Shown here piece by piece: positions 1 to 64,000 of a stretch of DNA of 64,000 nucleotides (position 1 is the first letter of the stretch; each line of letters opens with the position of its first letter). The position numbers and the translations under genes were made by a program. This stretch comes from Plasmopara viticola. Its lineage: Eukaryota; Oomycota; Peronosporomycetes; Peronosporales; Peronosporaceae. The DNA is taken from NCBI GenBank assembly GCA_001695595.3, contig MBPM02000003.1:2294001-2358000 (forward strand), in the 5' to 3' direction. The notes beneath the pieces are model-generated. The model made no database searches. It was given only the letters and a program-made list of their open reading frames with translations, and was not told the DNA's origin.

Positions 1-63
1 AAAAATTGGGCGAGTAAAACGCGACCCAATATTACACATGGTCACTGTCACCTGACGGCTCGA

Positions 64-135
64 AGCGCGAGACCGGGATTGAACCAGTGACCATTCGAGC
101 TGCAATCGAACGCTCTACCACTGAGCTACCCGCGC
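64..135 (-). tRNA. tRNA-Cys(GCA), copy 1
   Basis: This is the reference copy, read on the minus strand. The acceptor stem is GCGCGGG/CUCGCGC with one G-U pair. The D stem is GCUC/GAGC, the anticodon stem UUCGA/UCGAA around loop UUGCAGC, and the T stem ACUGG/CCGGU. The discriminator is U73, a known tRNA-Cys identity base. Box A (TAGCTCAGTGG) and box B (GGTTCAATCC) are intact. CCA is not encoded and there is no intron. Confidence 0.95.
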
Positions 136-350
136 GTTCAAATATGCTTGACGCTTTGTGCGGACACAAACCAGTTTGGTTGCGCTACAAAAAAAGCTAC
201 CGCGAACTGTAGGATTGTCGGTTACTGAAAAGTCGAGAGGGTATCTAGCTTCTCTTTTATGGTGTAGAGGGCATACACTACCAGCACAAAAATTGGGCGA
301 GTAAAACGCGACCCAATATTACACATGGTCACTGTCACCTGACGGCTCGA

Positions 351-422
351 AGCGCGAGACCGGGATTGAACCAGTGACCATTCGAGCTGCAATCGAACGC
401 TCTACCACTGAGCTACCCGCGC
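351..422 (-). tRNA. tRNA-Cys(GCA), copy 2
   Basis: Same 72-nt gene as copy 1. The unit starts at 288. The right flank is GTTTAAATATG. Confidence 0.95.
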
Positions 423-637
423 GTTTAAATATGCTTGACGCTTTGTGCGGACACAAACCAGTTTGGTTGCGCTACAAAAAAAGCTACCGCGAACTGTAGG
501 ATTGTCGGTTACTGAAAAGTCGAGAGGGTATCTAGCTTCTCTTTTATGGTGTAGAGGGCATACACTACCAGCACAAAAATTGGGCGAGTAAAACGCGACC
601 CAATATTACACATGGTCACTGTCACCTGACGGCTCGA

Positions 638-709
638 AGCGCGAGACCGGGATTGAACCAGTGACCATTCGAGCTGCAATCGAACGCTCTACCACTGAGC
701 TACCCGCGC
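638..709 (-). tRNA. tRNA-Cys(GCA), copy 3
   Basis: Unit starts at 575. Flank GTTCAAATATG. The variable site to its right is shortened (ATGTGTAGAGCAT), so the next unit comes 284 bp later. Confidence 0.95.
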
Positions 710-921
710 GTTCAAATATGCTTGACGCTTTGTGCGGACACAAACCAGTTTGGTTGCGCTACAAAAAAAGCTACCGCGAACTGTAGGATTGTCGGTTACT
801 GAAAAGTCGAGAGGGTATCTAGCTTCTCTTTTATGTGTAGAGCATACACTACCAGCACAAAAATTGGGCGAGTAAAACGCGACCCAATATTACACATGGT
901 CACTGTCACCTGACGGCTCGA

Positions 922-993
922 AGCGCGAGACCGGGATTGAACCAGTGACCATTCGAGCTGCAATCGAACGCTCTACCACTGAGCTACCCGCGC
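922..993 (-). tRNA. tRNA-Cys(GCA), copy 4
   Basis: Unit starts at 859. Flank GTTTAAATATG. Confidence 0.95.
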
Positions 994-1208
994 GTTTAAA
1001 TATGCTTGACGCTTTGTGCGGACACAAACCAGTTTGGTTGCGCTACAAAAAAAGCTACCGCGAACTGTAGGATTGTCGGTTACTGAAAAGTCGAGAGGGT
1101 ATCTAGCTTCTCTTTTATGGTGTAGAGGGCATACACTACCAGCACAAAAATTGGGCGAGTAAAACGCGACCCAATATTACACATGGTCACTGTCACCTGA
1201 CGGCTCGA

Positions 1209-1280
1209 AGCGCGAGACCGGGATTGAACCAGTGACCATTCGAGCTGCAATCGAACGCTCTACCACTGAGCTACCCGCGC
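1209..1280 (-). tRNA. tRNA-Cys(GCA), copy 5
   Basis: Unit starts at 1146. Flank GTTTAAATATG. Confidence 0.95.
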
Positions 1281-1495
1281 GTTTAAATATGCTTGACGCT
1301 TTGTGCGGACACAAACCAGTTTGGTTGCGCTACAAAAAAAGCTACCGCGAACTGTAGGATTGTCGGTTACTGAAAAGTCGAGAGGGTATCTAGCTTCTCT
1401 TTTATGGTGTAGAGGGCATACACTACCAGCACAAAAATTGGGCGAGTAAAACGCGACCCAATATTACACATGGTCACTGTCACCTGACGGCTCGA

Positions 1496-1567
1496 AGCGC
1501 GAGACCGGGATTGAACCAGTGACCATTCGAGCTGCAATCGAACGCTCTACCACTGAGCTACCCGCGC
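1496..1567 (-). tRNA. tRNA-Cys(GCA), copy 6
   Basis: Unit starts at 1433. Flank GTTTAAATATG. Confidence 0.95.
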
Positions 1568-1782
1568 GTTTAAATATGCTTGACGCTTTGTGCGGACACA
1601 AACCAGTTTGGTTGCGCTACAAAAAAAGCTACCGCGAACTGTAGGATTGTCGGTTACTGAAAAGTCGAGAGGGTATCTAGCTTCTCTTTTATGGTGTAGA
1701 GGGCATACACTACCAGCACAAAAATTGGGCGAGTAAAACGCGACCCAATATTACACATGGTCACTGTCACCTGACGGCTCGA

Positions 1783-1854
1783 AGCGCGAGACCGGGATTG
1801 AACCAGTGACCATTCGAGCTGCAATCGAACGCTCTACCACTGAGCTACCCGCGC
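1783..1854 (-). tRNA. tRNA-Cys(GCA), copy 7
   Basis: Unit starts at 1720. Flank GTTCAAATATG. Confidence 0.95.
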
Positions 1855-2069
1855 GTTCAAATATGCTTGACGCTTTGTGCGGACACAAACCAGTTTGGTT
1901 GCGCTACAAAAAAAGCTACCGCGAACTGTAGGATTGTCGGTTACTGAAAAGTCGAGAGGGTATCTAGCTTCTCTTTTATGGTGTAGAGGGCATACACTAC
2001 CAGCACAAAAATTGGGCGAGTAAAACGCGACCCAATATTACACATGGTCACTGTCACCTGACGGCTCGA

Positions 2070-2141
2070 AGCGCGAGACCGGGATTGAACCAGTGACCAT
2101 TCGAGCTGCAATCGAACGCTCTACCACTGAGCTACCCGCGC
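2070..2141 (-). tRNA. tRNA-Cys(GCA), copy 8
   Basis: Unit starts at 2007. Flank GTTCAAATATG. Confidence 0.95.
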
Positions 2142-2356
2142 GTTCAAATATGCTTGACGCTTTGTGCGGACACAAACCAGTTTGGTTGCGCTACAAAAAA
2201 AGCTACCGCGAACTGTAGGATTGTCGGTTACTGAAAAGTCGAGAGGGTATCTAGCTTCTCTTTTATGGTGTAGAGGGCATACACTACCAGCACAAAAATT
2301 GGGCGAGTAAAACGCGACCCAATATTACACATGGTCACTGTCACCTGACGGCTCGA

Positions 2357-2428
2357 AGCGCGAGACCGGGATTGAACCAGTGACCATTCGAGCTGCAATC
2401 GAACGCTCTACCACTGAGCTACCCGCGC
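2357..2428 (-). tRNA. tRNA-Cys(GCA), copy 9
   Basis: Unit starts at 2294. Flank GTTAAATATG is one base shorter, so the next unit is 286 bp on. Confidence 0.95.
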
Positions 2429-2642
2429 GTTAAATATGCTTGACGCTTTGTGCGGACACAAACCAGTTTGGTTGCGCTACAAAAAAAGCTACCGCGAACT
2501 GTAGGATTGTCGGTTACTGAAAAGTCGAGAGGGTATCTAGCTTCTCTTTTATGGTGTAGAGGGCATACACTACCAGCACAAAAATTGGGCGAGTAAAACG
2601 CGACCCAATATTACACATGGTCACTGTCACCTGACGGCTCGA

Positions 2643-2714
2643 AGCGCGAGACCGGGATTGAACCAGTGACCATTCGAGCTGCAATCGAACGCTCTACCAC
2701 TGAGCTACCCGCGC
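2643..2714 (-). tRNA. tRNA-Cys(GCA), copy 10
   Basis: Unit starts at 2580. Flank GTTTAAATATG. Confidence 0.95.
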
Positions 2715-2929
2715 GTTTAAATATGCTTGACGCTTTGTGCGGACACAAACCAGTTTGGTTGCGCTACAAAAAAAGCTACCGCGAACTGTAGGATTGTCGG
2801 TTACTGAAAAGTCGAGAGGGTATCTAGCTTCTCTTTTATGGTGTAGAGGGCATACACTACCAGCACAAAAATTGGGCGAGTAAAACGCGACCCAATATTA
2901 CACATGGTCACTGTCACCTGACGGCTCGA

Positions 2930-3001
2930 AGCGCGAGACCGGGATTGAACCAGTGACCATTCGAGCTGCAATCGAACGCTCTACCACTGAGCTACCCGCG
3001 C
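2930..3001 (-). tRNA. tRNA-Cys(GCA), copy 11
   Basis: Unit starts at 2867. Flank GTTCAAATATG. Confidence 0.95.
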
Positions 3002-3216
3002 GTTCAAATATGCTTGACGCTTTGTGCGGACACAAACCAGTTTGGTTGCGCTACAAAAAAAGCTACCGCGAACTGTAGGATTGTCGGTTACTGAAAAGTC
3101 GAGAGGGTATCTAGCTTCTCTTTTATGGTGTAGAGGGCATACACTACCAGCACAAAAATTGGGCGAGTAAAACGCGACCCAATATTACACATGGTCACTG
3201 TCACCTGACGGCTCGA

Positions 3217-3288
3217 AGCGCGAGACCGGGATTGAACCAGTGACCATTCGAGCTGCAATCGAACGCTCTACCACTGAGCTACCCGCGC
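3217..3288 (-). tRNA. tRNA-Cys(GCA), copy 12
   Basis: Unit starts at 3154. Flank GTTCAAATATG. Confidence 0.95.
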
Positions 3289-3503
3289 GTTCAAATATGC
3301 TTGACGCTTTGTGCGGACACAAACCAGTTTGGTTGCGCTACAAAAAAAGCTACCGCGAACTGTAGGATTGTCGGTTACTGAAAAGTCGAGAGGGTATCTA
3401 GCTTCTCTTTTATGGTGTAGAGGGCATACACTACCAGCACAAAAATTGGGCGAGTAAAACGCGACCCAATATTACACATGGTCACTGTCACCTGACGGCT
3501 CGA

Positions 3504-3575
3504 AGCGCGAGACCGGGATTGAACCAGTGACCATTCGAGCTGCAATCGAACGCTCTACCACTGAGCTACCCGCGC
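3504..3575 (-). tRNA. tRNA-Cys(GCA), copy 13
   Basis: Unit starts at 3441. Flank GTTCAAATATG. Confidence 0.95.
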
Positions 3576-3790
3576 GTTCAAATATGCTTGACGCTTTGTG
3601 CGGACACAAACCAGTTTGGTTGCGCTACAAAAAAAGCTACCGCGAACTGTAGGATTGTCGGTTACTGAAAAGTCGAGAGGGTATCTAGCTTCTCTTTTAT
3701 GGTGTAGAGGGCATACACTACCAGCACAAAAATTGGGCGAGTAAAACGCGACCCAATATTACACATGGTCACTGTCACCTGACGGCTCGA

Positions 3791-3862
3791 AGCGCGAGAC
3801 CGGGATTGAACCAGTGACCATTCGAGCTGCAATCGAACGCTCTACCACTGAGCTACCCGCGC
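3791..3862 (-). tRNA. tRNA-Cys(GCA), copy 14
   Basis: Unit starts at 3728. Flank GTTCAAATATG. Confidence 0.95.
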
Positions 3863-4077
3863 GTTCAAATATGCTTGACGCTTTGTGCGGACACAAACCA
3901 GTTTGGTTGCGCTACAAAAAAAGCTACCGCGAACTGTAGGATTGTCGGTTACTGAAAAGTCGAGAGGGTATCTAGCTTCTCTTTTATGGTGTAGAGGGCA
4001 TACACTACCAGCACAAAAATTGGGCGAGTAAAACGCGACCCAATATTACACATGGTCACTGTCACCTGACGGCTCGA

Positions 4078-4149
4078 AGCGCGAGACCGGGATTGAACCA
4101 GTGACCATTCGAGCTGCAATCGAACGCTCTACCACTGAGCTACCCGCGC
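4078..4149 (-). tRNA. tRNA-Cys(GCA), copy 15
   Basis: Unit starts at 4015. Flank GTTTAAATATG. Confidence 0.95.
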
Positions 4150-4364
4150 GTTTAAATATGCTTGACGCTTTGTGCGGACACAAACCAGTTTGGTTGCGCT
4201 ACAAAAAAAGCTACCGCGAACTGTAGGATTGTCGGTTACTGAAAAGTCGAGAGGGTATCTAGCTTCTCTTTTATGGTGTAGAGGGCATACACTACCAGCA
4301 CAAAAATTGGGCGAGTAAAACGCGACCCAATATTACACATGGTCACTGTCACCTGACGGCTCGA

Positions 4365-4436
4365 AGCGCGAGACCGGGATTGAACCAGTGACCATTCGAG
4401 CTGCAATCGAACGCTCTACCACTGAGCTACCCGCGC
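4365..4436 (-). tRNA. tRNA-Cys(GCA), copy 16
   Basis: Unit starts at 4302. Flank GTTTAAATATG. Confidence 0.95.
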
Positions 4437-4651
4437 GTTTAAATATGCTTGACGCTTTGTGCGGACACAAACCAGTTTGGTTGCGCTACAAAAAAAGCTA
4501 CCGCGAACTGTAGGATTGTCGGTTACTGAAAAGTCGAGAGGGTATCTAGCTTCTCTTTTATGGTGTAGAGGGCATACACTACCAGCACAAAAATTGGGCG
4601 AGTAAAACGCGACCCAATATTACACATGGTCACTGTCACCTGACGGCTCGA

Positions 4652-4723
4652 AGCGCGAGACCGGGATTGAACCAGTGACCATTCGAGCTGCAATCGAACG
4701 CTCTACCACTGAGCTACCCGCGC
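4652..4723 (-). tRNA. tRNA-Cys(GCA), copy 17
   Basis: Unit starts at 4589. Flank GTTTAAATATG. Variable site ATGTGTAGAGGG. Confidence 0.95.
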
Positions 4724-4937
4724 GTTTAAATATGCTTGACGCTTTGTGCGGACACAAACCAGTTTGGTTGCGCTACAAAAAAAGCTACCGCGAACTGTAG
4801 GATTGTCGGTTACTGAAAAGTCGAGAGGGTATCTAGCTTCTCTTTTATGTGTAGAGGGCATACACTACCAGCACAAAAATTGGGCGAGTAAAACGCGACC
4901 CAATATTACACATGGTCACTGTCACCTGACGGCTCGA

Positions 4938-5009
4938 AGCGCGAGACCGGGATTGAACCAGTGACCATTCGAGCTGCAATCGAACGCTCTACCACTGAGC
5001 TACCCGCGC
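4938..5009 (-). tRNA. tRNA-Cys(GCA), copy 18
   Basis: Unit starts at 4875. Flank GTTTAAATATG. Confidence 0.95.
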
Positions 5010-5224
5010 GTTTAAATATGCTTGACGCTTTGTGCGGACACAAACCAGTTTGGTTGCGCTACAAAAAAAGCTACCGCGAACTGTAGGATTGTCGGTTACT
5101 GAAAAGTCGAGAGGGTATCTAGCTTCTCTTTTATGGTGTAGAGGGCATACACTACCAGCACAAAAATTGGGCGAGTAAAACGCGACCCAATATTACACAT
5201 GGTCACTGTCACCTGACGGCTCGA

Positions 5225-5296
5225 AGCGCGAGACCGGGATTGAACCAGTGACCATTCGAGCTGCAATCGAACGCTCTACCACTGAGCTACCCGCGC
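5225..5296 (-). tRNA. tRNA-Cys(GCA), copy 19
   Basis: Unit starts at 5162. Flank GTTCAAATATG. Variable site ATGTGTAGAGGG. Confidence 0.95.
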
Positions 5297-5510
5297 GTTC
5301 AAATATGCTTGACGCTTTGTGCGGACACAAACCAGTTTGGTTGCGCTACAAAAAAAGCTACCGCGAACTGTAGGATTGTCGGTTACTGAAAAGTCGAGAG
5401 GGTATCTAGCTTCTCTTTTATGTGTAGAGGGCATACACTACCAGCACAAAAATTGGGCGAGTAAAACGCGACCCAATATTACACATGGTCACTGTCACCT
5501 GACGGCTCGA

Positions 5511-5582
5511 AGCGCGAGACCGGGATTGAACCAGTGACCATTCGAGCTGCAATCGAACGCTCTACCACTGAGCTACCCGCGC
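5511..5582 (-). tRNA. tRNA-Cys(GCA), copy 20
   Basis: Unit starts at 5448. Flank GTTTAAATATG. Confidence 0.95.
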
Positions 5583-5797
5583 GTTTAAATATGCTTGACG
5601 CTTTGTGCGGACACAAACCAGTTTGGTTGCGCTACAAAAAAAGCTACCGCGAACTGTAGGATTGTCGGTTACTGAAAAGTCGAGAGGGTATCTAGCTTCT
5701 CTTTTATGGTGTAGAGGGCATACACTACCAGCACAAAAATTGGGCGAGTAAAACGCGACCCAATATTACACATGGTCACTGTCACCTGACGGCTCGA

Positions 5798-5869
5798 AGC
5801 GCGAGACCGGGATTGAACCAGTGACCATTCGAGCTGCAATCGAACGCTCTACCACTGAGCTACCCGCGC
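5798..5869 (-). tRNA. tRNA-Cys(GCA), copy 21
   Basis: Unit starts at 5735. Flank GTTCAAATATG. Variable site ATGTGTAGAGGCAT. Confidence 0.95.
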
Positions 5870-6082
5870 GTTCAAATATGCTTGACGCTTTGTGCGGACA
5901 CAAACCAGTTTGGTTGCGCTACAAAAAAAGCTACCGCGAACTGTAGGATTGTCGGTTACTGAAAAGTCGAGAGGGTATCTAGCTTCTCTTTTATGTGTAG
6001 AGGCATACACTACCAGCACAAAAATTGGGCGAGTAAAACGCGACCCAATATTACACATGGTCACTGTCACCTGACGGCTCGA

Positions 6083-6154
6083 AGCGCGAGACCGGGATTG
6101 AACCAGTGACCATTCGAGCTGCAATCGAACGCTCTACCACTGAGCTACCCGCGC
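6083..6154 (-). tRNA. tRNA-Cys(GCA), copy 22
   Basis: Unit starts at 6020. Flank GTTCAAATATG. Confidence 0.95.
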
Positions 6155-6369
6155 GTTCAAATATGCTTGACGCTTTGTGCGGACACAAACCAGTTTGGTT
6201 GCGCTACAAAAAAAGCTACCGCGAACTGTAGGATTGTCGGTTACTGAAAAGTCGAGAGGGTATCTAGCTTCTCTTTTATGGTGTAGAGGGCATACACTAC
6301 CAGCACAAAAATTGGGCGAGTAAAACGCGACCCAATATTACACATGAGCACCGTCACCTGACGGCTCGA

Positions 6370-6441
6370 AGCGCGAGACCGGGATTGAACCAGTGACCAT
6401 TCGAGCTGCAATCGAACGCTCTACCACTGAGCTACCCGCGC
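6370..6441 (-). tRNA. tRNA-Cys(GCA), copy 23
   Basis: Unit starts at 6307. First unit with the ATGAGCACCG trailer variant. Flank GTTTAAATATG. Confidence 0.95.
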
Positions 6442-6656
6442 GTTTAAATATGCTTGACGCTTTGTGCGGACACAAACCAGTTTGGTTGCGCTACAAAAAA
6501 AGCTACCGCGAACTGTAGGATTGTCGGTTACTGAAAAGTCGAGAGGGTATCTAGCTTCTCTTTTATGGTGTAGAGGGCATACACTACCAGCACAAAAATT
6601 GGGCGAGTAAAACGCGACCCAATATTACACATGGTCACTGTCACCTGACGGCTCGA

Positions 6657-6728
6657 AGCGCGAGACCGGGATTGAACCAGTGACCATTCGAGCTGCAATC
6701 GAACGCTCTACCACTGAGCTACCCGCGC
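6657..6728 (-). tRNA. tRNA-Cys(GCA), copy 24
   Basis: Unit starts at 6594. Flank GTTTAAATATG. Confidence 0.95.
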
Positions 6729-6943
6729 GTTTAAATATGCTTGACGCTTTGTGCGGACACAAACCAGTTTGGTTGCGCTACAAAAAAAGCTACCGCGAAC
6801 TGTAGGATTGTCGGTTACTGAAAAGTCGAGAGGGTATCTAGCTTCTCTTTTATGGTGTAGAGGGCATACACTACCAGCACAAAAATTGGGCGAGTAAAAC
6901 GCGACCCAATATTACACATGGTCACTGTCACCTGACGGCTCGA

Positions 6944-7015
6944 AGCGCGAGACCGGGATTGAACCAGTGACCATTCGAGCTGCAATCGAACGCTCTACCA
7001 CTGAGCTACCCGCGC
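6944..7015 (-). tRNA. tRNA-Cys(GCA), copy 25
   Basis: Unit starts at 6881. Flank GTTCAAATATG. Confidence 0.95.
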
Positions 7016-7230
7016 GTTCAAATATGCTTGACGCTTTGTGCGGACACAAACCAGTTTGGTTGCGCTACAAAAAAAGCTACCGCGAACTGTAGGATTGTCG
7101 GTTACTGAAAAGTCGAGAGGGTATCTAGCTTCTCTTTTATGGTGTAGAGGGCATACACTACCAGCACAAAAATTGGGCGAGTAAAACGCGACCCAATATT
7201 ACACATGGTCACTGTCACCTGACGGCTCGA

Positions 7231-7302
7231 AGCGCGAGACCGGGATTGAACCAGTGACCATTCGAGCTGCAATCGAACGCTCTACCACTGAGCTACCCGC
7301 GC
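7231..7302 (-). tRNA. tRNA-Cys(GCA), copy 26
   Basis: Unit starts at 7168. Flank GTTTAAATATG. Confidence 0.95.
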
Positions 7303-7517
7303 GTTTAAATATGCTTGACGCTTTGTGCGGACACAAACCAGTTTGGTTGCGCTACAAAAAAAGCTACCGCGAACTGTAGGATTGTCGGTTACTGAAAAGT
7401 CGAGAGGGTATCTAGCTTCTCTTTTATGGTGTAGAGGGCATACACTACCAGCACAAAAATTGGGCGAGTAAAACGCGACCCAATATTACACATGGTCACT
7501 GTCACCTGACGGCTCGA

Positions 7518-7589
7518 AGCGCGAGACCGGGATTGAACCAGTGACCATTCGAGCTGCAATCGAACGCTCTACCACTGAGCTACCCGCGC
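7518..7589 (-). tRNA. tRNA-Cys(GCA), copy 27
   Basis: Unit starts at 7455. Flank GTTTAAATATG. Confidence 0.95.
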
Positions 7590-7804
7590 GTTTAAATATG
7601 CTTGACGCTTTGTGCGGACACAAACCAGTTTGGTTGCGCTACAAAAAAAGCTACCGCGAACTGTAGGATTGTCGGTTACTGAAAAGTCGAGAGGGTATCT
7701 AGCTTCTCTTTTATGGTGTAGAGGGCATACACTACCAGCACAAAAATTGGGCGAGTAAAACGCGACCCAATATTACACATGGTCACTGTCACCTGACGGC
7801 TCGA

Positions 7805-7876
7805 AGCGCGAGACCGGGATTGAACCAGTGACCATTCGAGCTGCAATCGAACGCTCTACCACTGAGCTACCCGCGC
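7805..7876 (-). tRNA. tRNA-Cys(GCA), copy 28
   Basis: Unit starts at 7742. First unit with the GTAGACAGC variable site to its right. Confidence 0.95.
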
Positions 7877-8091
7877 GTTCAAATATGCTTGACGCTTTGT
7901 GCGGACACAAACCAGTTTGGTTGCGCTACAAAAAAAGCTACCGCGAACTGTAGGATTGTCGGTTACTGAAAAGTCGAGAGGGTATCTAGCTTCTCTTTTA
8001 TGGTGTAGACAGCATACACTACCAGCACAAAAATTGGGCGAGTAAAACGCGACCCAATATTACACATGGTCACTGTCACCTGACGGCTCGA

Positions 8092-8163
8092 AGCGCGAGA
8101 CCGGGATTGAACCAGTGACCATTCGAGCTGCAATCGAACGCTCTACCACTGAGCTACCCGCGC
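8092..8163 (-). tRNA. tRNA-Cys(GCA), copy 29
   Basis: Unit starts at 8029. Variable site AGTGTAGACAGC. Confidence 0.95.
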
Positions 8164-8375
8164 GTTCAAATATGCTTGACGCTTTGTGCGGACACAAACC
8201 AGTTTGGTTGCGCTACAAAAAAAGCTACCGCGAACTGTAGGATTGTCGGTTACTGAAAAGTCGAGAGGGTATCTAGCTTCTCTTTTAGTGTAGACAGCAT
8301 ACACTACCAGCACAAAAATTGGGCGAGTAAAACGCGACCCAATATTACACATGGCACTGTCACCTGACGGCTCGA

Positions 8376-8447
8376 AGCGCGAGACCGGGATTGAACCAGT
8401 GACCATTCGAGCTGCAATCGAACGCTCTACCACTGAGCTACCCGCGC
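8376..8447 (-). tRNA. tRNA-Cys(GCA), copy 30
   Basis: Unit starts at 8314. The trailer variant ATGGCACTG is one base short. Confidence 0.95.
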
Positions 8448-8662
8448 GTTCAAATATGCTTGACGCTTTGTGCGGACACAAACCAGTTTGGTTGCGCTAC
8501 AAAAAAAGCTACCGCGAACTGTAGGATTGTCGGTTACTGAAAAGTCGAGAGGGTATCTAGCTTCTCTTTTATGGTGTAGAGGGCATACACTACCAGCACA
8601 AAAATTGGGCGAGTAAAACGCGACCCAATATTACACATGGTCACTGTCACCTGACGGCTCGA

Positions 8663-8734
8663 AGCGCGAGACCGGGATTGAACCAGTGACCATTCGAGCT
8701 GCAATCGAACGCTCTACCACTGAGCTACCCGCGC
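8663..8734 (-). tRNA. tRNA-Cys(GCA), copy 31
   Basis: Unit starts at 8600. Variable site ATGTGTAGAGCAT. Confidence 0.95.
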
Positions 8735-8945
8735 GTTCAAATATGCTTGACGCTTTGTGCGGACACAAACCAGTTTGGTTGCGCTACAAAAAAAGCTACC
8801 GCGAACTGTAGGATTGTCGGTTACTGAAAAGTCGAGAGGGTATCTAGCTTCTCTTTTATGTGTAGAGCATACACTACCAGCACAAAAATTGGGCGAGTAA
8901 AACGCGACCCAATATTACACATGGCACTGTCACCTGACGGCTCGA

Positions 8946-9017
8946 AGCGCGAGACCGGGATTGAACCAGTGACCATTCGAGCTGCAATCGAACGCTCTAC
9001 CACTGAGCTACCCGCGC
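8946..9017 (-). tRNA. tRNA-Cys(GCA), copy 32
   Basis: Unit starts at 8884. Trailer ATGGCACTG. Six-A run to the right. Confidence 0.95.
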
Positions 9018-9228
9018 GTTCAAATATGCTTGACGCTTTGTGCGGACACAAACCAGTTTGGTTGCGCTACAAAAAAGCTACCGCGAACTGTAGGATTGTC
9101 GGTTACTGAAAAGTCGAGAGGGTATCTAGCTTCTCTTTTAGTGTAGACAGCATACACTACCAGCACAAAAATTGGGCGAGTAAAACGCGACCCAATATTA
9201 CACATGGCACTGTCACCTGACGGCTCGA

Positions 9229-9300
9229 AGCGCGAGACCGGGATTGAACCAGTGACCATTCGAGCTGCAATCGAACGCTCTACCACTGAGCTACCCGCGC
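9229..9300 (-). tRNA. tRNA-Cys(GCA), copy 33
   Basis: Unit starts at 9167. First unit with flank GTTCAAATACG and CAAACAAG. Confidence 0.95.
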
Positions 9301-9515
9301 GTTCAAATACGCTTGACGCTTTGTGCGGACACAAACAAGTTTGGTTGCGCTACAAAAAAAGCTACCGCGAACTGTAGGATTGTCGGTTACTGAAAAGTCG
9401 AGAGGGTATCTAGCTTCTCTTTTAAAGTGTAGACAGCATACACTACCAGCACAAAAATTGGGCGAGTAAAACGCGACCCAATATTACACATGAGCACCGT
9501 CACCTGACGGCTCGA

Positions 9516-9587
9516 AGCGCGAGACCGGGATTGAACCAGTGACCATTCGAGCTGCAATCGAACGCTCTACCACTGAGCTACCCGCGC
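9516..9587 (-). tRNA. tRNA-Cys(GCA), copy 34
   Basis: Unit starts at 9453. Trailer ATGAGCACCG. The next variable site is T-rich (T8). Confidence 0.95.
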
Positions 9588-9800
9588 GTTCAAATATGCT
9601 TGACGCTTTGTGCGGACACAAACCAGTTTGGTTGCGCTACAAAAAAGCTACCGCGAACTGTAGGATTGTCGGTTACTGAAAAGTCGAGAGGGTATCTAGC
9701 TTTTTTTTAAAGTGAAGACAGCATACACTACCAGCACAAAAATTGGGCGAGTAAAACGCGACCCAATATTACACATGGTCACTGTCACCTGACGGCTCGA

Positions 9801-9872
9801 AGCGCGAGACCGGGATTGAACCAGTGACCATTCGAGCTGCAATCGAACGCTCTACCACTGAGCTACCCGCGC
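9801..9872 (-). tRNA. tRNA-Cys(GCA), copy 35
   Basis: Unit starts at 9738. Flank GTTCAAATACG. Confidence 0.95.
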
Positions 9873-10087
9873 GTTCAAATACGCTTGACGCTTTGTGCGG
9901 ACACAAACAAGTTTGGTTGCGCTACAGAAAAAGCTACCGCGAACTGTAGGATTGTCGGTTACTGAAAAGTCGAGAGGGTATCTAGCTTCTCTTTTATGGT
10001 GTAGAGGGCATACACTACCAGCACAAAAATTGGGCGAGTAAAACGCGACCCAATATTACACATGAGCACCGTCACCTGACGGCTCGA

Positions 10088-10159
10088 AGCGCGAGACCGG
10101 GATTGAACCAGTGACCATTCGAGCTGCAATCGAACGCTCTACCACTGAGCTACCCGCGC
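10088..10159 (-). tRNA. tRNA-Cys(GCA), copy 36
   Basis: Unit starts at 10025. Trailer ATGAGCACCG. Flank GTTTAAATATG. Confidence 0.95.
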
Positions 10160-10372
10160 GTTTAAATATGCTTGACGCTTTGTGCGGACACAAACCAGTT
10201 TGGTTGCGCTACAAAAAAAGCTACCGCGAACTGTAGGATTGTCGGTTACTGAAAAGTCGAGAGGGTATCTAGCTTCTCTTTTAGTGTAGACAGCATACAC
10301 TACCAGCACAAAAATTGGGCGAGTAAAACGCGACCCAATATTACACATGGTCACTGTCACCTGACGGCTCGA

Positions 10373-10444
10373 AGCGCGAGACCGGGATTGAACCAGTGAC
10401 CATTCGAGCTGCAATCGAACGCTCTACCACTGAGCTACCCGCGC
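10373..10444 (-). tRNA. tRNA-Cys(GCA), copy 37
   Basis: Unit starts at 10310. Variable site AAAGTGTAGACAGC. Confidence 0.95.
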
Positions 10445-10658
10445 GTTCAAATATGCTTGACGCTTTGTGCGGACACAAACCAGTTTGGTTGCGCTACAAA
10501 AAAAGCTACCGCGAACTGTAGGATTGTCGGTTACTGAAAAGTCGAGAGGGTATCTAGCTTCTCTTTTAAAGTGTAGACAGCATACACTACCAGCACAAAA
10601 ATTGGGCGAGTAAAACGCGACCCAATATTACACATGGCACTGTCACCTGACGGCTCGA

Positions 10659-10730
10659 AGCGCGAGACCGGGATTGAACCAGTGACCATTCGAGCTGCAA
10701 TCGAACGCTCTACCACTGAGCTACCCGCGC
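10659..10730 (-). tRNA. tRNA-Cys(GCA), copy 38
   Basis: Unit starts at 10597. Trailer ATGGCACTG. Confidence 0.95.
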
Positions 10731-10945
10731 GTTCAAATATGCTTGACGCTTTGTGCGGACACAAACAAGTTTGGTTGCGCTACAAAAAAAGCTACCGCGA
10801 ACTGTAGGATTGTCGGTTACTGAAAAGTCGAGAGGGTATCTAGCTTCTCTTTTAAAGTGTAGACAGCATACACTACCAGCACAAAAATTGGGCGAGTAAA
10901 ACGCGACCCAATATTACACATGGTCACTGTCACCTGACGGCTCGA

Positions 10946-11017
10946 AGCGCGAGACCGGGATTGAACCAGTGACCATTCGAGCTGCAATCGAACGCTCTAC
11001 CACTGAGCTACCCGCGC
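10946..11017 (-). tRNA. tRNA-Cys(GCA), copy 39
   Basis: Unit starts at 10883. Variable site ATGTGTAGAGCAT. Confidence 0.95.
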
Positions 11018-11229
11018 GTTCAAATATGCTTGACGCTTTGTGCGGACACAAACCAGTTTGGTTGCGCTACAAAAAAAGCTACCGCGAACTGTAGGATTGT
11101 CGGTTACTGAAAAGTCGAGAGGGTATCTAGCTTCTCTTTTATGTGTAGAGCATACACTACCAGCACAAAAATTGGGCGAGTAAAACGCGACCCAATATTA
11201 CACATGGTCACTGTCACCTGACGGCTCGA

Positions 11230-11301
11230 AGCGCGAGACCGGGATTGAACCAGTGACCATTCGAGCTGCAATCGAACGCTCTACCACTGAGCTACCCGCG
11301 C
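11230..11301 (-). tRNA. tRNA-Cys(GCA), copy 40
   Basis: Unit starts at 11167. Flank GTTCAAATACG. Confidence 0.95.
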
Positions 11302-11516
11302 GTTCAAATACGCTTGACGCTTTGTGCGGACACAAACAAGTTTGGTTGCGCTACAAAAAAAGCTACCGCGAACTGTAGGATTGTCGGTTACTGAAAAGTC
11401 GAGAGGGTATCTAGCTTCTCTTTTAAAGTGTAGACAGCATACACTACCAGCACAAAAATTGGGCGAGTAAAACGCGACCCAATATTACACATGAGCACCG
11501 TCACCTGACGGCTCGA

Positions 11517-11588
11517 AGCGCGAGACCGGGATTGAACCAGTGACCATTCGAGCTGCAATCGAACGCTCTACCACTGAGCTACCCGCGC
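11517..11588 (-). tRNA. tRNA-Cys(GCA), copy 41
   Basis: Unit starts at 11454. Trailer ATGAGCACCG. Flank GTTTAAATATG. Confidence 0.95.
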
Positions 11589-11803
11589 GTTTAAATATGC
11601 TTGACGCTTTGTGCGGACACAAACCAGTTTGGTTGCGCTACAAAAAAAGCTACCGCGAACTGTAGGATTGTCGGTTACTGAAAAGTCGAGAGGGTATCTA
11701 GCTTCTCTTTTATGGTGTAGAGGGCATACACTACCAGCACAAAAATTGGGCGAGTAAAACGCGACCCAATATTACACATGGTCACTGTCACCTGACGGCT
11801 CGA

Positions 11804-11875
11804 AGCGCGAGACCGGGATTGAACCAGTGACCATTCGAGCTGCAATCGAACGCTCTACCACTGAGCTACCCGCGC
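11804..11875 (-). tRNA. tRNA-Cys(GCA), copy 42
   Basis: Unit starts at 11741. Flank GTTCAAATACG. Six-A run. Confidence 0.95.
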
Positions 11876-12089
11876 GTTCAAATACGCTTGACGCTTTGTG
11901 CGGACACAAACAAGTTTGGTTGCGCTACAAAAAAGCTACCGCGAACTGTAGGATTGTCGGTTACTGAAAAGTCGAGAGGGTATCTAGCTTCTCTTTTAAA
12001 GTGTAGACAGCATACACTACCAGCACAAAAATTGGGCGAGTAAAACGCGACCCAATATTACACATGAGCACCGTCACCTGACGGCTCGA

Positions 12090-12161
12090 AGCGCGAGACC
12101 GGGATTGAACCAGTGACCATTCGAGCTGCAATCGAACGCTCTACCACTGAGCTACCCGCGC
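12090..12161 (-). tRNA. tRNA-Cys(GCA), copy 43
   Basis: Unit starts at 12027. Trailer ATGAGCACCG. Confidence 0.95.
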
Positions 12162-12376
12162 GTTCAAATATGCTTGACGCTTTGTGCGGACACAAACAAG
12201 TTTGGTTGCGCTACAAAAAAAGCTACCGCGAACTGTAGGATTGTCGGTTACTGAAAAGTCGAGAGGGTATCTAGCTTCTCTTTTAAAGTGTAGACAGCAT
12301 ACACTACCAGCACAAAAATTGGGCGAGTAAAACGCGACCCAATATTACACATGAGCACCGTCACCTGACGGCTCGA

Positions 12377-12448
12377 AGCGCGAGACCGGGATTGAACCAG
12401 TGACCATTCGAGCTGCAATCGAACGCTCTACCACTGAGCTACCCGCGC
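12377..12448 (-). tRNA. tRNA-Cys(GCA), copy 44
   Basis: Unit starts at 12314. Trailer ATGAGCACCG. Flank GTTCAAATACG. Confidence 0.95.
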
Positions 12449-12663
12449 GTTCAAATACGCTTGACGCTTTGTGCGGACACAAACCAGTTTGGTTGCGCTA
12501 CAAAAAAAGCTACCGCGAACTGTAGGATTGTCGGTTACTGAAAAGTCGAGAGGGTATCTAGCTTCTCTTTTATGGTGTAGAGGGCATACACTACCAGCAC
12601 AAAAATTGGGCGAGTAAAACGCGACCCAATATTACACATGGTCACTGTCACCTGACGGCTCGA

Positions 12664-12735
12664 AGCGCGAGACCGGGATTGAACCAGTGACCATTCGAGC
12701 TGCAATCGAACGCTCTACCACTGAGCTACCCGCGC
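12664..12735 (-). tRNA. tRNA-Cys(GCA), copy 45
   Basis: Unit starts at 12601. Flank GTTCAAATACG. Variable site GAAGTGTAGACAGC. Confidence 0.95.
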
Positions 12736-12948
12736 GTTCAAATACGCTTGACGCTTTGTGCGGACACAAACAAGTTTGGTTGCGCTACAAAAAAGCTACC
12801 GCGAACTGTAGGATTGTCGGTTACTGAAAAGTCGAGAGGGTATCTAGCTTCTCTTTTGAAGTGTAGACAGCATACACTACCAGCACAAAAATTGGGCGAG
12901 TAAAACGCGACCCAATATTACACATGGCACTGTCACCTGACGGCTCGA

Positions 12949-13020
12949 AGCGCGAGACCGGGATTGAACCAGTGACCATTCGAGCTGCAATCGAACGCTC
13001 TACCACTGAGCTACCCGCGC
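12949..13020 (-). tRNA. tRNA-Cys(GCA), copy 46
   Basis: Unit starts at 12887. Trailer ATGGCACTG. The A-run is interrupted by a T at about 13077. Confidence 0.95.
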
Positions 13021-13236
13021 GTTCAAATACGCTTGACGCTTTGTGCGGACACAAACCAGTTTGGTTGCGCTACAAATAAAGCTACCGCGAACTGTAGGAT
13101 TGTCGGTTACTGAAAAGTCGAGAGGGTATCTAGCTTCTCTTTTGAAGTGTAGACAGCATACACTACCAGCAAAAACCTATAAGCGAGTATAACACGATAC
13201 GATGATTCACATGTGCAATGTCACATGACGGCTCGA

Positions 13237-13308
13237 AGCGCGAGACCGGGATTGAACCAGTGACCATTCGAGCTGCAATCGAACGCTCTACCACTGAGCT
13301 ACCCGCGC
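13237..13308 (-). tRNA. tRNA-Cys(GCA), copy 47, next to retroelement 1
   Basis: The 72-nt gene is unchanged, but its trailer is diverged (an AACCTATAAGCGAG-type spacer). Its normal 5' flank has been replaced by retroelement 1, which begins at 13309. The tRNA (minus) and the element (plus) therefore point away from each other with no bases between them. Confidence 0.93.
13293..13308. repeat. left target-site copy of retroelement 1
   Basis: ACTGAGCTACCCGCGC equals tRNA-Cys nt 16 back to nt 1. It recurs after the element at 22072-22087. Confidence 0.85.
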
Positions 13309-13406
13309 ACTTCTCAATTTGCCGGCAACCCCACAAGTCGACTCTTCAGAAGGACCCAACCCTCACCCTCTTTCCCAGCCATCTTTTTGCTCTCTAACCA
13401 GTACAG

Positions 13407-16104
13407 ATGGAAAATCAAGCCGCAGGAAGTCTTGCAACCCCCCTTCCCTACGCCTCCTCGCCATCTGCTGTCCAGTCGCCACGCGACGCAGCCGGATCTT
13501 CGCCTGTCTCTGCATCAAGAATCCAGTCGGCACCCAGCAATTTGAGTACCTCGGGAAGTCCATCTCCCTCGGACTCTCCAACTGGCTCTGATTCCTCTGA
13601 TGACGCCTCGCCAGCCACCCATCCAGCTGCGCCACCGTCGCCTCTCGTACCTTTGTCGCCCCCCTCGTCCGCGCCCTCCGAGCCGCCTGCACCCGCGCTT
13701 AAAGACTCGGAAGACGAGCCGATGGATGCCCCTCCGATTTCTGTTACAAACGTCGCTGCTGCTGCCGTGTCTGCTGTTGTTCTTTCACCCGCCAACGCCG
13801 TCGACTCCAGCACGACTATGATCGCAGATCACGATGACGAGCCGATGGAGTTACCTTTAACTGTTAAAGCGTTGACTACACCTATCGACAAGCGTCCAAC
13901 GATGGCCGCACTGCTGCGAGAGCAGGAGACCATCCGTCGCGACAAAGCCAAAGTCGAAGCGAATAGAAGCCGCATCGAGACGCCAAAACCGCTCGCGTGT
14001 GACATCGAGTCGATCGAGCGCCAGTACATTCATCGCCTCGCAGATGGACCACGCGCGGCCGTACGCATTGCCTCGCGCGCGTTACGACATGGTCATTGAC
14101 ACGGGTCGCACTTTCGCGAAGACTCCGCTACAGAAGATCATGGCGTCGCTGGCTGGTTCGCACCACGGTAACGACGCGCTTGAGAACCTTTACAGCGAGC
14201 ATGCGATCGGCCAAGTGTCAAAGCTCCCTGGCGGTAATTTTACGCGTAAAGATCAAGACAAAGGAAGCATGCCTCAAGCTTGAGCCCACAAAAGTGAACA
14301 TCTTGGGCGGTGTCTTCTTGTTCAAGGAGTTCGACGTCCTCGCAGGCAAGTACTTCCTCGAAATTTCCAACGTCGATTCGGACACTAACACGGACGCGAT
14401 CCTGCATCGGCTCTTCATCCTTGGGTGCAAGCCGATCTATGACACGTTCCGCGAGGTAAATATGGCTACCGGCATCACTTCGGCGACGTGGCGAGTGTAC
14501 TTCCTCTCGAACACGTGTCCGCTTCAGCTGATGGTGAACGGCTCGGTATGTGACCAGATCCTGTTCGACAACAAGCTGCACCCAGCTCACGGCAAGAGCG
14601 CACCGTTTCAGTTCGAGCGTCTACCGTATGGTTATCGCTCGCTTCACGGCATCGACCTGCCCACATGCGACTAAGTCTTCCCGCGTCCAGACCCTCCGGC
14701 CGAGTCGCCGTCGTCGTCGTCACAGGCGTCGAAGCAACCCAAGAAGCATCAACAAGCTATGCCAACGATCCCTACGCAAGCGGCGGCGAACGGCAAGCGA
14801 ATGACCTCGCTGCAGAAGGTAGTTGAGGAGTCCAAGAATCGCAATGGGAAGCTCCAAAGCGGAGCTCCGCATGGCTCGCCTCCTGGCATCAACCAGCTAG
14901 CGAAGATCCCAAGCACCCAAGACGGCGCTCTGTCGATCTCAACGTTCGAAGGATCCAACGGAAAAATTTCTTCCCCCGGCAGTCCTAACGGCAAGACGAA
15001 AGCTCCGATCTTACTCTTGATGAATGGCAGCAACGCGGACGTATTCTCGACGGTCCAGAATAAAAAGCGGCGTAGACGCAGTGACATCGACTTCACTGCT
15101 TTGCTCACGAAGCAGCAACCGCAGCCCCTCGATGGCGTCGCCACTGCAAACTACTTCGAAGCACTACAGTCTATGGAAGTCGATTTCGTGGTCAAAAACG
15201 CCACCGCGAACAAGAAGCACGGTGTGCGCAAGCAGGTCGTGCCGACCAATGTGAAGCGTCCCGAGGCGCTGACGACCGCAGCGGAGTCGGCATTCTTCGT
15301 TGAGAAGCACCACACAAGGATCAAGAAGGCAGCTAAGGCGTCGCCGATACTTGAGGTGACCGAGTCGATGATCAACGATGAGAATACAGCACTGCTCAAC
15401 ATTCTCCCGGACGGTCTCACAGAAGCAGACGCAAAGGTTCCCAGTATGGTGAAGCTCATCGAGAACGCGACAAACCCCGACCACATCGTGAAGTCGGCCG
15501 CTGCTTGTCCGCTCGCGTTCAACAGCGCGCTATCGCTCGCGATGGATGGTGACGGCAACTCGATCGAGGAGCTCGACCAGCTTCACGCGATTAACCGCGT
15601 GTTGTGCGCGACGTATCCTGACGAAAACACAACATTTGTGACGAAGTGGAAGCGCGTCATGGGAATGTCGATGTTGCCGAAGCGTCAAGACATCTTCAAG
15701 GAGTGTGCCAAGTGGTGGACCCACACAGACGCGATCACAGAGCTGTCGCGCGCGTCCAAGGCGCTCGGCATGTTTGAGCTCGCACTCATGTCGATCGCAC
15801 CGACGCTGTTTAAGAACGACCATTGGGTCCAGTACGTTACGGTCCAGCCGGTTGAGTGGATCCCGGCGCACCACATGCGTTTCCTGCACCCAAACACGCT
15901 GCTGCGACTGCTGCGGTTAGACCTTGGCTCACACTGCTGCAGCAGTGGCGTGAGGTACAGTGGCAGGGTCACTTGCTCGACGACCTAGAGGCGCTGCGAA
16001 AGCTCGACGGTTACTACCCGGTCGACTCGTCGGTGCTGAAGGTCTGCGTGGATGCTGACGGCCACGCAATGACGGTAGCGCGAGGCTTGTCCACCCGTTG
16101 CTAA
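13407..16104 (+). pseudogene. retroelement 1 ORF1 (nucleic-acid-binding-type protein), broken
   Basis: The start ATG at 13407 lies 98 bp into the element and is matched by the same M-E-N start in element 2. The first ~150 residues are rich in Ser, Pro and Ala. A block with IETPKPLACDIESIERQY follows. Next comes a conserved core with NILGGVF, EISNVDSDT, TSATWRVYF and NGSVCDQILFDNKLHPAHGK, which looks like an RNA-binding alpha/beta fold (inference). A basic KKRRRRSDIDF stretch then leads into a long C-terminal domain ending in VQWQGHLLDDLEALRKL. Breaks relative to element 2 are frameshifts near 14030, 14245 and 15925 and a TAA at 14672-14674. The probable job is binding element RNA in an RNP. 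The domain family is not identified with certainty. Confidence 0.75.
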
Positions 16105-16147
16105 AGTTGCCTCGGCTGCACAGCACGACTGGAATGCCGTCTCTCTG

Positions 16148-19100
16148 ATGACCGTGAACACCAACGGCATCAAGAAAAACGGACACCTTTTCATTGACAA
16201 CCTCCTCTCAAAGCATTCGGTGTCGTGCGTCCAAGAAACCAAGTTTGGCGACGCACAACACCTCTCAACCTTCAATTTCCACCTCGAGTCGGGCTTCACG
16301 CACAAAATCTTCGTAAATGACCCAAACGCGTTGCTGGATCGACCCACGCGCGGTCGATGCAATGGAGTCCTGACGCTGTTACGCTCCGATTTCCCCGGCT
16401 TCGACACGGCTGCTGGGATATCGCGCCTTTCAGTGTCAGGGAGGTACCTCGTCGTGAAAGTGACGGTCGAGCCTGCTCCCGTCTACATTCACAACGTGTA
16501 CGCGCCAGTTGATCGCCAAGAGAAGCAACAATTCTTCATGAGTTTGTCGACCGATGAATTTGAGGATGACGCGACGCACTTAGTGCTCGGGGACCTGAAC
16601 ACACCGCTTGATCCGCGACTAGACTGCTCTACGCCCGATCTGCGCTACGACTCAAGTCGTTCCAGCTGTCTGAAGTGGCTTGCAAAGCTTGGGGTCGTCG
16701 ACGCCTGGCGGATCCACAATGACACTAAGCGCGTATTCACCGGTCCGCTTCCACGGAAGAACCGGCTGGACTACATCTTGATGTCGGAACGGTTCTGTGA
16801 CCGCTTCTACGACAAGTCCAAGTACTTCTTGCCCAAGCATGCCGGCGACCACCTTGCGCACAGCGTCTCGCTCCGCTCCAGCACGCAGCTTCACGGTCGC
16901 GGATACTGGAAGTTCCCACGATACCTGCTAGACTTCCCACAGGTCGTTTTGGCGATCCAGAAGGAAGCAGAGATAATACGTGATCAACTGCGCAGCGTGG
17001 GGAACCCGGGTAAGATCTGGGACCAGTGGAAGGCGAGCATCAAGAAGCAGCTACAAGACATGCAGAAGAAGCTCAGACAGCAGGACTCACAAGCCATCGA
17101 GGACTCCCGTGTCGCGCTGGACCAAGCTGCCGCGCGATTCCGCGTGTCGTCGAGTGACATTGAGCGCGAGCTCTTCGACGAAGCGATGAGCAACTACAAG
17201 GAGACGGTGATGCGGACGAGTCAGTACAATCAAGACACTGCGTTCGACTTCCAGGCCGCCAACTCCGAGAGGTCCACGAAGCACTTCTTCCGTCCGCTGG
17301 AGACGAGCTTGCGACGAGTCTCGATCGAGGAAGTTGTGACACCAAGTGGAAGTGTCTCGACGAATCCGCACGAGATATCGCTCCGCTTCCTGGAGCACTA
17401 AGGGTTTGAAATGGGAGATCTTGACAGCCCTGGAGGACGAGATCATCTACCCAATGACGCCATGCAGCGCAAGCTTCTCGACTCAGTCTCGTGCTTTGTC
17501 GCGGACTCTGACCGCGAGATGCTCGACGCTGAGTTGACAGCAGCAGACCTCGCAGGTGCGATCAAGCATATGAAGGCGACGTTATCGCCGGGAATGGATG
17601 GCTTGACCGCTGGTTTCTACCAGGTGGCGCCCGACGTGTTTGGCGAGTGCTTGGCGATTGTGTTCTCAGACCGACTCCGACGCGGTGAGCTCCTGGCGTC
17701 TCAGCGCAAGTCGGCCGTCGTGATACTCCACAAAAAGGGCTCACGCGCCGAGCCTAGCAATTACCGGCCGATTGCGCTCATACCAGTCGATGTGAAGGTG
17801 CTTTCGAAAGCGCTTACGTTTCGGCTACAGGGCGTAATCCTTGATTTGATCCATCCGGACCAGAAGGGATTTGTCAAAGGCCGCTCGATCCATCACCACG
17901 TGCGCTTCCTATCCGACCTACAAGATCTCGTCACAAACCGTGACGAAGAGGCATACGCGCTATTCTTGGACTTTCAGAAGGCCTTCGACCGCGTCAACTG
18001 GGACTACATGTTCCGGCTGCTTAAGCGCATGGGCTTTGGACAGAGCTTCATCAAGTGAATCCGGCTGTTGTACACGAACCCCCAAGCGCACTTGCTGATC
18101 AACGGCAACGTCCAGCCAGCATTACATCCGACACGCGGCGTGAAGCAAGGCGATCCGCTCTCGGCGCTACTCTTCGTGCTCACGATCGAGCCGCTCGGGA
18201 ATATGCTACGCGCGCACGAGGAACACGGCCTGTGCCTAAACGCAGACCACACGGTGACAAGTGTATTTTTCGCGGACGACTCGACGCTTCTCGCCAGCTC
18301 AATCTTGAACCTCCAGGAGCAACTTGCGTCCGTGGACGAGTATTGCCAAGGCTCTGGTGCAAAATTCAACTTGTCCAAGTCTGTGCTGCTGGCGCTGAAG
18401 TATGCCCTGCGATGCCTGGCGTCCATGTTCTCGCGCGCACGGACACGGTCAAATACTTGGGCATTCCATTCGGACAAGCGCCTCTAGACAACATGATCAT
18501 CGAGTTTCTTGATCAGCGCTTTTACGACGGCTTTAAGGCTTGGTACCGACGCGCGCGCACGCTTCGTGGTCGATTTCTAGTAGCACAGACGATGGTGCTC
18601 TCGCGCCTTTGGCACTACACACAGCATGTAGCAATTCCACAGACAGTTGTGCGACGCTGGCAGTCGATGCTCAACCGCTTCGTCTTATGCCGCAAGCACG
18701 ACCGCGATGCAAAGCATGTACAGCTCATCCCGAGTGAGTTCTTGCACCAGCGGCGCAGTGACGGTGGATTGGGAATTTCAAGACTCGACGCGCAACTTAG
18801 GTGTCAGCGTCTCGCACTACTGCTGCAGTTCATGCACGCGGCGAGTGCGACCCATGTGAGGAACTGGGCAACTGTGAGCGTTGAGTTACTGACATCCGTG
18901 ATGCCTTGCTACGGCAGATGCACCGCGCTGGATTTCCTTATAATCTCTCCGCTTCGACACGGCAAGCTCATCGGATGGAGTCAAGTGTCAATATGGTGGA
19001 GAGCAACGCGGACGTGGTGGTACAAGTCGCGCTGGGAGATTACGTGGCGCGGCCTGCCTCGGAACGATCGCGCAATGTATGGTCTAAATCAGCCGATCTG

Positions 19101-20223
19101 GTTCCATGCAGACGCAGAGCTGCACTATGAGAAGGCCATGCGGACAGCAACAACAGAAGCACATCGACGATGTCTAGGCATGGTTCCCGCGCCACAGCGC
19201 AGCTTTCGTCTGCATGTCTCGCGTGTGTTTAATCTGCGGTCGCTTGCCGACTTCCGACTCGAGAATGAGGCGTGGCCGACCTGTGTAGACTTCGTCCAAC
19301 GCCACATCGACTTCACATTTGTACCGGTTCTGCCGGGTGTACAAGCAAAGTGGCTACGTGCACTGTATGGCGAGGCAACGCAGATTGTGGATCGACTTGG
19401 TGCACTGCAGCTGGTGCGAAACTCGTCAAACACCAGCTCCCAGCGTCTACTCCCGCACTTGGGATGTACGAGTGGCACGAGGAAGTGCTTGATCCCGGCA
19501 ATCCCGAGATCGGCGCTTCTGGAAGTCATCCGGACACCCAAGCTGCCGAGCAAGCCACATCCAATGACCATTTTCTCTTAGCGTGTCAACGAACACCGAA
19601 TCAAAGCATTCGTCAAACACGGCAGGAGACTGAGTAAGATCTTGCTGTCGGTCTTCGACGACTTGCAGTTTCGACTCGCGTTTCGGCTGCTTCCCGTGCG
19701 CTCACGCTTATGGTTCCTGGAACCATCACGTCCGGGCATCCGCATCTGTGTGCGCGATAGCTGCGAAGCAATCGAGACGGAACAACACCTGATCTTCGAC
19801 TGCATGCCCGCATCGCAGTTGTGGCGGCAGGTCTTGATACTCGTCTCGCCTTTCTTCGTCTCTCGCTCCGGCTGGCTTGACATCGCTCTCGGGAACAAGC
19901 TGCGCGTCCACGAAGACTGGGACGAGTGCGCTGACGTGGTGCACGACGTGTGGCACGTTCTCCGAGCTGCGACGCTACACACGATTTGGACGGATCGCAA
20001 CAGGTGTCTGTTCGACGGAAGACAGCCGACACCAGTAGCTCCGGCGCTCGCGGTGATCTTCTCGACGTTCTGTGCGCACGTTCGGTTCTTCCAACGGCGG
20101 TTGTACGATCGGGAAGAGAGTCGCGGGCTACAACGAGTGATCGAAGCGATGAAGACTCATTCGGCATTCGGTGACTTTGCAGACCGGCAACCGAACATCA
20201 CCAGTGTTAAGTCAAGTTTATGA
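16148..20223 (+). pseudogene. retroelement 1 ORF2: AP endonuclease + reverse transcriptase + CCHC, broken
   Basis: ATG at 16148 lies 43 bp after the ORF1 stop. Endonuclease motifs by residue are NTNG (4-7), QETK (29-32), NVYAPVD (116-122), GDLNTPLD (148-155), RLDYIL (206-211) and GDHLAHS (233-239). The RT has SPGMDGLTAGFY (about 17588), NYRPIALIPVD, IHPDQKGFVKGRS, FLDFQKAFDRVNW, RGVKQGDPLSALLF (about 18137) and the catalytic FADD at 18269-18280. A C-x4-C-x7-H-x4-C knuckle lies at about 19747-19803. Such enzymes nick the target and copy element RNA there. This copy has stops at 17399-17401 and 18056-18058 (both at Trp sites by comparison with element 2 and the RT family), a frameshift near 18400 and a stop at 19579-19581. 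No RNase H domain was seen. Confidence 0.88.
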
Positions 20224-20353
20224 CCGATGTCCTCCGATCGAGAATATTGAGTCTACCTTATGCTGTTTGAGAGTTATTAATTTCCGCCACAGACCGCCAC
20301 ATGTCCAAGCGTCTCATTTCCGAATTTTTCCGCACCTGCACAAGCGAACCAAG

Positions 20354-21691
20354 ATGTCCCCTCAGCACCTCCACGCCTTCGGCCCCGTCGACTTTACCCA
20401 AGCCGCCTTAACCGGCTCGAAGCCTGACTTGCACCCGAAAGGGGGACGGGGGGCATGAGCCCAGAGGAAAGCCAGGCAGAGAACTCGGACAAGAGCGGTG
20501 AGGGTAGGGTTGAGAAACCGATCGATGAGGAGGGGCTGGTCGACGACACCATGGATGGGCCGTCCGACGTGCCACCAGCCTCACAGTGCGGCGAAGAAGA
20601 TGGCGAAGGAGACGACGATGGTGCAAGCAATAACAACAGCAACAGCGACGACGGCAACAGCGACGACGGTATCGACGACAGGCCTGTCATCCTGACTCCA
20701 GCATCCTCGTTTTCCCCGACTCCTGCTCTCGACCTTGCTGCGACAACAACTGTGTGCGGCTACACGCTCCGCAAGCGCACAGCCGACCAACTCGAAGCTA
20801 TGCGCCCAGTCAAGCGCACTCGGCGATCCAAGCCCAGCATTGAGGTCGGCGAGATTGACTGCATCGACAACCGACGAGAGGTGTCCAGCGGCTTCGAGTA
20901 TCGAGTGACTTGGAGCGACGGCGCCGACCCGATCTGGCTGCCACGAGACCAGCTGATCGAAGACGGCAATACCAACCTGGTCGAGATGCTCGACTCGTAT
21001 CTCGAGCGGTATCCCAACCGGAAGGTGATGTTCCAAGCATTCATCAGCCGCAACGCTCGAGCATTCGCAGCTGTCGCTGACAATGAAGACAAATCCTGCG
21101 TGCCACATGCCTTTCAGATGGCGCTAGCTGCTTGGCTACCAAGAACAGAGCGCTTTTCTCCCGGCAATCTGGTCGGAGTACCTGACAGACGCGCTTGCTG
21201 CGAAGGTCCAGCTACAACAAGGCTTCCACAAAACAAGCGAGATCCTGCGCTACTGCGCCAAGGGCGTCACCAAGTGCGGGATTAAGCTCGACCTCAAGAC
21301 ACTCCGGGTCAACCTCTTTGACGGCGATGGTGCGGGCCCCATGGCTTTCGCGACTCGAGTCCTCCCAAACGAGCAAGGCGTGCGAGTGCTGAAGCCGGGA
21401 GTATACATCGTCGGTGCATTCAAGCGGAGCATGCGTGCTCATTGCTTCGCGATGGGAGTGACAGACGACGAAGACATCATCGTGCGCGAAGACGGCATTG
21501 ACTCCGGCATCGGCGACCAGACATGGCTGCGCATGATCAAGTTCATCTGCAGGGTGAAGGTGACGAAAAAAAAAAAGAAAACTCTGACGAGTGATCCGAC
21601 CTCTGTACACCTGGAGCCGTTTTGTCTTTGCCTCTTAAGGTACAGTGTACCCGGGAGACTGGACAGAAGGGACTCCGCCAATGGGACTTAG
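20354..21691 (+). pseudogene. retroelement 1 ORF3: chromodomain + putative papain-like protease, sense strand, broken
   Basis: The conserved start MSPQH lies at 20354. A frame change near 20455 joins it to a 276-codon frame beginning MSPEESQAEN. Counting from 20455, residues 50-75 are an acidic Asp/Gly/Asn tract. Residues 103-125 are basic (RKR, KRTRRSK). Residues 132-184 fit a chromodomain (GFEYRVTWSDG, IWLPRDQL, LVEMLDSYLERY). EDKSCVPHAF follows, with a candidate nucleophile Cys at 215. After a second frameshift (~21130) the sequence GVYIVGAFKR then RAHCFAM (His codon near 21440) resembles the His half of a Cys protease. A chromodomain would suggest binding to modified histones. The protease call rests on Cys and His placement only. 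There is an A11 run inside the frame at about 21565. Confidence 0.6.
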
Positions 21692-21799
21692 TGTACGCGC
21701 GGAGGATCTTTCTCACCCTCTCCAAGTTTGTTCGGCTAGGGTTGTGAAACCCATATCGGCCATTCTACGTTATGGAGTGAGCGATCCGGAATCAAATGC

Positions 21800-21872
21800 T
21801 GTACGTTGTGGGGTTTGAACCCACGACCTCCCGCTTGGAAAGCGAGTGCTCTACCGTTTGAGCCAGCTGATC
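21800..21872 (-). pseudogene. tRNA-Gly(UCC)-like sequence in element 1 tail
   Basis: On the minus strand the D stem is GCUC/GAGC. The anticodon stem CUCGC/GCGGG surrounds loop UUUCCAA (anticodon UCC). The T stem is GUGGG/CCCAC with loop UUCAAAC. Box A- and box B-like sequences are present. The acceptor halves GAUCAGC and AACGUAC do not pair, so it is a tRNA pseudogene or the head of a tRNA-derived SINE. Confidence 0.6.
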
Positions 21873-22071
21873 TTAAATTTTTGGCATAACAACCTCCACC
21901 AAGAAACATCGACAACAAAACATCTGTTCAGGTAAGATTCAAGGAGCGTCGCGTACATAAAAGGTACAACTCGCAAAATGTGTAAATTAGTATTTATATC
22001 AGTAAGATTAGTCAGTTACCGGTAGATTGAGAAGCAACTCAGTATATTTTAACGTAATAGACAAACTCTTA

Positions 22072-22087
22072 ACTGAGCAACCCGCGC
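22072..22087. repeat. right target-site copy of retroelement 1
   Basis: ACTGAGCAACCCGCGC differs by one base from the left copy at 13293-13308 (T to A at 22079). It is followed by the normal array flank GTTCAAATATGC. Confidence 0.85.
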
Positions 22088-22302
22088 GTTCAAATATGCT
22101 TGACGCTTTGTGCGGACACAAACCAGTTTGGTTGCGCTACAAAAAAAGCTACCGCGAACTGTAGGATTGTCGGTTACTGAAAAGTCAAGATGGTATCTAG
22201 CTTCTCTTTTAAAGTGTAGAGGGCATACACTACCAGCACAAAAATTGGGCGAGTAAAACGCGACCCAATATTACACATGGTCACTGTCACCTGACGGCTC
22301 GA

Positions 22303-22374
22303 AGCGCGACACCGGGATTGAACCAGTGACCATTCGAGCTGCAATCGAACGCTCTACCACTGAGCTACCCGCGC
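22303..22374 (-). tRNA. tRNA-Cys(GCA), acceptor-stem variant
   Basis: It matches the array tRNA except that nt 66 is G (C in the others), giving a G-G mismatch with nt 7. The anticodon, D and T arms and U73 are intact. Whether it works is uncertain. Confidence 0.7.
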
Positions 22375-22578
22375 GTTTAAATATGCTTGACGCTTTGGGC
22401 GGACTCAAACAAGTTTGGTTGCGCTACAAATAAAGCTACCGCGAACTGTAGAATTGTCGGTTTCTGAAAAGTCGAGAGTGTATCTAGCTTCTCTTTTAAA
22501 GTGTAGGCAGCATACACTACCAGCAAAAACCTCACACGATATGATGATTTACATGTGCAATGTCACATGACGGCTCTG

Positions 22579-22650
22579 AGCGCGAGACCGGTATTGAACC
22601 AGTGACCATTCGAGCTGCAATCGAACGCTCTACCACTGAGCTACCCTCGC
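22579..22650 (-). tRNA. tRNA-Cys(GCA)-like copy next to retroelement 2
   Basis: There are two changes: acceptor nt 4 C to A (5' end reads GCGAGGG) and nt 60 in the T loop. nt 4 no longer pairs with G69. Its 5' end is directly joined to retroelement 2. It is probably weakened or a pseudogene. Confidence 0.6.
22635..22650. repeat. left target-site copy of retroelement 2
   Basis: ACTGAGCTACCCTCGC is one base different from the right copy at 31969-31984. Confidence 0.8.
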
Positions 22651-22756
22651 ACTTCTTAATTTGCCGGCTATTCCACAAGTCGGCTCTTCACAAGAACCTA
22701 TTACCATAAAGCTTTCTAGCTTCCCATCTCAGCCGCCTCTTTTTCCGCCCATCGTG

Positions 22757-25354
22757 ATGGAGAATCCAGCTGCTGCCCCTTCTTTCCCCCGCTCCATTCA
22801 GATCGACCCTGTCGTTCCTGGTTCGACTCTCCCGTTTACACTCAGCATAGCGCAGGTGACTGCAGGTGCTTCGCCTTCCGTTAGACATGCCACAACCGTC
22901 TCAGCTGATCTTCTCGCTGTCGTTCATGACGCTGGCAACAACCCAATGGCGCTCTCGCTATCTGCTCCCTCGGCTCAACTCGCGCCTCCGTCGCATCCTC
23001 TCTCCGCTCTCTCCGTGTCGCTAGGCGCGGTGGGAAGTGCGGAGCTTGCTGACGACAGCGACATGACTGAACCACTTCTGTCGTCCCAGGTAGATTAGCC
23101 TGACAAAGACGCCGTGATGCCCACACCTCCGCCGAATGCTGATGCCGGCGCAACCAATCGCGCTGACCCGCGACCGACAATAGCTGATCTGCTTTTCCAG
23201 CAAGAAGCCCTCCGCCGCGACCATGCTACTGTCGCCGACGCTCGCCGACGCGTAAAAACTCCGAAGCCTCTCGCGATAGACATCGAAGCGATTGAGCGTC
23301 AGTACGCTGCCGGTGGTGACTGGTCCGGCATCGTCGCTCGCATTGATCAGTCCCGCCCGTACCCGCTCCCGCGCGCCAAGTTTGATATGGTGATCGAGAC
23401 GGACAAAGCGTTCACAAAGACTCCGCTGCGAAAGATCATGACTGCACTCGTCGGCACCAGCCACGGGAACCCGGCGCTGAGCCAGCTGTACGAGAAATCC
23501 TCGTCGGCCAAGTGTCCAAGATGCCGGGTGGTAATCTGCGCCTCAAGGTGAAAACCCAGGCCGCGTGTATGCAGCTCGAGCGGACGACCGTCAGCATCCT
23601 CGGTGGCGTGTACCCGTTCAAGCCTTCCGACGTCCTTGCAAACAAGTTTTTTTAGACATCTCGAACGTCGACTCAGACTCGGACACGGACCTGATGCTGC
23701 GCCGACTTTTTGACATGGGCTGCCAGCCGATGTATAACACGTTCCGCGGCGTGAACTTGGCGACAGGCCTCACGTCTGCGACCTGGCGCAATTTCTTTCT
23801 CCCGGCCAAGTGTCCACCGCCATTGATTTTAAACGGTTCGGTATGTGACCAAGTCATCTTCGACAACAAGCTGCACCCGGCGCACGGCAAATATGCTCCA
23901 TTCCAATCCCAGCGCCTCCCGTTCGTCTTTCGTTCGATGAGCGGGATTGACCTGGGGACTTCGGAGACCAGTCCGAGTCGTTCATCCTCGACAACGTCAG
24001 CGCCGAATCCGGCGCTGAAGGCTCCAAAGCCCGCACCAACGCACAGCGCGAAGCCTCTCCAACCTGCGGCGATTCCACCAGCAGCATCGGCCGTTTTTGC
24101 TGGATCTCGTTTCTCCTCACTGCGCAACGCCGTCGAGACTGAAGAGAAGATGGAAGGTCAGCTCCAGCCAGGAGCTCAGCTTGTCCACAAAGCAGTGGCA
24201 AACCATCTCGCGAAGAAGGTGATCGACATCGATGACGTTCTGTCGATCTCGACTTATCGTCAGGCGGAATTTCGCCACCCTCGAGCCCGAAGTCCAAGCT
24301 GACAGCGATGCTAATGCTCACAGACGGCTTTACGACCGTCGAGAACAAGAAAAAGCGCACGCGGGAAGGACTCGACTTCTCCAGCATGCCGACGAAGAAC
24401 TACTTTGCGGAGCTCCAGACGATGTCCGCGTCGTTCCAGAGCTTCGACGCGGCCATCAACCCGAAGTACGGTAAACGGCACCAGATCGTCCCGGCCGAAG
24501 TGAAGATACCGGAGGCGCTCAAGATGTCGAAAGAGACCGCTTTCTTCGTGGAGAAGTGCCTCACCAAGATTAGAAACACAGCGAAAGCGTCGTTGTTGGT
24601 CGAAGGTGCGGAGTCGATGGTGAACGACGAGAACACTGCGCTGCTCAACACACTTCCCGACCTTCTTGCGGCAGCAGACTGCAAGGTGAACGGCAGTGTG
24701 AAGATCATGGAGAACGCTTCAAGCCCGGACAACGTGATAAAGAAACTGGTTGAGTCGGGTCCGGCGTTCAACAGCGCGATGTCCCTCAAGATGGCGGAGA
24801 ATAGCAACGAGATCGCCGAACTCGCCCAACTGCACATGATCAACCGTGTGCTGAGCGCGACGACGCCGAACGACGACGTCACGTTCAGTGCGAAGTGGAA
24901 GAAGCTGATAGGGATGGTTGTGCCCTCGAAACGTCAAGAGCTGCTCAAAGCGTGCGCGAAGTGGTGGACGGCGACGGACCAAGTTCGTGAGCTGTCCCGG
25001 TTCACTAAGGCGCTGAGTGTGTTTGAGCTCGCCCTGTTATCGGCGGCAACGACAATCTTTTTGAGCGATCACTGGATCCAATTCGTCACAGGCGAGCCAG
25101 TTCAGTGGGTCCCAGCTCATCACGCAAGACTGCTGCACCCCAACACCCTCTTAAAACTGCTGCGATCGGACCTCGGCGCTCTCTGCATGAAGCACTGGAG
25201 CCGTGTCCAGTGGCAGGGCTACCTTCTCGACGAACTTGAGGAGCTGAGAAAGCTTGAGGGGGAGTACCCGGTTGACGAGTCGGTGTTAAAGCTCCAGGTT
25301 GCGGGTGACGGATCGGTGACACTAGTGGCGGGCGGCCTTGCCACCCGCTGCTAA
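22757..25354 (+). pseudogene. retroelement 2 ORF1, broken
   Basis: The ATG at 22757 lies 106 bp into the element. It has the same layout as element 1 ORF1: a Pro/Ser/Ala-rich start, KTPKPLAIDIEAIERQY, the SILGGVYPF / DISNVDSDSDTD / VCDQVIFDNKLHPAHGK core, and a C-terminal domain containing KTRNTAK-like and VQWQGYLLDELEELRKLEG sequence. Breaks are a TAG at 23096-23098 and frame changes near 23500, near 23655 (at a T7 run) and near 24300. The 24308-25354 stretch is one clean frame of ~348 codons, the longest well-kept ORF1 piece in the window. The function, RNA binding in the RNP, is inferred from position. Confidence 0.75.
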
Positions 25355-25391
25355 GGCGGATTCGGCTCGACCAACCTGGACAAACGTTGGT

Positions 25392-28300
25392 GTTCTCACT
25401 GTAAACACCAACGGCGTGAAGAAGAACGGCCACCTGTTGATCGAGCATCTGCTCTCCAGGTACTCGGTATCTTGTCTCCAAGAAACCAAGTTCGCCGACC
25501 GCGACCACCTTGACACCTTCCGCTTCCATCTCGAGTCGGCTTTTGCGCACAAGCTGTTCGTGAGCGACGATAACGCGCTGCTCAATCGACCGACCCGAGA
25601 CGCTGCTGCGCTCTGATTTTCCTGGCTTCGAATCAGCTGCCGAGGGTCCCCACCTCACTGTCTCCGGCCGATACCTTGTTGTGCGTGTAATGGTCAATGT
25701 TACTCCCATCTACATAAACAATGTGTACGCGCCAGTCGACAAGCAAGAGAAGCAGGCGTTCTTCTCGAACCAGGCGACAGAAGGTTTCGAAGACGCCGCG
25801 ATCCACTTCGTTCTTGGCGACTTGAACACACCGCTTGACCCGAGTCTTGACTGCTCCATGCCGGACCTCCGTTATGACCCTAGTCGCTCGAGCTGCCTTG
25901 ACTGGTTGGCGCGACTTGGCGTTGCTGACGCCTGGCGTATTTACAACAAGTCGAAGCGCGGCGCGTCTATACTGGCCCGATGCCTCGCAAGAACCAACTT
26001 GAATACGTGCTGCTGTCTGAGTCGTTCAGCAACCAATTTTTTCACGACGCTAAGTACTTTGACCCAAAACACGCCGGTGATCACCTGGCGCACAGTGTAA
26101 GGTTCAAGTCCGGATCCCAGCTACTGGAAGTTTCCACGATACCTTCATGACTATCCTCAAGTCGTTTCGGCTCTTCAGCGTGAAGCCAACGACAGCTCCG
26201 ATCGTGGAAGGCGAGCGTCAAGGCGCAACTTCAGGACCTCCAGAAAAGATCCGCGCACAAGATGCTCAAAACTGAACGGCCACGCGGTCAAGCGTAATGT
26301 GGAGGCCCGCATTACGCTTGACCGCGTGGCCGTTTAGTACCGGACGGAGTCGGACGAAGATAACCGCGACGTGTACGAAGCGGCAATGCGCGAGTACAAA
26401 GAGACGGTGACAAGGTCGAACCAGTATAGCCAGGACGAAGCCTTCGACTTCCAAGCTACGAACTCCGAGGAGTTGACGAAGTTCTTCTTTCGTCCTCTCG
26501 ACACAAGCCTCCGGCGTGTCTCCATCGAGAAAGTCGTCACGCCAAGTGGACGCATCTCGGCTAACTTGAACGAGATCTGCCTCCGGCTCCTCGAATACTG
26601 GGGTTCCGAGAGGGGACGAATACAGTCCTGGCGGCAAGGCAATTCCACCGGACGACGCGTTTCAAAGCAAACTGCTGGACTCTGGCGTTTGCAAACTGCC
26701 TGAGCTCGACCGCGACACTCTGGACAGGAACGGCAGCGCGTCAGACCTCGAGCTGGCGATCAAGCACATGAAGGCGACTTTGTCTCCGGGGATGGACGGC
26801 TTGACAGCTGGTTTTTACCAGGTTGCGCCGGTGGTCTTCGGCGAATGTATCGTGCTGGTGTTTAAGAACCGCCTTGAGCGCGGGAAACTGCTGGCGTCGC
26901 AATGCAAGTCAGCTGTGGTACTGTTACACAAGAAAGGCTTTTGTGCCGACCCAGGAAACTTCCGCCCAATTGCGCTGATTCCGGTAGACGTCAAGGTGCT
27001 GTCCAAGGCGCTCACGTTCCGTCTCCAGGTTGTCATCGACAAACTGATCCACCCCGACAAGAAGGGGTTCGTTCGCGGCCGCTCGGTCCACCACCACGTT
27101 CGCTATCGTACAGATCTTCAGGACCTCGTGACGAGCCTGACGAGGAGGCGTACGCGCTGTTCCTGGATTTCCAGAAGGCGTTCGACCGCGTGAACTGGGA
27201 ATACAAGTTCAAGCTGCTCAAGCGAATGGTTATCGGAGACGGCTTCATCCGCTGGGTGAAGCTGCTGTACACCGACCCGCTCGCGAATCTTCTCATCAAC
27301 GGCGAAGTTTAACCGGCACTTCAGCCGACGCGTGGAGTGAAGCAAGGCGATCCACTCTCCGCACTGCTTTTCATCTTGACGATTGAGCCGCTGGGTAACC
27401 TGCTCCGATCGCACGAAGAGTACGGCGTGTGTCTAAATGAAGACCACACGGCGACGAGCGTCTTCTTCGCGGACGACTCGACACTCCTCGGTAGCTCAAT
27501 TGCGAACCTTCAGGCACAGGTCGAATTCATCGAAGCGTACTGTCAAGGCTTAGGCGCGAAGATGAATCTGACAAAGTCGGTGCTGCTAGCCCTGAATTGC
27601 GGCCACGAGTGTCCGTCGATGCCGGACATTCAGATCCTCGACCGGCCGGAGTCGGTCAATTACCTTGGTATCCCGTTTTGTCAGTCGCTTGTGGACGACC
27701 GCATCCTTGAGTCCCTTGACCAGCGCTTTTACGGCGGCTTTAAGTCGTCGTATCGGCGTGCACAGACATTGCGAGGTAGACTCCTCGTGGCGCAGACAAT
27801 GATGCTCTCGCGCTTGTGGCACTACACACAGCATGTGTCAGTCCCGACAGCTGTCGTTCGTCGATGGCAGTCGATGCTGAACCGGTTCGTGCTGAGTTGC
27901 AAGCACGATCGTCACGCGTCGCACATCCAACTGATCCCAAGCGAGTTCTTGTACCAGCGGCGCGGAAACAGGGGTTTAAGAGTCCCGCACCTGAGAGCTC
28001 AGCTCAAGCGGCAACGACTTCAGCTGCTCCTCCAGTTTGTGCCTTCAGCTCGGTCGATGGCGTCTCAAAACTAGACAACACCAAGCGTGGAGCTGCTGCG
28101 CTCCATTCTCCCTCGATACGGCGGTAGCCACGCACTCGACTTCCTGATGATATCACCACGGCGACACACGTCGGCGTGGTGGAAGTCAACACTGATGTGG
28201 TGGCATTGCACACGTTAAAAGATCTCGTGGCGCGACCTCTTGCCGAACGAACGCACTGTTGCCGGTCTTCGTCAACCGATCTGATTCAACTGCGACCCTA

Positions 28301-29400
28301 AACTCCAGTACGAGCAGCGAACACGGTCGGGCACGGCGACGGCACACCGACGGTGCCTCGGCATGGTGCCTGAGCCGCAACGCAGCTTCTGACTGCATGT
28401 CTCGCGGGTCTTCGCGCTCCGCTCGCTAGCTGACTTCGCATGAGAAGGGCTTCCGTGGCCGACTCATTGCGAATTCGCCGAACGACACGTCGATTTCACC
28501 CTCGCAAGCGTTCATCCCGGGCAACAACAAAAGTGATTGCGTGCACTCCACAGCGAAGCGAGTCAAATCGTTGATCGACTCGGCGCTCGAGGTGTCGATC
28601 GCGATCCGTCTTGGAGGGACACTCGATTGCTTGTCCTTGGCGTCACGAGCAACGCGAAAGATTATTTCTTCCCGGACATCACGTGTACAAAGGTGCTTCA
28701 GGTCGTCTGGACGTCAGCGCTTCCACGTAAGCCGCACCCGATGACGATACACTTTGAGAGGGCTGACGACAAGACGATCAAGTCGCATGTACAGCTGTCG
28801 AAGCGTCTGCGGCGTATTTTGCTGCCGATCTTTGACGACCTCTAATGGCAGCTCGCATTCCGGCTCCTGCCCGTTTGATCGCACTTCTGGTTCCTCCAGA
28901 CCACGAACCCGAACATCCGCAAGTGTATCCTCGACGGCTGCAGCGCAATTGAGTCGGAGCAACACTTGTTTTTCGGCTGCACGCTGGCTTCGCAGCTTTG
29001 GAGGAACGTGCAACAAGTGATGTCACCGCTCCTTGTGAGACGCGCGACGTGGATTGACATTGCGCTAGCACGGAAGATTTGCATCCGGGATGAGTGGCAA
29101 CACAGGGAGGACGTCGTCTCTGACGTCTGGCATGTTCTCCGAGGTGTGACGCTGCACACGATCTGGACGGATCGCAACAGGTGCTTGTTCGACGGAAGAC
29201 AGCCGACACCAGCAGCTCCGGCGTTCGCGGTGATCTTCTCGACGTTCTGCGCGCACGTTCGGTTCTTCCAACGGCTGTTGTACGATCGAGAAGAAAAACG
29301 CGAGTTACAGCGAGTGATCGAAGCGATGAAGACTAACTCAGCATTCGATGACTTTGCAAACCGGCAATCGGATATCACCAGTGTTCGGGCGAGTTTGTAG
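25392..29400 (+). pseudogene. retroelement 2 ORF2: AP endonuclease + reverse transcriptase + CCHC, broken
   Basis: Endonuclease motifs NTNGVKKNGH, LQETKF, NVYAPVD and GDLNTPLDP are readable between 25400 and 25860. The RLDYI motif is spoiled by a frameshift near 25970. The RT has SPGMDGLTAGFY (about 26790), FRPIALIPVD, IHPDKKGFVRGRS, a duplicated-frame junction near 27140, KQGDPLSALLF and FADD at 27466-27477. A C-x4-C-x7-H-x4-C knuckle lies near 28925-28980. No ATG sits where element 1 starts ORF2, so the start is unclear. From 27310 to 28878 one frame carries nine stops but no indel. An inverted duplication interrupts the linker at 26271-26338. Confidence 0.85.
26271..26338. repeat. 29-bp inverted duplication forming a perfect-looking hairpin
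   Basis: Left arm 26271-26299 and right arm 26310-26338 are reverse complements with one mismatch, separated by a 10-nt loop. Comparison with element 1 indicates that the right arm is the original coding sequence (TLDRVA) and the left arm is an added inverted copy. Confidence 0.9.
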
Positions 29401-29530
29401 CCGACGTCAATCGATAGAGAATTTTGAGTTGACATTATGCTGCTCGAGAGTTTCGAATCTACGCCAACGACCGTCTGTTTCCAAACATCTCATTCCCAAA
29501 TTCTTACAGCTCCTGCACAACCAACCCAAG

Positions 29531-29842
29531 ATGTCTCCACAGCACCATCACGCCTCCGGCCCCGTTGACTTGACCCACGCTGCCTTTCCCGGTTTGATAC
29601 CTGGCTTCCCTTTACAGACTGTATTGTCTCCGGCTGCACCTGATAGGGAGACAATATGTATGAGCCGAGAGGAAAGCCGGGTGGAAAATTTGGACAAGAG
29701 TGATTGGATTGAGGTAGAGAAGCCGATGGATGATGAGGGGCTGGTCGACTCGAGACCGCGTTATTTCATGGATCCAGCAAGAACTCCCACAAGCCCGGTC
29801 CGCATAACCTTGTATTCTCTAATGCGGAAGGCCATTTCATGA
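29531..29842 (+). CDS. retroelement 2 ORF3 N-terminal remnant (sense)
   Basis: The 103-codon frame begins MSPQHHHASGPVDLTHAAFPG, which matches the ORF3 start of element 1. It continues with ESRVENLDKSD and KPMDDEGLVDS. The match to element 1 then ends abruptly and the frame runs out in sequence not related to the chromodomain. It is cut off from the chromodomain/protease part, which lies antisense just downstream. It could be a short real protein or only the left side of an inversion junction. Confidence 0.5.
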   Translation: MSPQHHHASGPVDLTHAAFPGLIPGFPLQTVLSPAAPDRETICMSREESRVENLDKSDWIEVEKPMDDEGLVDSRPRYFMDPARTPTSPVRITLYSLMRKAIS

Positions 29843-29890
29843 AACGACAAGTTCTTCTTCTTCACCTCAAAGCTTTATTATCGGTCATTA

Positions 29891-31111
29891 TCACGGGTAC
29901 TGGACCTGACTGCTCCTTCCTACACCCAAGCCAAGCCGAATTTCTTACTTGGTCAGGAGGCGAACTCGGTTGACACTGTAGATGTCGATGAAGAAACTGA
30001 TCGCATCGCAAAGTGCAACCCATTCTCCGGCGTCGAAGACTTGAAAACTTCCGCCTATATCCCACAACGCGGCACAATGTCGCACCAGTCCAGATACCGA
30101 GGCATCCAAGACATAGACCCCATCGTCCAAGTACGCAGTCAACATCCACATCCTCGCTCGAATGCGATTGACGGCTTTTCCCGGTCCGTATACCTGGTTT
30201 CTTTTCAGCTCTACCCAATCAAGCTTGTGCCTGCCAGCGTTGACAGCCAACTCCCTCAAGAACACTCGCAGCTTTACAGCTCCAAGCCCACTTCCTGGTT
30301 CCAACTGGTGCTTCTTCCTAAAGGCATTCCACCTCCATTCCGTTACGCACGCCGACGACCCGAGGACTAGCAACTCATAGACCTCGCGGATCGCGATCAA
30401 CGTGCACTGCTGATCGGAACCGACCTCCATAAACTTGTCTCCATTTTTGGTCCCTCGGAATCAGCGCGCGAACGGCATCCTTTTCTTCGTCACCTTGATC
30501 CAGGTGTCTACAGACTGTACCATCTCCTCAAGACCACCCTCCACCAAGTGCCTGCGCCTGTTCCAGTGACGGGTGCCGTCGGTGTACTCAGTCTCGTATT
30601 CGAGCACACCGTCCCTAGTCCGGCGATTATAAATGGTGGCTACCACGTAGCGCTCCTCGGTCGCCGACAGCCCCCCTTCCGAGTCCTCAGACGGGTGGGC
30701 GTCACGCGATATTGGCACTGATTTCAACGTTACCTTATACGTCAGCTTGCTTCGCCGAAGCTTACTCTTCGCCTTCTTGGTTCTCGGACTAGGCGGGCCA
30801 GTAGGACACGAGTTTGACTTCACCGCTCCATTTCGATGGCGGGGCACCACCTTCTTCTTTATCAAAGTCAAAATCGCCCCACCAGCCACCACCTCGCCCA
30901 CAGCATCTAAGCCACCTTTTTTTAACCTTACCAATGCTGCCGCCTCTCTGTCCATCGCGTCCAACGATACCTGGTCGCTGTCCATTTCATACGACGATTC
31001 TCCCTCGCTATCCATATCCTCAGCCTCGTCTTTAGCTAGGAGACGCTTGTTATGCTTCAGGATTGCCCTTTCCATCGGCTTTCCTCGTCGATTCTTCAGC
31101 TGGCCTCGCAT
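29891..31111 (-). pseudogene. retroelement 2 antisense ORF3: chromodomain + putative protease
   Basis: The minus-strand frame starts MRGQLKNRRGKP and is 407 codons long. It has acidic and basic low-complexity stretches and a KKVVPRHRNGAVK basic patch. A chromodomain-like block follows (YVVATIYNRRTRDGVLEYE, GTRHWNRRRHLV, LEEMVQSVDTWIK). Then come QQCTLIAIREVYELL (candidate nucleophile Cys), GVYVLDASVSGLVRHCAALW (candidate His) and FQVFDAGEW (candidate Asp). Stops are a TGA at 30461-30463 (Trp in element 3) and a TAA at 29945-29947 (Tyr in element 3). The layout equals the sense ORF3 of element 1, so the module has flipped. It converges with the sense ORF3 start. Confidence 0.6.
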
Positions 31112-31149
31112 TGACGGGATGGGGACATCAACAGCCGCTTCGCTCGAGG

Positions 31150-31543
31150 GCTAAGGAACACCCTCCCGTAATGAGGGCGGAGCCGGGGCAGCTACAACGG
31201 AATCAGACCGCACACACTCCGCACCCTCCAACGGTAGGGACCCTTCTCACGCGCACTGTTACACCCCAGCCGATTCTGCACAAGCTTTAGGATTACTCAC
31301 ACCTTGGAGGGTCGGTGCCGTGACCGCTTTAACGGAATCGGATCGAACACACTCCGAACACTCCGCCGATAGGGTTCCGTCTTCGAACACAGAACCGGCG
31401 ATGTTGCCAACGGACCCGTCGCGAGGTCCCGAGCTTTCCTCATTGCGGAGGGATGGAGCCGGGACAGCTTCAACGGAATCAGATCGCACAGACTCCGTTC
31501 CCTCCAACAGGTTGGGGCTCTCCTCAAGCGCGGTCGTTGTCAT
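31150..31543 (-). repeat. three ~130-bp imperfect repeats upstream of antisense ORF3
   Basis: On the minus strand three copies encode a VRSDSVxAxPAPS-like phrase (near 31195, 31330 and 31470). Element 3 has only one copy (near 35910). This is the 5' side of the antisense ORF3. Confidence 0.6.
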
Positions 31544-31968
31544 CCTAAAAACAAGAAAAAAAGAGCGTCAGATCAGCAAACCAAGTCGGGACCCCAAAAT
31601 GTTTATTTTTTTGGTACATCTGGGGTTCTTAGCAAATTCGAAAATGAGAGCTATTCTGACCACCCACAACTTCAGAATACCTTCCGACAAAACTCAAGAC
31701 CTGTCAAAATTTATACCCTGGATCTTTTGAAGACCTTCCAAACATGATACCAAGATCGAATCAGAACCTCAACAAGCGCATATCTCGAGTGGGCCACACA
31801 TATTTTTTTGTGGTCCACATCATATTGGGTGCCGCATATAATCCTGAACCCACCGGTGCTGTTCAAATACTCGTTAGACTACATTTTTGTATTTATAGTA
31901 TATATTTATAGCTAGGTACAATTGAGAAGTCACACCGTCTAAATTATTTATAATATAGACAAACTTAT

Positions 31969-31984
31969 ACTGAGCTACCCGCGC
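31969..31984. repeat. tRNA-Cys nt 1-16 shared by elements 2 and 3
   Basis: ACTGAGCTACCCGCGC is both the right target copy of element 2 and the left target copy of element 3. No further tRNA sequence remains between them. Confidence 0.85.
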
Positions 31985-32063
31985 TCTTCCCAATTTGCCT
32001 CGTCGAGCACAAGTCGATCCAGTCAAATACAAAAGTACCCCAACCCTCTTTCCATCCTTCCAA

Positions 32064-34276
32064 ATGAACCAGATCGACCCTCTCCTTCTTCCGACCTGCG
32101 GGATGGGCGATGATGGTGCAAACCCATCTGCTCCCACGCCCGGTTTAGTCTTCTTCCCGACGGAGATGGGTCGAACCCATGGTGACTCTTCAGCCGCTAA
32201 TTGAATGCTGCGACACTTGTTGCAAACGAGTGTGTGGTGACAGATGTCCCCAATCATGGGTTATCCGCAACCACTTGTTCGACAGATGCGGCACCATCCA
32301 TCGAATATGGTGGCGTTACTGGCCTGATCAAGTCTAATGACCAGCCATCCTCTGGTGACGGAGACGCTTCTCGAGCCGTTGACGTGGGCAGTGGTATGAC
32401 AGTGCTTTTTAGAAGTACTGACGTGCTCCTGCTGTCGGTAGATCCAGCAACAACGACGCCTCGATTGATACGACTATGACTGGCAAACACCTGATGAATG
32501 CGACAGCGGTGCCAAATTTGAGGCTCCGCGAGCTACTAGCCCACGACGACGAGATTCGCCGTGACATCGCGTCGCCACGGTACCGGAACTCGGGTGCCCT
32601 GATAACGCCTCGTCCGTCTGCGCTCGATATTGACACCATCGACGCGCTCTACGAGAAGGGAATAGACTGGAGTCAGCTGTGGTCGCCAATCGAGCGCGCC
32701 CGGCCGTACAAGCTACCTAAAACGCGGTCGTCAAAACCGGCCAAGCGTTTCAGCGTACTGGCACCAACAAGATTGCGACGTCGTTTCTCAAAGACAATGA
32801 CAACCCGGTGGTTCAAGCGCAAGTCAACGACTGCCAGATCGGCCAGATCTCAGGCCGGCGAGCTTTGTGTGCGTGTAAAAAGACCGAAAGGCGTGTGCGG
32901 AGCTTACTCGACAGCCCGTCCGTATTCTCGGCCACACGTTTACGTTCTCGGATTTCGACATCCTTGCGGACAGGTACTACCTCGACATCTCGGCTGTCGA
33001 TAGCATCTTCTTGCACGCCTCCCTCATGAAACAATTTTTCCGGATGGGCGCGGAGCCACTTTACGGCACCTTCCGCGACGTTAGTATTCATTCGGGCCTC
33101 ACAACGGCAAAATGGCGTGTTTATTTTTGCTCGTCAACGCCACCAAAGGCCGTCGTCATCGACGGCAAAGTTTGTGATCAGATCATATTTAACTGCTTAC
33201 AGTATCCAGCCCAGGGTCGTAACGCTGTTTTTCCGTCCCAACGTCTTGGATTTGGTCAGAAGTCGCCGTTCGCGCTCAACCTCGACCACATTGGTGGAGT
33301 CACATCGTCCGCTTCGCCGGCAGTACCGTCTGGTCCGTCGTATGCCGACGTCGTTAAGGGATTGGGTACTGTGGCAAGTGACTTTGGGCCGAAGAAAGAA
33401 GACGTGGTGAGTGTGCTCTCACTTGACACCAATACCGGCTCCTCAGTCACTCCTCCTGGTAGTCCAAAGCATGCGCTACGCTTTCTGCCTCCGATACCAC
33501 TGCCTGCACCGGCACCAGCGCTATGTTTGGCAAGCACTGAGGCCGTGGTGAGTAGGGAGAACAAGGCGCCACGTCGCCGTGCTGAGACGACCTTCGGCTC
33601 TATGTTTAAGAGCACTCAGCCAGTACCAGCCCAGAAGCTTGCCACCAGCAACTACTACGACGTGCTCAACTCAATAGGAGTCGAGTTTGACTTCTCGCCA
33701 GCTATGCTCTCGGAGTGTGGCCCCGCTCGCTACCAGATCGTCCTTTGTAAGGTAGAGGTCCCGGAAGCGATTGAGAAAAGCTCGGGGTCGTCGCATTTCT
33801 TTGTAAAGAAGCACACAAAAGTGTCCACATCGCCAAAGCCGATGATGATCCAGGAAGTCGTCGATGAGATGAAGGACGTCAAATAGACGGCAGATATCCA
33901 GATACAACCGAATCACTTGGCTGTAGCGGACGCTCGCATTGAGGGTGTGAGGAAGACGCTTAAAAATACGTACAACTCAGACACGCTGACACATCTTGCG
34001 AGTGTGGGCAAGCCGTTCGGTTTCAACGCTGCCTTGCTTGCTGATATGAAGAAGCTCAAAGATCATGTTAATGGGGTAGCACAACTGCATTCGCTGAAGC
34101 GAGTGCTGAGTGCATTGTATCCAACTCCCTCGACAACTTTTGCGTCAAATTGGACGAAAAGATTTGGCTGTAAGATACCGAGGACGCGTGAAGAAATCTT
34201 TAAGCAGACAGCGAGTTTGTGGAAGGACCCAGTGCATGAGTCGAACATTCGCGCAACACGAGCTTTATCTTTATGA
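32064..34276 (+). pseudogene. retroelement 3 ORF1, divergent and truncated
   Basis: ATG at 32064 (MNQIDPLLL). The frame breaks near 32204, 32476, 32730 and 33000, with a stop at 33884-33886. Family landmarks are RPSALDIDTIDALYEKGIDWSQ, ERARPYKLP, YLDISAVDS, GLTTAKWRVYF, GKVCDQIIF, SNYYDVLNSIGVEFDF and an AQLHSLKRVLSALYP-type C-terminal block. By eye the core is only about 40% identical to ORF1 of elements 1 and 2, so this is a separate subfamily. The frame ends in IRATRALSL, where the others continue for ~100 more residues. The deletion point is near 34270. Confidence 0.7.
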
Positions 34277-34545
34277 CCCACGCCGCCTTTCCGGGTTCGA
34301 CACCTGGCTTCCCTTTGCAGACTGTATTGTCTCCGGCTGCACCCGATAGGGAGACAATGGGCATGAGCCCAAAGGAAAGCCGGGTGGAGAGCTTGGACAA
34401 GAGTGATGGGAATGAGGTAGAAGAGCCGATGGATGACGAGGGGCTGGTCGACTCGAGTCCGCGTTGTTTCATTAATCCAGCAAGAACTCCCGCACACTCA
34501 GTCCACTTAACCCTGTATTCTATTATGCGGAAGACCGTTTCATGA
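34273..34545 (+). CDS. retroelement 3 ORF3 N-terminal remnant (sense)
   Basis: A 90-codon frame matches element 2 from THAAFPG onward (PAAPDRET, SRVESLDKSD, EPMDDEGLVDSSP). Its true start codon was lost in the deletion that joined it to ORF1, so any product would need a new start. Low coding value. Confidence 0.4.
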   Translation: MTHAAFPGSTPGFPLQTVLSPAAPDRETMGMSPKESRVESLDKSDGNEVEEPMDDEGLVDSSPRCFINPARTPAHSVHLTLYSIMRKTVS

Positions 34546-34593
34546 AACGACAAGTTCTTCTATTTCACCTCAAAGCTTTATTATCGGACATAA

Positions 34594-35820
34594 TCACGGA
34601 TACTGGACCTGACTGCTCCTTCCTACACCCAAGCCCAGCCGAACTTCGTATTTGGTCAGGAGGCAAACTCGGTTGACACTGTAGATGTCGATGAAGAAAC
34701 TGATCGCATCGTAAAGTGCAACCCATTCTCCGGCGTCGAAGACTTGAAAACTTCCGCCTATATCCCACAACGCGGCACAATGTCGCACCAGTCCAGATAC
34801 CGAGGCATCCAAGACATAGGCCCCATCCTCCAAATCCGCAGTCAACATCCACGTCCTCGATCGAATGCGATTGACGGCTTTTCCCGGTCCGTATACCTGG
34901 TCTCTTTTCAGCTCCACCCAATCGAGCTTGTGCCTACCAGCGTTGACAGCCAACTCCCTCAAGAACACTCGCAGCTTTACAGCTCCAAGCCCACTTCCTG
35001 GTTCCAACTGGTGCTTCTTCCTAAAGGCATTCCACCTCCATTCCGTTACGCACGCCGACGACCCGAGGACTAGCACCTCATAGACCTCGCGGATCTCGAT
35101 CAACGTGCACTACTGATCGGAACCGGCCTCCATAAACTTGTCCCCATTTTTGGTCCCTCGGAACCAGCGCGCGAACGGCATCTTCTTCTTCGTCACCTTG
35201 ATCTAGGTGTCCAAAGACTGTATCATTTCCTCAAGACCACCCTTCACCAAGTGCCTGCGTCTGTTCCAGTGACGGGTGCCGTCGGTGTACTCAGTCTCGT
35301 ATTCGAGTACACCGTCCCTAGTCTGGCGAATATGCATGGTGGCTACCACGTAGCGCTCCCCGGCCGCCGAAAGCTTCCCTTCCGAGTCCTCAGACAGGTG
35401 AGCGTCACGCGATATTGGCACTGTTTTTAACGTTGCCTTATACGTCAGCGCGCTTCGCCGGAGCTTATTCTTCGCCTTCTTGATTCTCGGACTTGGCGGG
35501 TCGGTAGGACACGAATTTATCTTCACCGCTCCATTCCGATGACGGGGCACCACCTTCTTCTTTATCAAAGTCAAAATCGCCCCACCAGCCACCACCTCGC
35601 CCACAGCATCTAAGCCACCTTTTTTGAACCTTACCAATGCCGCCGCATCTCTATCCATCGCAATTAACGACACCTGGACGCTGTCCATTTCATACGACGA
35701 CGCCTCCTCGCTATCCATATCCTCAGCCTCGTCTTCGTCGCTAGCGAGAAGACGCTTGTTATGCTTCAAGATTCCCCTTCAACGACGTTCCTCGCCGTTT
35801 CTTTAGCTGGCCTCGCATTG
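34594..35820 (-). pseudogene. retroelement 3 antisense ORF3: chromodomain + putative protease
   Basis: Close copy of the element 2 antisense ORF, and over 90% identical by eye across the protease-like half. The start region MRGQLKKRRG (ATG near 35818) is out of frame with the rest (frameshift near 35765). The chromodomain-like block is YVVATMHIRQ, GVLEYETEYTDG, HWNRRRHLV. A TAG at 35203-35205 replaces the Trp of element 2, and another TAG falls just before the candidate nucleophile Cys. The frame then stays open through VRHCAALW to a TGA at 34594. The different stops in the two copies imply that the frame was intact in their shared ancestor. Confidence 0.6.
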
Positions 35821-36303
35821 ACGGGATGGGGACATCAACAGCCGCTTCGCTCGAGGGCTTAAATACACCCTTCCGTGATGAGGATGGAGCCGGGGCAGCT
35901 TCAACGGAATCAGACCGCACACACTCCGCACCCCCCAAAAGTCGGGACCTTAAAACGTACCACCCTTTTGGTACTTCTGGTGTGCTTTGCAAATTCAAGA
36001 TTTGAAACTTCAAAATACCTTCCGACAACACTCAAGACCTGTCAAACTTTATGCGCTAAATGTCTTGAAGACCTTTCACACATCATACCAAGATCGAATC
36101 AGAACCTCGGCAAGCGCATATCCCGAAGGCACCACGTACAATTTTGTGGTCCACATCATATTGGGTGCCGCATATAATCCTGAACCCACCGGTGCTGTTC
36201 AGATACTCGTTAGACTGCATTATTGTATTTATAGTAGTTTTATAGCTAGGTTCAATTGAGACGTCACACCGTCTAATTCATCTATAATATAGACAAACTT
36301 TCA

Positions 36304-36319
36304 ACTGAGCTACCCGCGC
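36304..36319. repeat. right target-site copy of retroelement 3
   Basis: ACTGAGCTACCCGCGC is identical to 31969-31984 and is followed by the array-type flank GTTCAAATACGC. Confidence 0.85.
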
Positions 36320-36536
36320 GTTCAAATACGCTTGACGCTTTCGTGCGGACACAAACAAGTCTGAGCACGCTACAAAGAAAGCAACCGCATATTGTATAAT
36401 TATATGTTACTGAAAAGTCGAGAGGATATCTTGCTTCTCTTCTAAAATATATACAGCCTACACTATCAGTAAAAAGATATGAGCGAGTATAACGCGATAC
36501 GATGATTCACATGTGCAATGTCACCTGAGGGCTCGA

Positions 36537-36608
36537 AGCGCGAGACCTGAATTGAACCAGTGACCATTTTAGCTGCAATCGAACGCTCTACCACTGAGCT
36601 ACCCGCGC
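36537..36608 (-). pseudogene. tRNA-Cys pseudogene
   Basis: The acceptor halves and anticodon GCA are kept. The anticodon stem has two mismatches (UUCGA with UAAAA) and the T stem one. Confidence 0.75.
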
Positions 36609-36823
36609 ATCCAAGTACGTTTGACGCTTTTGTGCTGACACAATCAAGTTTAGTTACGCTACAAATAAAGCTTCCGCGAACTGTAGGATTGTCGGCTACA
36701 GAAAGTCGAGAGGGTATCTAGCTTCTCTTTTGAAGTGTAGAGAGCATACACTACCAGCACAAAAATTGGGCGAGTAAAACGCGACACAATGTTACACATG
36801 AACATTGTCTCCTGACGGCACGA

Positions 36824-36895
36824 AGCGCGAGACCGGGACTGAACCAGCGACCATTCGAGCTGCAATCGAGTGCTCGACCACTGAGCAACTCGCGC
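36824..36895 (-). tRNA. tRNA-Cys(GCA)-like, possibly functional
   Basis: The acceptor stem GCGCGAG/CUCGCGC is fully paired because of a compensatory G6 to A. The D and T arms pair. nt 27-43 is a C-A mismatch. Positions 8-9 are UU. Confidence 0.5.
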
Positions 36896-37112
36896 GTTCA
36901 AATACGCTTGAAGCTTTTGTGCTGACAAAAGCAAACTTGGTTACGCTACAATTAAAGCTACCGCTAATTGTATACTGCCAGTTACTGAAAAGGTCGAAAG
37001 GATATTCAGCTTCTCTTCTAAGTGTGTGAAGAGCATACAGTATCAGCAAAAAATATGAGCGACTTGAATGCGACATGATGATTTACATGAACAATGTCAC
37101 GTGACGGCAAGT

Positions 37113-37184
37113 AGCGCGAGACCGGGATTAATTCAGTGATCATTCGAACTGAAATCAAACGCTTTATCACGGAGCTACCCGCGC
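37113..37184 (-). pseudogene. tRNA-Cys-derived pseudogene with UCA anticodon
   Basis: The anticodon loop reads UUUCAGU, changing GCA to UCA (would pair with UGA). The T stem has an A-C mismatch and the T loop is altered. It is most likely decay rather than a suppressor. Confidence 0.6.
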
Positions 37185-37399
37185 TTTCAAATACGCTTGA
37201 CGCTTTTGTGCGGACACAAACTAATTAGATTACGCTACAGGTAAAGCTACCGATAATTGTATATTATCGGTTACTGAAAAGCCGAGAAGATTTCTTGCTT
37301 CTTTATTTAAGGGTAGAGAGCATACACTACCCGCACAAAAGCTGGGCGAGTAAAATGCGGCACAGTGTTACACATGAAAATTGTAACCTGACGACTTGA

Positions 37400-37450
37400 A
37401 GCGCGAGACCGGGATTGAACCAGTGACCATTCCAGCTTCAATCGAACGCA
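37400..37450 (-). pseudogene. truncated tRNA-Cys-derived fragment
   Basis: Only the 3' part (acceptor, T arm and anticodon arm) is left. The anticodon loop reads UUGAAGC (GAA). Confidence 0.65.
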
Positions 37451-40009
37451 AATGATCACATTCGTCAGGCCTCCTTCCTTGTGATCTAAAAAACCGCAGC
37501 TTTTGCGTCTCGAACGGAGCTAGAGACAGAAGAACAAAAACGCAATTACCATACAAGAAGATCTGAGTCACGAGAACTTAAATGTTTCGCTGCGTGTGTA
37601 CAGAAAAAAACTAAAGAAACGTATCACAGTGTCTTGCACTCAACATCCACGCTGAAATAAGTGACCGTCTCTCTTGCAACAAAGCAACCGTCGTAGAAAC
37701 GAGTGTGCATTTAACCGAGGTCGTACACATCGCTAAGGTAACTCGTTAAATGGTATGTTTTCTCGAACAATGCACACACGAATGTCACGGAGACAGCTTT
37801 ATTTACTGTGTTAGATGGTAAGGCAAAATTAAGGTTGCACTTTGGCAGTGAAGTGATAGATTAAAATGTATTTGGCGAAACGCAGATGCTGGTGACGAGC
37901 GAGCACAGGCAAGGACGAAGAAAGTTTGCTGAAAAGGGCTAGCTACGCTAAGAGCAGTTACGATCTCACAGAAAAACCCATTAGCCAATAAAACTTTACA
38001 AACAATGGTCAGCTTACAGCATAACTTGTCAAGGATTCGCTGATGCTGCGCTTATCTTATGTTGCTAAGACTAGAGAGTGCCAAATATTCGATGACGACA
38101 CTTAAATTCAAGAGCATGGCTATTCACCTATAAGTGCTCCATGTTTTCGATCAGATATGCAGCGATTGTCTTACACTCGTAAGCCTACACAAACCGCCAG
38201 ATATATTGAGACGTTGTGAGTGGATCTCTGACTTATAGATACGAAGAGATCTACTGGAACTCATAAAAACGCTGAAATATAAAGCTATCATTTTCGTATG
38301 GGGCAATCCAAACTTCTTTTGCAGCTGAGATTAAGACATATATTATTGATCTTAAAGAACTTTACATAGCATAATATTTCAGCGTATTTACTAAATTAGA
38401 TGGTAAATCTGTGAGCGCTTAAAATGTAAATTGAGCCGCGCTTTTCTACCTTATAGCTTACAGCGGCTAGACGGTGCTGCGCTCATTAATTTTAACGCTC
38501 TATTTAACGAAAATGCTGCATCGATGTAAGGTGAGACAGATTGACACGATAAAGCGACACCCTTTTCTTAGCGCTGAAAACACCTGTATGTATAGATGGC
38601 TACGCTACCATGGAAATTTCGCCATGGCTGAGTGATAGATGAATGGACGAGGGCTAAAGTGATATACTAACGATGACAGCGCTAATGGCCCCAATATCAA
38701 AAAAGATTGGTAGGAATAAATGTCTACGAGTAGTAATGTTGTTCAAACGTAATACGCCACCGCACATAGCACACCATCTACAGACTGTATTGTGATGAGC
38801 GAACGGATACGAGATATAACATGAATGATTGGCCTCTGCGAGGACCTGAGGTGGGTGTTGAGGAAATCTAGGAATCTGTTCCTACATTTATCTGACAGTC
38901 AAGTCTGGTTGCAACAAATGGAGAACATCCAATCAGAGAATTCAAACCATCGAGTGCGCCACCTGGTGTTAGCAAGCCGAAAAGGCCCATGCCATGCCAA
39001 ATGATCGCCAAAACAATGATAAACCTTCACCTGAAAATCAGCTTAAGTATCTCGGCGGTATCAAAGTGCTGCGCAGCGTCAACCAACGCTGAGAAAACCG
39101 AATCTTGAATGAAAAGCATGACCGCTTTTTAAATGAGTGTTAATGTGTAAGTAGCAGCGCAACTAAATGTTTTTTTACAGCGAAGGCCGCTACAACAAGA
39201 AACTTCAAATATGATCGTGCGAAAAAAAGTTTGCTGTATTGACTTAGATAAATTTGTCAGGATCGATCCAGCAACTACGATAAAGAGCACGTATTTCTAG
39301 ATCTTAGATAGAAGCAAATGAATGATCAGTAGATAATCCTACGGATAGCACGACAAATAGTACATGTGTCATTCACGCATGAGAAGGCTTAAGAAACTGG
39401 TAGCGTCATGATTTAATTCGCTTCACTTTGGCGGAGTCCGTTTTAGTTTAATTGTAGACACCAGTCTATAGAATCCCATATGCACCTTTCTCCTGCGTTT
39501 AATCACTATACCTTTATCTAGCAAACCAGTTATATTCGTGAGAATATCGCCTCGATTTCGGTAATGAAGTGTGTTTAAAATTTTTTGAATGTGCACTATA
39601 AAATGTAAGGAGGTACGTGTACTGGCACTAAAATTGCATTCTTTGTGTGTTTCTCTCTATTGTTTCGAAGAGATGCAGCGTCAATGAAATGAACGAATAA
39701 GCGTGGTTTTTTCTTAAAATACAGTCTAATTACACACAAAATCTCTGTATATGATAAGTTAATTGTTATGAGCCTTTAAATGCCCTAGCGAAAAATAAAA
39801 GTTAGCTCACGTAACTTGCTTTGGAACAGAGTGCTGATTTATGCTTGTTTTGGCGTCTCAGAAAATCGTGCTTGATCTCGTTACATCGTCCTCTTAATTA
39901 TTATAACATTAATAGCTGATTACACCTCTTCACAAGCTATCGCTAATGTCGTCAGCCCATAATTAGCATACTTACTATCTTAAACTGATAGCCAGACATG
40001 CTCATTCCT
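37451..40009. other. AT-rich stretch, no gene seen
   Basis: No convincing frame longer than ~60 codons, no RNA gene and no clear repeat. Part of it may be the unrecognisable tail of element 4. Confidence 0.6.
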
Positions 40010-43000
40010 AACAAACGTATACTATGCATCTAGCGCTCGTGGAAGTGTCATTTTGTTCCATTGAACTTTCTTGGATTGGACTTCTCTTCAGCTTCTGGAA
40101 CAGGCGGCGTTGTGAGATTCACTGGAGCTCAACGTAACTTTGACGGAGATAAGCACACATGTGGGCATTGAAACTTGTGAAAAGATCCCGTAGCACTAAG
40201 ATAGCCGGCGTTGGCGAACGTCTATTGAACTATTGACTGTTGTGGCAGTCCACAACAAGTGCAGAGTGCCTGATCGGAGCATATGACACATTTCTGCGAA
40301 GACAGTTTGTTAGTCTTTCCACCTGTTCACGACATGTTGTATACCTTCGAGCACGATCTGGCTCCAGTTGTGTGGTAATGTAAAGATGGTTTCATAGTCA
40401 CGGAAGATGATGGATCTTAAAGCTCGTGCGCGAGCGCAGTCAAAGACAAGTGTGTATGTCTCTATTGTACCGGGTACAATAGATGATATCTGGAGTCGTT
40501 ACCAACATAAAATACAATCTCGATCGACCCGGGAGCAGCCAATTAGTATTACGGAGCTGTAAATCTCCATTATTTGGTAGGAAACGGTGCTGGAGACGCT
40601 TGCGCAGCTGCAAAAAATTGTTTATACGCCCTGCTTTCGTGCAGCACAATTAGGTGAGACGTTGTGTATGTCACTGACTTCTGGTTGAGTCGTAATGCTT
40701 ACGGCAAAAAAGCGCTGGGTACGAGACGAGTTTGCTCGCTGGCGCTCACTCCGATGGAGGGTGCCGGTGTGGCAGAAGGCCACGGAAAGAGCTGTGTTGC
40801 GCTGAGCCGCGATGGCTTCTTTGTACCGCACTCGCAGCCACTGAATCTGCTGGCTCGGTGTGAAAGACAGGAGCGAGAAGTCAAGATGACAAAGTCTCGT
40901 TGCGATGAACAGGCTCTTCATTTCCGCATGAAATTAGCGAGTGAACGCATCTAGAAGGATTTTGACGTGTGCAGCCCAAAACTTCGTTGAGGTTTGACCC
41001 CTATTTGATACACCAACAATGTGCCAGACTTGTGAAACTTTGCCAAGTCTGTTCATGGTGAAGATCTGCGTCCGAGTAAAACCGAATCGGTTGCGGAAGA
41101 TCGTATCAAGCACGCTCCTATGAAGGCAGAGCTCGCCACGTGATTTTCCAGCAAACCTTATATGACAACGTTCACGTACTCTTCCACCGTGAAGAAATTA
41201 GCTTCGCTTCATAGAATTTGCAGTACTCGTCCACAATTTCAAGCTGTGCCTGGCACCGAGCTCTCTGAGGTTAGACACACTCCGTACTCGTCGTGAGACC
41301 ACAGCAAGTTGCCGAGCGGCTCGATTGTCAAAATAAAAAAAAGTGTTGACAGCGTGTCAGCTTGTTTTACTCTTCTTGTCAGACGCATTGTATACTAAAT
41401 AATCAGGCTGGTTCGAAGATGCGCCTGAATGTCGGTGTAATGCACTTTAACCCTCCAAACAGACTCCACGTCGGATCCCATTCGATCAAGAAACCAAACA
41501 TCTAGTCAGAGGGCACGGTCGAATACATTCGTAAAGTCCAGGAACAGCAGAGCTCATGACACCTTGCAGGTCGAGGGATTTCATCCTGCGGTAAATCAAT
41601 TGACTTTTGACAGATCCTTTCTGATCAGGGTGAATAAGATTAATAACGACGCTCGAATACGGAACATTAGTGCCTTTAACAACACATTCATGTTCACCTG
41701 TACAAGCACGATGGGTCGATATTTGACAGGCTCTGCTCAGAGTCCTTTTTATGCAGAAAGACAACTACAGACTTCCGTTGGGATGGAAGCAGCATTATTG
41801 ATGAAGCATATCATTTCACGCGGTACTCAAGCCCTCACCAGACATGTCAAAATCCTTTTGTAGGGACCTGCAGTCACTTCGTCCAGGCCGAGTGCTGAGG
41901 GTCCTTGATTGTGCTCGCAAGATCTGAGGCAGTGACAAGCGTGCTTAAGATTACACAATAGCCTTGGAGACGAGGCGGACAACCGAGTTAGAAAGTTTAT
42001 GCTGCATGTATGCGTCGAGTGGAGGAGCTTTTCTTGTAGGACTGTTTTCGTCTCTCATTTCGGAGCCACAATGCTCAAGATAGCGAAGAAAAATTTTGGA
42101 GGGTTGTAAAATCACCTACTTGGTCGAGACTTGTTTCAAGCTCGTGTCTATCATTTCTCTGAGTTATGTGCTTAGATATCAGACGCTGTATCTTGGCTGT
42201 GCCGGCTCGACCGTGCAACTGTCTATTTGTAGCTCCTCATGGCTCCATTGTAGGTGTTTTGTTCAGGTCACTGAAAGCGACACAATACCGAACAGTGACT
42301 TAGTTTGGCTGTATCCTTGCTTCATCAATTCCTTGGGAGTACTGAATTTAGAGCTTCTTCTGCGCATTATGCGACTGAGTCTTGACGCTCGCTTTTCATC
42401 CTTTCGGATCTGGCCTGGATTAGGCGCAGTACACAGCGTTTCTCCTACGAGCGCAGCTCCTTTCTCAATAGCAAACACTACCACTGGGTTCTTAATTGAG
42501 TAGTGAGGGAGTTTTAAGTGCCTTCGATCATGACACTGGAAGCTAGACATTGGAAGTGAGGTGGTCGCCAGCGTAATTCAGCAGGAGGTATTTGGACATG
42601 TGAAAGAAGCGTGTATTTAAGAAAGCTGATAGCAGAATGTAGTCCAGCTGAAACCTTCGAGGAAGCGGACCTCTAAACACGCGCTTGTCGTCAAAGGAGA
42701 CCCGCCATACATCAATGGCACCCAATTTGGCCAGTCATTCAAAAAAGCTCTACTCCCAGTCATAGCACAAGCTATGGGTAGAAGAGTCAAGTCGTGGGTC
42801 CAAGGTAGTGTTGAGATCGCCAAATATCAAGTGCGTTGCTTGGCCGTCGAATTCCTCAGTCGCAAGACTTGAGGAAATGGCTGCTTTTTTTTGGCAGTCC
42901 ACATGCGCGTACGCGTTATGCAAGGATAGGAGCACTTCCACCATCAACTTTATCACGATGTAACGCCCTCCAACTCACAGATTGGGATCTCGACGGCTAA

Positions 43001-43245
43001 CATAAAGCCAGAAAAGTCTAAGGGGACCACAAAGAGAACACTATTGCTCCGTCCTCGTGCAAGTTGGAGCAGCTGCGAGTTTTGGTCGCTAACGAAGATA
43101 TCATGTTTCGAATTTGTGTGTAGAGCTTTAACTTGGAGAGGCGCGTGTTGTCACGAAACTAGATCTCACACGACACCGAGCATTTTGGATGTTTCGATAA
43201 AAAGGTGGCCGTTCATCGTGATCCTGTTTACCATAAAAAACTAAT
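40010..43245 (-). pseudogene. element 4 ORF2 remnants (endonuclease, RT, C-terminal part)
   Basis: Readable minus-strand relics, in order, are MNGHLFIE (about 43220), LIFGDLNTTLDPRLDSS (42750-42956), DVWRVSFDDKRVFRGPLPRR with LDYILLS and NYAGDHL (42543-42725), INLIHPDQKGSVK (41486-41764), LTIEPLGNLLWSHDEYGVCLT (about 41330), KITWRALP / QPIRFYSDADLHHE (about 41100), WLRVRYKEAI (40622-40921) and HMLRSGTLHLLWT (about 40280). Each aligns with element 1 ORF2. The catalytic FADD was not found. Confidence 0.72.
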
Positions 43246-43299
43246 ATTGTTCCATTTTGCTGTAGATGAGCATAGTTTAGCAAGGAGTGATCAAGCCTC

Positions 43300-45288
43300 C
43301 CACAGCCAACGCGACTCTACCATCGATGTTTCAAAGCTGTTGTACGGACAAGCCGATACTATAAAGGTCAGCAAGCTTCTGCATTGACTTGAGGTCTTTC
43401 AGGAGATAATTTTGCCATAAATTATCATCCGCTAATGCATACTATACGCGCCACGTCCCCACCGCAAGAGGCGAAGCCCGAAGAAGTCGCGTTTGATGAG
43501 CCGAAATTCACTCTACCGGCTGACCTGCTAGATACTGGATCCAATGGTCGTTGTGGCAGATCGTCAACACAATCGACATAGACATGAGTTAAACATGGCC
43601 AAAGTTTTAGACGCGCGAAACAGCTGCTTGATCTCATCAGTCGACATCCACCATTTTGTGTACGTTTTTGAGGTGTCGCTGCGCTTCGATAACACTGGTG
43701 TGTGCATCAACCTTTTCCACTTTGCGACAAATGTGGTTCTACGTACGGCGTACTTTCACACAAGATGCGATTGATCGTGTGCAATTGCGCGAATTTGAAC
43801 ATCTCTTGACTACATCCCACCATCGCTAGAGACAGCGCACTGTTTAGGGCAAGAGGAGACTCAAATAGCCTTCTAGTGATGTTGTCAGATTTGTGGCGCT
43901 CAAAAAAATTTGTGCACTCTGTCGACCTTCTTGTTCGCATCTGCGAGACAGTCAGTAAGCACGCTAAGAAGCATCGTGATCTCTTCGTTCGGCTTTGATT
44001 CTGTCACCTCGAAGATCAATGACGCCTTGACCGCTTTCTTGATAATGGTATGATGCTTGTCTTCGAAGAAAGTGCACTTAGTCGACGCTTTTAGTGCATC
44101 AGGGTATTCTACACCCACAGCAACAGCCTGAGTTTGGAGTGCGTACTTCGTATCTCTTGTCACGTTTGTTTTACTTGTACTTTTCCTCCATCGACTGAAG
44201 CATTTAGGAAATAGTTGGTAGTGGCGACGCCATTTAGGCTTCAACATGATGGGAAACTTGATCGACTTGAGGCCACACTTCTTCTTATTAAAGCACTGAC
44301 AGAGATATATTTCAAACTTCCGAATGGAGAAATTATGCCGTTGGATTTTGAAAAAACAGAGGTAGAGACTGTGTTCGAGTTGTTTTCTTAGTACTTAACG
44401 ATTTGGTTGGCAGCGAGTGCATTGCCAAGCTGAGCTCCATGCAGTCGAAGCTGATCTTCCCGTTTCTTTGCTTCCTGCACTGCCTTCTGCAGCACGTCTG
44501 ATTGGCCATCAGCTTCGCAATCATATTTGCAGCGTGCTCCTTTGCTTTTAGCAGATGCCGCTCAGATGGCTCATAAGACGGATTTGGTGTTGGGGAGACA
44601 CTGTCGTATGCGCCAAGCTCATTACCGTGATGCGTGCGCTAGCCATACGACAGGACTTCTGACTGAGAAAGCACGTTCACCCCGTATGTGGGGTGCAGTA
44701 CTTGGCCGCAAACGCTGCCCTTCACCGTTATTGCGCTTGGACTTGCACTCGACAAGAAGTACACGCGCCAAGTTGCCTACAGGATGCCAGCCGCAAATTT
44801 CACTTCGCGTAGGATGTCCTATACAGACTTGCATTATGGCAAGAACAATCGCTGTAAAATCAAGTTCGTGTCCGTGTCTAAATCCTCGTTAGAAATTTGT
44901 ATGAAGAATTTGCCACCGAGCACATTTAATGTCTTGAATATGAAGACACCTCCGAGGATGCTCACCTTTGTACGATTAAGAGCGAGACATGATTTTTTTT
45001 AACTTCACCGTGATACAAAGACTACCGCCAAAAAGTTCGACGACTTAACTGATCTATAATTGGCGTACAATTTCTTAAGCCCTTCTATAACACAGGGCTT
45101 ACCGTAAAGCAACCCCTGATTTTTTCAAGTCGTCTTTTTGCAAATGTACGCCTAGTGTCGATGACCATGTCATGCTGGGTGTGAGGTAGAGCGTACGGCC
45201 ATGAAAGATGCGGTAGAAGACCAGTCTCCACCAGCAACGTACTGACGCTTAATTGCAAGCAAGGGGTTTTGGTGTCCCCACACGACAA
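43300..45288 (-). pseudogene. element 4 ORF1 remnants
   Basis: Minus-strand pieces match element 1 ORF1: PYALPHTQHDMVIDTRRTFAK (45085-45288), the ILGGVF / FLQISNEDSDTDT core near 44850-44960, CTFFEDKHHTIIKKAVKAS with ILEVTES-like text (43900-44247), and LALNSALSLAM with AQLHTINRILC (43707-43940). Every piece is in a different frame or is broken by stops, so there is no product. Confidence 0.7.
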
Positions 45289-45647
45289 AGCGCAGCACCG
45301 AACTCAGCGTTGTCTCGACGGATTGTTGCTAGACAAACGAATCGTCTCGCCATGGTTTAAAATTTAGAGAGGACAAAAAAGTGTCAGACGTAGGCGCAGC
45401 GAACGCTTTTCGAAGTCGAGGCACTTCTGCACATCGTGAGGTCCAAATCTGTTGGGACTCTGTAGAAATCTCTATATAGACATATAAGGAGACAAGCAGA
45501 ATAATCCACTTGCTTTCATACTGTCACTTGGCAGTTGCGAAGAGGTCACCGAAGCTGAATTCTTCGTGGGATAGGCATAGAATGGAGCGACATGTGTTTG
45601 AAAGGTTCTTCTGAAAAACAGACATGTCGGGTAGCCGCGAAATTGAG

Positions 45648-45712
45648 TAGCTCAGTGGTTAAGCGTTCAATCGCAACTCGAACGGTCACTGGTTCGATCA
45701 CGGTTACGCGCT
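45648..45712 (+). pseudogene. tRNA-Cys relic, 5' end lost at element 4 junction
   Basis: Plus strand. Box A TAGCTCAGTGG and box B GGTTCGATC are clear, and the anticodon position reads GCA. The first seven nt of the acceptor are gone where element 4 starts. Confidence 0.75.
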
Positions 45713-45922
45713 TCGAATTGTTATGTGAGATTGTTTAAGCGAATCATTGTGACGCGTTATGCTCGGTCGAGTCTTAGCTGGTAGTGTTAATCGCTCGGTC
45801 GAAATGAAACTAGAATATCTTTCAATATCGCATACAATTGCAATTGTTAAGTTAGTGATCGTCTTTTTTGTAGCGTAAACACTTTATTTCGTTCAAGACG
45901 AAAGCGGTCAAATCTGATTCAA

Positions 45923-45996
45923 CACGAGGGAAGTCAAGTGGTAAAGTATTACACTGCAGCTAAGATTTTAACTGGCTCAATCCCGATCTAGAGCCT
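45923..45996 (+). pseudogene. decayed tRNA-Cys copy
   Basis: It aligns end to end with the array tRNA (AGTGGTAAAG, ACTGCAGCTAAG, CTCAATCCCG), with many mismatches in all stems. Confidence 0.65.
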
Positions 45997-46202
45997 CGAA
46001 TCGTTGTGCGAGACTGTTGACGATTGTGCCGCATTATAGCCGCCTGTATCTTTGCTGGTAGTGTTTGATCACTGGATCAAAAAGATAATTTTATATCCCA
46101 TCAACATTTCAGTAAAAACACGTATACAGTTCGTGGTTGGCTTTTTTGCTGCGCAAAGAGACTTGTTTGTGTTAGTACGAAGGTGATCCAAGGTTACTAA
46201 AT

Positions 46203-46274
46203 GCGCACGTAGCTTGCCGATAGAGCGTTCGATTGCAGCTCGAATCGTCACTGGTCCAATAGTGGTCTCGCACT
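46203..46274 (+). pseudogene. decayed tRNA-Cys copy with intact anticodon arm
   Basis: The anticodon arm UUCGA-UUGCAGC-UCGAA is perfect. The acceptor stem has three mismatches and box A is disrupted (GCTTGCCGATA). Confidence 0.7.
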
Positions 46275-46439
46275 TCGAGCCGTTAAGCGAGGTTGTTTAT
46301 GCAAATTATTCTGTCAAGTATTACTTGCTCATATAGTGTTTGCTAGATCGATCAGCTAGACATCCTTTCAGCATTTCTAAGAATTACGCCCCGAATTAAG
46401 ACACTATGAACAAGGTGTCAACTAGCTTGCATTGGCAGT

Positions 46440-47690
46440 ATATATTCGGCACTTTCGTATAGGCGGTAACGGAATTGTTCCAAACCATGAAACAGTTCAG
46501 TCGATTTTTTGTAGAAGAAGACCAATAAACACGCTTTCTAAGCCATAGTGAGTACACCACGTATCAACGACACCTAATTTGGCATTGATTCCGAGACAAG
46601 CAGAGCGGCGCGGGTCGTAGCGCAAGTTAGGCTTCGAGTAATCGAGTCGCGAGTCGAGTGATGTATTTGAGTGTCCACGCAATTAGTGCGTTGCATAATC
46701 TGCAAATTGATCAGTCGGAAGCATAGAAGGAGCGATTGCGTTTTGTATCTATCGACAGGTGTATACGCATTTTGATTGTAGACGGAAGCACGATGAATCG
46801 TCACCTTTACAGCAAGATATCGTCCCGGCACCGACAACTATACCTTCTTTGCAGCCGTGTCGGTACCAAAAAAGCAGAGCGTAGCGGCGTCAGGGCTCCA
46901 CTAATGCGACCGTGCGTGGGTCGGTCAAGCCGCGTGTAACTGCCACTGACGAAGAGCATATGAACAAATTATGAGCAGAGGTAAAACTTAGACGTATTAT
47001 ATTGCTGTGCTTCAGCAAATTTGGTTTCTTGGACGCCTTTTAGTGAGGTTTAGTCAGTGAAATGTCAATTAAGAGGTGACCATTTTGCGTTTGTGTTCAC
47101 GGTCATAGACGAGACAACGTTCTAGGCGTGTTGTTATTCCGGCCCAACTTTAGCAGCGACCGCAGACAGCTCCAGCCACTTTCGTAGCCAAGAAGTCAGC
47201 ATTCAACCGAATCTTTAGCACCGACGAGGCTACCCTTTAAGCTTACGAAGCACTTCAAGGCCGTCAAGAAGGTAACCTTGCCACTGTACGTCACCCCACT
47301 GCTCTATTTGAAGCTCTTTTAACTTAAAACGCAGAAGCCGTAGCCGTGTGTTTGGATGCAAGAAGCGCATGTACTGTGCTGGAATCCTTTCAACTCGTTG
47401 GCCTGCAAAGTACTGAATCCAAAGGTCAATTCTATTAAGTATCGGAGCAATGGACAAGAGCTTAAGCTCGAATATACTGAAAACCTTCGACGCGCGCGCA
47501 AGCTCCGTAATCGAGTCAGAGTGGGTCCACCACTTGGTACTCGTCTTAGAAATAACCATGGCAAATAAATTGTAGCAGCATATCCATGATACGCTTCCTC
47601 TTTGGTCATAAAGGCTATCCGACCTGTGCATGATTGACGACATCAATTGACTTTCAGCCAACCAAGCCATTGCGACTGCAGCCTGTCATG
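46440..47690 (-). mobile_element. retroelement fragment, element 5 (minus strand)
   Basis: The ORF1 C-terminal domain at 47230-47670 (KWWTHSDSITELARASK, RFLHPNTRLRLLR, VQWQGYLLDGLEVLRKLKG) is followed leftwards by ORF2 start relics (TVNTN, VQETKFAEAQ near 47030). Endonuclease pieces follow (SVPGRYLAVKVT, NAYTPVDR, TSLDSRLDYSKPNLRYD, 46497-46837). It is truncated at both ends and broken. Confidence 0.75.
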
Positions 47691-48500
47691 ACATTAATTG
47701 CAGCAAAGCAACATCAAACGAACTCACAAGCAGCCACCTCACTGCAGCGTAGTCCGAAACAAAAAAAGATGGAATTCTTTAGCAAGAAGCTCAGCATGAT
47801 TTGCCGCTCAACTGGAATCAGCTTGTAAACCCCACAAGTTCCTCTAACGATATTCTGTCAGTAGCAACGTTTTGAAAGTCAAGCGGAATGTTTTTGCTCT
47901 CCGCAGTCCCAAGAGCAGTATGAAGACACCAATGACGTATCTTATAAACGAAAAAACCTCAATCGGATACGCAACAGTCTTCAACATCAAGAAGCGCAGC
48001 CGCAGAGACATCGACTTCTCAGATCTGCTTACCAAAATATAGCCTCAATTACTTGACGAAACCGCAACTAACAATTGTATTGAGACATGGAAGTCGATCT
48101 CGAGCTCATAGCCATCGCTGCACGTAAGCAATATGTCATGCGCAAGCAGATTGTACCAGTGGCCGTGGCACGTCTCGTAGGGTAATAACCGCATAGGAGT
48201 CGGAATTTTCATGAAAAAACAAAGATAAAAGCAGCAATTAATTCGTCGATCCCAGGGCAATGATCAATGATGAAAATACTGCGCTGCTTGATACGCTACC
48301 AAGTCGTCTCGTGCTTGCAGACGTAAGGTTGGTGGCATCTTGATAGTGCGACAAATTCAGATCTCGTGATGAAGCCGACAGCTCATTATCCGATGGCTTC
48401 ACCGGTGCGTTGTCCCTATAAATGGCAGATGACCATTGCATCATCGATGAAATCGCGCAACTGCATGCAAAAACCACGTCTTAAAGTTACGTAACTGCAG
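47691..48500 (+). mobile_element. retroelement fragment, element 6 (plus strand, ORF1 only)
   Basis: Plus-strand relics match element 1 ORF1: INLxNIKKRSRRDIDFSDLLTK near 47980-48040, IVPVAVARL-like sequence, and MINDENTALLDTLPSRL near 48260-48310. It abuts element 5 head to head at ~47690, so ORF1 sequence reads outward on both sides. Confidence 0.65.
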
Positions 48501-50502
48501 AAGACACAAATGCGGTCTTGTCGGCAAAATAAGGATAGTGTTTGCGACGTATCGTATCAAAGCGAAAGGTGGCACTACCAGCCTCCAGAAGTCTTGTAAC
48601 ATTATTTGTTTTTATGTAAAGAAATCGTTGCCTAATCATTCGTTAAGCTTATCGAACCTAAAATGAGTACAGATCGAGCACGATCGAGCACGGTGTTAGA
48701 TGGTTATATTAGGCTTCTTCTGCATTTCCACCTTTCAGCTTCAATTACTCGACAGCAGATAAGGTACTTATGTTTTGACCAAAGCTTTACTCTGCCAAGC
48801 CACCCCTCTTCTTTACTTGCTCTGACGAAAGACATAATTGGTCTCATAACTTCCTGTACACCTCCTCTGAGCAAGCTTCGATTTGACCTCATCGCACTCA
48901 ATTTCACGCCTTAGCGGCGTAGTCATCCTTGTAATTCTGTACGCTACCTATTTTAAAATCCAGATTATAGAGAATTGAAGTAAGGTTTTGGCCGTGTGAT
49001 ATATTACAGTGATTTATCAGGTAAATTGTTGAAATGCTAGTCATTTAATACGAAGTCAGCAGCAGAAAGCTCCGCTTGTACCCGTCTCGTTAAAAGATCA
49101 ACTAAGTGAATTGTAGCGGCCACGTTTTTGACGTGATCTAATTCATTGATTTGTCTACTCACTTTAATTATCCATGCTTAGTGCAACTCGATTAATAGTC
49201 CTTGGTAGCAAACTTCTTTTTTTTGTCAATATTATATTTTATAATATTAGTGATATAAAACAAGTATTTCAAAGCTAATTTTAGTACTCGTAGTCTTACT
49301 AATGCCAGCGTGAGCAAATTTTGTCCTTACTGGACGAGAGGCGACCGCAATATTCTGCTAATTCAATAAGCAATCAAACATTACTGTCATTAGATGGAAT
49401 CCCAATTTTGGCAATTGCAAGCCATGTGGCAGATTAGAAAGCACCTTATTCATTAGCGCGGTGCGACAAAGCCATATTTAACCTATGTCAAAACTGCATC
49501 AAGACATACTGTAAAATCTTGCTGAATGTGATGTTTCCATCAAACACGGTCGTGTTTTCTTCCTAGTGAAGCAAGCGAGGACAACAAGGAAGGCACTGCG
49601 TGAAGTAAATACAAAAAATCATGCTACTGGTTTCACTGAGTTCTTCCGGATATACATGCTCTACCATGTGTAAATGACATTTTTGGATGTTATGCACCAA
49701 CTTTGAACGTAAAGCATTCATGACGGCTAGCCATGTCAGCACCTCATGGACAAAGGCCTGCTGTGGTAATAATTACTTAAATAAAAGGCATCAAGTGACG
49801 GCTGGATATGTCAACACCTTGTGGACCAAAGCTGTGGTCATTTTATAATGGTTTTTTTTCTGAATGAAGCCACGCTCGATGGCTTACTGTTGATAAGGTC
49901 CTAGTTCTCATCCCTTTTCGTACCATTTTTGAGCTAAAGCCTGCTATCTTTGTTCTTGCTCGCAGCGTCTTCAAAGAGAGTAGCAATACGGTTTTATTTG
50001 TGCCGTTCTTGGCTTTTGACGTCTTCGTATTCGTAAATCCTAAAAGCAACACAAACGGCTTTAAAATAGTTAATTTAACCAAATTGACCTTTGAATCACG
50101 CTTCCAGCGCCTTCAGCTCCCCTTTAGCCGCTAGGCATAGATAGACGAGCAATCTTTCTTGTATGTGCCTCACATGCTCCAGATAGATTGCATAGCCATC
50201 AGTTTCTGCACCGTGACCAAACCAACACCTTTAATGTCGTTGAATCCGCGACAATTCCCATGCTTTTGGTTGTTGCAAGAGCGAAGTGGGCGCAACAACC
50301 GAAACTTGGCACATTACATCTCACCAAAATCTGGGTAGAATTCAAAAATGTATAGCCTAGCCTCGTGTCTTAATTTACATTTAATTTTGCCCAACAACTA
50401 TCGTCTTTTCTCAAGAAGATTACCAAAAAGTCCAGAAGGATATTTCTTACGATAACACTTGGTAAGGTGACAACTTATTTACCACAGATAAATGACAAAC
50501 CT
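48501..50502. other. AT-rich intergenic stretch
   Basis: No supported gene. Short frames here have no recognisable motif. It marks the change from the repeat graveyard to gene space. Confidence 0.55.
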
Positions 50503-51373
50503 ATGGCGCTCAAGCCGGGACGACGTGCAAAGCGCGACGACCCAGTATACCAAGCAATTTCTGCACGTATCATTGCGGACGGTGGCGGTATACAAATGTC
50601 TTTTTTTACAAAATTCTTGTTGTAACTAATTCCCGATTGACACAGATAGCGATGGTCGTGTGCGCGTGGGAATTTGCTGCCGCAATAATCCGAAGCAACG
50701 GCACAAGATTAGAATTCATGCTAATTTTTCCCCAGTTTGCATTGTTTCTCACCATGGCAGCTCATATATTTGCTACTACTAAGCTATGCATCCGCATACA
50801 CGTACGTATGGTAAGTAATATGAGTGATTACATATCTTGCTAATTATGACGTCTTCTTCATCTTGTAGTTGATCATCACCACTATAATTATAGTCCCCGT
50901 GATTATTAGTGGTATAATTTTCTCGAGCTTTCATCTCGGCGCCGGTCTATGTTGCTGCAGTCGCTCGTTCTGGTACGTAGTCCTTATGCAACAATTTTCG
51001 ATTCTTACTCTAATTCTGGTAGCCCAGTAACGCTACCCCCTGGTCCAAAATTTGACACGAGCGCATGTGAGGTTTTCGTGAACAACTGGTAAGTGTTTTA
51101 TGATGAGCAAATATTTTGTCGTCATTTCACATGCTTTTTTTGTGAAGCTATATGGCGTTCATCCGAAAAATTGCACACTTTTACGGAGCCGCAAGCTTAA
51201 ATCTTCCACTGGTACGATTTGTAAGAGTACCTTTTTGCCTTTGGTGGGACTCTGACATGGATAAAATTTGTTAGGCTACGATAATATTCGCGACTTTGTC
51301 CAGAGATACTCGTCAAAGCGAAGGTCGCAGGCATTGTCAGACGTTCCTGGACAAGACCCGTCAGCATGAATAA
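50503..51373 (+). CDS. six-exon gene for an unrecognised multi-pass membrane protein (192 aa)
   Basis: Inferred exons are 50503-50587, 50650-50810, 50869-50972, 51023-51088, 51148-51211 and 51275-51373. All five introns are 50-63 nt, start GT (mostly GTAAGT or GTACG) and end AG, and every join keeps one frame to a TAA. The product starts MALKPGRRAKRDDPVYQ. Hydrophobic segments fall at about residues 28-40, 50-72, 83-100 and 145-165. A Cys run (LCCCSRSF) and a charged tail (RDTRQSEGRRHC) are also present. This looks like a small integral membrane protein. I do not recognise the family. An upstream exon cannot be excluded. The consistent phases over five joins make chance unlikely. Confidence 0.65.
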
Positions 51374-53466
51374 ATACTCGTTTAGCAGAGCTATCGTTGA
51401 TGAAGTTCAAATGACCCATTCATGTCACTATACTCGCCTTCACTACGACAGCGATAGCGTATATTATACGCGTCACAGACTTCACTACTTATTTCAAAAA
51501 TACTTCAAACTAAACGTGAAATAAACAAAATATCTTCTTCGATTATAACCATCTCCAACTTCACAAACCATGTCGGCTAATTAATCTGCGATATCCTTCT
51601 ATTCGTTCTTGTGGGATAGCATATTGGCTAATGTAAGCTAGCGATGTGATTGGGTGAGATCAATGGAGATGCAGATACTACAGCTATGAAGGTGATACGG
51701 ATAGCCTTCAGCACCAAGCTGATCCCACTATCTAGATAACCATCACTTTGTCCATATCCTGATCGATCACTCACGGCTTCTACATTTTTATGCAGAGCTT
51801 CTTACTTTAAAATAATCTGTTCAGTATGTTTGGAGGTCAAAATTTGTGCTTTATATGATAAAATGATCAAGTAAAAATAACGAAGAGAATACATACAGTG
51901 AGAACTTTTGGGCATCAAACTCGTTTTCATGACCCTCAAGTCACAAAATCACACTTAAAATGTCTTCTCAATTCCACCTATAGCTCTGAATAAGACATTT
52001 GCGAAGAAAATATCGCACTTTTTGTAGCGGTTTAGAAAACTTCGCTTTGGCCCGTTGTCGATCAATAGCGAACGGACACCATCTCAATGGCAGTGAGCCT
52101 CGACTAATACACAACTATGTACGCTCTCTTCCAGGGGAGTCATATTGGCCCTGAGACCTAATAGGAGGTATTTTTTGTACAGAAATTCATGTATGATAAA
52201 GAGAAGAGCACTAAATAAGAGTTCGTTTACTTAGTTTACTTAAATAGCGCTAACATCAAGCAAGCTTAAATAGATGAAATATTATATAACTCAAATTTAG
52301 CAAAGCCAGTGAGCAGGTACAGGTACCAAATTTTATAGCTAAGCCACTTCCACAGCTTCTTTTTTCCTTAAAATTCAATGAAACTCCCCACACTAACTCA
52401 CACGAAACTTTATTATGGAAGACAAAGAAGCACCACTTCGAACGAGCTCGCGACCAAATTAATTAAACTGCAGCCTTCGACACTCACGCTCAGGCGCTTG
52501 CTATCGAACATGTGCTAAAGTCGCTGCTGTATTTTGCATCGTAATTCGGATAATTTACGCTGTAAAACCTTTTTCATGCAAAGTCAAAGATGCCTGTGTG
52601 CAGCGTTTCGATCAAATATTAATCTTTTTCCCTCTTCAGCTTTGCAAGCGAAAGCTGCAGTATCAACCCACCCCTCTGTTTCTTCATTTTCACCGACTTA
52701 TGCACTTTAATATCACTTACTGGGTAGTATAAACTGAACCCGTTACCAATTTAGTGTCTTCCGCATCTTCGTCACTCAAAACATACAGCTGACTTGAACG
52801 ATCATCACGCATAAAGTAGAAAAGCAATCTACTTTGACCAGTCACATACTTCGCATGCACTGTGACTATGAAGGCAAGATTAGAGTACTGCGCTTTATTT
52901 AAGAGCCTTGCGAATCAGCACACACCGGTACAGACACAGCATAAATTTTTCGTCCTGATGAACAATGTAATGCGCTTCGTGTTACTTCTTTCAAAATAAG
53001 ATTACCGACAACTTTCTTTGTCTCCATAAGCTGATCAAAATTTAATGTTAAGAGCTCGTAAAATAATAACTAATTGCACGCATGTGACGGCAAGGTGCAC
53101 TCAAAAACTGCCTCAGTAAAATTTGAAAAGACGTAAGCTGATGAGAAAAAAGGTGCTAAAGATCATGCAAATATGAGTGAATCGAGTTGGCGATACAACG
53201 ACAGCGGCATATTAAAAAGTTACCGTACGTGATGGTTGTAGCTAGAGGCTAGATTGATATCTCGTTGACAAACAGCGACATTTAGCCAGCGCCACTATAG
53301 GTAGCAAACATACTTTAAAATCGCTATAATAGTGACACATATCATTGAGTCTGACGTTGCATCAGTAGCAAAAGGATTGGTGCATGTAGTGTTATATACG
53401 TCAAAACAAAACTCACTCTTGATTTTCAACCTCTACATTACAAGAAGTAGCGTACATTTTAGTTAT
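51374..53466. other. AT-rich intergenic stretch
   Basis: No frame, RNA gene or repeat that I can support. Confidence 0.55.
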
Positions 53467-53955
53467 TTAAACGTGTGTGAGGGCGTCGGCGATGAAGAGA
53501 GCAGCACCAGCACCACCCATAATCACTATGAGGGATATGATCATACCCGTAACATCATGATGGACCCCACTTGGATGGTCTTTCGTTAAAGATGCCTCCA
53601 GCCGCTCGCCCAATTGTCCAGGGGAAGCTTGCAGTGAAAGTTTCCTGACCTCATTGTTCTTTAAAGACTTGGCCTTTTTAGCAACATTAGGGTTCTTCCG
53701 AACAATCTTGGCGATCCTCTCGAGTAAACGCTTATAGGCGTCAATCAGAGCTTGCAGTCCCATCTCATTGTTCGGTGCGTCAGTAGCTATGTCTTGATCA
53801 CCAGCTGTTTGTATCCTAGCAACAACGTTGCGGTTAGCGAGATCCCCACGTAAACTTTTGTATGCTCCATCAGCTCCCCGAGTCGATATCTCAGCATTGG
53901 CAAAGGAGCTGTAGCTCCCGAGGCAAATGACCGGAAGAAGTACCGTCAAACGCAT
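53467..53955 (-). CDS. secreted RXLR-like effector candidate with C-terminal membrane segment (162 aa)
   Basis: Single exon, with ATG at 53955. Residues 1-21 form a signal peptide (Leu/Val-rich core, SFANA before the likely cut). KSLR at 33-36 sits where oomycete effectors carry RXLR, but the first Arg is Lys, and no clear EER follows. The middle, from about 65 to 110, is predicted helical and strongly basic (KRLLERIAKIVRK, KKAKSLKNNE). Residues 137-155 form a hydrophobic segment (MIISLIVIMGGAGAALFIA), which suggests a tail-type membrane anchor in the target cell. Family knowledge: such proteins are delivered into plant cells during infection. The role here is inferred from layout only. It stands alone in AT-rich sequence, as many effectors do. 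Alternative: a secreted membrane protein unrelated to infection. Confidence 0.65.
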   Translation of the reverse strand: MRLTVLLPVICLGSYSSFANAEISTRGADGAYKSLRGDLANRNVVARIQTAGDQDIATDAPNNEMGLQALIDAYKRLLERIAKIVRKNPNVAKKAKSLKNNEVRKLSLQASPGQLGERLEASLTKDHPSGVHHDVTGMIISLIVIMGGAGAALFIADALTHV

Positions 53956-53961
53956 TTAGTC

Positions 53962-53974
53962 GATTTGTGAAGTG
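53962..53974 (-). promoter_or_regulatory. possible oomycete initiator element for the effector gene
   Basis: Minus strand CACTTCACAAATC matches most positions of the oomycete Inr consensus (CATTYYNCAWTTT). It lies only ~7 nt before the ATG, which is short even for oomycetes. Confidence 0.25.
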
Positions 53975-53975
53975 T

Positions 53976-55940
53976 ACCACATATGTTATCCCAAGACCTG
54001 GCTATAGTCAATATATTATACTTATTAATATTGGCCTCTGGTTAGCTCATCGTTTGCCACAATACTTTGCACTCGCCACAAAAAAATCAACGCATTTCTT
54101 CACCATGTAATATCCAACGTATTCCACTATGAATGTGCATGCACCGATTTCAACTCCAATTTACGCCTTCTTGGATCAAGCGACAGGTGCAATGGATGCG
54201 TATGTGCAACAGAGTGGATATGTTGCTTTTACGAACTGACCGCCAAGGCAGACACCGAGAGCAATCTAAAGCGCGTAAACCAGGTCGAGCTAGGAGCTCT
54301 TGCTCCTCATGAAGAAGACTCGAGGTCAAGGCGAGAGCGAAAGCGAAAGCGGTCTGTTTGGTGCTCCTTGACCGCTAAGGTTAGAGACACTTCTATTTGG
54401 AGTGGTTTGCAAAGAATAGGCTCCCTGACGGGCTTCAGAAGCCTTTTGTTAATCGTCATAGATTTTTAGCCTCACAAAGCTCGTGAGAGCTGCTAAAGGG
54501 CTCCAATATGACCGACCACAGGCCATTGTAAAATAAAAAGCACTTTGAAAGACGAGGTCTTTGAATCGTATGTTGAAGTATGATAGGAAAGCCTGTAAAC
54601 GTGAGACGAGCAAATACACCTAAAGCTCTTGGATAGCTAGCAGACTAGAAGTGAAGCCGCTTTCTACACAAGTGCTAAAAATTTCACTTGTATACAGGAA
54701 AAATAGTTAACAGCGACGAAACAATAAAGCGGTTGTTATAAAGCCGCCAAAATACTTGATTTACCATATGAGTCCAAGTCGGATTAACATTAGCGTTATT
54801 TCGAAAGGTACGCAATTCTGCATCACCATGCTTCATCATCCAAGTGTTCTCGATATACTTTTAGAACTTAAAATTTTCAGCATCACCCGAGTCAAAAATT
54901 TTAGCGACCAGTCACTCGAGCCTATTCAAAGCACAAATACTTAATTACCCCGACGAAATTTATGGTGTCACTTGACCATCGTTCCCTCATTGCCAAAGAA
55001 AACGTTTTTGGACTATAGAAGCTCTACACGTAAGACCATATTGCCTATCTCTCTAGCCAAATTTCAAGCTACAATAAATTGCCTCTTCATCGTCTTGAAC
55101 ATTGCCATATCATAGAAATTGTGGACTGATTAAAATGTTCTCTTGATTGCAATCGACACAAAGTGCAGGAAAGGCTCGTAATAATTCGTTGCCTTACCGG
55201 TAGGTTGCACGTAATACATACGCAAGTACAGCTCAAGCATGTTGTTGTACATAAGGAATCACGATATGGTGAATCTGCACCCACACGCGGCTTTGAAAAA
55301 AGAAGACGCTTGCTGATGGCGCATCTAGAGTTTCGAGTTAAGTCTGCTCACTTGATGCAAAAAGTCACGATTGTAATCGGTACGGGGAAAGAAAGAGGCG
55401 CGAACTATATGTAAGACATCGGTACACGAAGGATCAAAGCCACCTAATTAGCAATACCAATTAAAGATTAATTGAAAGTGAACTAGCTCCACCAACGGGT
55501 ACACAAGGCGATACACCAAAAATGTCCCATCGTATTGGGAGTATCTTCTTCGTAGTCGTTCTTTTGAAGCACACAGAGTGATAGAACCTTGCAAGTTTTG
55601 TAAGAGCTATATTACTGCATTGAAGTGTGTGACCGAATCATCCCGTGACTCGAAATCCTATATAAAGATAAGAATCTGCCTACGAAATTGGAACAAGGGT
55701 CGGATACGTTATTGGAAGTTGATATAAATACTCGCTGAATGGGTTGACATTTGAATCGATAAATAGAGGAACGAGATTTTAAAAATTGGTGGCTGGTAAG
55801 ATTGATATAGAAGTGAAATTAGATCAAATAGTATCAAGTGGTAGGATATCTAGATTTTTACTAACCACCCCAGAAAAGTGTCGCGTTCAAGGTGGTTCGA
55901 TTCTGAGTGGTAAAACCCTGAAGATTAACTCAATATGAGA
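53976..55940. other. intergenic stretch with no supported gene
   Basis: A 37-codon frame from the ATG at about 54129 (MNVHAPISTPIY) and a following basic stretch look mildly coding-like, but I cannot connect or identify them. Confidence 0.45.
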
Positions 55941-56149
55941 ATAGGTATTCTGCGGTGGTGTCAGTGCGAAATTGAACCCTTATACCGCCCTTACGATAGC
56001 GAGTGAAACTTTTGAGCGCGGTTCTAAGCGCATGCAAGCAGCGGTCGTACGTTTAAGCTTGGACAACGGTTTAATGAACCAGTTCCATTTAATAGACGTC
56101 ACGCGAGGATATTCACCTGAGATTCATCCTGGTGCGCGAAGCAGGTGAG
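55941..56149 (+). other. unidentified coding-like fragment
   Basis: An open frame of ~68 codons with protein-like composition (LNPYTALTIASETFERGSKR, DNGLMNQFHLIDVTRGY). It lacks an ATG near its start and ends at a TGA. No family recognised. It could be an exon or a degraded gene. Confidence 0.3.
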
Positions 56150-56477
56150 CGTATATTTCTCAGCGCAATGGTGTGTGAGACCCGTTTCTCTCGTCAAACC
56201 CCTTACAAAGAGATTGAGCTAACCTTTCACGGGACTGCGATTTGAGTGCTGAATTGACGAGGGGTGAGTTACAGTCCCTTGACACAGCATTAGAGACTGC
56301 GATCACTGAACTCATCCGAGGAATTTACCGAGGATTATCATATCTGACATCTTTCTCTTTGTCTGGACTCCGATACGAGTGACCTCAAAATGAGGAACCT
56401 TTAGGTCGTGTATTTCTCTTTAGAAATCATGCGCATCCCTGTCCTTTTGGGTGAGGTATTTTGCATAGTCTGTTAGT

Positions 56478-56768
56478 CTCAACTTTAACAAGTTTATAGG
56501 CTTCATCCCGGGTTGTGAGACTATTCCGATTATTCGTCATAATCCTGAGGCTTGTTTGCGTCTCTATAGGGTGCTCGGTACAATCATCGCCCACATGCAA
56601 TGGAGCCTGTGGATCACCGAAGAAGTCAAAGGTAAGCGATCGAGATTGATAGGAAGGCTTTTCCAGCTCCTTCCTCTCCTGGGCAACTCAGTTGCAGGCG
56701 TTTTACAGCTCGCCATATACGTCACAGGCGCAGTTGCATACGCAGTTTTTTTGCTGGTGCAGCCTTAG
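56478..56768 (+). other. unidentified coding-like fragment with hydrophobic C-terminus
   Basis: Open frame reading FNKFIGFIPGCETIPIIRHN, then ACLRLYRVLG, then a C-terminus with two hydrophobic stretches (LLPLLGNSVAGVLQLAIYV, GAVAYAVFLLVQP) before TAG. The first ATG in frame (56595) would give 57 residues. It may belong with the fragment at 55941-56149 as remains of one gene. Family unknown. Confidence 0.3.
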
Positions 56769-57287
56769 GCGCAGAAGCGAAACGCATTTGTGAAAGTCAA
56801 AGCAATTTTTGTCGGCATCGGCTGGCCCATTGATTTGACGCGATTGACTGGCAGCCCTGTTTGGTATTAAACGATATTTGGTATGGAAGTCACAAAGCGA
56901 TATATTTTACTCATATCTCTCATATTGTAGAGAAATTCGAGTCCGAGTGGGAGATAGCTACATAGACAGACATGAGCATTTGTGGTAAGTAGCACTCAAA
57001 TTGTAAGCTGCATAGGCGATGAGGAGGATACCAGATTTGGTAGAATCCTGCCAAAATTACAAAATGAACTTGGTGCACATCAAGAAAAAAATAAAAAAAT
57101 AATGTATCAGATAAAAATTTAATAAATAATGTATCAGATAAAAAGATGTCGAAATCTTTTGCACGATAGACCCGTCTCGTTTTGTGGTACGAGTTGTGGG
57201 ACTTTTTTGTACAGACATTGATTCTATCAAACGTATTCTACTTCTTCCAAAGCGTGCTTTTTCAATTGCATACAAAGATTGTTTTTC

Positions 57288-58874
57288 ATGCTGTCGGAGT
57301 CGATTCCCACGCCTGCACGTCATCGCCGCCGCACTCGCCACACTTTCAACTCATCTACCCATACTTTACCATTATCATCTGATGATCTGAACGATGGTTA
57401 TAAGGAGAAATTTGGTGACGAAGATGAACATGTTAAGAATACAACTATACCAGCTATCAAATCAATTGCACCACTGTCGCCAGTGTTAAGAGCTCACCTT
57501 CCCCCGATAAACCATAAAAAATCTTTTTTTCCTGTACCTGTACGTGCCGTTGGATTTCCGGATGCTAAAGCTCGACGGTCTGGACTACAAGCTAAAGACG
57601 GAGTGGTGAGATTACTGCAGTATGGTGGTATATTTGAATATATAAGTGACTGTCTATTGTAAATACAGCGAGCTAGTGGATCCGGTGTGTTGGCTCGCCG
57701 ACCAAGTGGGAGACGGTGGCGTGCACATCCTTCGGATTACGATGAAGTAGTGGCACGGGCTCATTTGTCTAAGCCTCAGGTCCCACCTACTCGTATGGGT
57801 AAAAAACGAGTTGCTTTATATTACACATGCGAACAGATTGCGCTATTTAAACTCCAAAAGTGGATGGAGATGATGAGTGCGAATGACTGTCGTCGTGCTG
57901 AAACAAGTAAGGCAGCACAAGACAGAACCAGCTATGCTGATTGTAAAATTACAATGTATGAAGAGGTTCTTCACTTGAGCTTCACTCAAGAAAAAGTCAT
58001 TGAGACTGTAGTGGTTGACGATCCATTGACGGCGCCAGCTCTTCAGAAAAAACACATGCTTACTTTCGAGTAAGTTTAACAAAAAGTGTCATAAATCCTG
58101 TTGCGTAATCAGATATTCTTATGGTAGGACCGGCTGCTGTGTTTTTTGGGGATTCACTAGAGAAGACGAAGTTAGGTATTTATCGCTGCTGACACCGTTT
58201 TCTTCGAGTGTGTTGAACCAAATTGATGCACAAGTCATGGAGTACAGCTATGGCGATCGATCAAGTATCGCAAAGGACTCAATCGTACTGTGCACGAAAA
58301 ATACGGCCGAAAAGATTGCGTTGTCTTTTGCGATGGCCCAATCAGCTACGCTGAGTGCGTTTGAAACCCGCGTGGGAGATCGCATTCGCTCGACAAAGCA
58401 TATACCTTCTAGTCTTGCGTCGGTCGGGTCGATTCGGTATTCTCACAATGACACGTCGAAACTCATTGGACAAATTTTTATCGAGCTTGCTGACGTGAAC
58501 ATTCACTCGAACGTCTTGGACGAGCCCGAGTATTTTTTCATACAACAAAATGCTGATGATTATAAATTCCTTTACGAAAAAATGCTGAAGTACCAAGATG
58601 TGGCGAACCGTGTGGCCATCTTGAACAAGCGTCTTAGCATCCTTCGTGACTTGTAGGCTTGACAGTCACTTTATTCCCTCTTCATTTTCAATGTGGTACT
58701 CATGTCCTGTGTTGTTACTTTTTGTATAGAGTTGGTGTCTTGAATCAGCAGTTGACTCATCATCAGGGCTCAAAACTAGAGTGGATTATCATTTGGATGC
58801 TTGTGTTTCAAGTCATCATTGCCATCGGATGGGAGATCTTTCTTAAGGATATCGCAGGCTATTTCCATCATTAA
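57288..58874 (+). CDS. RMND1/Sif2-Sif3 (DUF155) family protein, four exons (462 aa)
   Basis: Exons are 57288-57605, 57669-58069, 58128-58652 and 58730-58874. Introns are 63, 58 and 77 nt with GT-AG ends, and all joins keep frame. The first ~150 residues are basic and Ser/Pro-rich. The DUF155 domain begins at RVALYYTCEQIALFKLQ (~153) and includes CCVFWGFTRED, ALSFAMAQSATLSAFE, KLIGQIFIELADVNIHSNVLDEPEYFF and VANRVAILNKRLSILRDLVGVLNQQLTHHQGSKLEW. A membrane segment at ~433-453 (WIIIWMLVFQVIIAIGW) closes the protein, as is usual in the family. Characterised relatives act at mitochondrial or endosomal membranes (mammalian RMND1 in mitochondrial translation). I cannot tell which applies here. It runs towards the TRM61-type gene with 234 bp between stops. 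Confidence 0.9.
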
Positions 58875-59108
58875 TAAATCAGAAAGTCTAAATGTTTGGC
58901 ACATTTTTCTCGAAAAACTTGTTGAATGAGAATAAAGCATTGGTATCTTTTCGTAATTAAACTGTTGAAGCTTGTATCTATAATGTTTGCAAGTTGTCAA
59001 TTGCATAATTTACTCAGTCTAAAGGTATCTACCTCGTAGTCATCTTAGAAATCAAAAATCGTATATCACCATCTATCTATCCTAGCAGCACATTCGCAGC
59101 ATGCAGTT

Positions 59109-60201
59109 TCAACAAAAAAACTTGGTGGCAAACGTCAAGTATGCTGTATGTCCACGAATCTCATCATCCTTCTTTGCCACAATGTGATCTCCCACACCGC
59201 CAGGGACGTATTTACGTTTGCGTCCGCCGTCCTTCTTGTGCTCTTTTTCTTCATCCGTCTTGGTATCCTGCTCGCTCTCCGTCAAACATGTAGCGCCATT
59301 CTCGGTCTTTGCTTTCTTGCCAAACCCAAAATCCGGCACCGGCAAATCAATCCGTCGTGAGTTATACGGCACCAATCTCGTCTCAATCGTGCGGATCACT
59401 GTTACAAAACGACGTCAATTCCTGTCATTTTCTACCGATCGCGCATAATACTAGTTACTTACACTCAAAGTTGGCACTGCGCAGCGCATCGCACGTCTTT
59501 TGCACTTGTTCAATACAGGGAGAGTAGGAGGCAAAAAATCCGCCTTGTTTCAGCATGTTGGCAGCATGTCCAACCACTTTCCAAGGACAAGGCAAGTCCA
59601 AAAAAACCAAGTCAATGGATCCCTCAAGTTCGGTCGGATAGCCTTGCTCATAGGCGTCTCTGCAGTCAACCGTGATGACACTTTCCAATCCATTGCGTTT
59701 GAACTCTTCGCGCGCAATGTCCGCTCTGTGCGCATTAAACTCGAAAGTGAAGACGTGGCCGTGAGGTGCCACCGTTCGTGCGAAACTGCAAGTGAGCGCA
59801 CCACTACCCGTACCAGACTCAACAACACGAGCGCCAGAGCGCAATACCGCTGCGAATTGAATGGCACTGGCGTCCAGTGTAAATACGATCTGTGTACGGT
59901 GGCGCAACGCACGGCTCCACAACTCAGGAGTGGGTGCAAGTAGAATCAGATATCCGCGTGCATCTTTCTTTCTTGAAATGATTTTGGAGCCAAAGGGCTG
60001 ACCAATCATGTCATTGTGGTAGAAGGCGCCGTGTCGATTCTGGTAGATGGCGTCGCGCTGCGCGTAGCAGTACGTGAGTGAGCTATGCGTTTCAAAGAGG
60101 ATTACAAGAGATCCTTCTGAAATAAGAGGTGATGATTTCCACATTGAGTTCCGGATGGTTGTCACGGATGCAGCGTTCACATCGGCTGAAGGCATTGCCA
60201 T
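59109..60201 (-). CDS. TRM61: tRNA (adenine58-N1)-methyltransferase catalytic subunit, TRM61/GCD14 family, two exons (342 aa)
   Basis: Exon 1 is 60201-59463 and exon 2 is 59398-59109, with a 64-nt GT-AG intron (59399-59462) joined in frame. It uses S-adenosylmethionine to make m1A58 in the T loop of tRNAs, in complex with a TRM6 subunit that is not seen here. Motifs by residue are FYHNDMIGQPFG (60-71), LLAPTPELWSRALRHRTQI (87-105), SAM-binding ESGTGSGAL (128-136), VFLDLPCPW (199-207), SYSPCIEQVQ (225-234) and the C-terminal GHTAYLTFATK. A charged KTDEEKEHKKDGGRKRK insert in exon 2 is probably disordered. The length fits the family. The neighbouring tRNA arrays carry its potential substrates, but the closeness is probably coincidence. 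Confidence 0.93.
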
Positions 60202-61162
60202 GGTGTGGTGTCGGAGATCGTGTGGTGTTCAAAAAAAATGTCGAAAGGATGATTATTTGATTAAAATCGAAAACTCAATCATCGAAAAAATATTATAATA
60301 TTTTGCCTAGCGACCCTTTCTCATAGAAGCGGCGGGCTTTTTTTCATCTTAATTTGCGCAACGATGACCATGGCGTCACTACCTTAGTTAAAGTAACTCA
60401 ATCCGTCGCGAAAAAAATCGACACTTAGTGTTCCTCTGAACTGTCATAGTTTGGGTCATTGCGGTCCACAGCCGCTACAGAAGTTTCTGCGGCTGTCAAA
60501 ACTCCCCAATTGTGCGCACCAGCACCGCCTGCATTACGACGATACTGTTAGCCATCCGCTATAAATGTCCTTAGGCTTTCACCTGCACCTTTCTTAAGTC
60601 CATCTGCGTTTGAGCCCGCGGGACCACGCGAGTTGCGTTCCTTGTGATCGTTTCTTTTGTTGACAAGCTCGCGGCTCTTTGGCATAGTTCTTTAACGACT
60701 TCTAATGCACTAATGATTACCGTAATGAGGTAGGCATGCGTAATTTACCGTTGTAGTTGTCGCAGCGTAAATTAGAACCATATTACTCACACAGCATTAT
60801 TTGTACCCATAACGGCAATTCCACCTTCGCACCGTCACTTTAATTCTATGGATATGACCATGTTTTTATTATTTTTTCAAAGTTATAAATAGCTGGTCCC
60901 ATCCGATAGAGTCGCGCTAAATTGTGTTCAGCTCGTCGTGTTGTCGGGTAATCGTGTTGCAGCATGCTTCAAGTCGAAAGCTAACCGCTGCAACTACCAG
61001 CTTACGAAATCACTTCGGAGGTCGTGAGGTACAGTGCATACGCCAGGAATGGCGGAAGAGGCATGCATTTCCTCAGGGGCTGTTGCCCTTGTCAGTTCCA
61101 CTTGAGCTAAGTGGTGAGGTCCCGTAACTACCACCTTTCTTTTAGATTCGAATTCACCCGTC
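60202..61162. other. intergenic region
   Basis: No supported gene. An 18-bp perfect AT palindrome lies at 60287-60304. A TATAAATAG sequence near 60884 could be a core promoter element for the ankyrin gene, but it lies ~280 bp from its ATG. Confidence 0.5.
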
Positions 61163-61918
61163 ATGAATTACCGAACGCCCATTATTACTGCTGTAAAATT
61201 AGTTATGCGCGAGCAAGAATCGCTGGCCGGATGCGCACATGTAGCTGAGATCGTGAGCGAGTACTTGGACACGTCGTATAAATGGACAATTGAGCGCGCT
61301 GCGTGCGCTGGGTACATGACACTGCTCGAGCATTTGGGCAAGAGAGGAGAGCGTATCACGCCTCGAGAGCTCGACTGGGCGCTTCGCACAGCTGCAGACC
61401 GCGGTGACCTGAACGTTGTCAAATGGCTGACTGCCTACCAGCCGGACATGGAATGTTCCACGCAAGTCATGGACTCGGCGGCTTTACGTGGCCACCTTTC
61501 TATTATAAAGTGGCTTCACTACTATCGGGATGAAGGCTGTACGACTGCAGCTATGGACAGCGCTGCCGCGTATGGGCGACTGGATGTTGTTCAATGGTTG
61601 CATAAGAATCGCGAGGAAGGCTGCACGACTGCTGCGATGGACAGCGCGGTGGCTGGAGGACACTTGACTACTGTGCAGTGGCTCGCAAATAACCGCAAGG
61701 AAGGTTGCACGAGCGTGGCGTCACACTTTGCTTTGCTTAATGGCCACATGAATATTTTGCGGTGGCTAAACGAGCACAACGTGGAACTTCAGCAGGTTAA
61801 GGGAAAGCGGCTGATGACTTGCTGGCCTCGGAAAGAGCGACGGAAGAGCACTACACTACTAGAAGCACCGCAACTTCGGCCAAGACGAATGAGTGCTGGT
61901 CTGGCATATCGGAATTGA
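61163..61918 (+). CDS. ankyrin-repeat protein 1 (251 aa)
   Basis: Single exon. ATG at 61163. An N-terminal cap (residues 1-70) is followed by five ankyrin-type repeats of about 28 residues (roughly 71-206). The repeat phrase resembles MDSAAxxGxLxVVxWLHxNRxEGCTTAA, a short-repeat style common in oomycete genomes. The last repeat is weaker (ALLNGHMNILRWLNEHN). The tail from ~207 is basic (KGKRLMTCWPRKERRK). Ankyrin folds bind partner proteins. No enzymatic domain and no signal peptide were seen. It is a close paralog of the gene at 62563, so it arose by tandem duplication. The specific role is unknown. Confidence 0.85.
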   Translation: MNYRTPIITAVKLVMREQESLAGCAHVAEIVSEYLDTSYKWTIERAACAGYMTLLEHLGKRGERITPRELDWALRTAADRGDLNVVKWLTAYQPDMECSTQVMDSAALRGHLSIIKWLHYYRDEGCTTAAMDSAAAYGRLDVVQWLHKNREEGCTTAAMDSAVAGGHLTTVQWLANNRKEGCTSVASHFALLNGHMNILRWLNEHNVELQQVKGKRLMTCWPRKERRKSTTLLEAPQLRPRRMSAGLAYRN

Positions 61919-62096
61919 GACGCTGTAACAGGCTTGGTGCGTTCCACATTCCCATTCTCAATAACCAATTTTTTTTTAATTATATCTGGAATATAGTATT
62001 GCGTTTCATCTTAAAATTGACGATAGTTACCTAGCAGCCTTCTTCCTAGTCTTTACATAGAAAAGTGTAATGAAATTTGTTCAACTAGTCTTTTCA

Positions 62097-62257
62097 CACC
62101 GAAAGAATTGGAAGACCCTCACGACCTCGGTGCTGGATGCACTGCCCGCCGAACGAGACTCGACGTATGCGGACACCACTCTATGCCGTGGACTAGCCAG
62201 GCTGAGCCTAGCACGTGCATAACTTGGCAACGCGATAACGTAATACATTACATTACA
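62097..62257 (+). mobile_element. 161-bp SINE-like insertion
   Basis: Flanked by an 11-bp direct repeat TAGTCTTTTCA (62086-62096 and 62258-62268). It ends in a short simple tail, ACATTACATTACA. These are marks of target-primed insertion of a short retroelement. I could not find a clear box A/B pair, so the tRNA-derived class is not shown. A truncated LINE tail is the alternative. Confidence 0.6.
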
Positions 62258-62493
62258 TAGTCTTTTCATAGAGGATTACCCCCTTTTCAAAAAATGAGCT
62301 TTTTGTGTAAGGGGTAATGTCTCAGAAGAAAGGTAACCACTCCTGTGTTCCACTCCTGTGTTAGCTCTTTAGGTTGACAATGCTATTAATATATTTCGTG
62401 CGACAACGTGGTAACATCAGCCACCTGCTTCTCAGTGATTGATATCTGGGCAACCCTTTGGTCTTTTCGATTTTGGATGACGACAATGTCTCC

Positions 62494-62510
62494 ATCACTC
62501 ACATTTAATT
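62494..62510 (+). promoter_or_regulatory. possible oomycete initiator region for ankyrin gene 2
   Basis: ATCACTCACATTTAA resembles the oomycete Inr (TCATTYYNCAWTTT) with one base missing. A T-rich CAACCATTTTCA flank follows, ~55-70 nt before the ATG, which is a typical distance. Confidence 0.3.
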
Positions 62511-62562
62511 TTCAACCATTTTCATCTAGCAACGATACAGAAACAAGAATACAACTTTAACG

Positions 62563-63261
62563 ATGGAGCGAATGAAAAGTGTCGAGGTGGTCGTGAGAGA
62601 CAAGAACGATCCCATTGCTAGTGGTTTAGTCCCAGACCTGATCGAGTCTTTCTTAGACTGTTCCATTCGATGGACTGTTCAAAAGGCAGCGTGCTGCGGG
62701 TACCTATCGTTGTTAAAGCGGCTGGGTAAGCGAGGTGCAGCGATCTCTGAGCACGGAGTTGACTGGTCTATGAGGATAGCCGCGACGGAAGGGTACCTTT
62801 GTATCATACAATGGCTTACAGCCTATCGCCCTGAGACGAAAATTTCTACTCGTGTAATGGATGCTGCTGCATTGCGTGGTCATTTGAAAGTAGTTAAGTG
62901 GTTGCACGAAAACCGTAGCGAAGGTTGCTCCGTACACGCTATGGATAGCGCGGCAGCGAGTGGTCATCTGAACGTGGTTCAATGGTTGCACGAGAATCGT
63001 GTGGAGGGTTGCACGACGGGAGCAATTGACACTGCTGCCGCTGGAGGTCATTTGAGAACCGTGCAGTGGCTTTGGGCGAATCGCACGGAAGGATGCACTA
63101 CAGTCGCCGTCGATTTTGCGACTTACAATGGCCACGTTTCCGTCGTCAAGTGGTTTAGCGAACTCGCTCATTTTCATCCGCGACATGCCAGGCACACAAC
63201 AGGAGTTACTAGTTGTAAGTACGACAATACTTACATCAAGAAGCAGCTGAAAGCCATGTGA
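62563..63261 (+). CDS. ankyrin-repeat protein 2 (232 aa)
   Basis: Single exon, with ATG at 62563. It has the same layout as the gene at 61163: an N-terminal cap containing SIRWTVQKAACCGYLSLLKRL, then about five 28-residue repeats (GHLKVVKWLHENRSEGC, GHLNVVQWLHENRVEGC, GHLRTVQWLWANRTEGC) and a short Lys-rich tail (KYDNTYIKKQLKAM). The repeats are better conserved than in its neighbour. It probably acts as a protein-binding scaffold, and the partner is unknown. The 5' ~25 residues and the tails differ most between the paralogs. Confidence 0.85.
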   Translation: MERMKSVEVVVRDKNDPIASGLVPDLIESFLDCSIRWTVQKAACCGYLSLLKRLGKRGAAISEHGVDWSMRIAATEGYLCIIQWLTAYRPETKISTRVMDAAALRGHLKVVKWLHENRSEGCSVHAMDSAAASGHLNVVQWLHENRVEGCTTGAIDTAAAGGHLRTVQWLWANRTEGCTTVAVDFATYNGHVSVVKWFSELAHFHPRHARHTTGVTSCKYDNTYIKKQLKAM

Positions 63262-64000
63262 GAAATATGTACGAATAGACGCGCACAGCGCGCCTCTGAT
63301 GTGTAAATCTCAAACGATTATGAGACGGCGACGCAGCTTGGAAGTATCTTGAAATTCGCTTAAAAGTCGCACAGCAGCCGTAAAGTGCTCTAAATCACGT
63401 TATATTAAAATATAACTGATTAGATTAATCAACGCAACTACGTTTTTGGCGAAATTCCTGTCAATGTGCTAGTATTACGTCATCGGGGGAGATTACAGTG
63501 TACAACGTCGGCTGACTAATGTCAATCGTCATTTTAGATCTGTAAGAGCGCAGCGCGTGAGCAGATTAAGTTATGGCCTTTTACATCTGCTCGGCACCTT
63601 CGTCACATCTGTCATTTTCTTTCTTACACGCCGCCCACTGCGTGCGTATCCCACAGCTCAAATTATTGCCGTGCTGACGCTTCCCTTCAATCTTCGAGCC
63701 CAACTCTGTCATCGGTCGGCCCCTTCTGATTCATGCTCGTATGTGACACTGTAGCAGGCGAATGTTGATGTGTGTTGGCAAGAGCGTCGCACTTCCTTTC
63801 AAACGTCGCGCTCTAATTTAAACGAAAATTTCCAATGCCTCAACAGCATGGACATGCGGTGACAATCTGCTAAAGAAGTTTAGTGATAAGGTTTGATTCC
63901 ACATGCAACTGTTCAGAACTTCTTCTTCATGTCGTCTTTAAACTTGCAGGAGTGCGAAAGGAAACCTTCGCACTTGATGAATTTGTGGATGCGTATTAAC
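63262..64000. other. downstream intergenic sequence
   Basis: No supported gene. A 65-codon frame near 63557-63754 lacks an ATG start and recognisable motifs. Confidence 0.5.

Follow-up and report, generated by a model that had tools for sequence, protein, structure and literature searches.

Dewa, a target-specific non-LTR retrotransposon of zebrafish, belongs to the Tx1 clade. It is tied to tRNA-gene repeats, but it inserts into the spacer of tRNA-Leu, in one repeat type (excerpts of PMC3706591). NeSL-1_TV, LIN15_SM and LIN25_SM are non-LTR elements specific for tRNA genes (tRNA-Pro, tRNA-Arg and tRNA-Glu); excerpts of PMC4640811 however group them with the relatives of NeSL, which carry a restriction-like endonuclease, and assign one tRNA type to each. 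The same excerpts describe Utopia, a target-specific non-LTR element of oomycetes that uses a small RNA gene and has been found with an intact gene upstream of its insertion, but whose target is the U2 snRNA, with the downstream part starting from nt 39. Insertions inside tRNA genes are found for the Dada DNA transposons, five lineages of which enter at nt 8–13, in box A, but these rely on a DDE transposase, duplicate 6–7 bp and are named by family after their main tRNA target (excerpts of PMC8869645 and PMC3706591).

In dictyostelids, tRNA genes are safe sites for several non-LTR retrotransposons. Excerpts of PMC5911963 and PMC5006619 place TRE5 40–54 bp upstream, TRE3 40–150 bp downstream and NLTR-B 39–64 bp upstream, in each case over a range and outside the gene, and the former article treats the three as L1-type. 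The nearest in place to the family described here is NLTR-A of Dictyostelium purpureum, found 2–6 bp upstream of the mature tRNA (PMC5006619, in excerpt) and classed as L1 in a table of PMC5911963, but it has an RNase H downstream of its reverse transcriptase (RT) and lies outside the gene, over a small range. The terms 'target site duplication' and 'TSD' are absent from the main text of PMC5911963.

Oomycetes also host elements of the L1 group that combine an APE-type endonuclease with an archaeal-type RNase H (excerpts of PMC5348765, whose main text has 0 occurrences of 'tRNA'). Among the matches listed from open PMC text (subscription journals and Repbase being outside this scope), there was neither an oomycete APE LINE in tRNA genes nor a precedent for the combination of isotype-wide reach and near base-exact placement. 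The elements of Plasmopara viticola analysed here, unlike TRE5, TRE3 and NLTR-B, start at nt 1 of the tRNA and have their duplication within the gene. They very probably form an L1-group family of APE-endonuclease non-LTR retrotransposons that targets tRNA genes in general.

Elements inserted in a tRNA-Cys array

The window, a stretch of 64,000 nucleotides of the P. viticola genome, contains a tRNA-Cys array, three inserted elements and two relic copies (Table 1). A sequence-only reading of it had claimed that three elements start at nt 1 of tRNA-Cys and are followed by the complement of tRNA nt 1–16. This was confirmed for e1, e2 and e3, with the qualification that e3 starts at the 16-nt stub left behind e2 and not at a whole tRNA. 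Elements e1 and e2 each begin where a tRNA-Cys gene of the minus strand (13237–13308 and 22578–22650, respectively) has its nt 1. All three duplications are 16 nt long, with 1 mismatch for e1, 1 mismatch for e2 and exact identity for e3. A chance match of the 16-mer is ruled out, as the window contains ACTGAGCTACCCGCGC 55 times when up to 2 mismatches are allowed, against 0.04 expected. The same junction had been proposed for a fourth, old copy. This copy is real and abuts a degenerate tRNA-Cys, and its ORF relics (41254–45198, minus strand) have the expected orientation, but the junction is the same only partly, about 11 nt, including tRNA nt 1–7, being absent (by eye).

Table 1. Coordinates of the array, elements and duplications in the window
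Feature	Position	Strand	Remarks
Tandem array	64..13308	-	47 tRNA-Cys(GCA) genes, ~287 bp per unit; uninterrupted target sites
e1 duplication, upstream copy	13293..13308	+	16 nt, complement of tRNA-Cys nt 1–16; ACTGAGCTACCCGCGC exact
Element e1	13309..22071	+	8.8 kb, decayed; start at tRNA-Cys nt 1
e1 ORF2 part, APE-type endonuclease domain	16148..17401	+	PF03372, E 5e-8
e1 ORF2 part, reverse transcriptase	17411..18058	+	PF00078, E 1e-17
e1 ORF2 continuation	18055..19581	+	RT C-terminal part; match to L102 ORF2
e1 third ORF	20455..21285	+	chromodomain-like stretch at 20803–21048
tRNA-like body in e1	21808..21865	-	model positions 8–63, without acceptor stem
e1 duplication, downstream copy	22072..22087	+	ACTGAGCTACCCGCGC with 1 mismatch
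e2 duplication, upstream copy	22635..22650	+	within tRNA-Cys gene 22578–22650; ACTGAGCTACCCGCGC with 1 mismatch
Element e2	22651..31968	+	9.3 kb, decayed
tRNA stub separating e2 and e3	31969..31984	+	16 nt, common to both duplications; ACTGAGCTACCCGCGC exact
Element e3	31985..36303	+	4.3 kb; ORF1 region and e2-like 3' part
e3 duplication, downstream copy	36304..36319	+	array spacer comes next; ACTGAGCTACCCGCGC exact
Relic copy 4	41254..45646	-	ORF1 and ORF2 remains; 5' end beside degenerate tRNA-Cys ~45647
Relic copy 5	46521..47721	-	endonuclease and middle-ORF remains

The family has an APE-type endonuclease (PF03372) upstream of the RT (PF00078), as expected of the L1 group. The top PDB match is human L1 ORF2p (E 5e-60 over residues 14–907), R2 being matched over the RT only (4e-25); judged by protein similarity, the L1 group is thus the nearest relative. 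The e1 copy of the RT is disrupted by stops and a frame change, and e3 has no match to the endonuclease–RT protein. In place of the restriction-like endonuclease that Utopia and NeSL carry downstream of the RT, there is an APE domain upstream of it; in place of the DDE transposase and short duplications of Dada, there are an RT, an APE domain and duplications of 15–20 nt; and insertions are neither distant from the gene nor at spread positions, as they are for the TRE and NLTR elements. In contrast to the oomycete L1 elements with an RNase H, a Pfam search of ORF2 from one copy (C72) revealed no RNase H, and no Pfam match exceeded the cut-off in the C-terminal 401 aa of one copy. Mammalian L1 elements have a poly(A) 3' tail; an A-run is lacking from the common 3' ends here (GACAAACTTTCA or GACAAACTTTAA, for example).

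Pfam searches of the ORF1, middle, third and antisense ORFs returned no hit above the cut-off; the third ORF of e1, likewise without a Pfam hit, has a chromodomain-like stretch with cpSRP43 as its top PDB match (E 2e-6). The tRNA-like body of e1 is present in 12 of 12 e1-type 3' loci (L066–L077). Relatives of the family occur in Globisporangium, Phytophthora and Peronospora. No relative was found when viral contigs were scanned with ORF2.

Placement of the family across the genome

The census concerned the same P. viticola genome (92.94 Mb), and its sets give minimum numbers, since scores were obtained for 40 of 62 candidates. An Rfam tRNA search, for which 63 of 13680 first-look candidates were scored, provides no tRNA gene count. 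Among 94 sites examined that have an element 5' end, nine with the 15-mer alone were set aside. For 80 of the 85 others, the position is nt 1 (to within 3 nt) of either a tRNA gene or another copy's short tRNA stub. The first set accounts for 51 of 55 at nt 1 of a tRNA or stub (ARAGORN called 42, a pattern detected 7 stubs, and L026 and L033 were recognised by eye) and the second for 29 of 39 (27 by ARAGORN, L115 and L132 by eye), with ARAGORN offsets from nt 1 of -1 to +3 and -3 to +2, respectively. The element is antisense to the tRNA in all called cases. With a strict pattern anchored on box A, 41 of 55 junctions precede T8 by exactly 7 nt and 4 by 8 nt. The exact 15-mer occurs 74 times in the genome and is followed by box A at tRNA spacing in 37 cases, against 0 with the pattern reversed; the reversed 15-mer itself occurs once. 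Ten 15-mer sites of the second set have no tRNA, and nine of them, whose scores against the element did not exceed those of shuffles, were left out of the copy count; L150/L114 and L148, each with a score of 11 where the shuffles reached at most 12 and 13, could be decayed copies.

It had been proposed that tRNA-Cys is the target, and the e1 and e2 junctions and the e3 stub are indeed all in a tRNA-Cys array. The genome does not support this proposal: the 5' junctions involve at least 12 isotypes (Cys, Ala, Thr, Lys, Tyr, Met, Phe, Ser, Arg, Ile, Leu and Asn), and tRNA-Cys represents only 5 of the 69 ARAGORN-called junctions (4/42 in the first set, 1/27 in the second). A tRNA-Cys-specific element that reached its other sites by accident is therefore refuted for this genome and hardly deserves further credit. 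The sequence-only reading had also named copies lying mostly at unrelated sites as the observation that would count against it; nearly all examined copies are instead at the equivalent site of other tRNA genes, and its broader claim of target-specific non-LTR retrotransposons with an apparent duplication of nt 1–16 and a tRNA that stays whole is supported.

The copies that begin at nt 1 of a tRNA gene belong to several subfamilies. The divergent C72 and C96 copies, picked by their RT alone (RT ~64% identical), lie at nt 1 of tRNA-Leu or 1 nt away, and the C72 copy has an exact 16-nt duplication. Some flanks are near-identical in more than one copy (Thr-AGT, Lys, Tyr and Met), many copies are within-array duplicates, and the ends paired in L035/L041 and L029/L058 are mutually mismatched, as if a few old insertions had been multiplied within tRNA arrays through unequal crossing-over and gene conversion. 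Such a history is very improbable, since the 42 ARAGORN hits represent 28 contexts (by a rough criterion), 12 amino acids and several subfamilies, and the duplicated sequence varies with the tRNA; the number of contexts led to the rejection of array recombination as the sole source.

At the other extremity, a complement of tRNA nt 1–16 comes after 32 of the 40 3' ends that could be evaluated (20 exact, 9 with 1 mismatch, 1 with 2 and 2 with one extra base). The exceptions are L060, L063, L078, L079 and L080, which have no tRNA stub, L042, which belongs to a copy in a T-arm, and L055 and L065, which are weak. A 15–20 nt duplication flanks 22 of the 24 copies with both ends evaluable, the T-arm copy among them; none was found for L029/L058 and L035/L041, and L020/L004, a false pair (an intact tRNA gene comes after), was dropped. 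Five of the 85 5' ends are away from tRNA nt 1: L028 and L029, which share the same flank and are probably one event, L035, at a tRNA-Cys without its 5' half, L082, in the T-arm of a tRNA-Ser, and L122/L153, in whose flank no tRNA gene was seen. With 80 of 85 5' ends and 22 of 24 paired duplications in agreement, the family is placed as site-specific non-LTR retrotransposons are.

Proposed recognition and cutting of the tRNA gene

The insertion process is likely to be as follows. The endonuclease would nick the tRNA-sense strand in box A (T8 R9 ... A14 R15 T16), between nt 13/14 and nt 16/17, and the nicked end would prime reverse transcription of the element RNA, a target-primed reverse transcription suggested by the RT, the APE domain and the duplication. 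The other strand would be cut about 13–16 bp off, at the boundary between nt -1 and nt 1, and this stagger would rebuild a whole tRNA. As the gene is rebuilt, the same tRNA would be reusable, which would give head-to-tail stacks. Long tandem tRNA arrays would supply the sites; 156 uninterrupted tRNA-Lys 5' parts (at most 2 mismatches) have the same upstream bases as those found after stubs.

The staggered cut of the sequence-only reading, which extends from the 5' end of the tRNA through box A into the D arm, stands, but its exact position at nt 16/17 is unsettled within nt 14–16. The 3' junction reads ACT although the target has no AC there in an Ala gene (L010/L075, whose 3' flank is just 12 nt, up to the contig end) and in the tRNA-Ser T-arm (L082/L042), and the element seems to be the source of this AC. 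The final 2–3 nt (ACT) of the 16 may thus come from the element, which makes the nick position uncertain by 2–3 nt.

These bases also bear on the possibility that the 3' end of the element RNA pairs with the nicked box A strand and so chooses or fixes the site. The commonest 3' ends, TTTCAACTGAGC (14/42 3' loci) and TTTAAACTGAGC (7/42), complement box A GCTCAGTT, and L078 and L080 retain AACTGAG at sites without a tRNA stub. However, the tRNA-Leu end is TTGA joined to ACTCGGGC, of which just ACT fits, the Ala case depends on that short flank, and a search for further Ala stubs found none, its sole return being the tRNA-Cys site of the window. Pairing is thus a possible explanation, though a doubtful one.

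Somewhat less likely still is a position set, as for TRE5 or Ty3, by gene-bound TFIIIC or TFIIIB of the Pol III machinery rather than by DNA recognition by the endonuclease. This would accommodate the many isotypes targeted despite different nt 1–7 and the off-site L082/L042 copy, which sits in a tRNA-Ser T-arm (box B region), and the ORF1 protein of TRE5 binds TFIIIB (excerpts of PMC5911963). The TRE5, TRE3 and NLTR-B insertions described there are however spread over many bases outside the gene, whereas the junction here is near base-exact with a duplication inside the gene, and the flank examined of L122/L153 and of some 3' ends contains no tRNA gene.

Recognition of box A by the endonuclease itself is the reading that we tentatively favour. 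Established tRNA numbering puts box A at a constant distance from nt 1. As nt 1–7 vary by isotype, box A recognition with a fixed stagger would explain all isotypes observed. All tRNA genes together might then form one base-exact target for a single LINE lineage, which would read the design that they have in common (box A and a fixed measure to the mature 5' end) rather than the sequence of any one of them, a proposal that we consider plausible but a little short of even. The conserved 41–48 nt 5' terminus, which is still common to subfamilies whose adjacent 5' regions no longer align, would serve as new upstream flank and leader, and the gene would stay transcribed and reusable.

The tRNA-associated LINEs found in print either use a single tRNA type or are broad in reach but distant from the gene. 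The family described here combines breadth, near base-exact placement and a tRNA gene that stays whole, which amounts to a strategy of harmless insertion. Should box A be read by the endonuclease alone, the motif cut would be one common to the majority of a genome's tRNA genes, and a direct test could decide among DNA recognition, RNA pairing and Pol III tethering. Because the elements use and divide tRNA arrays, they also have a bearing on the evolution of the large tandem tRNA arrays of oomycetes.

Element 5' ends in the window and across the genome

Tandem tRNA arrays are already known in oomycetes, and that of Phytophthora infestans contains 271 tRNA-Cys genes with a unit of 513 nt (passages of PMC9584435). 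In the window, three non-LTR retrotransposon copies, e1, e2 and e3, are each flanked by the 16-mer ACTGAGCTACCCGCGC, the complement of tRNA-Cys nt 16 to 1, as the sequence-only reading had proposed (16-nt duplications with 1, 1 and 0 mismatches, respectively). The last two form a stack, with one stub (a short tRNA 5' piece left after another copy) common to both. The coding parts of e1 and e2 are 67–73% alike where stretches align; e3 has counterparts of ORF1 and of the middle ORF as well as a 3' part resembling that of e2, and no ORF2 match was found in it when element ORFs were compared with the window. The old fourth copy, said to share the same junction, does retain real ORF remains, but its junction is decayed and its tRNA degenerate. 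Before a fifth relic, degenerate tRNA-Cys-like remains are seen by eye, as if the array had formerly extended further.

Features of the window (C3:2294001-2358000, in an assembly of 92,937,831 bases and 358 contigs)
Feature	Position	Strand	ACTGAGCTACCCGCGC at both sides
Tandem tRNA-Cys genes (47)	64-13308	minus	
e1	13309-22071		13293/22072
Third ORF of e1	20455-21285	plus	
tRNA-like body of e1	21808-21865	minus	
e2	22651-31968		22635/31969
Antisense ORF of e2	30461-31111	minus	
e3	31985-36303		31969/36304
Fourth copy, ORF remains	41254-45198	minus	
Degenerate tRNA-Cys-like remains and fifth relic	45920-47721		
Fifth copy, relic	46521-47721		

The 5' end of e1 was searched genome-wide with flanks ignored (best 40 of 62 candidates scored), then that of e3 (12 matches); with e2 and two divergent copies, C72 and C96, this first set comprises 55 junctions. 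ARAGORN found a tRNA gene at 42, representing 28 contexts by a rough criterion (tRNA label plus the 35-nt stretch beyond), with offsets from nt 1 of -1 (20), 0 (17), +1 (3), +2 (1) and +3 (1). Seven junctions lie on a tRNA stub behind another element by pattern; by eye, locus L026 joins them and L033 sits at a decayed tRNA. The other four (L028, L029, L035 and L082) are misfits, of which L028 and L029, with the same flank, are probably a single event. Decayed Thr genes likely lie behind two of the three Ser-AGA labels and the Phe-AAA label (by eye). The distance from junction to T8 of box A is exactly 7 nt in 41/55 and 8 nt in four; five of the remaining ten (L010, L023, L024, L033, L084) carry box A outside the strict pattern.

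A second set came from an exact genome search with the complement of the element's first 15 nt, which occurs 74 times (reversed 15-mer, once); 37 occurrences are followed by seven free bases and T.G...A.T, i.e. box A at tRNA spacing (reversed pattern, 0). Among 39 previously unexamined places, 27 are tRNA genes (ARAGORN), two more, L115 and L132, were recognised by eye as decayed tRNAs, and ten show no tRNA. At nine of these ten, element similarity beyond the 15-mer is not above shuffles (narrowly so at L150 and L148); L153/L122 is a true element copy, off target. Some of the nine bare 15-mers (L105-L108, L110, L111, L114, L118, L121 and L144-L152) have flanks in common, belonging to other repeats.

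ARAGORN labels of target genes
Set	Labels
First (42)	Thr-AGT 8, Lys-TTT 7, Tyr 5, Cys 4, Met 3, Ser-AGA 3, Phe-GAA 2; one each: Phe-AAA, Ala-CGC, Ala-AGC, Thr-CGT, Thr-TGT, Arg-ACG, Ile-AAT, Ile-TAT, Leu-CAA, Leu-TAG
Second (27)	Leu-TAG 5, Leu-CAG 3, Met 2, Ser-GCT 2, Ser-AGA 2, Ser-CGA 2, Phe 2; one each: Thr-AGT, Thr-TGT, Tyr, Lys-CTT, Ile, Ala-AGC, Ala-CGC, Asn, Cys

Both sets together give 94 sites and 85 element 5' ends, of which 80 are at nt 1 of a tRNA or stub, not at unrelated sites, and five elsewhere. tRNA-Cys as the target was not borne out (4/42 and 1/27), many other isotypes being used. Gly, Val, Asp, Glu, Gln, His, Pro and Trp genes are absent from the targets at the examined junctions, which may reflect target preference or absence of arrays.

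A reverse transcriptase (RT) search of the genome gave at least 152 matches (best 150 of 551 candidates scored). C72 and C96 (RT about 64% identical) were taken from it with flanks unseen beforehand. Both lie within tRNA-Leu arrays, with 5' ends at nt 1 (C72) or 1 nt off (C96). Directly behind the 3' end of C72 stands ACTCGGGCACACTGAC (tRNA-Leu nt 16-1), and after it comes the flank found upstream of neighbouring Leu genes; box A at this site reads CCGAGT instead of CTCAGT.

Duplications and a proposed insertion mechanism

Two of the 42 examined 3' ends leave their contig. The complement of tRNA nt 1-16 follows 20 of the other 40 exactly, nine with one mismatch, one with two and two with an extra base (L049, L077); it is weak at L065 and L055 and absent after L060, L063, L078, L079 and L080, and L042 is flanked by a tRNA-Ser T-arm instead. 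Of 25 copies with both ends, L010/L075 leaves its contig; 22 of the remaining 24 have duplications of 15-20 nt with at most one mismatch, which upholds the expected flanking duplication in other copies, and L029/L058 and L035/L041 have none. The 22 include L082/L042, a copy in the T-arm of a tRNA-Ser gene rather than at nt 1, where the sequence resembles the usual site. Uninterrupted sites number 156 for tRNA-Lys (nt 1-24 plus the nine upstream bases seen after stubs, at most two mismatches), and the tRNA-Cys array itself provides further ones.

The duplication reads 16 nt where tRNA base 17 and the element's last base differ (Cys, Thr, Leu); those of 17-20 nt are longer because further bases match. 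Its last three bases, ACT (tRNA A14-G15-T16), are ambiguous in origin. Since the 3' junction keeps ACT in two copies whose target lacks AC (Ala, L010/L075; Ser T-arm, L082/L042), the element may bring 2-3 nt. The apparent duplication of 16 nt is supported, but the inner cut, placed by the sequence-only reading at nt 16/17, may lie at nt 14. One search found no further Ala cases bearing on this.

Place, orientation, repeated stretch and intact tRNA are established for the family. Reverse transcription would be primed by a sense-strand end at nt 14-16, and a second cut would fall at nt -1/1. As target nt 1-7 vary (GCGCGGG, GCCCCTA, ACCCGTC, CCGAGTG, GCTCCTT, GCCTCGA, GTCCCCG, GACAGCT), this outer cut is unlikely to be sequence-read; a fixed measure from box A would fit. 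T8 and A14 are common to nearly all targets, and most have G at position 10, where Leu-CAA and Leu-CAG carry C. The site may be set by the endonuclease, by the 3' end of the RNA or by Pol III factors.

Coding capacity and relation to known systems

ORF2 of C72 encodes an APE endonuclease and an RT, as e1 does; its best PDB match, human L1 ORF2p (E 5e-60), spans both domains, and Pfam found no RNase H in the last 401 aa of this one copy. Named sources among the best 120 protein matches include Globisporangium, Peronospora, Phytophthora, Aphanomyces and Achlya. Over their first 41-48 nt, the pairs e1 and e2, e3 and C72, and e3 and C96 show 85-88% similarity, and no DNA match was found in the next hundreds of bases of these pairs; this terminal stretch is possibly a promoter or a new tRNA leader.

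Near its 3' end, e1 contains a stretch resembling the body of a tRNA, which scores 46 bits over positions 8-63 of the Rfam tRNA model, lacks an acceptor stem and has, by eye, a TCC anticodon; it is present in all 12 e1-type 3' loci (L066-L077; 84-100% identical). The third ORF of e1, with no Pfam hit, has a chromodomain-like stretch (cpSRP43 match, E 2e-6), a kind of domain that non-LTR elements are not known to carry. The antisense ORF of e2 (216 aa, 3' part, in a region partly common to e3) has no Pfam family.

According to passages of published descriptions, TRE5, TRE3, NLTR-A and NLTR-B are inserted outside tRNA genes (PMC5006619; PMC5911963), NeSL-1_TV, LIN15_SM and LIN25_SM each use a single tRNA type (PMC4640811), and Dewa lies in a tRNA-Leu spacer (PMC3706591); Dada elements are DNA transposons that insert into tRNA genes (at nt 8-13 in several lineages) and whose families are named after their main tRNA target (PMC8869645, PMC3706591). 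By these descriptions, none of them combines isotype-wide reach with nt 1 placement, and among the papers listed in searches of open PMC text no such oomycete element was reported.
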